From: Ianthella basta
Taxonomy: Eukaryota; Porifera; Demospongiae; Verongiida; Ianthellidae
Assembly (NCBI GenBank): GCA_964019415.1
Contig: OZ025880.1
Location: 4,270,813 to 4,334,812 of the forward strand
Length of the DNA stretch: 64,000 nt
Reading direction: 5' to 3'
Numbering within the stretch: position 1 is the stretch's first letter; each line of letters opens with the position of its first letter. Of this stretch, positions 1 through 64,000 are shown in pieces. Both the position numbers and the translations under genes were made by a program. The notes beneath the pieces are model-generated. The model did no database searches. It was not told the DNA's origin and saw only the letters and a program-made list of their open reading frames with translations.

Positions 1-14143
<14,143 letters not shown>

Positions 14144-15917
14144 AGTCTGCAACACAAAAGAGATGCTTTGCCTTTCGTTCGCTTCAGATTATAAGGTCTT
14201 CACTGGCTAATGTGATCCATCGTAAACCACGCCCTATATATGGTTCGATATAATGGGACAAGCCATCACCCTCGCATTCCATCAAATGGAATGCACGGCT
14301 CTTGACCCCGGGGGTTGCCCCATACCGGTATAGTCTGACTTGCTAGACCGTCCCATCTAATGCCAGGTGATTATTATCGGGCGTTTTTCCCTGCTGGTCA
14401 ATCGATCATTCGTATCCTCAGTATTTAACAGGCACTGTTTTTGCGAATTTAGCGAGAAGTGCAAAAATCTCTAAAATGCACATGTCATCGCAAAAAAAAT
14501 GTCTGCCAATGGGAAATTACTTGACTTGAAAATCGAAATTAGTACCTGCAGCCTGTCAATTCTTTGTAGTTCATATCCCTAACACCAGGCAGTGTGCATG
14601 TGTTCCTTTAAATTACCTTCATTAATCATTTCTTATTACTATTAGTACGGTAACATGCATGCCAGATCTTATGGACTGTCAAAACGCTAAACATAGTTAA
14701 TTGCCGCTAAAATTAGTAACCTTTAACAATGTTGGAAAGTTTATTATAATATTTATAGAATCTTTGTGAATGATATCATAGCTTGATGAAGTGTAGCAGT
14801 TGGGGTTAACATGTACAGTTTCACTTGAGCAGCACTGCCTTAAGCTTGGTCAACTTGAGAGTGTATCGTTCAGTTTCCAGCAGAATACCAACTGGCCTGC
14901 ATGCTTCACGATGGACTAGACTTGTATAATAGACTGTTATGGCTTAATTGCTGCCATGCTTCGCACTATGTGTTGCATATGAATTAAATTCAGTAATTAT
15001 TGTAATTGAAATTAGTGAAGGCGTGCATGTATAGATATAGATATAGCTGCATGAAGTTATGAAACATTTCTGAACTTGCCCACAGTGGAGAGTTCTATCT
15101 TAGTATAGTGGCACTACATAAGGGCTTGTTTCTGATTTACTGCTCTAGACATAACCTCATACTTGTGCATGGCAGGCTATAGGCATACATGATAATTAGT
15201 AGGGTATATCATTGCAATTGAGTATAATGGCTGGAGGCTATCACAAATGCTGCATGCACCTTAATTGTACATGCTCTATGTCTGCATCAATCTGGCTGAA
15301 CCCATTCAGTGTTGTGAATGCCACCTATACCTTCATTTGGTGCATGTGCAGCCAATTTTGCATTGTAAGTAGCTATAATTATAATTATGCATAATTATGT
15401 GTATTTTGAATTAAACTATAGCAGGGTATGGTTCTAGCACAGGCCTATAACTACAATAATAATTATAATTATGATTATAATATATTAGGTATATGTAATA
15501 ATTTAGACCCATAAAACAATTATGATCAGAGACATGCATTCCATTGCAGACGATCAGCATTGACACTATTGGAGCAAACTAAAACTCATTGCACATGGAC
15601 CTCTAGTTATATAACTCAGACTGAAAGGTGTTAGATCGGGGGTGAATCAGAATTAAGAGACTAAAATTCAGCTGATGTATAACAAGAAGTCATGCATGCA
15701 ACCATGCACATGCAGTCTTGTAATTTGATCCAAGGACATCCATATGATAATACACAAGGCAACTGACTGTCTCATAATACATTGCTGAGCATGTAGTACA
15801 GTAATCATGATGAATGTAGAACAGGGGCCTATTGCACTATAGTACTATGTACTGTATGCAACTAGCTACCCACAGCCTATGCTAGGTGTCACATATGCAT
15901 GCTATTGTAAGGTACAC
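14144..15917. other. Intergenic region between the CKAP5-like gene and gene A
   Basis: The first few hundred bases must hold the promoter of the CKAP5-like gene. From about 14518 the sequence is the start of a segmental duplication repeated from 28246. I see no gene in it. Confidence 0.5.
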
Positions 15918-18900
15918 TTAAGCCAAACTAGACAGCGAAAGCATGACTAGCAGAATGATACTCCACACAGCAACAGCGACTGGAGTGGCGCCACTAGTAC
16001 CATCGAAGCATTCAGAGCTATCCACCTTGGCTGCATGGGAGACAACACATACACAGGATGCTTCAGCCATGGACCTCCTAGGAAGGCAGTAGCTTGCAAT
16101 TGTATATTACATTTATGTCAAAAAGGTGTCATTTTATGCATGTACTGACATATGCGTTGTCAGTGAGTTACTGTACGTACTGCAATTTATTGGGATGAAA
16201 GTTGGCGGGAACACTTCAATCTGGGGTCCAGCAGCAGATACATTTGCCTGAGATAGAATTTAGATATAAACATGATAATGTTGAAACCCTATGCAAATAA
16301 TCTTAGGAATTAATATCAATACAAGACTACATGAGTTAAATCTAAATTTACCCAAACATGGCACAACCATCATGACAACAAGTTTTATACAAAAGAGGAT
16401 GAAATGGCTTAGATTACAAGAATACCACCACATGTACTTCAATTCACTTGTGGGACCAAGTTTATTTGATTAAACATATCACCATGGAATTCCAACACAA
16501 GTTGTAGAGGGTGCATGGGACTAGCCACGATGTGTATTAGAAGCAGTGCCAATTTCTCTGTTCTTGTTACACTATTTCGCCATCTGATCTTAATCTTACT
16601 TCTTAGGGCAGCCATCTGCTGGGAACTGAAGGAATACTTAAAGTGACAAGCACGCATTTCCAGCAAGATGTAAAGTCTGTGACGTAATCACATTAACTAC
16701 ACACACACTATCCCAGCAACTTATGTATATATAATTATAGTATTCATCATTACATGCACTCTGCTGGCACATACATCTACAGGGATTTAGAATTAGGCAA
16801 CAAGCATTGGAATGCTTTTCTTGTAGATCTAGAATCATTGTAAAGATGCACCTTAGCCTGGCAGCATAGTCCATGCAAATAATGTAATATATGATGGTGT
16901 ACGGCTTTTCGCATTAGCATTTCAGTGGCACCCTGCAAGCGAGCAACGGTCTGATTGCAAATGTCACATTCAAAGTCTAGTGAGTTAACTTTGTCAACTG
17001 ACATCTCAGTTGGCAGCCAGAGTACCACACACATTGCACTGCATTTTAAACAACAACTTTCAGCAGCTTATATTTCCACAGTACTTATCATTGAGACAGT
17101 CATGCTATTGAATCTGTTCATGGATGAATAACAGTTGACAGGAAGTTTGCAATATAGCACAGTATACTTAGTAGCTTGATCCTTCCTTTGGATGACCAAG
17201 CACACCAGGAAACACTTGCCAATTCAATAAGGCATTATGCCTATTACGGGCTTCATCAGGCATACAAACTAACAAGTGCTTCCCGGTGTGCTTGATCTTC
17301 CAAAAGAATGATCAATTGCAAGCTATCAACTCAGCATGCCTAATAACTTTCACGACAGCACATATATTTTGCTGTCAGATTGTAAGTGACTGGACGCATA
17401 TATATCAGTGGAACCTGTCTAAGATGTTCACTGTGTTACAGGGCCGTAGCACCGGGATAAAAACCAGCCAGGCCATAGATGACATGACACAAACTAGGGG
17501 GCTGCGGGCATGCCCCCAGGAAAATTTTGAAATTTAGATGTTCTGTGAGTACTTTTGGAGCAGTTCTAGGCCCATCAACACTCCAATGAGTACGAAAAAA
17601 TGTAACATAGACCAACAGGCACTTACAGCAGGAAAGGCGATCAAGTGCCATGTAACAAGTAATACGGTGCATTGAAATAAGAAGATAGCGCATTAAAAAT
17701 TGAAATCTAGTGGTTTTTTGGCTGTCTCTCCGATGCTAGGCAGCAGAAATCTCTCCTTCCCTTGACTATAAGACACAATCAATGCAAAGGGTGTGTAAAA
17801 TGTTTCCTCCAGAAACAGGAGGAGGGCCGGTCCATGCAAAGACGGGGGCCAGCCTAGCCGGTCCGTGCGACAAGGAGGGCTGGTCCATGCAAAACCCAGG
17901 TCATTAACATGTGCTGACTTTGAATACGTTTTTACCATCCCTACATCTGCCTACATTTTGCCGCGCTTGCGGTCTTGCTACCATACCCTGTTTCTCCACC
18001 TACGTATTATAGTGCAATTGTTCATGTGAGTGTGCAATAGCTAGGGTTGCCACAGGAGACTACGTATCCTATTGCATGCATATGCCCATTCAAGCTACGT
18101 ACATGTTCCCATGTACAAATATACACCACCATGCTACATGCCTACATCCATGTACAGCGAATTTATGCAACCTTACAACAGTTCCCATACCTGCCTAGTT
18201 GTTACCTAGGATACGAACAGGGTGGTATATAATAGGTGACTACAGTACCAGTCCGTACCCTAGGTAACAACTGTCCATGGTGTGGGAACTGTTGCAAGGT
18301 TGCATAAATCTGCTGTACATGGCTGAAGCGCTACTGTGCTGTCTGATTTTGCACGGCGATCGATTAATGCATCATTTTAAGCATCAGAAAACGTCAAAAA
18401 CGTCATGCGCATCTGTAAAATGGCTGCCGCCATTAAGGTTGGTTAGAGGATTAAGTATCTGGCTATTCCTTGTTCAAACTAAGTCCTGCAACAATGTAAC
18501 AAGACCACTTTGCTTTTAGAACGTTGTTTAACCTTAGGCCAGTACCCCCTTCCCAATTTGAAAGTGTGTTTAGAATGCATATCTTCATTATTTAGAATTT
18601 TCGTTCCAGCAGCAAAAACCGGTCGGACTGGGTGCTACGGCCCTGTGTTAGGCAGCCATCTCTCTAAGATAGCCAGACTCCCTGGCCCCGAAAAGCACTA
18701 AGACATTGCAATCTACCTCATTAGAACAGCCACCTCTCTTTAAAAGTCAGTTATAACTGGTGCACAGGTGGTTGTCTTAGACAGGTTTCACTGCATCACT
18801 TCAGGCACCATAAATCATAACTAGCTAACTAATACTACAGTCAACTGAGTAGACACATTTGGTGTACTTACCCCAAAAAAGACGCCATTTCCTCGATTTT

Positions 18901-21900
18901 CTATCGTAGCTGATACAAGCACAGTCACTGTAGCAGACAGTACGGTAAGTTCAAAACTGTCCTCAAATGACTGGTTGGACTGTCTCCCAAACAGTTCTTG
19001 GCTGGTGACAGTTAAAATACGGCTACCAATAACATGAATAGGGGCATCCAAGTTGCCATCATGGCATGGCAGCAAACTAAACTCCGATACTATGGCTAAC
19101 GGGAAACCAGAAACCATGATTGCAAGGGAACAGTTCAGGTCCAAGCAGTTCTCGCAGATGTTGGATCCATTTACTGTATACACACACTCGCTACCAGGCA
19201 AGCGTGCCTTAATGAATTGGCTGACATTATTCATGGCTGCACACACATCTTGGATGTTCTCTGCAAAAATACAGTGAAGGCAGAAGATACATGCGTAATG
19301 TGAAAGAGGCTCATGGCTACATTGAAATAAGCATACAAGTGAGTGGCCTTCAGCTACATCTGCTCTGTGCCACTTCATACATAAAATTCCCCCAGGCTGG
19401 AGCTCATACTCTAGCCAAAGCATGCAGAGCTGCACTGGTATTCCTCATCCTCGCAAGGCCTGACACCAATGAGAGGTTCAGGTTGCATGTGAGAATGAAC
19501 GTTTCACATCAATATTAACCCCTATCATTGTACAACACCTGTGCACTTACAGTTTCTGAATAATCACTCTCTGCTATGAGAAATCTTGCCAACAATGGCC
19601 ATGATAAAATTGCATAAACAATAGATGTGGCATGTGAACTGCTCACTTTTTGTATATTCTTCTATGTTACCCTAACTACGCATGTGACTCGTTTGAGAAC
19701 ATGCGGTCAAACAGACATTGTCAATCTCACACTCATTCACGGCTGTTTTGCACTATATAAATGGCAGAAACTTAGTTTGGAATGGACACCAGGAACGAGG
19801 AAAATTGGGTTTCTTGAGAGAAAGACTCTCACGATATATTTAGCCTTTTCTCTTGGGACACTTCAAGAAGTGACAGTTTACTTGACAAGGAAGTATAAAT
19901 GACATAAGTCGAGTGTGCTATAGTCAAGTTAGCCTGCTTAGTGCTCTCCTGGCAGCAAGATAATCGCCGTTACTTGCAGCACTTAATCGTCCTATAGCAA
20001 ACATTTTGGAGTTTTCTTGCCAGTTTGCTGGGTATCGAGGGACAGCCTAAGAAGTGCTGAACACTGCCCTGTATAGCGTTTTCTGCTGCCTTTTCCATAC
20101 TTCAAGTTTCGAGCGCCTTTATTAACACAGTATTTTGCCATATTGTAGCATAGGCCTATAAATATGGCCTCGGCGATCATTGGAATAGACGTTCGTATTC
20201 AGCCTTTTTCTCATCGGACACCGAAGCAATCTTTACCGAACGGTGTACAGGCATAGAACAGATACCAGGCGAGTGTGATATAATCCAATAAGCCTGCTTT
20301 GCACTCTCTGGGCAGCAAGATAATGACTTTTCACTGGCGGTACTAAATTGCTACATAACGCACCTGTCCCAGTTCTCCAGCCAGTTTACTGTGTATTGAC
20401 GAAAAGCTGAAAAGTACAGAACACTGTACTATATTGCAAATTCTGCTGCCACATTCGTACATCACATTTCAAAAGCCTTTATATTAATGTTTTCCGCCAT
20501 ATTTATAGGCCAATGCTACAATATGGCGAAAACAGTGTTAATAAAGGCATTCTAAACTTGAAGTACAAAAAAGGCAGCAAAATATGCTATAAAGGACAGT
20601 GTTCAGCACTTCTTTGGCTGTCCTTCAATACCCAGCAAACTGGCAGGAAAACTCGGAGATGTTCGCTATAGGGCGATTAATTGCCGCATATAACAGCGAT
20701 TATCTTGCTGCCAGGAGAGCGTAAAGCAGGCTAAGATGACTACAGCACGATTGCCATGTGTCAGTTGTATGCCAGTGCATGTTAAACTTGAGATTGCTTC
20801 TGTGTGTTCAATGGGGAGAAGGCTAAAAACGACCTATGTTACAACGGTAGGCCATCCCAATCCCAGTTCCCAGTTAGGATTTGGGAAAACTAAGTTTCAA
20901 CCTCGAAACAGCAGTGCATTGCACCCTCGCTCAATCTATTGACCTTGACTTTCACTCACCCCTGCTCAGGTTATATAGTCCAAGTACTGCTAACAAACGC
21001 TGCCGATCACTGGGTTAACTAACTCATCAGACGACTCTGGATCAGAGTAGAGCTAAACTGCTAAAGCTAACAGATTCCCTAACCCTAGTCTGCAGGTGAG
21101 GTAACCTAGGTTTACACATACACCTGCATAACATGTACACATACACACGCATATGCATGTGCAAACACAGAATCATGTGCATACAAAGACATGTGTACTT
21201 GCATCTATACATTGTGAGCATAAAACACATTAACTCTGCCTCCTTCCATCTGTGCAGGCCACAACTACATAGCGTGCCTCTGGTTGTTGAGAACAACAAG
21301 CTAATCTCCTCTGGTGTTATTTTGGAAATTGGAGCAGTCTACTGTCCGGTCCAGTAGTGCAGTCCTCTCCAGTGAATGGGGACATCTGCTGTGATGTTCA
21401 AGATGTAGGCAGTTACTTGTACTCTCTTAGACTATGGCTAGCCATATGTAACAAATTCTCAGCACATGGCACGTTGCCAACTAGTCATTATAAGCTAGCA
21501 CAGAATTAATAACGGTGGACAAGTAGCTACTGGCTTTAAAACGTAGTGAGTACATGAGCTTGGTAAGAAAAGTTGAAACAGCTGAAAGACACAAGACTAG
21601 TACAAAGGCTACACACTGAAGAACATGTAGGGAAAGACAGGGAGGGAAGGAAGTAGACGTAGCTAGCTGTGTGTGCAGGTGCTTTAGACAACATTTGTAT
21701 TCACCCTAAACAATTACAGCATTACACACAATAATATTAGCTATAAATATATGAGATTGACTGACTGATTAGAGTACACCTGATTCTGAGTGAATACAAA
21801 TTCGGAAATGTAGCTACGTAGCTTAGCAGCTAGCTATATAGAGTTCGGGTAACGGTGTAATGGCTATGGCGGTGAGCGAATGAAGTCAGGTGCTTAGAGA

Positions 21901-22074
21901 GACGGCATGTAGCTAGTAGCTCGCTCACAAGCAAAATTAAGGGACCGGTTCCGATCTCGAAGACCATGGTCGTCCAGTGACCACGGGGCACTTACCGACT
22001 TTGATGGCTTTGTTGTCGCCAATCGCAGCACCAATAGCAAGAAAAGACAAAAGAATCACAACAATGTACTCCAT
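15918..22074 (-). CDS. Gene A: secreted, probably GPI-anchored Cys-rich protein of an unrecognised family (215 aa)
   Basis: Four exons are 21996-22074, 18872-19260, 16181-16247 and 15918-16030 (648 nt, phases 1-0-1, all GT-AG). Exon 1 encodes a signal peptide (MEYIVVILLSFLAIGAAIG). Exon 2 encodes the family domain: NIQDVCAAMNNVSQFI, CVYTVNGSN, a CENCLDLNC core, LLPCHDGNLD, LFGRQSNQSFEDSF and a closing ENRGNGVFF. Exon 3 encodes EVFPPTFIPINC. Exon 4 has SSECF, a short spacer and a hydrophobic C-terminus (VWSIILLVMLSLSSLA) ending at a stop, as in a GPI-attachment signal. There is no cytoplasmic tail. The function is unknown; a cell-surface protein is inferred. The start is fixed by the signal peptide shared with the paralogues. 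Confidence 0.85.
17406..18793. mobile_element. pogo-like MITE interrupted by another DNA element
   Basis: The MITE ends (cagtggaacctgtct / agacaggtttcactg) at 17406 and 18793 are separated by the nested insertion 17439-18645. The uninterrupted sister copy is at 31232-31407 in the second segmental duplicate. Confidence 0.8.
17439..18645. mobile_element. 1207-bp TIR DNA transposon, non-autonomous, with 5-bp TSD
   Basis: The element begins CAGGGCCGTAGCACC and ends with its inverse, GGTGCTACGGCCCTG. It is flanked by TGTTA on both sides (17434-17438 and 18646-18650). The allelic empty site in the sister duplicate reads ACTGTGTTAGGC. There is no transposase frame. Inside lies a further inverted repeat of about 65 bp (about 18120-18330). 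The superfamily is uncertain; CAGGG ends suggest hAT-like. Confidence 0.85.
19911..20742. mobile_element. Fold-back element with about 230-bp inverted arms (copy 1)
   Basis: The arm 19911-20152 ('agcctgcttagtgctctcc...gccatattgtagc') returns inverted at 20512-20742. A third, more diverged direct copy lies between them (about 20270-20500). The same arrangement is repeated at about 32517-33300. Confidence 0.8.
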
Positions 22075-22140
22075 GACCAGTATGACCAGATGGACAGCCC
22101 AAATGAAATGTTACATAGGGACCATAGACACACTCGTTAG

Positions 22141-22182
22141 TCCATAGATAGAGGAAAGAAGAGTTCTTTCCTCTATCTATGG
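22141..22182. repeat. 41-bp near-perfect hairpin just upstream of gene A
   Basis: Two 19-bp arms (ccatagatagaggaaagaa and its inverse) surround a 3-nt loop. The insert is flanked by TTAG on each side and is absent from the orthologous site upstream of gene B, so it is a recent insertion in the promoter/5' UTR. Confidence 0.9.
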
Positions 22183-22250
22183 TTAGTCTATGGGCGGAGT
22201 CTGTGTACAGATTAGCGGATATCGGTCTCCCCGGAAGTACATTCCTAAAG

Positions 22251-22687
22251 GTAGCGATTCCAATCCAGATTTCAAACTATTCGACTTGCACTCATTCACC
22301 GTATTACCGCACAGTACGTTTCTTTGTGAGTACAACGGTCTTTATCCCATCGAAATTGGTTAAGGTTAAGCCACACTCCGCTCTCCATTTAACCGGATAG
22401 ATGACGTTAGTGTTGTACCGCCTTTGCTTTAAGAAAGTATATACTTCCTGCGGAAACACGTGGAAAATACGTGTAGAACTCGTGGCTCGCGAGCTGCGCC
22501 TCGTAGCACCGTATCTTGGCCGTTTCTGGACGGATTCGGACAGGTTATGGCTCAAATTGAAGCTCTCAACAAGACACAACGAAGTTTTCATAGACTGTGC
22601 CACAGAAGTGATTGATGGTTTAGTAGTTTCACTTGAATCTACTTTCTCTCTGCCTTGCATAGATTCTCCAAGACTTAGAGGATCTAT
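22251..22687. other. Intergenic, no supported gene
   Basis: Open frames of about 100-130 codons exist on both strands, but neither has recognisable similarity, a family match or convincing splice sites. They are left unannotated. Confidence 0.4.
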
Positions 22688-24060
22688 CAATTAATCAATC
22701 AATCAATCACCACAGCTTATCTCCTATGCAGGAGGTCGCCGCTATCTTTACAGTATTTAACAATTTATGACATTGTTATAGTTCAGTGTAACATCTATGC
22801 ATAGTCTATAGTCAATATGTAGTATTATTCAAATCTGTAGCTAGAAACTGTCAATCCATTTCTTTCTAGGTCTTCCTCTTGGCCTTTTCCCTGCAATTTC
22901 CTCAGTGTACACCGTCTTCACTAATCTGTTGTCTTCCATCTGCTCCAGCTTCTCCTTCCATGCTCTTCGTTTCCTTTGTACTTTCTCCATCACCTCCTCT
23001 TGTCCAACTGCCTCTCTCACATCTGCATTTCTTACTCGGTCCATCCTTGTCACTCCTTCGACTCTTCTCAGGTAAGCCATCTCTGTTGCCCCTAGTCTGC
23101 TCTCATGTCTCTTCATCACTGTCCATGTCTCACTGCCATACAGCATGGTTGGTAGCACTATCGCATTGTACACCCTCATCTTCGTAGCTTTCTTCAACTC
23201 CTTCCTTTCCAACACCTCCTTCCGCATTGCTCCTATCACTCTGGCTGCTGCTCCCACTCTCTGTTCAATTTCCTCTTCACAAGTCCCATCTGCACTCAGG
23301 ATAGCTCCTAGGTATTTCATATTCTGCACTTGTTCTATCTCTTCCCCATCCACACACACTTTGCATTCTTCTCCTTTCCTACTAACCATCATCACTTTAG
23401 TCTTGCCCCAACGTATCTTCATTCCCCAGTTACTCATTGCCTTCTTCAACTCCCTCAAATTTGCCTCCATGTCCTCCTTCCTCTCTGTTAGTAGTATCAC
23501 GTCATCTGCAAATAGCACTACACCCACTTCAGTAGTTGACATCTTCACACCTCCAACAAAATTCTCCATTCCTTCCCTCACTATCTTATCCATGAAAACA
23601 TTAAACAGCCATGGTGACATGACACAGCCCTGCCTCACTCCTTGTGTTATTGGGAACCAGCTTGACAATTCATCCTTTACTCTGACACACCCTTCACTCT
23701 TCTTGTACAATGATCTAATGGCCCTCAGCAGTCTTCCCTTCACACCATATTCCTCTAGCAATAACTTATCTTTACCCACCCTGTCATACGCCTTTTCCAA
23801 ATCCACACATCCCACCACGATCTTCTTGTTCTTCTCTATCATCTTCTCACTCAATTGTCTTATGGTAAAGAGCTGATCCGTGCAACTTCTGCCCTTTCTA
23901 AAGCCCCCCGAGCCTCAAGTACCTTGCTCTCTGTCACGCTTTTTATCCTTTCATCCAGTATCCTAGAGGATCTAGCTGGGCAGAAATCCACTTTTTGCAC
24001 AATCAGCCTCGGTAGGAATAAGACTATTGATGCATACTGCGATGATGCACCATCACAATA
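22688..24060 (-). mobile_element. 5'-truncated LINE with reverse transcriptase (one frameshift)
   Basis: The main frame 22841-23854 encodes the RT palm and C-terminus. It includes VGCVDLEKAYDRV, ITQGVRQGCVMSPWLFNVFMD, the catalytic FADD box (VVLFADDVILLTER), MKYLGAILSADGTCEEEI, TMLYGSETWT and the terminal GKRPRGRPRKKWID. The upstream part (SVTESKVLEARG / GFRKGRSCTDQLFT) lies in another frame because of a slip in a G run near 23910. The 3' end is a (GATT)n tail on the minus strand near 22688-22707. The RT type resembles RTE-like or related LINEs. The endonuclease domain is absent. Confidence 0.9.
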
Positions 24061-24965
24061 GATGTATATGGGGCTTGCATACAAGAGATCCTACAAAGTG
24101 AATATAGTATAACATAGTACTAATTTTACAATTCATAATTATTGACATTGTAGTGCATGATCTGATCTGCATGCATGGCCAACGCTACCAGTAGACTGCA
24201 GTTCAGGCTAGGGCCACTTGTAGACTTGCAGGGTGACCGGGTAAGAGGTACAAGGCAGAAAAAATTAATTGCTGGCATGCAGGGGTGTCGGGATATACCT
24301 AGTATTGGTCTGGCAGAAGTAATAATGTGCAAAAAGTGTTGGCCTACCCCATCCTGGGAGGTGGGGGCATGCCCGCGGCAAATGTTTGGAATATTACACC
24401 TTCTGAGAATGTTCCTCAGGCAATATTGAGGTACAAAAGAAGTTTTAGATAACTACCAAACTCCAAGCATAAAATAGCTATACACCCATATACCCCTCCC
24501 CTCCCCCCACCCACACACTCACTGCTTGCAGTAACTGAGCTAGCATCTAGAATTCAATATAGCTATTTCCATAGCTACATAAATAGCTGGAAGTAGTAGC
24601 TAGCTAACACTAAAAATGTGAGGCAAGCTTCCTAGGAGTTGGTTCCATTGTGGCTACAAACATGTAATTGCATGGGACTCATTGCTCTGCAAGTGGAAGC
24701 TGCATGTTATGAATACAATATAAAGTGAGCTGGTAGTGCATCCCACTAGACTGCTCAATAATTATATGCAAACATCATAGCAATAAGCATACTGCGCATA
24801 CAGTGAGTTTGCAATGAAGTGCCGTTTTACTAGTCTGTACTTGTAAAACGTCATTGTTACCTTTTAGCCAAGAAACTAACCCACCAGGGAAGGGAGCACT
24901 GCCTAATTATATACTTATTTAGTTGTGTACTGCATGCATGGCAATAACAAACAAACTTGGAATCA

Positions 24966-26490
24966 CTGCATCAGCTGCCTTAGCTACCAGAGTTGTAAAA
25001 GATCTTGTTAACTTGCAATAACAGCTTACTTAACATGGTTTAACAGAGTTGTAAGTTAACAGACTTGCTTAACACTGTTAATTCAAGTAATGAATGTATA
25101 ATCATAATTATTCATCATATCAATATTGATATTCATTGTGCCATATACAAGCTGTACTAATGACTGCAGTCACTACACGCATGCAAGCTAATGAATTAAG
25201 CTACTATACTGCTGTATGTATGTTTGTGTGTGCATGTAGTATAGAATGATTATACTGTGAGGTATATATTATAATGCACATTTGTATGCTGTTAGTACTG
25301 TTCTAGCTATGGTGTTCGTGAGGCTTGCAAGCCATTGACAGGCATGAGAACAGAATGGAGGGAATTTTGTGTACAGTATACTGATAGTGAAGAGGCATGA
25401 CAGCAGATGGAGCCCAATTACTTTGGAATGGTTGCATGTAAGGTAGCTATATTGCTTCTCAGGTATATATGCAGCCATAGTTGTACTGCATGTGCAGGTC
25501 CTTACATGCAGGTCAGTATATGTTTAGAGAGTTTATGGCTTTCAGATGTTCTTTGTTGCCCTTATTCATTGTGCCTTAAATAACCCCTGAGTATAGCAAT
25601 AGTTACCTTCCAACCATTCCAAACTAAGTGGGCTGTATTTGCTGTACGTGGCATGCCTCTTCACTATCAGTTTACTGTACACAAAATGCCCTTCATTCTG
25701 TTCTCAAGCCTGTCTCCTCATGCCATGTACTATGTATACTTTAAGGCTTACTTTAGAAACGCTAGCCATCTGCTGTAAATTTACTGTACACAAAATGCCC
25801 TCCATTCCGTTCTCGTGCCTGTAAAATTAATGGCTTGCATGCCTCACGTACACCACAGCTAGAACAGTACTAACAACATACAAATGTGCATATACCTCAC
25901 AGTATATTCTCATTCTACTATATGCACACTAATGTACATACATACAGCAGTATAGTAGCTTAATTCATGAGCTTGCATGTGTGTACTGACTGCTGCATTC
26001 TAGTTTAAATTTGCATTCTAGTACTAGTTCTTCTACTCATTTTGTAGCATGCAGAAGTCAGCAATGTACATGATTTGTGTGTGCATGCACACACAGAAGC
26101 ACATATGTACACCTTCCTGAAGTCTACATGCATGCATACACGGGATGCATATAGGCAGCTGAATGTCTGCTGTTTGATTAATGCCTGGGAGTATGTACAA
26201 AGCAAATTGTTTATTTATCTTGCAGCATGCAAGCCAAGATAGGAGCAATGTGCAGTCCTTCATCTTGCTCCAGGCTGAAGTGATTCCTAAAACATTAATT
26301 ATGTTCCTAGCCTGAAACCTACAGTACATTTGTATCGTAAGTTTGTATATGTCACAATGAATTTCAATATTAATATTATGAATATGATTATACATTCATT
26401 ACTTGGATTAACTCTGTTAAACCATGTTAAGTAAGCTGTTATTGCAAGTTAACAAGATCTTTTACAACTCTGCTAACTAAGGCAGTTGGT
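24966..26490. repeat. Large fold-back (inverted repeat) of about 1.5 kb
   Basis: The left arm (about 24966-25480, from 'ctgcatcagctgccttagct') reappears inverted in the right arm (about 25640-26490, ending 'aactaaggcagttggtgc'). The loop is about 25480-25640, and the right arm has extra sequence at about 26000-26370. Arm identity is roughly 85-90 percent by eye. There is no coding frame. Confidence 0.8.
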
Positions 26491-26945
26491 GCGGTGAATG
26501 GAACAAATAGGAATCGGTTTGGGACCGCCTCAGCCCAAAATGTAGGACCAGTAGCTACCATAGTTTCAAACTCATTTCCACAAGCAGAAGTGAGCTAGAT
26601 GGTCGAACACCTACATCATATCTACTCCTCAGGAATTGGGCAGATAATATCTGAATGAAGCTAGTGTGTTGCAGCTCCAGCTACTAAGAAAAATGCAGTG
26701 TTCCCCTTTAATCGGCGACACAAACTACAAGGTAAACGTTACAAAGTAGCTTCAACCAGTTTTAGAATCCTTCATCTATCTTTTACACTTGGGAACCTTC
26801 AAAAAATCACGAAGATTGCTTCTCGTCTGTGGAAATTGCTTTGCGTGAACACAGTAGAGGGTGCCATTTTGTTCTTATACGCGCCATGTTGTTCAAAGGT
26901 ACGCGAGGAATTTGGAATGGGGATCGGTTTAGAATCGCTACTAAA

Positions 26946-27845
26946 GGAAGGGGGATTAGGATCATAACTTTCAATTCCGCTTTTTCGTGCTATAAGTGGC
27001 CCACATTAGTACAATTCCGATCGACATTCAAAATACATGCCAATGCATTAAGTTAACGCCCATACAAGCAAGTAGCTACAAACACATAAAGCACAACTGG
27101 ACACACAATCACACAAGCATGCATGCAGCTATAACAGATCTAGCTAGATAACAGCCAAGCACACACATAAATGCAGCACATGTGCACGCAAGACATCTGC
27201 ACATTGCTGTATGGAGGATCTATGATTGCTGTAACTGTAAGAAAATCACTAAGATGGTCATCAGACAAGCTAAGGCATTGGACAAGCAGAAATTCTATGC
27301 TACATGCAAAGATGGGACTTTAATAGACTTAGCTAACTACCTGTTTTGTGTGTATATATGAAGCACTGACCAGAAACACTTGAGAAAGAGGTAATTCAAA
27401 TGTTCCAAGGAAGTTGTTAGCAATCAAGGCATTCTGAATATAAAAGATGTGAATGCATGGCTATGAAAAACAGTAGACTGTGGATTCTAGCTACCAGACA
27501 ACAAGTGACCATGATGATATGGCAGGTATGATCAATTAGTTCCTGTTAGTACTAAAATTGAAGCAACAGAGATTGTGCATTGCATCAATGGAGCGTAGAC
27601 ATAGTTTATGCCATGGCTAGCTATTGACACTCAATCTCATTATATCTGCGCTCCTGCACTGCAGTCACCCCAGTCGTGCTGCCAATAGATAAAGTATGGT
27701 GGCTGAAACTCCTCAATGGAGTGTAGGTCATGGGTTCGATGCTCAGTGTCGCATGTTAACAGGTTTTAAATAACTTGCAATTTAGGGAGGGACTGATTTG
27801 CTGCGTGCAGCTGACTGCATGCACATACAAGTTTATTATTTAATT
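26946..27845. repeat. Segment X, copy 1, including a SINE-like portion
   Basis: This block recurs, shorter, at about 34850-35410 ('ttaggatcataactttcaattccgc', 'aggcattctgaa...', 'cctgttagtact...'). Near 27690-27740 the sequence 'gtaggtcatgggttcgatgc' resembles an RNA polymerase III B box, suggesting a tRNA-derived SINE at about 27540-27840. Confidence 0.6.
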
Positions 27846-27848
27846 AGC

Positions 27849-27985
27849 TATCCACTTACTTTGAAGTAAGAGATGACATGACAGCGGATGGTATCCACTT
27901 ACTTTGAAGTAAGACATGACATAACAGCGGATAGATCCACTTACTTCAAAGTAAGTGGATACCATCCGTTGTCATGCCTGCATTG
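27849..27985. repeat. Short tandem plus inverted repeat
   Basis: 'atccacttactttgaagtaag' occurs twice directly and once inverted ('cttacttcaaagtaagtgga') within about 130 bp. Confidence 0.75.
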
Positions 27986-29631
27986 CTGCCATGCGTGCAT
28001 TGCACCCTCGCTCAATCTCTTGACCTTGAATTTCACTCACCCCTGCTCAGGTTATATAGTCCAAGTACTGCTAACAAACGCTGCCAATCACTGGGTTAAC
28101 TAACTCATCAGACGACTCTGGGTCAGAGTAGAGCTAAACTGCTAAAGTTAACAGACTCCCTAACCCAAGTCTGCAGATGAGGTAACCTAGGTTTACACAT
28201 ACACCACGGCTGTTTCGCCGGGGTAACTTAGTTGTTACACAACATTTACTTGACTTGAAAATCGAAATCAGTACCTGCAGCCTGTCAATTCTTTGTAGTT
28301 CATATCCCTAACACCAGGTAGTGTGCATGTGTGCCTTTGAATTACATTCATTAATCATTTCTTATTACTATTAGTACGGTAACATGCATGCCAGATCTTA
28401 TGGACTGTCAAAACGCTAAACATAGTTAATTGCCGCTAAAATTAGTAACCTTTAACAATGTTGGAAAGTTTATTATAATATTTATAGAATCTTTGTGAAT
28501 GATATCATAGCTTGATGAAGTGTAGCAGTTGGGGTTAACATGTACAGTTTCACTTGAGCAGCACTGCCTTAAGCTTGGTCAACTTGAGAGTGTATCGTTC
28601 AGTTTCCAGCAGAATACCAACTGGCCTGCATGCTTCACGATGGACTAGACTTGTATAATAGACTGTTATGGCTTAATTGCTGCCATGCTTCGCACTACGT
28701 GTTGCATATGAATTAAATTCAGTAATTATTGTAATTGAAATTAGTGAAGGCATGCATGTATAGATATTGATATAGCTGAAGTTATGAAACATTCCTGAAC
28801 TTGTCCACAGTGGAGAGTTCAATCTTAGTATAGTGGCACTACATAAGGCTTGTTTCTGATTTACTGCTCTAGACATAACCTCATACTTGTGCATAGCAGG
28901 CCATAGGCATACATGATAATTAGTGGGGTATATCATTGCAATTGAGTATAATGGCTGGAGGCTATCACAAATGCTGCATGCACCTTAATTGTACATGCTC
29001 TATGTCTGCATCAATCTGGTTGAACCCATTCAGTGTTGTATAATGCCACCTACCTTCATTTGGTGCACGTGCAGCCAATTTTGCATCGTAAGTAGCTATA
29101 TAATTATGCATAATTATGGGTATTTTGAATTAAACTATAGCAGGGTATGGTTTTAGCACAGGCCTAACTACAATAATTATAATTATGATTATAATATATT
29201 AGGTATATGTAATAATTTAGACCCATAAAACAATTATATATGATCAGAGACATGCATTTCATTGCTCATGATCAGCATTGACACTATTGGAGCAAACTAA
29301 AACTCATTGCACATGGACCTCTAGTTATATAACTCAGACTGAAAGGTGTTAGATCGGGGGCGAATCAGAACTAAGAGACTAAAATTCAGCTGATGTATAA
29401 CAAGAAGTCATGCATGCAACCACATGCAGTCTCGTAATTTGGTCCAAGGACAATCATACGATAATACACAAGGCTACTGACTGTCTCATAATACATTGCT
29501 AAGCATGTAGTACAGTAATCATGATGAATGTAGAACAGGGGCCTATTGCACTATAGTACTATGTACTGTATGCAACTAGCTACCCACAGCCTATGCTAGG
29601 TGTCACATATGCATGCTATTGTAAGGTACAC

Positions 29632-32600
29632 TTAAGCCAAACTAGACAGCGAAAGCATGACTAGCAGAATGATACTCCACACAGCAACAGCGACTGGAGT
29701 GGCACCACTAGTACCGTCGACGTCGAAGCACTCAGAGCTATCCACCTTGGCTGCATGGGAGACAACACATATATACACACAATGCCTCTGCCAAGGACCT
29801 CCTAGGAAGGCAATAGCTTGCAATTATTGTACGTTACATTTATGAAGAAAGGTGCCACTTTACGTATGTACAGACAAAAGTAGCTATGTGCATGTATTGC
29901 ATAAGTCACATGCATGTGTCAGTGAGTTACATACTGCAATTTATTGGGATGAAAGTTGGCGGGAACACTTCAATCTGGGATCCAACAGCAGATACATTTG
30001 CCTGAGATAGAAGTTAAATAAAACATGATAATATGGAAATTCTGTGCAAAAATCTTAGTTAATAATATCAATGTAAGACCACGAGTCAAATCTGAATTCA
30101 CCCAAACATGGCACAACCATGACAACAGGTTTTATACAAAAGAGGATGAAATGGCTTAGATTACAAGAATACCACCACATATACTTCAATTCACTTGTGG
30201 GACCAAGTTCATTTGATTAAACATATCACCATGGAATTCCAACACAATTATGTTGTAGAGGGTGCATGGGACTAGCCATGATGTGTATTAGAAGCAGTGC
30301 AGGTACGTAGCACTACTGTATTTAGGGCAAAGTAGTAAGGCTATATGGCTTTAGTGGACTTAGCTATCTGCCAATTTCTCTGTTCTTGTTACACTATTTC
30401 GCCATCTGATCTTAATCTTACTTCTTAGGGCAGCCATCTGCTGGGAACTGAAGGAATACTTAAAGTGACAACCACACATTTTCAGCAAGATGTAAAGTCT
30501 GTGACATAATCACATTAACTACACACACACTATCCCAGCAACTTATGTATAATTATAGTATTCATCATTACATGCACTCTGCTGGCACATACATCTACAG
30601 GGATTTAGAATGAGGCAACAAGCATTGGAATGCTTTTCTTGTAGATCTAGAATCATTGTAAAAATGCACCTTAGCCTGGCAGTATAGTCCATGCAAATAA
30701 CATAATATATGATGGTATACGGCTTTTCGCATTAGCATTTCAGTGGCACCCTGCAAGCGAGCAATGGTCTGATTGCAAATGTCACATTCAAAGTCTAGTA
30801 AGTTAACTTTGCCAACTGACATCTCAGTTGGCAGCCAGAGTACCACACACATTGCACTGCATTTTACTTTAAACTACAACTTTTAGCAGCTTATATTTTC
30901 ACTGTACTTATCGTTGATACAGTCATGCTATTGAATCTGTTCATGGATGAATAACAGTTGACAGGAAGTTTGCAATATAGCACAGTATACTTAGTAGCTT
31001 GATCCTTCCTTTGGATGACCAAGCACACCAGGAAACACTTGCCAATTCTATGAGGCATTATCATGCCTATTACGGGCTTCATCAGGCATACAAACTAACA
31101 AGTGCTTCCCGGTGTGCTTGATCTTCCAAAAGAATGATCAATTGCAAGCTATCAACTCAGCATGCCTAACAGCTTTCACGACAGCACATATATTTTGCTG
31201 TCAGATTGTAAGTGACTGGACGCATATATATCAGTGGAACCTGTCTAAGATGTTCACTGTGTTAGGCAACCACCTCTCTAAGATAGCTAGACTCCCTGGC
31301 CCCGAAAAGCACTAAAAGATTGCAATCTACCTCTGTAGAACAGCCACTTCTCTATAAAAGTCAGTTATAACTGGTGCACAGGTGGTTGTCGTAGACAGGT
31401 TTCACTGCATAACTTCAGTCACCATAAATCATAGTAGCGAACTAATACTACAGTCAACTGAGCAGACACATTTGGTGTACTTACCCGAAAAAAGACACCA
31501 TTTCCTCGATTTTCGATCGTAGCTGATACAAGCACAGTCACTGTACCAAATACAGAAATGTCAAAACTGTCCTCAAATGACTGATTGGACTGCCTCCCAA
31601 ACAGTTCTTGGCTGGTGACAGTTAAAATACGGCTACCAATAACATGAATAGGGACATCCAAGTTGCCATCATGGCATGGCAGCAAACTAAACTCCGATAC
31701 TATGGTTAACTGGTTACCAAAGATTGCAAGGGAACAGTTCAGGTCCAAGCAGTTCTCGCAGACATTGGATCCATTTACTGTATACACACATTCGCTATCA
31801 GGCAAGCCTGCCTCAATGAATTGGCTGACATTATTCATGGCTGCACACACATCTTGGATGTTCTCTGCAAAAATACAGTGAAGGCAGAAGATACATGTGT
31901 AATGTGAAAGAGGCTCATGGCTACATTGAAATAAGTATACAAGTGAGTGGCCTTCAGCTACATCTGCTCTGTGCCACTTCATACATAAAATTCCCCCAGG
32001 CTGGAGCTCAAACTCCAGCCAAAGCATGCAGAGCTGTACTGGTATTCCTCATCCTCGCAAGGCTTGACACCAATGAGAGGTTCAGGTTGCACGTGAGAAT
32101 GAAAGTTTCATATTAATATGAACCCCTATTATTGTACAACACCTGTGCACTTACAGTTTCTGAATAATCACTCTCTGCTATGAGAAATCTTGCCAACAAT
32201 GGCCATGATAAAATTGCATAAACAATAGATGTGGCATGTGAACTGCTCACTTTTTGTATATTCTTCTATGTTACCATAACTATGCGTGTGACTCGTTTGA
32301 TAACATGCAGTCAAACAGCCATTGTCAATCTCACACTCATTCACGGCTGTTTTGCACTATATAAATGGCAGAAACTTAGTTTGGAATGGACACTAGGAAT
32401 GAGGAAAATTGGGTTTCTTGAGGGAAAGACTCTCATGATATATTTAGCCTTTTTCTTTTCGGACACTTCAAGAAGTGACAGTTTACTTGACAAGGAAGTA
32501 TAAATGACATAAGTCGAGTGTGCTATAGTCAAGTTAGCCTGCTTAGTGCTCTCCTGGCAGCAAGATAATTGCTGTTACTTGCAGCACTTAATCGTCCTAT

Positions 32601-34686
32601 AGTGAACATCTCTGAGTTTTCCTGCCAGTTTGCTGGGTATTGAGGGACAGCCGAAAAAGTGCTGAACACTGTCCTTTTTGTACTTCAAGCTTCAAACACC
32701 TTTTATTAACACAGTATTTTGCCATATTGTAGCATAGGCCTATAAATATGGCCTCGGCGATCATTGGAATAGACGTTCGTATTTAGCCTTTTTCTCATTG
32801 AACACCGAAGCAATCTTTACCGAACGGTGTACAGGCATAGAACGGATACCAGGCAAGTGTGATATGAGCCAATAAGCCTGCTTTGCACTCTCTGGGCAGC
32901 AAGATAATGACTTTCACTGGCGGTACTAAATTGATACATCACGCACCCGTCCCAACTCTCCGGCCAGTTTACTGTGTATTGACGAAAAGTACAGAACACT
33001 GTTCTGTATTGCAAATTCTGCTGCCACATTCGTACATCGCATTTCAAAGCCTTTATTAACAATGTTTTCTGCCATATTTGTAGGCCTTTGCTACATTATG
33101 GCGAAATACTGTGTTAATAAAGGCGTTCAAACTTGAAGTACGAAAAAGGCAGCTGAATACGCTATAAAGGACAGTGTTCAGCACTTCTTCAGCTGTCCTT
33201 CAATACCCAGCAAACTGGCAGGAAAACTCGGAGATGTTCACTATAGGGCGATTAATTGCCGCATATAACAGGAGAGCGTAAAGCAGGCTAAGATGACTAC
33301 AGCACGATTGCCATGTGTCAGTTGTATGTCAGTGCATGTTAAACTTGAGATTGTTTCTGTGTTCAATGGGGAAAAGACTAAAAACGACCTATGTTCCAAC
33401 GATAGGCCATCCCAATCCTAGTTCCCGTTACGATTTGGGAAAACTAAGTTTCAACCTCGAAACAGCAGTGCATTACACGCTCGCTCAATCTCTTGACATT
33501 GACTTTCACTCACCAGTGTTCAGGTTATATAGTCCAAGTACTGCTAACAAACGCTGCCAATCACTGGGTTAACTAACTCATCAGACGACTCTGGGCCAGA
33601 GTAGAGCTAAACTGCTAAAGCTAACAGACTCCCTAACCCTAGTCTGCAGGTGAGGTAACCTAGGTTTACACATACACCTGCATAACATGTACACACGCAC
33701 ACGCACGTGCAAACACAGAATCATGTGCATATATACAAAAACATGTGTACTTGCATCTATACATTGTGAGCATAAAACACATTAACTCTGCCTCCTTCCA
33801 TCTGTGTGCAGGCCACAACTACACAGCGTGCCTCTGGTTGCTGAGAACAACAAGCTAATCTCCTCTGGTGTTATTTTGGAAATTGGAGCAGTCTACTGTC
33901 CGGTCCAGTAGTGCAGTCCTCTCCAGTGAATGGGGACATCTGCTGTGATGTTCAAGAAGTAGGCAGCTACTTGTACTCTCTTAGACTATAGCTAGCCATA
34001 TGTAACAAATTCTCAGCACATGGCAGGTTGCCGACTAGTCTTTATAAGCTAGCACAGAATTAATAACGGTGGACAAGTTGTCAAGTAGCTACTGGCTTTA
34101 AAACGTAGTGAGTACATGAACTTGGTAAGAGAAGTTGAAACAGCTGGAAGACACAAGACTAGTACAAAGGCTACACGCTGAAGAACATGTAGGAAAAGAC
34201 AGAGAGGGAAGGAAGTAGATGTAGCTAGCTGTGCAGAGTGTGCAGGTGCTTTAGACAACATTTGTATTCACTCTAAACAATTACAGCATTACACACAATA
34301 ATATTAGCTATAAATATCACAGAGGGGTCTCCTGCATTCGTAGCCGGAGAAAAGCCATGGATTGTGATTGACTGACTGATTAGAGTACACCTGATTCTGA
34401 GTGAATACAAAATTAATTAGGAAAAGTACGTAGCTTAGTAGCTAGCTATATAGAGTGAGGGTAACGGTGTAATGGCTATGGCGGTGAGCGAATGAAGTCA
34501 GGTGCTTAGTGAGACGGCATGTAGCTAGTAGCTCGCTCACAGGCAAAATTAGGGGACCGGTTCCGACTTCGAAGACCATGGTCGTCCAGTGACCACGGGG
34601 CACTTACCGACTTTGATGGCTTTGTTGTCGCCAATCGCAGCACCACCAGCAAGAAGAGACATAAGAATCACAACAATGAACTTCAT
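29632..34686 (-). CDS. Gene B: paralogue of gene A, probably GPI-anchored Cys-rich protein (214 aa)
   Basis: Four exons are 34608-34686, 31485-31864, 29935-30001 and 29632-29750 (645 nt; phases 1-0-1). The signal peptide is MKFIVVILMSLLAGGAAIG. The domain exon keeps NIQDVCAAMNNVSQFIE, CVYTVNGSN, CENCLDLNC, LLPCHDGNLD and FGRQSNQSFEDSF, and is three codons shorter than in gene A. Exon 3 encodes EVFPPTFIPINC. The last exon encodes a short GPI-type tail (VWSIILLVMLSLSSLA). Gene B arose with gene A by the segmental duplication around both. It appears intact. Confidence 0.85.
31232..31407. mobile_element. pogo-like MITE (intact sister copy), intron 2 of gene B
   Basis: Inverted ends cagtggaacctgtct / agacaggtttcactg bound a 176-bp element. 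This is the uninterrupted state of 17406-18793. Confidence 0.75.
32517..33300. mobile_element. Fold-back element (copy 2), intron 1 of gene B
   Basis: Same inverted-arm arrangement as 19911-20742, carried along in the segmental duplication. Small internal deletions distinguish it from copy 1. Confidence 0.75.
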
Positions 34687-34849
34687 GACCAGTACATATG
34701 ACGGACAGCCCAAATGAAATGTTACAGAGGGACCTTAAACACACTCGTTAGTCTATGGGCGGAGCCAGTGTACTAGTGTACTGGATTTCGGTTATTACCG
34801 GATATCGGTCTCCCCGGAAGTGCAATCCTAAGAGAAGAGGGATTAGGAT

Positions 34850-35410
34850 TATAAGTTTCCATTCCGCCCGCTTTTTCGTGCTATAAGTGGCCCACATCAG
34901 TACAATTCCGATCGACACTCAAAATACATGCCAGTGCATTAAGTTAACGCCCATACAAGCAAGTAGCTCAAGGCATTCTGAACATAAAAGATGTGAATGC
35001 ATGGCTATGAAATACAGTAGACGGTGGATCACCAGACAACAACAGGTTTGCAAGCATGTCATGACCATGATGATATGGCAGGTATGATCAATTAGTTCCT
35101 GTTAGTACTGAAATTAAAGCAATGGAGATTGTGCATTTTCATCAATGGAGTGTAGACATAGTTTATGTCATGGCTAGCTAGTGACACTCAATCTCATTAT
35201 ATCTGAGCACCTGCACTGCAGTCACCCCAGTCATGCTGCCAATAGATAAAGTACGGTGGCTGAAACTCCTCAATGAAGTGTAGGTCATGGGTTCATGCTC
35301 AGTGTGTATGTTAACAGGTTTTAAATAACTTGCAATTTAGGGAAGGACTGACTTGCTGCGTGCAGCTGACTGCATGCACATACAAGTTTATTATTTAATT
35401 AGCTATCTTG
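34850..35410. repeat. Segment X, copy 2, with SINE-like portion
   Basis: Counterpart of 26946-27845, with an internal deletion. A pol III B-box-like 'gtaggtcatgggttcatgct' lies near 35280-35300. The order Y1-X-Y2-X' shows that the duplicated unit was Y plus X. Confidence 0.6.
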
Positions 35411-35585
35411 AGTAGGGAAATCATGAATGAACACTCCAATACACTTGCGTACTAAAGTAACAGCGTCATGTGTGCAAAGTCTTGCTATTACAACTTTGTA
35501 CGCATACGTACAGCTGTAGCTATAATATGGCTGCATGTGTATTAGGCCTATAGTGTCATAATTTTTATGTGTTTACTGCGTAATC

Positions 35586-38500
35586 TTAGTAATACAAGCT
35601 GGCGAATGAGAGCACAGCTAGCAACATGATGGTCCACACAGCAGTCGCCGGTGGTGGAGACCCTGCATTACCAGCAGTCCCTGCCTGCTGCGATGTTGGA
35701 GTTGGTGTCCCAGCACTTGTTGTTGTTGGAGTCATTACACGTGTTGTTGTTGTTGCCGCTGCATTTGTTGTTGTTGGTGTCCCTACACTTGTGGTTGCAA
35801 TTGGTGGAGTCCCTACATGTGTTGTTGTTGGTGTCCTAGTGATTGTTGTTGTTGGAGTCATTACACTTGTTGTTGTTGCTGCTACAATTGTTGTTGTTGG
35901 TGTCCCACCATTTGTTGTTGGTGGAGTCCCTACACTTGTAGTTGGTGGTGCAGGAGTTGACGACTCACTACTGCTATCGATGCTGCCGAAGCACACAGAT
36001 CTATCCACTTCAGCTGCACAAGAGGACAATATGCACACACATTAAACAAAGTTAATGCTAAAATAATACTGAACAAATTAATACTTTAAATTTGCTCTTA
36101 GATCAACACAGAGAGCAAGTTTTATTATTATTCTCAACACATTGGACCAGACATCACAAGGTAAATCCTGCATGGAGGTGCTTACTGCATGTTATCGGGA
36201 TGAATGTTAGTGGGAAAACTTCGATATTCGATCCAGAAGCAGCTGCACTGGCCTGCAGCAGAAGTGAATACATGCAAACATATTATTATAATAAGCACAA
36301 GTGAATTAAATGATGTTCAGTGAGGAGAAAAATTGCTACGAACGTGTCTCCAGTAGCATAAATATACATCGCACCTCTTTAGAACCCTATACTGTATAGA
36401 AGTAGGATATACTGGTAACATTAATAACTCAACAGGTACAGTACTTAACAACTGAATAATTTTTGCAACAATTACGCTGAGACAATTTTATAACGCAGAG
36501 CTCTGCATGCCTTTTCATTCTCTTCACTAATATATACATACAATTGTCAGTCTGCACAGCAAAGCCTAATGGAATTAAAGAAGCATTCTTCCCACTCTTG
36601 CTTACCTGAGTGGAGACACCATTTCCTTGGTTGTCAATAGTAACTGATACATCCACTGGCACTGAAAGTGTACCAAAGATTGTAGAAACGCGAACTGTAA
36701 AACTGTCACTATAGGACTGGTCAGACTGCCTACTAAAGAGTACTTGGCCACTTGAATCCAAGATTCTTGTATTAATGGCATGCCTGGGGACATTCAAGTT
36801 ACCATCGTGGCACGGCAGCACACTGACTTCGGATTTGACAGTAATTGTAGCAATTGATGCTGTAATTGGAATGGTACAGTTCAGGTCCAGGCAGTTTTTG
36901 CAGGCATCAGGACCATTCCTCAAATATACACAATCACTCCCAGATGCACTTGTCTCAATGTGTTGGCTAACACCATCAATGGCATCACACACGCCCTGGA
37001 TGTTCTCTGCAGCAATATAAATTAGATTGGGTACTAATAAATGTGATTAGTAAAAAGTTACTTCAAGTCAGTCTGAATAGGGGTCATCTGAGAATACTAG
37101 CTATGTAAGATTGTTATACAACTCAGAATGAAGAGAGAGCCACAAAAAGGGACATCATTGAAGGGACCAGGTTGCATGTGAAAAATCGTGCAATTAATGT
37201 TTCAAAATCAATATGAAATATCCCTTATCATTTTACTAGTCATGTGTATTTACAGTTTCTGAATAACTGCTCTCTGCTAGCTGTTGCAAGAAATTTTGCC
37301 ATCAAAGACCACAGTAAGACGTCTCACAAACCATAATTTTATGTAGTATGGCAAGTGAACCGTTCAGTTGTGCAAGATGTAGACAGTGACTATAGCCACC
37401 TCCCAGTATATGTCTCTTACTGTACCTAGCTACATAGCTATAGCTACCCTGGCACCATTTGTACACATCAAAATATATAATACTGAGATAGGTGTATAAT
37501 TAATGTAGAAACAGGAACTTAAAGATCACTGTTGATAATCACATACCACATGGCTGCTGAATTTTCTGGGAGGCCCTATCAGCCAAAGCATTTGATTTGA
37601 GCGTATAATGCTATCATAATACATTACTCTATGGCAGCAAAACGTGGACACTACAGACCATGCAGGCATATGAAAAAGCTGCAGGCAACAAATATGAGAT
37701 ACTGAGGAAAGTTGAGGATGTGATGAGAATGGATTGGCTGAGAAGTAATAACATTATAGAGAGACTTACATAGGCAGCTAAAAATATGTTCTAGAGACTG
37801 CAGTAAGAAAGGAGAGGCAATAGAAGGGGAAGATTGATGAAAAGCCAGAGTAGATATCGGTAAAGGCTGTGCATATAGAGGAGATGCCAGGAAAGAGGCC
37901 AAGATGGAGCCCACAAATACGATGGGAAGATGACTTGATTTGATAATGTATACATAACTACATGAACCAATTATAGGCATATTATTATTAAAACTTTTCC
38001 AGTAGGCTTGTATGTATTCTAGCTATACCTCCTGCATATATAGGGTAAAGAGCTATAGTATACTGTTGGCAGCTGCAGATCGATTGATTTGATTGAGTTT
38101 GATATCCCAAGTACGGCCTGCTCAGAAGTCTCATGCTGCAGTGCCTCTGCATCCTACATTGCCACTTTTCTTGCTTCTTACCATGTATTCATATGGCATA
38201 ATTTCCATTCAGGCTTTACCCCCCCCCACACACACCTAACATGATTACAACCATTCACCATTTATTCAGTGCCTATATTATAACTATATTATGGTCAGTT
38301 ATGTATTCATCATAATTATGGCGTGAGTGATGATTATGGTAGCTACATCTGAACACAATTTCGGTGAACAAAGGAAACTATAGCTCGGTGCTTAGAGAGC
38401 AAGTGGTCACGTATTCGTAGTAAGAGGTTAAATTGTTTTTATGACCTTGCAAGCCATGGTTAGCTATGTACAGTCTATTGCTTGCCAGCGTAGGCTACGT

Positions 38501-41220
38501 GTGTAGCTAGAGTGGTAGCTAGCACTAGCTACTGTACCACTCTAGCTACACACGTAGGAAGCGTGCCCACCGTCGCACTTACCGACTTCGATAGTTCTGT
38601 TGTCCCCTATCGCCGTGCCCCAGGCGAGAAGAGAGAGGCGCGCTCTTCAGCAACATCCAAACGCTTCACTGACTTCTTGAAAACATGGATGCCGTCACAA
38701 CAACCCCCTGGGGTAGAATGCACCAAGAAGAGCAAGGAAATACTACGACGGGGGATAAAGCATCCTAGTTTATTTTAACCGGGGGGATACAAAATCGGAG
38801 GGATCGAATAAACCATGACACCAGATAGATAGGAGAAGGAGATGGTAGTAGATAGGGCGGAGGCTGGGAGAAGGGCTCTGGGAGCCTGTTTTCAAAGGTG
38901 TCGGGCAGAGATTGGTAATATGACAGTTGGTAGAATTAGGAAGTTAATGGGCTCGCTGATTGAGTCGACCTTGATGTATGGGGCTGAGATTTGGTGATGT
39001 AGTAGACATTTGGAAGCTATTGAGCAGGTTCAACTACGTGTCCTCCGAATGTTTTTTGGTGTGGGCACACTTCACCCCAAGACATCCCTATGGTTTGAAA
39101 TGGAGATGATGCCCTTGGTGTGGAAGGCGAAGATGCGGTGTGTGCAATTCTGGCTGAAGGTGATGAGTACTGAGGCATACGAGGGCAGGTTACTGAGGAA
39201 GATTGCTAGACACTCTGTGGGATGTGGTAAGGGTGCCTGGGTGAAGAGCATGGCTAAGTGTGTTGGTGACTTTGGGTGGAGTGGTATGGGAGTGGATGCG
39301 GTGAAGATTCTGTCTGATTCAGAGATTCAGGAGATGTTGGAGAGTGTTGCATGGAGGAGGGTGACGTCAATGATGAAAGAGGACATGGAAGACAAGCCAA
39401 AGCTGAGTGTACTCAGAGAGATTGCTGATCGTAAGCTAGAATCGAGCTGTGCATTGGTGAAGGTGAAGAGGGAGAGGACGATGTTAATGAAATTAAGAGG
39501 AGGTACAGCAGCATTTCAGAACAAGGTTGGGAGATGGCAAGGAGTGACAAGGGATGACAGAGTTTGCAGAGTGTCAGAGTGCAGAAGTTGAGGATGTCTG
39601 CCATTGGCTGCTACAATGCCCTGCCTGGGACCACATCAGACGGCCCCCGCTTACACAGCCTGGGATGGACATCTGGCCACAGGGGACCTCTATTAGGAAG
39701 CGGACTGCCATCATTCTGTACGCAGCTTGTACCAACACTAGTATTATGAAATGCATCAGATCCATGTGGTGTGCCCGTTTTGGTCTATGACTCTATTATT
39801 CATGTAACAACCTCCTTCACATGTCCATGTTCAGTCGTACCTTTGTGATAGTGCTACACTGGACCGATTTGTGTCCAAGCACCTCCTGGTGCAGTGCACT
39901 CTAATAATGATTGATTGATTGATAGTGACAAGTCGGATAGAAACGTCTGCAGCGTTGAAGAACATTTGTTCGTCTTTCTTGTCCACTACCTCCGGGCCTA
40001 GTGAGCTGTACGTTAGACATAAGGAAGTTTCGCGTTAGCTATTTGCACTGCAATTGCTTTCATGAACGTCCGCAAACCCGCGAAGATCACCTAACTTCAT
40101 TGTTGCTAATTTGACATCATAAAGCTACACAAGCTCACTTAACCGGAAGTGCCCTCTGTGTAATGGCCCCCTCTGCAACGTGCAGCACATGTCGTACTGC
40201 TGCCCAACAGCCATGACAGATGGCAGGTACACATGGCGCCATGACATGGTGCTCACCGCCCTACTCCCATTCTTGCAGAAGTTCAATCCAGAAGCCTCCG
40301 TCTATGCAGACCTGCCGGATCACAGGGCATGCGAATCTCCTCCAGCAACCATTTCCCCCACCATCATTGGGACCACTGCTCGGCCAGATCTCTTTATTGT
40401 GGATGGTAAATGTGCGACCATGTTGGAACTCACTGTGCCCTGGAACAACCTCACTAGCATCAAGAATGCTAGAGCTCGGAAGCAGGGGAAGACCAACTAC
40501 CAGCTTTTGGCTTCAGACCTATCCCTAACCCTGCCTAACCCTGCTCACAATCGAGATTGGCTGCTTAGGCCACTACACACACAAGGCCTATACGGCTCTA
40601 AGACTTGCTGCCCCCCAGAGCAAATTTTAAAGCCTCTGACAGACGTAAAGCCCTGACTGACGTGGCAAAAGCAGCCATCTCTGCATGGTAGCTACACAAT
40701 CTTTTCAGCCCACAAATCACCCTGGAACTTGGATGCCAGATGCCCAAATGGAGACTGAGCCCCAATTGACCACCAAATATGCCCATCAATCACTGTTTTC
40801 TTATGTTATGTTTAATGTATTGTTCACATGTAGCTAGCACTACCATCCCCTCACATATCCACGTATTACTTGCCTATAATTATATCCCCCAAATTGTATC
40901 CCCATACAGTCCGTTTGTTCCCTAAACCTATGTTTTCCCCACTTTGTCCCCTCTAGTTTTTTCTCCCCCTTATCTTGCCAGGGCTTTCTCTAGCAATGCA
41001 TTTTCTACTGCATAGCAACCTGTAACCCCGTGTTTGAGGTTCTAACCCCTTTTCTATCACACCATTATCACTGATTGTATACCCCTGTTTGAATAATGAT
41101 GTGGTCCCCCCTGTATACAGGCAAAGATTTATGTTCCTTACCAACTCTGATTACTTTGTTTTCACCTGTTGCAGCACCACTGACAAGAAGTGACAAGAGG
41201 ACCACAACTGCGTACTCCAT
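35586..41220 (-). CDS. Gene C: family member with long Thr/Pro-rich stalk and GPI-type tail (324 aa)
   Basis: Exons are 41142-41220 (signal peptide MEYAVVVLLSLLVSGAATG), 36606-37006 (domain), 36186-36252 and 35586-36013, totalling 975 nt with phases 1-0-1. The domain has CVYLRNGPD, CKNCLDLNC, LLPCH-type VLPCHDGNLN, LFSRQSDQSYSDSF and TIDNQGNGVSTQ. The last exon has VCFGS, then about 95 residues of Thr/Pro/Ala-rich repeats (PTTTSVGTP-like, a mucin-type O-glycosylated stalk by inference), then a hydrophobic GPI-type end (VWTIMLLAVLSFASLYY). Intron 1 holds two LINE insertions. An alternative first exon of identical design lies at 44677-44755, so this gene may have two promoters. Which one is used is not shown by sequence. 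Confidence 0.8.
37620..37945 (+). pseudogene. LINE reverse-transcriptase C-terminal relic
   Basis: A frame starting LLYGSKTWTLQ is followed by NKYEILRKVEDVMRMDW. It is similar to the LYGSETWT...MDRVRN tail of the LINE at 22841-23854 and is broken by several stops. It lies in intron 1 of gene C. Confidence 0.65.
38330..38820. repeat. Duplicated block P, copy 1
   Basis: This block matches 43630-43830 plus 44130-44425. It includes the fold-back 'ctacgtgtgtagctagagtgg' and a decayed signal-peptide exon at 38586-38662. Confidence 0.85.
38586..38662 (-). pseudogene. Decayed signal-peptide exon of the Cys-rich family
   Basis: On the minus strand one frame reads LSLLAWGTAIGDNRTIEVG and ends at a GTAAGT donor in the family phase, exactly as in real first exons. 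That frame meets a stop before any ATG, while the ATG present is one base out of frame. It is therefore a frameshifted copy or a non-coding relic. Confidence 0.6.
38831..39924 (+). mobile_element. 5'-truncated LINE (RT C-terminus and zinc-knuckle-like end), frameshifted
   Basis: The frame before 39010 reads VDRAEAGRRALGACFQRC and LIESTLMYGAEIW, then a stop. The frame 39010-39591 continues with EQVQLRVLRMFFGVG and a long C-terminal region. The end EVEDVCHWLLQCPAWDHIR (C...H...C pattern) is in another frame (39554-39790). The element ends in (TGAT)n. The orthologous empty site at about 44426 defines the insertion limits. It has no catalytic RT motif, so it is dead. Confidence 0.85.
40140..41110 (+). 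mobile_element. 3' fragment of a non-LTR element with restriction-like endonuclease (R2/NeSL-like)
   Basis: The frame 40153-40656 encodes a Cys/His cluster (CPLCNGPLCNVQHMSYCC), then YTWRHDMVLTALLPFL, then RPDLFIVDGKCATMLELTVPW. This is the layout of the CCHC plus PD-(D/E)XK endonuclease at the C-terminus of R2-type LINEs. The rest to 41110 is 3' UTR. The insertion is absent at the duplicate site (44639-44645). The RT domain is missing. Confidence 0.75.
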
Positions 41221-41409
41221 ACTGAAGTAGTCTATCTCGTCCACACTGGAGTGTGTGCATGCCACATACAGCAGTACTTCTAGCTATAGTTATAGATATC
41301 AATGTTAAGCTTGTGTGTAAAGTAGGAAATACTGTAAGTCATTGTGTCATGTTCCTTGCTTATCAGTTTGCCCTCTATTTGCACTTATCTGTAGCCTAAG
41401 CAGGCCCGT

Positions 41410-41465
41410 ACGCAGGGGGGGGGGGCGGGGATTTGAAAGACCCTTCCCCCCCCCCCCCCCCCACT
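41410..41465. repeat. Poly-G / poly-C pair
   Basis: A G run at about 41417-41431 and a C run at about 41446-41462 lie 15 bp apart and could form a hairpin or other non-B structure. Confidence 0.8.
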
Positions 41466-41835
41466 TGCCTAGGAGGCTTGCCTGAGAAGCAAATTCTATA
41501 ACATTTGGCTATACAGAATCTGAGTTGTACTGCTGTACGATAGTCTTACAATGGACAGTGCCACTCAAAATCCTATTAAGCTTTAAAAGACCAGTTTAAC
41601 TGCTAGCAAGCACAAGTTGGATACTCTCCTTGCGGACACCAGAATTGTGTTACATGTTAATCTATATGTTGAGTTCCACTTTGAGAGCAGAACCCCCCAC
41701 CCCTCCCCCAGTCTCAGAGCTGTGTACAGGCCTGCTCAGAAATTTCATGCTGCAGAGCCCCTGCATCCTACATTGCCACTTTTCTTGCTTCAAACCATGT
41801 ATTCATACGGCATCATTTCCATTCAGGCTTTACCC

Positions 41836-42517
41836 TAGCCTCGTTCCCAGGCCGTCCAAGTTAATTAGCGCGAGGGCGGAAAGGACGGCCTGGGAACCAC
41901 TGTTTGCGCATGCGCAAAGATTTTCCAGCAAATAACTAGCTCGTAAGAGCTTCAGCTCTAGTTATTTGCCTGCCTTGCCTTACAGAAGACGTACGGCAAG
42001 ACTGTCGGGATGAGCGCGGCTTCTGGAAGCTTCCTCGCTGTGGATATCCCTTTGCACTCGCATACGTAGCAGCTAGCAGGAATGGCTAAGCTTACAATAG
42101 CAGAGAAATGCTATTTTGGAACTAGACGGAGAGTCAGACAGGCTCACATGTATGCAATAGTCGGGGCACAACCTTACCGCGAGCCGTATTAGATCCAGAC
42201 GACGTTAGCGAGACTGCTTTGCTCCCGTCAGTCCCGTGCGCAGTGTGAAAATCACTGGCACCGCATATCGAAGCATCTCGGCAAACTGACTAACGTCGGT
42301 AATTTTCTACCCAAACTGGACCGGTTCCGACTGTTCTGAGCGTTTCCCAGCTGTCCATTTCATGGTTCACCTATACTCTTCTACACGTAGATTACGGAAA
42401 CATATACGATGTTTTCCGGAGCCCTCCAGTTGGGGGGGGGGGCGCGGGAACAGTGGTGCCCAGGCCGTCCTTTCCGCCCCCGCGCTAATTAACTTGGACG
42501 GCCTGGGAACGAGGCTA
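41836..42517. mobile_element. 682-bp TIR element with 9-bp TSD (Mutator-like, non-autonomous)
   Basis: The ends TAGCCTCGTTCCCAGGCCGT and its inverse extend over roughly 60 bp. GCTTTACCC flanks both sides (41827-41835 and 42518-42526). A 9-bp TSD with long TIRs fits a MULE-type MITE. No transposase frame is visible. Confidence 0.82.
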
Positions 42518-42599
42518 GCTTTACCCCCCCACACACCTAACATGATTACAACCATTTACCATTTCAGGGCCTATTATATATTTATGGTGTTCAGTTTTA

Positions 42600-43080
42600 T
42601 GTATTCATATGGCGTAATTTCCATTCAGGTTCCCCCCCCCCCCCCCCCCCACACACCACACACACACGCACGTACACCTAGGTTGCCTTGCTTATGATCA
42701 GTTCCTTTCTCATCATCACCCATAGCTACTTCAAGACGTCTCTATAAGTAAGTATTATGATTGTCAATGTTAGCCCATCCTCACTGCATCCTCACTTAGT
42801 CTCTTAATTGACATGACTTGCACTCACCCCTGCCCACATCAGTCAATGTAATATTAGTGCTAACAAACACCCTACACCTCAGTCATTCATATGGCGTAGT
42901 TTCCATTCAGGTTTCACCCCCCCCCCCCCCCCACACACACACACCTTACATGATTACAACCATTCACTATTGTCAGTGCCTATTATTTATTATGGTGTTC
43001 AGTTGTATGTATTCATCATATGGTGTAACTTCCATTCAGGTTTTACCCCCCCCCCCCCCCCCCCCCCCCACACACACACA
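42600..43080. repeat. Tandem block with poly-C/(CA)n compound tracts
   Basis: The phrase 'ttccattcaggttttaccc' is followed by poly-C then CACA three times (C runs near 42632-42650, 42916-42932 and 43046-43069). Older copies lie at 38208 and 41816. Confidence 0.85.
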
Positions 43081-43477
43081 CTTAAGTTGCCTTGCTCATG
43101 ACCAGTTCCTTTCTCATCAATACCTACAGCTTCTTCAAGACGTCTCTATAAGTAAGTATTATGATTGTCAATCTCATCCTCACTGCATCCTCACTGCATC
43201 CTCACTCAGTCTCTTGCACTTGCCCCTGCTCACATCAGTCCATGTAATGCTAGTAAACACCCTCAATCACTGGGTTACTTAGCTTACTCATCATCATATT
43301 TCTTCTCAGTATAGGCTATGTTAACAGACTCCGCATGCAAGCCTATAGTCTGGCTTGGTCCCTCCGTTTACACATACTCCTGCTTATACAAAGACTCAAA
43401 CACAGCACACACCAATGCGCAAACACACAAACAAGTGCACATGCATGTATGCACATACACAAACACACACACACACA

Positions 43478-43478
43478 G

Positions 43479-43555
<77 letters not shown>

Positions 43556-44062
43556 CACACGCACACGCGCGCGCGCGCGCACACACATACACATAGACAC
43601 ACGCGCGCGCGCACGCACGCACGCACACATGACTGATGGTTACAGTAGCTACATTTGGACACAATTTCGGTGAACAAAGGAAACTGTAGCTCGGTGCTTA
43701 GAGAGCAAGTGGTCACGTATACGTAGTAAGAGGTTAAATTGTTTTTATGACTTTGCAAGCCATGGTTAGCTATGTACAGTCTATTGCTTGCCAGCGTAGG
43801 CTACGTGTGTAGCTAGAATGGTAGCTTAGCTACCATTCTAAGCAATAGACTGTACATAGCTTACCATGGCTTGCAAAGTCATAAAAAACAATTTAACCTC
43901 TTACTACGTATACGTGACCACTTGCTCTCTAAGCACCGAGCTACAGTTTCCTTTGTTCACCGAAATTGTGTCCAAATGTAGCTACTGTAACCATCAGTCA
44001 TGTGTGCGTGCGTGCGCGCGCGCGCGTGTGTCTATGTGTATGTGTGCGCGCGCGCGCGTGTG

Positions 44063-44122
<60 letters not shown>
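43478..44122. repeat. Near-perfect palindrome of about 645 bp
   Basis: The left arm runs from the (CA)n/(CG)n tract through 'actgatggttacagtagc' to about 43826. The right arm returns the whole series inverted from about 43835 to the (TG)n tract ending near 44122. About 24 bp next to the centre (43789-43812) is present only in the left arm. Related block 38330-38545 lacks the long inversion. Confidence 0.93.
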
Positions 44123-44127
<5 letters not shown>

Positions 44128-44167
44128 ACTCTAGCTACACACGTAGAAAGCGTGCCCACCGTCGCAC

Positions 44168-44247
44168 TTACCGACTTCGATAGTTTTGTTGTCCCCTATC
44201 GCCGTGCCCCAGGCGAGAAGAGAGAGGCGCGCTCGTCAGCAACATGA
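44168..44247 (-). pseudogene. Second decayed signal-peptide exon
   Basis: It duplicates 38586-38662: LSLLAWGTAIGDNKTIEVG precedes a GTAAGT donor, but in-frame stops precede that frame and the available ATG codons are out of frame. Confidence 0.6.
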
Positions 44248-44676
44248 TCATCCAAACGCTTCACTAACTTCTTGAAAACATGGATGTCGTCACAACAACC
44301 CCCTGGGGTAGAATGCACCAAGAAGAGCAAGAAAATACTACGTCGGGGGATAAAGCATCCTAGTTTATTTTAACCGGGGGGATACAAAATCGGAGGGATC
44401 GAATAAACCATGACACCGGATAGATTGTGACAAGTCGGATAGAAACGTCTGCAGCGTTGAAGAACATTTGTTCGTCTTTCGTATCCACTACCCCTAGGCC
44501 TAGTGAGCTGTACGTTAGACATAAGGAATTTTCGCGTTAGCTATCTGCATTGTAATTGCTTTCGCGAACGTCCGCAAACCCGCGAAGATCACCTAACTTT
44601 ATTGTTGCTAATTTGACACATCATAAAGCTACACAAGCTCACTACCTGTATACGGGCAAAGATTTATGTTCCTTAC

Positions 44677-44755
44677 CAACTCTGATTACTTTGTTTTCGC
44701 CGGTTGCAGCGCCACTGGCAAGAAGTGACACGAGGACCACAACTGCGTACTCCAT
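44677..44755 (-). CDS. Intact signal-peptide exon: alternative first exon of gene C or orphan
   Basis: This 79-nt exon encodes MEYAVVVLVSLLASGAATG plus the standard end, with a GTAAGG donor in phase 1. It is almost identical to the first exon of gene C at 41142-41220, because the block around both was duplicated. No second domain exon lies between it and gene C, so if used it must splice to gene C's exon 2 (36606-37006). Confidence 0.6.
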
Positions 44756-44881
44756 ACTGAAGTAGTCTATCTCGTCCACACTGGAGTGTGTGCATGCCAC
44801 AGCAGTACTTGTAGCTATAGTAATTGATATCAATGTGAAACTTGGGTGTAAAGTGGGAAATACTGTAACTCGTTGTGTATA

Positions 44882-45209
44882 CAGGGGTTTCACAGTTTCT
44901 AGTCCCGTCGACATTTAGTCTCGCGTAGCCAGACCGCCATCTTTGCTCAGACCCCGCCTTCGCTATGGCGGTCTGGCTACGCGAGACTACAGCGGCTTTA
45001 TGCAACCTTGCAATAGTTCCTTGGATACGAACAGGGTGCCCATGGTGTGGGAACGGTTGCATAATCCCCTGAATCGACATTTGCACCCACACTGGGCTTT
45101 ACCCGTCAGCACACGCACGTGAGAATGTGAGGGGAATTCCATAATACCTTACATGATTGAGTGCAGACGGCAAATGTCAATCGGGACTATAGAAACCGTG
45201 AAACCGCTG
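44882..45209. mobile_element. Tc1/mariner-type MITE with nested fold-backs
   Basis: TA flanks the element (44880-44881 and 45210-45211). Ends such as 'gtttcacagtttctagtccc' are inverted at the far side. It contains a nested 72-bp hairpin (44917-44988, 24-bp arms ending TCTCGCG) and a fragment like the inner part of the 1207-bp element. Confidence 0.8.
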
Positions 45210-45449
45210 TATAACCAAGGAGTAGGTAGTTGTAATAACTTTGTCAACAAGCAATTACATCATACATTTATTAGCCTAAGAGTATAAAATATAATATCGA
45301 ACGTCAACAGGATGTGGAATGGAAACTGTAGCTAGGTGGATGTTCATTATAATATAGTTTACTGCTGTGGTTACTGTTAGCTATCTGACTATCATAGCTA
45401 CTATGTAATAATATATTCCTTGTGCTTACCTGCATGCCTTTAGCTATTG

Positions 45450-45499
45450 TCTCGCGCACCAGACCCCCTGGCCTACGGTAGGTGGTCTGGTGCGCGAGA
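45450..45499. repeat. Small fold-back with TCTCGCG ends
   Basis: The 16-bp arms tctcgcgcaccagacc and their inverse enclose 18 bp. Its ends resemble those of the hairpin at 44917-44988, indicating a small family. Confidence 0.8.
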
Positions 45500-46308
45500 T
45501 GGCCTTTAATTATATGAACCAAAAGAGTAGTCCTTTTTAACGACGCTTTTACTTGTAATTATTATGATAGAACCCCTTAAAAGAATAGAGGATCTCATAT
45601 AACTGCATTAATCTATTCTCCTTGTTGAATGTACTAGCTGTTGCAATGGACTTGTATGAGTGTGTATGCAACTGCAGTGCTGCTAAATTTTAAGCTTACA
45701 CTGAAAGGTATTCAGGTATTGGAGAAGGAAAGGCAATGATAACAAACAATGACGTCAGCATAATTATAAAAAGAATATTTCAGACCTTCAACAGATGACT
45801 CAACATGCTAAGGAGATTCATAACATTTGGGTTCAGGGTTAGGGTTGGGTTAGCTATGAATTTCATTGCATGGTTGCAATCATGAATCTTATTACCTGTA
45901 GAGCTAGATTACTGCTGCATGCTGAGGTTCTAATATTTAATAGCAAACTTAATGGCCAGGAGGTGTGAGCAAGGCTGCCACAGTAATGTAGGCTAGCCTC
46001 CCTCTGACACTGCAATGGACTCAATCATATGATTACAGGCTATGACTTGGCTTTGAGTTTTTCACGCTTTCATTGTAGAGATCTGCCGTCACTTATATAA
46101 TTATATCTGTCATGCACAGTGACCTTCACTCAAGTTGCTGAGTTGAAGTTGTGCACACAGTCTCTTTGTACAGTGCATTAACATGAAATGTATACATGTA
46201 GCCCTTTTGTCACTTCACACCATGCAGTGCTGCAATTGGTAAAAAGAGGTATACTAAAGTACAGATAAGCTGTAAGTACTCTTTGCTCATGTGCACGCAG
46301 GTAGTGTA

Positions 46309-46507
46309 CAGTGGTTTCACGATTTCTAGTCCCAATTGACATTTGTGCATTGCACTCGATCACATGAGTAAAGTATTGGAAGGATAGGTTCACATGGGAT
46401 AAGCACGTGCTTCAATCTACGTGTGAGCCTATCGTTTTAATACTTTACTTACATGATAGAGTGCAATGTGCAAATGTCAATTGGGACTAGAAATTGTGAA
46501 ACCACTG
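46309..46507. mobile_element. Tc1/mariner-type MITE, 199 bp, TA target duplication
   Basis: TA lies at 46307-46308 and 46508-46509. The inverted ends start CAGTGGTTTCAC and extend about 38 bp (atttctagtcccaattgac). This is the uninterrupted form of 44882-45209. Confidence 0.88.
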
Positions 46508-46774
46508 TAGGAGATGTTTACCAGACGGCAGCACGCACAGTGACAACATTAACAGTAGGCTAAAATTCCTTTTCACTTTCAACACACGTAATTCTTTTCT
46601 AATGAATGTATGACGTCATTGCTTGTTACCATTGGCTTTCCCCTCCTTAGTTCCATATACACATACAGCTGATTGCTTCCTGCTCTACACTTGAAATTCA
46701 AGATCAGGACAACATGCTGTCTGTACAAAAGCTGCAGTCGAATATACAAAGTCCAATTGAAACAGCGTAATAGC

Positions 46775-48186
46775 ATGGAGTACACAGTTGTGGTCCTCTT
46801 GTCTATTCTCACTGCTGGCTCTGCAGTGGGCACAAACACTGCTATCAAAGTCGGTAAGGGATCTCTTTGAATACGTATACAAATGCAATGTGGAGAATAT
46901 ATACATTCTGGCTATAGTTGGCAGCATACACACCAGTTATGTATTTTGTTCTGATGTGTGTTATTGCAGTGAACATCCAGGATGTGTGTGCAGCTGTAAG
47001 CGATGTCAGCCAACACATTGAGACAAGTCTGCCTGAGAGCAAGTGCATGTATTCGGTGAATGCTTCCAATGCCTGCAAGAACTGTTTGGACCTGAACTGT
47101 TCTATTGTAGTCCGATACTATGGTTTCAGGGTTGCCCTTACATCAGAAGTCAGAGTGTTGCCGTGCCACAATGGCAACTTAGACAGTCCCATGCACGCCT
47201 TTGCTAGCCGAATTTTAGATGAGAATGGCCGAGAACTCTTTGAGAGGCAGTCTATCCAGTCCTTTGATGACAGATTTGAAGTCAGCATCCGCGCATTCAT
47301 TTTTACTTTTTCAGTGCCGGTGGATGTATCAGTCATGATTGACAATCAAGGGGATGGTATCTTTGTTCAGGTAGGCATATAGTATATAAGCTCTTATGGG
47401 GAAACACTGCATGGATGTAGACAGTATAGTAGCTGGTAGTAGGCAGTTTTGAATGTAGTTTGACTTTGTGTCCCTAGCTCAGACATTATGGAAATGATCA
47501 TAAGCAAATTTTAAGCTAGAGTCTATCAACACGTACAATGGTGTGTTATGCATTGTATTCTAAATGTCAAATGCAGTGAAGTGAGTGAATGCAGTAAACG
47601 GCTTTCACTCATTCTTGAGTAAATTTAGAGTACACTGAGTTTTATATATTAGTCAGAATTCAGTGTTTCTTAACTCCTGGGGATTCTTTTATCTATGGCC
47701 ATGTACTGTAGACGATAGAATGAATGATTCATCTTTCAGTAAGAATAATACCCATGTATATATATACAACTTCGACAAGAGTCAGTGTGCGAATTCAGTC
47801 AATTTCAACTCATCTTCTTAAATTACTATCATATACATGTGCTGTATTCTTTCTATTGCATTTTTGTTGCAGGTAGATACATTGGTTTATGGCTCTCGAT
47901 ATGTTGTTTTCCCACCGAAATTTATACCAATAAAGTGCTGTAAGTGGATGGACATAATATTGACTTGCGTACAACTATCTGCATATAATTATATATGGAC
48001 TATAGGCTGTATAATTATGCATAATTATACATGCATGTGTATTACTATACAACTGCAACTAAAGTCCCTCTATATAATATTATATGGATTCCAGAGGTCC
48101 AGAGAATGTGCATTATGCTAATCTTGTTGTCTTCCCCTGCAGCCATGGTGAATACATCTGAGTGCTTTCCCAGCAGTCATAAGTAG
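46775..48186 (+). CDS. Gene E: family member on the opposite strand, lacking the membrane anchor (196 aa)
   Basis: Exons are 46775-46853, 46970-47370, 47873-47939 and 48143-48186 (591 nt, phases 1-0-1). The signal peptide is MEYTVVVLLSILTAGSAVG. The domain has NIQDVCAAVSDVSQHIE, CMYSVNASN, CKNCLDLNC, VLPCHNGNLD, LFERQSIQSFDDRF and MIDNQGDGIFVQ. Exon 3 encodes VVFPPKFIPIKC. The last exon keeps the NTSECF equivalent but stops four codons after the serines, with no stalk and no hydrophobic end. The product is predicted to be secreted rather than anchored. It is the most diverged member and the only one on the plus strand. Introns are much shorter than in its relatives. Confidence 0.85.
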
Positions 48187-48857
48187 AGACATACACCAGA
48201 ACACAACCAAATGCACAAACCCCAACATTAATTATATTACAGTATCCAAATTTAGTGATACAATCTTGCAGTACTAACTAGAGTTAAGTGTGCATGCATA
48301 TGACTGCGTATACAAGGACACCTTATACCTGTTACTGTATAATGTTAGTAATCATTGCTATGTAGATGATCACGATTCTTTATGGTAGAACTTACTGCAT
48401 GCTTCTGGTTCCAGACAATAACTTGTATGACATTGTTTTATAATTATAAGATTTACAGTTTGCTTCCATGGCATGGCTAATCTTTATATATATAGGCTTG
48501 CATGACCTTGAGTGTGGGCCTTGGAACAGCCAGTAACAACAATTGAGAAGTGTAGAACATTATTATATAGACACCAACATGGATGATCAGTTGCCACACC
48601 AATTCCAGAAGTACAGCATATGTACAAAAGCAAACTTCTAAGCATGATTCCAGTCAATCACGTAAAAATTGTGTATAAAATGAATAACGAAGACTCCAAC
48701 ACACTTGCATGTACGTACTGAGTCAACATGTACGTATGCACAATCCTGTTACTATAATATGACTTGCAATTGATACAGTTGAAGCTATCACTGTGTTTGT
48801 GTAGGCCTATAATATGCACAACTGTCCTAGTGACTAAAGGATCAATGCTGTGTAATT
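48187..48857. other. Convergent intergenic region between genes E and F
   Basis: This AT-rich stretch holds the 3' ends of two converging genes. I see no further gene. Confidence 0.5.
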
Positions 48858-51800
48858 TTAATTTTGAGAGCTAGCCACTGAGAGCATAGCTAGCAGCATG
48901 ACGATCCACACAGCAGTCGCCGGTGGTGGGGTCCCTGCATTACCAGCAGACCCTGCATGCTGCGATGTTGGAGTTGGAGTCGCTGCAATTGTTGTTGTTG
49001 GAGTCGCTGCACTTGTTGTTGCAGTAGCTGGTGTCTCTGCAGCACTTGTTGGCCTCAGAGTCCCGACACTTGTTGTTGGTGGAGTCCCGGCACTTGTTGG
49101 TGTTGGAGTGCTTGCACTTGCAGTTGTTGGAGTAGAAGTTGGAGACTCACTACTGCTATCGATGCCGCCAAAGCATACAGATCTATCCACTTCAGCTGCA
49201 CAAGATAACAAGACAGGAAATAAGCAAAATTAATACTTTTGCTCTTAGATCATATTAGAGGGGAAGTTTAGCTATATATTCTTACATATATTTACAGATA
49301 TGGGCCAAGCTCAATAAAATGCAAATCATCGTCAATGACCCTGCTTACTACATGTTATTGGGATGAATGTTAGTGGGAAAACTTCATGTTGTGATCCTTG
49401 AGCAGTTACACTGGCCTGCAACAGAAGTGAACAGAAACAGCAAATATTACAATAAGACCTAAATGAATATTTCATTTCATCCATTAAACACAGTTCAGTA
49501 GGAGAAAAACTTGTAACAAACTTGTCTTTGTAGTAGCATAATACAATGCACCTCTTTGCAGATCCTACTGTGTAGGTACCAGTGTATAATTAATATGTAA
49601 CATTCACAGTTTTACAGGCACTTAAACAATTAAATGTTTTATAAACAATAATTGCAGCAATGAATATATCACTGTTGAGACAATCGTATGCCTGGCAGAA
49701 CTATATTGAGTGTGCCATTTCATTCTGCTCAAACATTATACTATGATCATGCATACTTACAGTTGTCTATATCTGACAGCAAATCCTATAAGTGAGATGG
49801 TCACAGAAGTATATATTCTTCCCCCTCTTGCAATTGCTTACCTGGGTAGAGACACCATTTCCTTGGTTGTTAATGGTAGCTGATACATCCACTGGCACCG
49901 AAAGTGTACCAAAGATTGTAGAAACGCGAACTGTAAAACTGTCACTATAGGACTGGTCAGACTGCCTACTAAAGAGTACTTGGCCACTTGAATCCAAGAT
50001 TCTTGTATTAATGGCATGCCTGGGGACATTCAAGTTACCATCGTGGCACGGCAGCACACTGACTTCGGATTTGACAGTAATTGTAGCAATTGATGCTGTA
50101 ATTGGAATGGTACAGTTCAGGTCCAGGCAGTTTTTGCAGGCATCAGGACCATTCCTCAAATATACACAATCACTCCCAGATACACTTGTCTCAATGTGTT
50201 GGCTGACACTATCAATGGCTTCACACACACCCTGGATGTTCTCTGCAGCAATAAAAATATGATTGGGTACACTAACAAGCTTGCTCATTATAGTGAAACC
50301 TCTATAGCTACTTCCAAGACAGTCTGAGTGGTGGTCAGGCCTGAAAGACTCATGCAGACTGGCAGAGTTGTACTGCTGCAGTAGAATTACTATCATGGAT
50401 AGGCTTCTTTAGATGTATTGCAGATTGCAATGTACCCAAAGAAAGCCTGGAGTACACGTAAGAGAAAAGCGGCATCGGCTGTTCGTACCCCATTTTGTCT
50501 TCATATTCTCGTTTCCGCTGATGTTTTGCGCGTTCCTAGCGCACGACACAGGGCACTTACGGACGTGAAGGACCAGGATCTGAGGGACAGTGGCAATATA
50601 ATAGGTACAGCGCTGAGTCGGATTTCCGGTGCCGCCGTTTTGATCTGATAATATACCGTTCAGTAAGACGGCCGCCGGTTCTTCTGGAGTGGCATAACTC
50701 TGTTCGATGTTCTGCACATTCTTCATCTAATTTAAGGAAGGTGTATTAGTCAGCGCAGATATTAATCTGATGTAGCCATAGTCTTTTGGATATGCAAAAA
50801 CTGTACAAAGTCCGACAAACTACTGTAGCTAGCCATTAAATTCGATTCGATATTTAGGAATGGCCAGCAGAAAAGCATATAGAAACAAGAAACAGTAACC
50901 CAACACCATGATAAACCTCATTTCCGTGAAGTTGGCTCTACATTCCTAATTTCCCTGTAGCTACTAGGGATTAGCTAGCTAGACATTTGGGTCCATGCAT
51001 GCTACAATGATAGGAATTTAGCTAGCTAGAGCGAATTTCACGGAAATGTGGTTTATTAATCATGGTGTTGGCATGCATGGGGAGTACAATTTCTTGTTTC
51101 TATGCTTTTCTGCTGGCCATTCCTAAATCTCTTTTAATTCTAAGAAATTTTTTGTGCACAAGTAAATGAGAAGGAGTACTAGTGTTCCTAATAATAAGGC
51201 TGTACATACATTAACCTGAAAGGGAATTGTTTGCAGTTAAGCACTGCAGAGACAATAGATTGAATGGTCATCACCGGATATAATGAAAGCCAGCTGTCTG
51301 TGGCTCTTCCATCTTTGTTGGATGACTGGGGAGAGGCGATCACTGGTTGCATCTCAATGGAGCTTCATGCCCCCACCAACTGAGGCATGCACCAATATAG
51401 ACCGCTGCAGCATGTGGCATGGTTGGGCATAATATAATTTATATCCAAAAGTAACCATTCAATACATTAGCCTTTTTTATATACAATAATGCAAACCATT
51501 ACAAGGGGTGAGCTGATGATAAAGACAGAAACATGCAAAAGTCTAGTTCACAATACAATAACTGCATGAATGTGATAGTGATTGGGAGAATATAGAGTTA
51601 AGCAAGAAAATAGACAAAGTACATAGTCAGTTTATTTACTTATTTCTCTTTGTAATTGTCTCCTACAAGCTACCCAGTTCGGTTTGTCATTTTTAAGGCT
51701 ATCTGAATTCATCTTATTCCATATTTCAGGAATTCTTCCTCAGTAGCTTCTTCTAAAAATCTCTAATGATTTCGTAGTGATATGGGATTGTAGTTGAGGT

Positions 51801-54170
51801 TGTGAGACTTCGTTGATGCTACTCTGGCTGATCTGCGTGGCTTCACTTTGCTGGAGTCTTCAAATTCAGGGGTAAGTGATTTCAGTGGTGTCTTGGTGTC
51901 TCCATGCAGATGTTTGCATGTAAGACCTACTGCAGCCGCTTGTCTTCTCTGCTCCAATGTACTGATGGGCAGTTGACCAAACATGTTGTGTGCCTGCTCT
52001 TGGACTCTGTCCAATTTGTCCAGATTGGTCTTTGCTGCACTCCAGTACACAAGGTTCCCATATACTCTAGCTTCTGGCGGACAAATGCTGTGTAAGCTGT
52101 GTGGAGGCCACTATCGTCAAGGTACCTTCTCGCTCGTCTTATGGCTCCTAGTCTTTGCCTTGCCTCAGTTGCAATTCTGTCGACATGAGGTGACCATGTT
52201 CCTTTGCTGTCCAAGGTAAAACCGAGAACATCGATCTGAAAGGTAGCCCTTCAGAAGAGCAAGTGCTCTTCCTCTAATGCCTATTGACTGCAAGTGTGCC
52301 AGTAGATCTCTCCACCATACACGGTCAAATGCACCTCTGATGTCAAGTGCTACTACTCGGAGTTCTTCACGTGCTTCAAGTGCAGTAGCAACCTCATCAG
52401 CAATGATGACTCCAACATCAGCAGTTCCTGTTCATGGTACAAATCCAAATTGCTCATCTGGGATGTACGGCAGGAGACAACTTCTTAGTTGAGGAAGGAG
52501 GACCCTTTCAAATGTTGTTGAGAGGGTGGGCAGCACTGATATTGGTCTATAGTTGGAAGGCAATGTTGATGGCCCCTTCTTATGGATCGGGGTGACACGA
52601 GCAATTTTCCAGGATTTTGGAAAAATCCCGGTCCTCATGATCTTCTGAAATAGTCGAGTGATGGGCCTTGAGAGTGGGCCGGCACATTGCTTAAGCACTC
52701 TAGGGCTTACACCGTCCAATCCAACTGATTTACTTTCATCCAGCTTCTTCAAAACAGTCCGGATTCGGTTCTGTTTCACTCTGAAGGTCCTCAGCACAGA
52801 TTCAAATTCTTCGTCAGGCAGATCTGGCAGCTCAGCAGATTCTTCATTAGGTATGCAAAATTTCTCAGTGAAGAACTTGGCAAGGGTGTCTGCTTTGGGG
52901 GTCACTGTTTGCTTCTTAGGTGCAAAGCCTGTGATGTCTTTTGTCATCTGCCACCAGTGCCTGGAGTTGGTGCCTTTTGCCAGTTTCTTTCTGATTCGAT
53001 TCTGGTGTTGGCAAAGAGCTTTGTTGTACACATGTGTGGCTTTCTTGCTCAATTTTGCATAGCTGGCCATGTCATTCCTTCTCCACGCTGCTTCTTTCTT
53101 TGACCATGCTTCCTGGCATCATCTGTCCCACCAAGGAAAGGGCCTGGTCATTATTGTGCTGGATCTTGGGATGAACTTGTTGGTAGCAGACACTATCTTT
53201 TCAGTAACAAATGCCACTGCTTCCTCAGTTCCGCTTGGAAGATCCCAACTAGTTGATCTAAACTCCCCAATCATGCGATTCCAGTTGGCCTGCTTCCAGT
53301 GGTAAACGGTTCATTTTGGTGCTGCAATGGGCAATTCTAGGATTCTGGTCAAGTTCGCCAGCAGGGTCTGGTGATCGGATGAGTCACAATGTGGAAGGTG
53401 GGTGACTGAGCCATCATACGGGCCAATGACCAGATCTAGGATTGCCTCACCCCGGGTAGGCCTCGATACCAATTGGAGCAAGCCCCTGGCCTCACAAAAC
53501 TCACGTGTAGCCTTGCCAGTAGCATCAGTTTTGGTTGATTTCAGCCATTCCTCGTCGTGTGCATTAAAGTCTCCAATCATCAGTACTTGTTGCTTTTTGT
53601 CTTTAGTGATTTCGTCATACAGTAATCCTAGTTGTTGAATCAGGGTTGTGTCGGAGGCAGAGGGTTGGATGTAGACACAAACCAGCGTTGTTGGACTGTC
53701 ACCCGGGATGGTTACCGTGCACATTTCAGCCTTTTCGCGTACATAGTACTTTGATACTGGGTAGTCGTCACACAAGGTGTCTTCTCGCACCATGATGATG
53801 ACTCCTATAGGAGCCTATAGGATTTCTGCACTTTCTATAGAAAGGATCTAAGCGGGGATTCTTCCCATAAACTTCATTGCTATAGCTAGTGTGTATATAC
53901 AGTAGAACTTCTCTATATGGTCACTGTGTAAAGCATGCAGCCACGTGCACCCCTCTAAATTAGCCAGCTTCCCTAGGCAAAGCAGCCACCTCTCTGTAAA
54001 GCAAAATTCAACTGGCCCTTAGCAGTTTTCATGGTAGTATGTACAGTGTGTACACATAGAGATCCATAGAGCAGTGTGTTCTTACCGACTTTGATAACTC
54101 TGTTTTCACCTTCTGTGGTACCACCAGCTGCAGCAAGAATTGACAAGAAGACCACAATGGTGTACTCCAT
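48858..54170 (-). CDS. Gene F: family member with Thr/Ala/Pro-rich stalk and GPI-type tail (296 aa)
   Basis: Exons are 54086-54170, 49842-50242, 49349-49415 and 48858-49195 (891 nt, phases 1-0-1). The first exon is two codons longer than usual (MEYTIVVFLSILAAAGG). The domain exon is very close to gene C's (CVYLRNGPD, CKNCLDLNC, VLPCHDGNLN, RQSDQSYSDSF, NNQGNGVSTQ). Exon 3 encodes EVFPLTFIPITC. The last exon has VCFGG, a Thr/Pro/Ala-rich stalk of about 60 residues (SASTPTPTSAGTPPTTS) and a GPI-type end (VWIVMLLAMLSVASS). Intron 1 (3.8 kb) contains a LINE and a pogo-like MITE fragment. Confidence 0.82.
50561..50726 (-). CDS. Possible orphan coding exon, unrecognised
   Basis: The minus strand has an open ATG frame beginning MKNVQNIEQSYATPEEPAAV. 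It is preceded by an AG acceptor-like site and followed by a GTAAGT donor after 166 nt (phase 1). The stretch is CpG-richer than its surroundings. In principle it could splice to gene F exon 2, which also enters in phase 1, but it has no signal peptide. Function is unknown. Confidence 0.3.
51740..53800 (-). mobile_element. CR1/Jockey-like LINE, internally deleted and frameshifted
   Basis: From 53793 to 53311 lies the C-terminal half of an APE-type endonuclease (VLMIGDFNAHDEEWL, LDLVIG, HCDSSDHQTLL). Frame 53070-52432 gives the RT start (SRHWWQMTKDI, SKSVGLDGVSPRVLKQC, SWKIARVTPIHKKG, NYRPISVLPTLS, FERVL). It continues in another frame with VVALDIRGAFDRVWW, then jumps to VLGFTLDSKGTWSPHVDRI. 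The FADD catalytic box is therefore deleted. The C-terminus runs to about 51763. It lies in intron 1 of gene F and is non-functional. Confidence 0.88.
53900..54030. mobile_element. Diverged pogo-like MITE fragment
   Basis: 'cagtagaacttctctatatgg' and 'gcagccacctctctgtaaagc' match the body of the MITEs at 2348, 17406 and 31232. Confidence 0.5.
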
Positions 54171-56459
54171 GCTAAAGTGCTGTTCAGTTAGGCTCGTGTG
54201 CACATACAACAAGTACCACTAGTCTATTTCTACAGTTGCTTACCGAAACATTAAGGTGAGAAATATCAGAATACCAAAGTACCATACAGTGTGGAGCGGA
54301 GAATGGGAAATGCTTGGCACAGGTATGAATACTATGAAGGAGGCTGAGAATTCTATTTAACAATAATATGTATGAAAGGTGAAAAGCAAAACTTTAGCAC
54401 TACACAATTATAATGGTCATTTTTGTAGTATGAAAGTGAAAGCATAATATACAGTATTCAAAGCATACAGTAGGGTGAAAGCTAACATTTTCCTGTTTCC
54501 CCTTTATTCAAATGCCGCTGATCAGACGTATACTATAGCTACTGATCATGAGTTCATTGAAATGAGAATTCACAACTTTCTATCCTTAAAATGTAAGACT
54601 GCTTACCAAATATTCTTTGCTATGTATAAGCTGCTCCATGGCAAAATCGATTATAGCTATTATATATCATATAATTATGTATGCAAACATGAGTATCATG
54701 CATTTAATTTAAGCATGTATGCAAGTAGTCATGTAGGCATCGTGTGACCCCTCCGCATGCGGAAGAGTCACGTGATTATCAGATATCTGGCTAGCATACC
54801 ATGGTGCACGTGATAGTTCTTATAGGTCATGATCTCTAATTTGCTTGCATGTGTGCATGCACATACCAGATCCAATGATATAGCACATGTAATATTATAC
54901 TGTACACACAAGGTGTGCAAACAAATTGTGTATTGGCAGGCCTATAGCTAGGAATTCACTCTAAAGCCTGTTTAGTGAGATTTTCAACACACTAATTATA
55001 GCCTTCCTGTGTATTTCAGGTAGAACGACATTTTAACATGAGTGCAGACTGGTGTTGTCGACCAATCATGAATCATGAAGTTGTTATTTGGTGGCATCGT
55101 GATACTGCTTGCCCAGTGTTGCTGATGAGGAGTGGAATTCTTCGAAAAGGCCTTTCAGTACAGTGGATAACCTCCAGCATTTTGTTAACCTACATGCAGA
55201 GGTAAGTATTATTATAATAGCACCTTTTTGTGTAAATCTGAAACCCATACCCATACGTAATCTTGACATTCAAGTCACTGCAACATCTTATATTACTCCA
55301 AGCAGCCTGCAGACTTAGTGGTCAGTAAGGACTCGTGCACAAAATCTATAGACACTGGGGAACTTTAAGTATGAATAATTGATTTTATAAGATTCCTTGC
55401 ACAGCTTCATCTGTTTAGTAGCTGACTAGCTACAATGGAAAGGAAAAAACTATGTGCAACGTACATGTTTCTCGTAATATCTGTGGCTATATCTGATCTT
55501 AAGAGTATAGGTAGATAGTATCAAGTGATAGTAAAGTGAGAGCGGGTGTGGCGGTGTTCTAGTTGGAGTCCTTAGAGATGAGTATAGATGTCAGGAGCTG
55601 GCATGCAGTGTGCCAGTGAAAAGATGCTGTAATGATGAATGAGAAGAATGTCACAGTGAAATGATGCTGACCAGGACGTATAGGTGTGGCAAGGCTGGAC
55701 AGAGTGTGAAATCCAGATGTGAGGAGACCTCTTGGACAAGAAGCAGTAGTTGGTGAAATGAGTGCATGAAGAAGTGACAGGAAGGAAACCAAACAAGCGC
55801 TGGAGGGACAATTTCAAGTTGTATCTATATACAAGCTAATTCTTTAGCTAGCTAATATTCCAGTCACATAACTACAGTTACACAGTCTTGTCTGCTAGCT
55901 ACGTATATCAGGCTACCACCTGCAGAGGAGATGGTGTCACTGAATGAGCCATATTGCCTGGCCTAGCTAGTCCCTATTTCCAGTTCCGTTCTGAGGTCAC
56001 TCACGCCGCGGCCTAGGCTAGGCATGTTACCGGATGTAATCTGAAACCCATACCCATACGTTCTTTTTAATTTGGGTTCGAGACTACGAAGCCAGCTGCG
56101 TCGGCCATTTTTTCGAATGCACTACGCAGGCCAGTCACTCGGAAGTGAAGTGAGTAAATTACTGTTTCGTTGCTCAAGGACTGAGCCTAGTACTGCTATC
56201 ACAGAGCCCGTCTCTTGTCTGCCCAGCGACTGTAGACACATTCTTGGTGTATTTGTAGTTCGTGAGTCGACTATTTCCAGACACATCTGTTTCTGCGCTC
56301 GTCTAGTAGCTAATTGGGACTTGTCGGAATCTATAGGCATCTGTAAGGGGGCGGCACCCTAGAAGGGCTGTATAAACGTGCAGTATAGATACGTGTGCAG
56401 CGCACCTGTGTGTTCTCGGTGTCACTGCGTATGTTTTCCGCAGGTAGTTGGGCGCTGAA
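54171..56459. other. Intergenic region between gene F and the B4GALNT-like gene
   Basis: This region separates two head-to-head genes. It holds a possible exon (55117-55201, plus, 'VADEEWNSSKRPF', CAG acceptor and GTAAGT donor) and a LINE 3'-end relic (55540-55820; TGRKPNKRWRDNFK on the plus strand). A 21-nt phrase 'ctgaaacccatacccatac' occurs twice (55240 and 56041). The CpG-rich stretch 55980-56460 is likely the promoter of the plus-strand gene. None of the exon candidates is secure. Confidence 0.4.
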
Positions 56460-56616
56460 ATGTATCGAGTCTTCAGGTTCACACATCCGAAGAAGTTGTT
56501 GATGTTACTGGTCATTGTGGCAATATGCGCCCTTTTTATTAGTTGGCGCGCAACAGGTGAGCCTTGGGACTATGGCAGGGCGCCCGCCTTGTCACTTGCC
56601 TATTCAGTACCTTCGT

Positions 56617-56655
<39 letters not shown>

Positions 56656-59600
56656 GTCCATCCTGATGTGGTCCCATTAGTCAAGTGTCTTGATGGTGAA
56701 AACTGTATCAGGCAGGGTAAACTAGCACTACTGGAGGTGCCCATGGAATCATCTGACACGACGACTGAGAGCACTACTGTAGCATTACAAGAGGAAGGTG
56801 CGTACATGTGTAAGTGGGAGTGGAGTGGGAAAGGATAATGATTTTGACCACTGGCATTTCCTTAAGTGCACATTGCTACATTGTACCCTTGTATGGGTGA
56901 TTGGTTCTTTGGCTTTTAATGGTACACTATCTAATAATGTGTAATGTTTTGATGTCAAATATGTACCTATCAAACCGTTGTCCCCACTTCCCTTACTTCT
57001 GGACACCCGGGGGTCAGAAGTGGGATTGTCACAAGTTTGGTGGTGCGAATCCCCATAGCAACAGGTGGGGAACACCAACCGAACTGTGAGCTCACTACAG
57101 ACCAATGTCTCTACAGGCCTATCCAGTGCCCCGCCCCTAGAGCTTCAGCTACCGGGACTATCCTCACCCTATGACCTAGTGTCAGAGGCTTACTAGGGGA
57201 GCTAGTGCGTTTACCTACGTACGTACATACTTGTGCTTTTCAAAAGCAGCGTAGAGAGAACGGTGACTGTTGTATACGGTTTCAATATGTAATTTAGCTG
57301 AAAATTTCCGTGGTTTGCAAAGTAATATTGTAGAGACTTGCAGCTATATGTATGCAGAAATGCCAATAGGCACATGCGCAGCTTTCAAGCGGGGTAGCTG
57401 TGTGTATAAACTGGGAGGCTTGATCAAGACATTTCGGCTGCAAAGGTCTATGTTATTACTCAGCTGAATGATTGAAGAAAATAGTTGGATGTGTGTTTAT
57501 ATACGTAGGTGTAGGATGTTGACATGAAGAAGAGGTGAAAATGAAACAATGCGAAGGTAGGGGTGAAGTCATGGTCAAGACTTTGCGTGGTGCTTGGGTG
57601 GGTGTGAGAAGCCAATGAGAATGCCAAACTAATTGAGTGTGTTGTGTGTATGTGTGTGGGGGGGGGGGGGGGGGATTAAGCTGGGCGTGTGGAGAGTGCA
57701 CACACTGAGTACCTGTTTTCCACAGCTGCTGCTCTTCCCTCTGGTGCCATGCTGCCATGCATTTGTATTGTATCACACACACTAAGAGGTCTATACTGTA
57801 CACCCACTGGCAGCTCTGATAGTTGAGTAGCAAACAGCGTTTAACCCAATGTGAGTATGGATCGGTTGGCAGTAAGCCACATGGTGTGCACACTTTCTGA
57901 CGGCTTCTGCACTGTCACACCACACACTCTTCTTGCACGATGGTGGTACGTATGTAAGCTCATTTAATCTCACCTGGCAAGCCACTGCTGGTATGCCGTG
58001 TGTGTATGTACACTTGTTATAGAAGTATTCGATACCATGTTTGTGGTAGTGGGGGGTGCTAGTTGTGAGCGAGGGTGGAGAGTTCTCACACAAGTGATGC
58101 TCAGAACACATTCCTGTCCTTGGATTATGTCATAATGAACATGGCTAGTAGGCAGATGGACCCTGCTTGGGCATGATCGAGACTATTGGTTAAGATTGGT
58201 AGTATTACAGGCTATACAGAGTACAGAATGGCACAGTAAACAGCTGCATTAGCTCAGTACCATTCAACACTGTAAGAATATACGTACTTTATTTCTCTGT
58301 GCCCTAGCGAGCCAGTACTGCAAAAAGAGGAGCATGACCTGTTACTGCCTCCTCCTACATTGACATCGTGGTTGTGAGGCCATTATATTTCAAGCTGAAT
58401 TGATCATCTCTTCTGTGGTGTTCAGATTTTTGATTGCAGCACAATTGATACTTGCATGCATATATAAGATTTCTTTGCTGTTAATTGTGGTCTTGTGTCT
58501 CGCTAAGTGCATTAAGGCATTGTCACGTTGGAGTTGTTATGGCTAGTAGAATGCATGTATGTCCTTTTGAGAGTATTTATTGACAAAGTAGTCCAAGGGT
58601 TAATTCATTTACAGTCCAGTACACATGTGTGTGAATATCCAGCTTCATCTACAGTACACATATCCTCTCCATCATTTCTAGTCTCTGAGACTGCTATGCC
58701 CGAGACTACTTCCAAAGAGAAACAGGCTACCCTCACAAGTCCTGAACCAAGCCTTCTTCCCAAGCAGCGGACTGATTCCTCCTGGATTCAGGAAAATGTG
58801 AGGGCCGGGCAGTGTAGTATTATATTCACCTGGCAGTGACGTCATGCTATTATGTGTCCAAGCGCTGAATGGAGACTGCCTGTATGCCAGAGACACTAGT
58901 GTGTGTGTGCCATTCACAATAGGTCTGTTTTGTGTAGCACACCAATGTGTGTGTGTGTTCCTTTGTAGAAAATGCCATTTAGTTGTTGGTTACATGCCTC
59001 ATTATATTTTCACCGTGTCTAATGATGCGTGTAACCAGCATTGATTTGGAAAGCCACGATGTATTTCATTAAAATGTGCTAGGCACTACCACTCGGACAA
59101 CTTAACATCTACCAGCCATTTACTCTGACACTTTGTCGTTCTTCTCTGCATGGCACCTGTTTTGTGGCAATGGTGTACTGTATGTGTACATGTGCATTAA
59201 ACAGTGACTTTGGCCTTGCCCTCTTACAGATGATTGGCTACCTGAACTTTCAGCTTTGGACAGGTGTAGAGGGTATACTGGTTGATGACCTGAGGATGGA
59301 CAGAAGATTCCCACACCAACCCACTGTGAGTGGATGTATGCTGAGGAAACCTGTGAAACGTGTTCATACCATTAATTTTTACTGAAATGTGATACATGCC
59401 TCTACTCTAAGTAGGTTTCTTGGGAGGTTCACGACTTCTTCAAGAGTTTGCTAATCTGTATGTAGCTGTTTCTGGGGAACAAAATGTTTTCAAACAGATT
59501 TTTGTGATGTTGTAAAGTGATACAAAATGGCTAGAAGATTTTACATTTCGTCATCTATCTGCTCAAGGAGTAGTTGTGTGTGATTTCCATGCGTCAAAGT

Positions 59601-62600
59601 GCACATTTCTTGGAGAGTACTCATTTTTCCTGTTTGAGAAAATGGATTGTAGAACCTACGTATGCTATATAGCAGTGCCATGATCATGAACATGCTTACT
59701 ATATCGCCAGTAACCCTTTGAGTATCCCTTGAGTAACCCTTGAGTAATCATTGAGTAACCCTTGAGTAACCCTTGAGTAACCCTTGAGTAACCCTTGAGT
59801 AACCCTTGAGTAACCCCTGAGTAACCCTTGAGTTGTTACGTAAGTTCACGGCATTTGTTATACTAGTACCTTTGTACGTACTACGTATTTGTCAGTCACA
59901 GACCGATGGCCATGATGTGTATCTTGACAGGTACATGTATGGTGTTGTAGGAGCATACGTACATCATGTTACATACATGCATAGGTATGCCATTTGCTCA
60001 GTGTGACTGTATACCATTCATATCTCTACACCTGCCATTAGAACGTGGGGAATGTCACAACTTTCTACAGCCGATTTGGCATGGATGTTGAAAATTATGG
60101 CTTGAGAATGTTTGGCTACGTGATCCCACCTCTGTCAGGTTAGTGTGTGCTCATTGCTTTGTCACACGTACATCCACTGTGTAGTCAGCTAGGGGCTATG
60201 GTTATAGAGCAGATTTGACCCATGTGTTGTGTTACTTGTCTGCTTCAATGTCTTCCATGATTTTGTGGATCTTTGTACATACTGTATATCACTTGGCATA
60301 GCGAACATGGTGCAGGCCATAAGGCTTCAGACCAGACTGTTTGATTGTGACGGGTAACAGAATATGTACTAACAGTGGTGGCTTTAATATTGGCTGTACA
60401 TTGGCAGTGTGGCACCATACTCTATTGTATAGTATGTCCAAGGTGTCCTGTTCACAGCTTGAAGGGACGTGATGAGAGGGAGAGAATCAGCAACAGCTGG
60501 GGCCTGAACCTGGAACGTGCGTTCCATCATGGAGCTTCAGCCACCGCTAAGTCGACTTTGAACTTCATGATCCCAAAGTTGACCGCATCAGTTGTTAGAC
60601 AGGATGTCTCCTCTTAGGGGATGCTGACATAAGCTAATGGTGCTTCCTCAGATTCGGTGATTTCATAGACTTTTGTGGCTTCTCCTGGAGTTCTTGCTAA
60701 GCATTATCCTCTGAAGTTACCTTTCTACTTGCAGTTGAAGCAGACTGCTGTCTCTGATGTGGACCTTTCCCACACACATACACTTGCTTGTATGGCGCTG
60801 ATTCATTGCAGATGCTTGTTGTGGTGGCCTGAATGCTGGCGGCCTGTGAGATGTTTCTCCTTGTCTCTGGTGAGGCTATTCCTTCATGTAGATGCTTGCC
60901 GACAGCTGATTAACCTTGTCCCCATGAGACAGGATGAGCTAATGCTCTTGGACTGCTTCACGCTGTCAAATGATCGTTGTCGCCTTCTCAAGTGTCAGTG
61001 CTGCATCTGTTGGTTAATGCTCCAACAATGAGCTGTCTCTTTGTCGAGTCTCAATGAGCTGTATTCTTCTGCAGATTCTCGCTCATGTTGATACCGACGG
61101 TTAAATCGCGCTCTCTTGAAGACTAGATTCTTGAGAATTAGAAAGAAACCATCTAGCTTCTGCATGACAATGCCTAACTTATTCTGTCCTCTTCATTGGC
61201 GTTGGCAGATGTCAGATCATCTGCTGCTTCCTCTCCCAGACAGTAAAGCAGAGTGCTGATCTGTTTAGCTTCACTTTCCCCCGACAATCCAGATGCAAGG
61301 TGGTACTGCTCAAAGTGTCTATTCCTCTTTGGCCTATCGTCCAGATTTTGGGAGTTGAATGGAAGAGGGGGTTAGAAGGTAACACTGTCCATCTTTGTTG
61401 CTCAGGATCCCAATTCTGACAACATGTAGCATTTTCTACTTCATGCCAGAAGGACGCTTACTTGGCACTAATGATTAATGTGCTCCTGCTACAACTGGTA
61501 CACAGCACATGCGATGTAAATGGCAGCGAGTTATACAGCAAGCCTATAGCAGACTAGATCTAGTACACACCACAGCAACCAACATTTGATTCCCCTCCTT
61601 ATGTACGTACGTAGCTACTGATAGTGTAGGCCCCAGGTTTGAGCCTCGGGTTCAGCTTTCTCATTTTGTGTGTCATGTATGTGCGTATGTACATGTGACT
61701 ACGTAACTTGAATGTACACTTGTCAGTATACCTACGTATTCATCATACACTGTAGGTCAGTATCGCTTTGCGGTTGCTTCGGATGACACCTCAGAAGTGT
61801 GGCTGAGTACAGACCACCAACCCAAGAACCTGAAGAAGATATGCTGTGTAGGATGCAGAGACCCTGTAAGTTATTACAGCTAACATTCATTATCACACTC
61901 CTTATGTATAAACATGTGCGTGCTATGATATCATGTATGTACAGTATGTGACAATATGTGATGTTAACAGTCATTTTGTTTCGCTCCATTCCGTTTATTA
62001 CACCATTCTCTATTCCACTCTGTTCTGTCCCCTTCCATTTTCTTTTGGAGAAGAAAACGGTTCTAACGTACGCAAAATGAACACATGCATCGGAACAGTT
62101 TTGGAACAAAATAATTTGAGGACATACGGAACAATTTATTGGAGCAGTCGAAATAGTTTAGCGCGAATTTGTAGTATTAGACAAGTGACCGAAATGTACA
62201 GCAGTTATTAGAAGCAGCAGATTCTGCACTACAAACATATGGGGCAATGTATGAACTGTCTCGCTATCCTTGTTTTTGCCGTGAAATTGTCTCCTAATTG
62301 TTTTATTCACCCGAGAAATTGTGCAACAATAATGCTACCGATCCGCATCATTTTATTCATGGTTCTCTTCCGTTCTGCAAGACAGGATGCACCGTTTTTC
62401 CAGTGTTTTTATTGCGCTATATTTTATTGTGCTATATTGTTTTCGTTTTGGCATTTTGTTGTATGGCTTCGTGTCCCACTTTCGGTGGTATATATGTCGG
62501 TATATATAATACGTAAGCTACGGCAGTATAACTGTGCTAGCATTTATATTATAATGTAGTGACCAAAGTATTGAGGATAGGGAATTTATATTGTACGCTA

Positions 62601-63171
62601 TTTATTCGGCTGAAAGTGGACCGTGTGCGAGGTCAAGGGACTTTCAAAACCGGCTTCTAAACGTCGTCTTAGCGAACTTTGGACGTCCTCTTCCACCATC
62701 AATCGTGGAACAGACTCCTACAACACTTCAGGTCGACGGGCAAAGAGACAGCTTGGAGACAGCGCCCAACAGGTCATCGACTTCACCACGTGCCTTCTTC
62801 GATAATGGCCGCGCCCGCCTCGGAAGACTTCACTTCGCCGCCTGAAGCACATGACACGAGTAACGTAGAAACTGGTGAGCGCCGTGATATGTTCACGCTA
62901 ACATTTTCAACCGTCTGTAGCGTTGAAAAGCTTAGCGCGCACAGTTGCCCTTCAAAATGCTCTTCAGAATCTGGCCCACGCGTACTGCGCTGTAGCAAAC
63001 CACGTACGTACGTAGCTCTTGCCATCACAGAACACTAGCTACTCTCGCGACTGTGTTTCCTTCGTACATTTGTTTCTGTAAATACTCTTTGTAAATGCAT
63101 GTGCTGCAAGCAATCACATGTCTGTGCTGGTGGAGATTTCTCTGTGCTTGTGTGTGGTGTGTGCGTGCATG

Positions 63172-63270
<99 letters not shown>

Positions 63271-64000
63271 AGGTCACAAAGGTGTATGACACAATATCAT
63301 GTTTATTGTGAGTGACAGAGCAGCGACCAAAGGGAGCAAGTATTTCAAGTTGGGGTGGCAGCCCCACGAGTTTTTTAACTCGAAATACTTGTTTTATAAC
63401 GAAACGTTAGTATCATAATATACTGTACGTGTATGTTGGAACGATTGGGTCAGCTTGATAGCTCACTGAATGGTGTCTCCCTGTAGAAGGACATTCCTCC
63501 ACGCCGCCTTCCACCCGCTCCCCCAGTAGTTATCATGTTGTCAAGTAAGAGCTTTCATGTCCACCCCAGACAGATCTCAGAGCCCATTGTGTGAGTATGC
63601 AGATTGAGATGTGCATGCATTATGTTGAGACTGTGGGAGTACCATGTACATTTGAGGTGTACGTACATTGAGCCCCCATGTATTTAGACCCCCACTCTAT
63701 TAATGGTTAATTTTCTCTCTATGTAATGCATATTCATGTTGGCACGATCTTACATTGGTATGTACGTAATATGCATCCACTGTTTGTAAAGGCCTGAGTG
63801 CTAGGGAAATCATCCGTTGTAGCTCGTGCTCACTAGCCAACGGTTTAGGAAAGAGTTCGGAGTGAGCAGAGTGAACTCTGTTCTGAACCATTGGCTAGTG
63901 CATACGAAGCTATGTACAATATGTACATGTATTGTACAACCAAGCGTCCCTGTTTGTTGTGCATTTTCCTCTTTGTCCTGTGTACAGACTAGAGAAAGGT
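56460..64000 (+). CDS. B4GALNT3/4-like: Beta-1,4-N-acetylgalactosaminyltransferase 3/4-like type II membrane protein with PA14 domain (5' part)
   Basis: Exons are 56460-56556, 56654-56797, 58682-58797, 59230-59325, 60042-60138, 61756-61865, 63487-63590 and a partial one from 63988. Together they give 259 codons with continuous phases and GT-AG borders. Residues 1-32 form a short basic cytoplasmic end and a membrane segment (LLMLLVIVAICALFISW), a Golgi type II signal-anchor. A Ser/Thr-rich stem follows. Exons 4-6 then encode a PA14 domain: YLNFQLWTGVEG, NYGLRMFGYVIPPLSGQYRF and AVASDDTSEVWLSTDHQPKN, which align with the PA14 of human B4GALNT3/4. Those enzymes make LacdiNAc on N-glycans. The catalytic domain would lie beyond the window, so the transferase call rests on architecture. 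An extra stem exon could be missing from the model. Confidence 0.75.
56620..56652. repeat. (GT)n tract serving as the 3' splice-site tract
   Basis: A TG repeat runs directly into TAG at 56651-56653, immediately before exon 2 of the B4GALNT-like gene. Confidence 0.9.
59711..59833. repeat. 11-bp minisatellite (taacccttgag)
   Basis: About eleven units of ccttgagtaac, with a few variants, lie in an intron of the B4GALNT-like gene. The unit has no palindrome and no spacers, so it is not CRISPR-like. Confidence 0.93.
60440..61375 (-). pseudogene. Decayed Ty3/gypsy-like gag fragment
   Basis: On the minus strand broken frames carry gag-like peptides: RPKRNRHFEQYHLASGLSGE, LLYCLGEEAADDLTSAN, ERARFNRRYQHERESAEEY and a zinc-knuckle-like AVCFNCK. 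Stops and frameshifts interrupt it throughout. The order and spacing match gypsy-type gag followed by the start of a protease region. No LTRs were identified. It is antisense within an intron of the B4GALNT-like gene. Confidence 0.65.
62600..63010 (+). other. CpG-rich open stretch; possible first exon of another transcript
   Basis: A frame around 62623-62805 (KRRLSELWTSSSTINRGTD, RRAKRQLGDSAQQVID) and an ATG at 62803 (MAAPASEDFTSPPEAHD) followed by a GTGAGC donor near 62874 stand out from the AT-rich surroundings. I cannot identify either. They could be an alternative promoter or first exon inside the B4GALNT-like intron, or a mobile-element remnant. Confidence 0.3.
63171..63267. repeat. (GT)n microsatellite
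   Basis: A pure TG tract of about 97 bp in the last complete intron of the B4GALNT-like gene. Confidence 0.97.

Follow-up and report, generated by a model that had tools for sequence, protein, structure and literature searches.

What are the proteins encoded by five clustered genes in the sponge Ianthella basta, and what might they do? The genes lie in a window of 64,000 nt, the whole stretch of DNA analyzed here, and had been proposed from its letters to encode an undescribed family of secreted or GPI-type proteins, perhaps serving in recognition, adhesion or defence. Sponges have many receptor-type tyrosine kinases (RTKs), whose ectodomains and ligands are, to our knowledge, mostly unknown.

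Exon architecture and predicted anchoring of the window genes

The locus comprises five four-exon genes at positions 15918-54170, the outer limits of the models, with A, B, C and F on the minus strand and E on the plus strand (Table 1). The exon sizes of the original prediction are borne out by our models for the signal-peptide exons, the domain exons, the third exon (67 nt in 5/5 genes) and the variable last exon, as are phases 1-0-1 in all five genes, and all inner borders are AG/GT. For A (exon 3/4), B (exon 4) and F (the exon-2 acceptor), an automatic exon chain had chosen different borders, which were replaced by those placed through homology to the other genes. Retroelement pieces are present within F intron 1.

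Table 1. Exons of the five genes (positions are those of the window)
Exon	Length (nt)	Position	Strand	Content	Basis
A exon 1	79	21996..22074	-	signal peptide; phase 1 after	similar exon in 7/7 kinase-less genes; GTAAGT donor
A exon 2	389	18872..19260	-	domain, 6 Cys	domain profile, gene model, alignment
A exon 3	67	16181..16247	-	Cys 7	gene model
A exon 4	113	15918..16030	-	Cys 8, short spacer, hydrophobic GPI-type tail, stop	acceptor by homology
B exon 1	79	34608..34686	-	signal peptide	gene model
B exon 2	380	31485..31864	-	domain	domain profile, gene model
B exon 3	67	29935..30001	-		gene model, shuffle control
B exon 4	119	29632..29750	-	Cys 8, spacer, GPI-type tail	acceptor by homology
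C exon 1	79	41142..41220	-	signal peptide	gene model
C exon 2	401	36606..37006	-	domain	domain profile, gene model
C exon 3	67	36186..36252	-		gene model, shuffle control
C exon 4	428	35586..36013	-	Cys 8, long Thr/Pro-rich stalk, GPI-type tail	gene model
E exon 1	79	46775..46853	+	signal peptide	gene model
E exon 2	401	46970..47370	+	domain	domain profile, gene model
E exon 3	67	47873..47939	+		gene model, shuffle control
E exon 4	44	48143..48186	+	Cys 8-Phe, five codons, stop; without stalk or hydrophobic tail	model; further exon possible
F exon 1	85	54086..54170	-	signal peptide	gene model
F exon 2	401	49842..50242	-	domain	domain profile, gene model; acceptor by homology to C
F exon 3	67	49349..49415	-		gene model, shuffle control
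F exon 4	338	48858..49195	-	Cys 8, Thr/Pro-rich stalk shorter than that of C, GPI-type tail	gene model

In the control for the third exon, AG-67/70nt-GT candidates were sought downstream of the other window genes (B, C, E and F) and of two further kinase-less relatives, H and I; the best in each case scored 49-106 against A exon 3, and the top score with 200 shuffled queries was never above 38. All seven kinase-less genes (the five of the window, H and I) have models with open frames and AG/GT borders. Pairwise dN/dS, measured for six kinase-less pairs, lies at 0.25-0.62 and fits translated sequence under constraint.

The last 18 residues of A, B, C and F, at the protein end, have a mean Kyte-Doolittle value of 1.5-2.3, and the four proteins are predicted to be GPI-anchored from their signal peptide and terminal hydrophobic tail. 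In E, the stop lies five codons past the last Cys-Phe and the last 18 residues average -0.37; the protein is predicted to be secreted and not GPI-anchored because it lacks a hydrophobic tail. The secreted/GPI-type description suits the family, with the qualification that one gene, E, is missing the anchor.

The eight-cysteine domain and its copies in the genome

The conserved cysteines, previously put at about eight, number exactly eight, of which exon 2 carries six and exons 3 and 4 one apiece. The VCxA motif, listed among the conserved features, is present in all five window genes and is not kept in H (VCAV) and I (VCTV).

As anticipated, the domain could not be assigned to a family in the libraries searched (Pfam, PDB sequences and folds), and no Pfam hit passed a curated cut-off. 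Of five domain open reading frames compared with Pfam, three each had a single weak hit (12-15 bits, where the cut-offs are near 25) and two had none; among the spliced proteins, A, C, E and I had no Pfam match and F had one at E 0.28. A PDB sequence search with two domain profiles gave no match, and fold comparison (two structure models, four comparisons), in which the ectodomain, about 160 residues in all, was modelled without exons 3 and 4, gave no confident one. CapZ, Mediator, E2/UEV, actinoporin, SPLUNC and hemolysin chains appeared at middling Z in the fold lists and were not used as an assignment. In the open-licence literature, judged mostly by titles and abstract openings, we found no published description of the domain.

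At least 12 copies of the domain occur in the genome. The 12 found, with four different seeds, all fall in a 181-kb stretch of one chromosome (C13:4139979-4321055); the predicted clustering is correct and extends past the window. A further match on C18 (E 0.4) was left out of the 12. Seven copies are kinase-less (A, B, C, E, F, H and I) and five are RTK-type (n1-n5). Combined into a profile, the 12 domain exons pick exactly 12 of the 3155 open frames of at least 40 aa in a 260-kb region (E 1.5e-52 to 6.7e-61), a result that shows no further copy in that region and is not independent support, since all 12 copies were already in the profile. The genome also includes a 21,233-base contig, C96, on which atp9 (matched to ATP-synt_C) lies among other, putative mitochondrial genes; a mitochondrial atp9 is a pointer to sponges.

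Relationship to receptor tyrosine kinases

The ectodomain of n1-n5 has the exon borders, phases and all eight cysteines of the window genes and is followed by a transmembrane exon. Kinase exons of one common type lie in order behind four of the five copies (n1, n2, n4 and n5), and 11-exon models could be chained for two of the five, n2 and n4, both outside the window. These two show the parts of an RTK: a signal peptide, the ectodomain, a transmembrane stretch (called by eye, with a provisional splice donor after it) and a tyrosine kinase domain with catalytic motifs. The n2 model matches Pfam PF07714 (E 3.6e-83). In the PDB, 912 sequences match its kinase part at 1e-20 or better; they include an EGFR chain, aligned in two stretches at 1.8e-84, and, among others, PDGFRA, KIT, FGFR2 and the insulin receptor at about 1e-52 to 1e-56. 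The signal exon of n1 has a disrupted frame, and this copy, which has MALE instead of MAPE, chains only without that exon; n5 has kinase exons behind it and no chained model, its signal exon not being found with the one motif used; behind n3 lies a kinase of another type, whose linkage to the ectodomain is putative. Damage among the RTK-type copies of the cluster affects the n1 signal exon and a partial copy at 4228-4230k. Of the RTKs, n4 lies nearest, with its end 27 kb away from gene A. Within the window, four kinase queries found no match at E 1e-3, and the five genes have no transmembrane-plus-kinase part, their models stopping at or before the tail.

With Z set to 20000, a profile of the GPI branch detects the RTK branch at 2e-20 to 3.8e-16, and the RTK-branch profile detects the GPI branch at 2.1e-16 to 1.8e-12. 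Profile-profile comparison gives 99.0% probability over 155 columns, with 19 invariant columns that include all eight cysteines, and with the exon borders aligned. Ectodomain identity between the branches is 22-29%, the GPI branch carries CLDLNC where the RTK branch carries CLWLNC, and the two diverge directly past the eighth cysteine, into a stalk or spacer with a GPI-type tail on one side and a transmembrane stretch with a kinase on the other. Because the eight-cysteine ectodomain recurs exon for exon in the cluster RTKs, the window genes are, on sequence grounds, kinase-less paralogues of an RTK family. They do not form a free-standing adhesion or defence family, as the original prediction would have allowed; the role that it suggested we can still only infer.

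A protein search found 20 proteins elsewhere, with members on both branches, and a deeper profile gave the same 20. A tree splits the GPI and RTK branches at 100/99, and the presence of relatives on both indicates that the split is old. Those relatives that were inspected look like genomic open frames reaching into introns and not like spliced transcripts. A protein search that used residues 1-230 of the RTK model scored 8000 candidates, and none reached E <= 1. The cluster gives one sponge RTK ectodomain a defined eight-cysteine frame, together with adjoining signalling and kinase-less (anchored or secreted) forms.

Possible roles of the kinase-less proteins

We propose, with a probability of about 0.5, that the kinase-less proteins serve as decoys or co-receptors that share a ligand with the nearby RTKs, comparable to TRAIL-R3 beside TRAIL-R1/R2. 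Structurally, they have what a decoy needs, an ectodomain in common with a signalling receptor and no signalling part. They would bind the same ligand as the RTKs or a related one and, being unable to signal, would act as decoys or co-receptors, at the cell surface for A, B, C and F and in solution for E. The Thr/Pro-rich stalks of C and F, unequal in length, may raise the head off the membrane, level with its partners, and the kinase-less paralogues would set the threshold or specificity of this sponge's RTK signalling. Ligand sharing is not a given, because identity between the branches is low. Since both forms occur in one cluster, there is a clear test of whether the GPI-type paralogues compete for, present or form the RTK ligand.

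Known systems offer partial parallels. RET is an RTK with GPI-anchored GFR-alpha co-receptors, which are not paralogous to the RET ectodomain; the sponge cluster likewise has a GPI-type partner beside an RTK and differs in that the GPI-type proteins are paralogues of the RTK ectodomain. Human TRAIL receptor genes are clustered. TRAIL-R3 (TNFRSF10C) is described as GPI-anchored, with five TAPE repeats and no intracellular domain, and as able to counter TRAIL-R1/R2 (PMC5876652). Like the predicted products of A, B, C and F, it is a GPI-anchored non-signalling paralogue with a cysteine-rich ectodomain common with signalling receptors, and its stalk is Thr/Ala/Pro-rich and repeated where those of C and F are Thr/Pro-rich. 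TRAIL receptors differ in combining TNF-receptor cysteine-rich repeats with death domains, whereas the cluster combines an eight-cysteine domain with a tyrosine kinase; moreover, decoy action is reported for TRAIL-R3 and inferred for the window genes. Shed TAM receptor ectodomains also lack a kinase and are possible decoys (PMC11883011), but they are cut from the receptor, whereas the sponge kinase-less forms come from separate genes. Venus kinase receptors resemble the cluster RTKs as an invertebrate RTK family with its own ectodomain (PMC3703292), which is a Venus flytrap module, whereas the cluster RTK ectodomain has no Pfam match. If our proposal is correct, one of the earliest animal branches would have paired-receptor or decoy control of RTKs via separate paralogous genes.

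The main rival reading, a real if minority possibility, holds that the GPI-type or secreted proteins act in trans, binding RTKs of a neighbouring cell ectodomain to ectodomain in contact-dependent recognition, possibly of self and non-self. It agrees with the presence, within one cluster, of anchored and signalling partners whose ectodomains are homologous, with stalks of different length on the near-identical heads of C and F, with the 17 nonsynonymous versus 3 synonymous changes of the RTK pair n1-n2, and with the 8 of 130 residues that separate A from its nearest database copy (B's copy is identical over 127). However, the nearest copies of n1, n2, n4 and n5 differ at just 0-3 of 135-188 residues, and the counts are small and come from a database clustered at 90% identity, so that a representative is perhaps not the closest allele. 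The main text of an Amphimedon graft transcriptome study, as far as available, contains neither 'receptor' nor 'tyrosine kinase' (PMC5450542). We give little credence to the broader idea that the cluster is a sponge recognition locus, in which RTKs bearing a novel eight-cysteine ectodomain would read GPI-anchored or secreted paralogues shown by neighbouring cells or tissue, with paralogue identity and stalk length standing for cell or individual identity.

It is unlikely, in our estimate, that the GPI-type branch left RTK signalling altogether for a task of its own, such as adhesion, the binding of microbes or a part in the extracellular matrix: the old split at 22-29% identity and the branch's own conserved CLDLNC would suit such independence, but the cysteine frame, the exon frame and the clustering beside RTKs have all been retained. 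That the window genes are decaying, functionless duplicates is very improbable, for while the retroelement pieces in F, the damaged RTK-type copies and the finding that none of the 20 proteins from elsewhere is a copy of C, E, F, H or I above 71% point that way, the seven open models, the dN/dS values and the retention of GPI-branch relatives elsewhere argue against it.

Gene models and coding status

The window genes encode predicted anchored or secreted proteins that carry the ectodomain of nearby receptor tyrosine kinases (RTKs) without the kinase. The original prediction of five genes with a common four-exon plan was borne out by our sequence-based models, whose outer bases coincide with the claimed limits, and the models of A, B, C and F (minus strand) and E (plus strand) reproduce the exon sizes and the phases 1-0-1 put forward there. 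The signal exon spans 79 nt in A, B, C and E and 85 nt in F; it is followed by a domain exon of 389 (A), 380 (B) or 401 nt (C, E and F), an exon 3 of 67 nt in all five genes and a last exon of 113 (A), 119 (B), 428 (C), 44 (E) or 338 nt (F). The exon 3/4 borders of A, and those of B exon 4 and F exon 2, were placed by homology to the remaining genes rather than by the automatic chain. The four-exon plan recurs in two further genes, H and I, located on the same contig (C13) 120-125 kb left of the window's first base; exon 3 of H measures 70 nt.

Searching the genome (209,087,449 bases, 96 contigs) with four different seeds returned the identical 12 domain exons each time, giving at least 12 genome-wide. 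All those found sit on C13, seven in kinase-less genes (A, B, C, E, F, H and I) and five in RTK-type genes (n1-n5). A thirteenth match, on contig C18, contains a stop (E 0.4) and was left uncounted. The mitochondrial contig of this genome carries atp9, on which its assignment to a sponge is based. A kinase-query search found no match within the window, and of the RTK models n4 comes closest, ending 27 kb from gene A's last base.

In a 260-kb region, a profile built from the 12 domain exons picked out exactly 12 of 3155 open frames (E 1.5e-52 to 6.7e-61), which speaks to completeness only because all 12 matches were profile members. Exon 3 scored 49-106 in six genes, and scores from 200 shuffled queries stayed at or below 38. 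Nei-Gojobori dN/dS values for six kinase-less pairs were 0.62 (A-B), 0.25 (C-F, H-I and A-H), 0.37 (A-C) and 0.46 (E-C); the four older pairs had dS values of 0.7-1.2. Given the exon 3 specificity and these ratios, the kinase-less models look like real coding genes at the sequence level.

Coordinates of the features described (C13, contig holding the window; n1-n5, RTK-type copies outside the window)
Feature	Location	Strand
Five kinase-less genes	window 15918-54170	
Domain exon of A	window 18872-19260	-
Intron 2 segment of A	window ~17438-18643	
Reverse transcriptase frame	window 22841-23914	-
Non-LTR element fragments in intron 1 of F	window 52432-53814	-
HEAT-repeat exons (PF02985 on 4283-4627)	window 1-9000	-
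All 12 domain exons	C13:4139979-4321055	
n1	C13:4244148-4250090	
n2 chained model	C13:4154857-4160481	
n3	C13:4141986-4131959	
n4 chained model	C13:4252695-4259831	
Partial RTK copy	C13:4228048-4230469	
Adjoining RTK-like gene (extract L009:2847-4091 onwards)	C13:4117847-4129246	+

An ectodomain shared with receptor tyrosine kinases

We aligned the ectodomains of the seven kinase-less and five RTK-type sequences over the stretch that begins with exon 2 and ends at the eighth cysteine. The alignment holds 19 invariant columns, all eight cysteines included, and identity amounts to 47-94% among kinase-less and 64-98% among RTK-type sequences vs 22-29% between the groups. Reciprocal group profiles gave E-values of 2e-20 to 1.8e-12 (Z set to 20000), and hhalign returned 99.0% over 155 columns. 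Exon borders and phases agree between the two groups, which diverge just past the last cysteine.

In n1-n5, CLWLNC stands where the kinase-less genes have CLDLNC; the domain exon is followed by a homologue of exon 3 and by an exon 4-like start up to the eighth cysteine, past which the exon continues into a transmembrane stretch with basic residues at its end. Kinase exons with HRDLACRN and DFG lie downstream of n1, n2, n4 and n5, with MAPE in n2, n4 and n5 and MALE in n1. Chained models of 11 exons were obtained for n2 (586 aa) and n4 (582 aa), the splice site behind the transmembrane stretch being provisional in both. For n1 a chain was obtained only with the signal exon omitted, and n5 yielded no chained model. 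The n2 model matches PF07714 (E 3.6e-83), its kinase part matches solved RTK kinases, and its ectodomain has no Pfam match above the cut-off. RTK-type dN/dS values were 0.69 (n1-n5), 0.65 (n4-n5), 0.78 (n4-n1) and 1.77 (n1-n2); n2-n3 showed zero synonymous changes.

The signal exon frame of n1 is disrupted and its transmembrane exon occurs in two versions; with MALE in place of MAPE, n1 is possibly a decaying or altered RTK. In the regions of the signal, domain, third and transmembrane exons, n3 is 81-99% like n2, and the kinase exons that follow it on that strand are of a different tyrosine kinase type (HRDIAARN; PF07714 on one exon); in n3 the ectodomain may recently have been swapped to a different RTK. 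A partial RTK copy retains signal and kinase exons and has no domain exon. The adjoining RTK-like gene combines tyrosine kinase exons with the ALK/LTK glycine-rich domain PF12810 (E 1.9e-10).

The domain exon was modelled twice with AlphaFold2 (pLDDT 72 and 68, pTM 0.61 and 0.62). Both models place a helix at the N-terminus, ahead of eight strands; exons 3 and 4, and with them two of the eight cysteines, are absent from them. Fold comparisons with these models, which cover exon 2 only, gave no secure match, and we do not claim a new fold.

Relatives in other sources and mode of action

A profile search of ~5.8 billion proteins identified 20 relatives, and a deeper profile returned the same 20, none with a Pfam domain. 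Six are 95-100% identical to A, B, n1, n2, n4 and n5 and probably represent another assembly of the same species; C, E, F, H and I have no close copy in this set of 20. By best identity, six others fall on the kinase-less side (54-70%), seven on the RTK side (60-73%) and P0020 reaches 39%, these sides being set by sequence identity; neither kinase nor GPI tail is visible in the relatives' sequences. A tree of our 12 sequences with all the more distant ones except the shorter pieces P0013 and P0019 (12 of 14) separates the kinase-less from the RTK-type group (support 100/99; rooted for drawing only), with P0020 unsurely placed. This separation, with relatives on both sides, indicates that both groups probably predate the separation of these sources.

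Of the 130 residues compared between A and its nearest copy, P0001, 8 differ; four of these match B's residue on inspection by eye, as expected from gene conversion. B and its copy P0004 are identical over 127 residues.

The likeliest mode of action, on our analysis, is that the kinase-less proteins would have a ligand or partner in common with the RTKs, serving as their decoys or co-receptors. In design the closest published analogue is TRAIL-R3, described as a GPI-anchored protein with Thr/Ala/Pro-rich repeats and no intracellular domain that counters its signalling paralogues (PMC5876652); shed RTK ectodomains of TAM receptors are reported to act as decoys (PMC11883011). Rated next is contact recognition in trans between kinase-less proteins and RTKs, for which the stalks of C and F speak, together with two leads from small counts, the 17 nonsynonymous vs 3 synonymous changes between n1 and n2 and the divergence of A from P0001; however, n1, n2, n4 and n5 lie only 0-3 residues (again small counts) from their nearest copies. 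The components described here (RTK, GPI-type paralogue, gene cluster) belong to known kinds. The libraries searched held no description of the ectodomain, and none of the literature matches listed, as excerpted, reports an RTK family with matching kinase-less anchored paralogues in one cluster.

Other elements around the window genes

Some 0.8 kb upstream of exon 1 of A there is an open frame for a reverse transcriptase (PF00078, E 4.2e-31). Most of A and B aligns at 88-96%, and ~1.2 kb of intron 2 of A has no counterpart in B, which would reflect either a later insertion in A or a loss in B. Pieces of a non-LTR type element, from its endonuclease and reverse transcriptase, lie within intron 1 of F. 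At the window's start, long GT/CA microsatellites separate the HEAT-repeat exons, which by eye form two similar sets, suggesting a local duplication.
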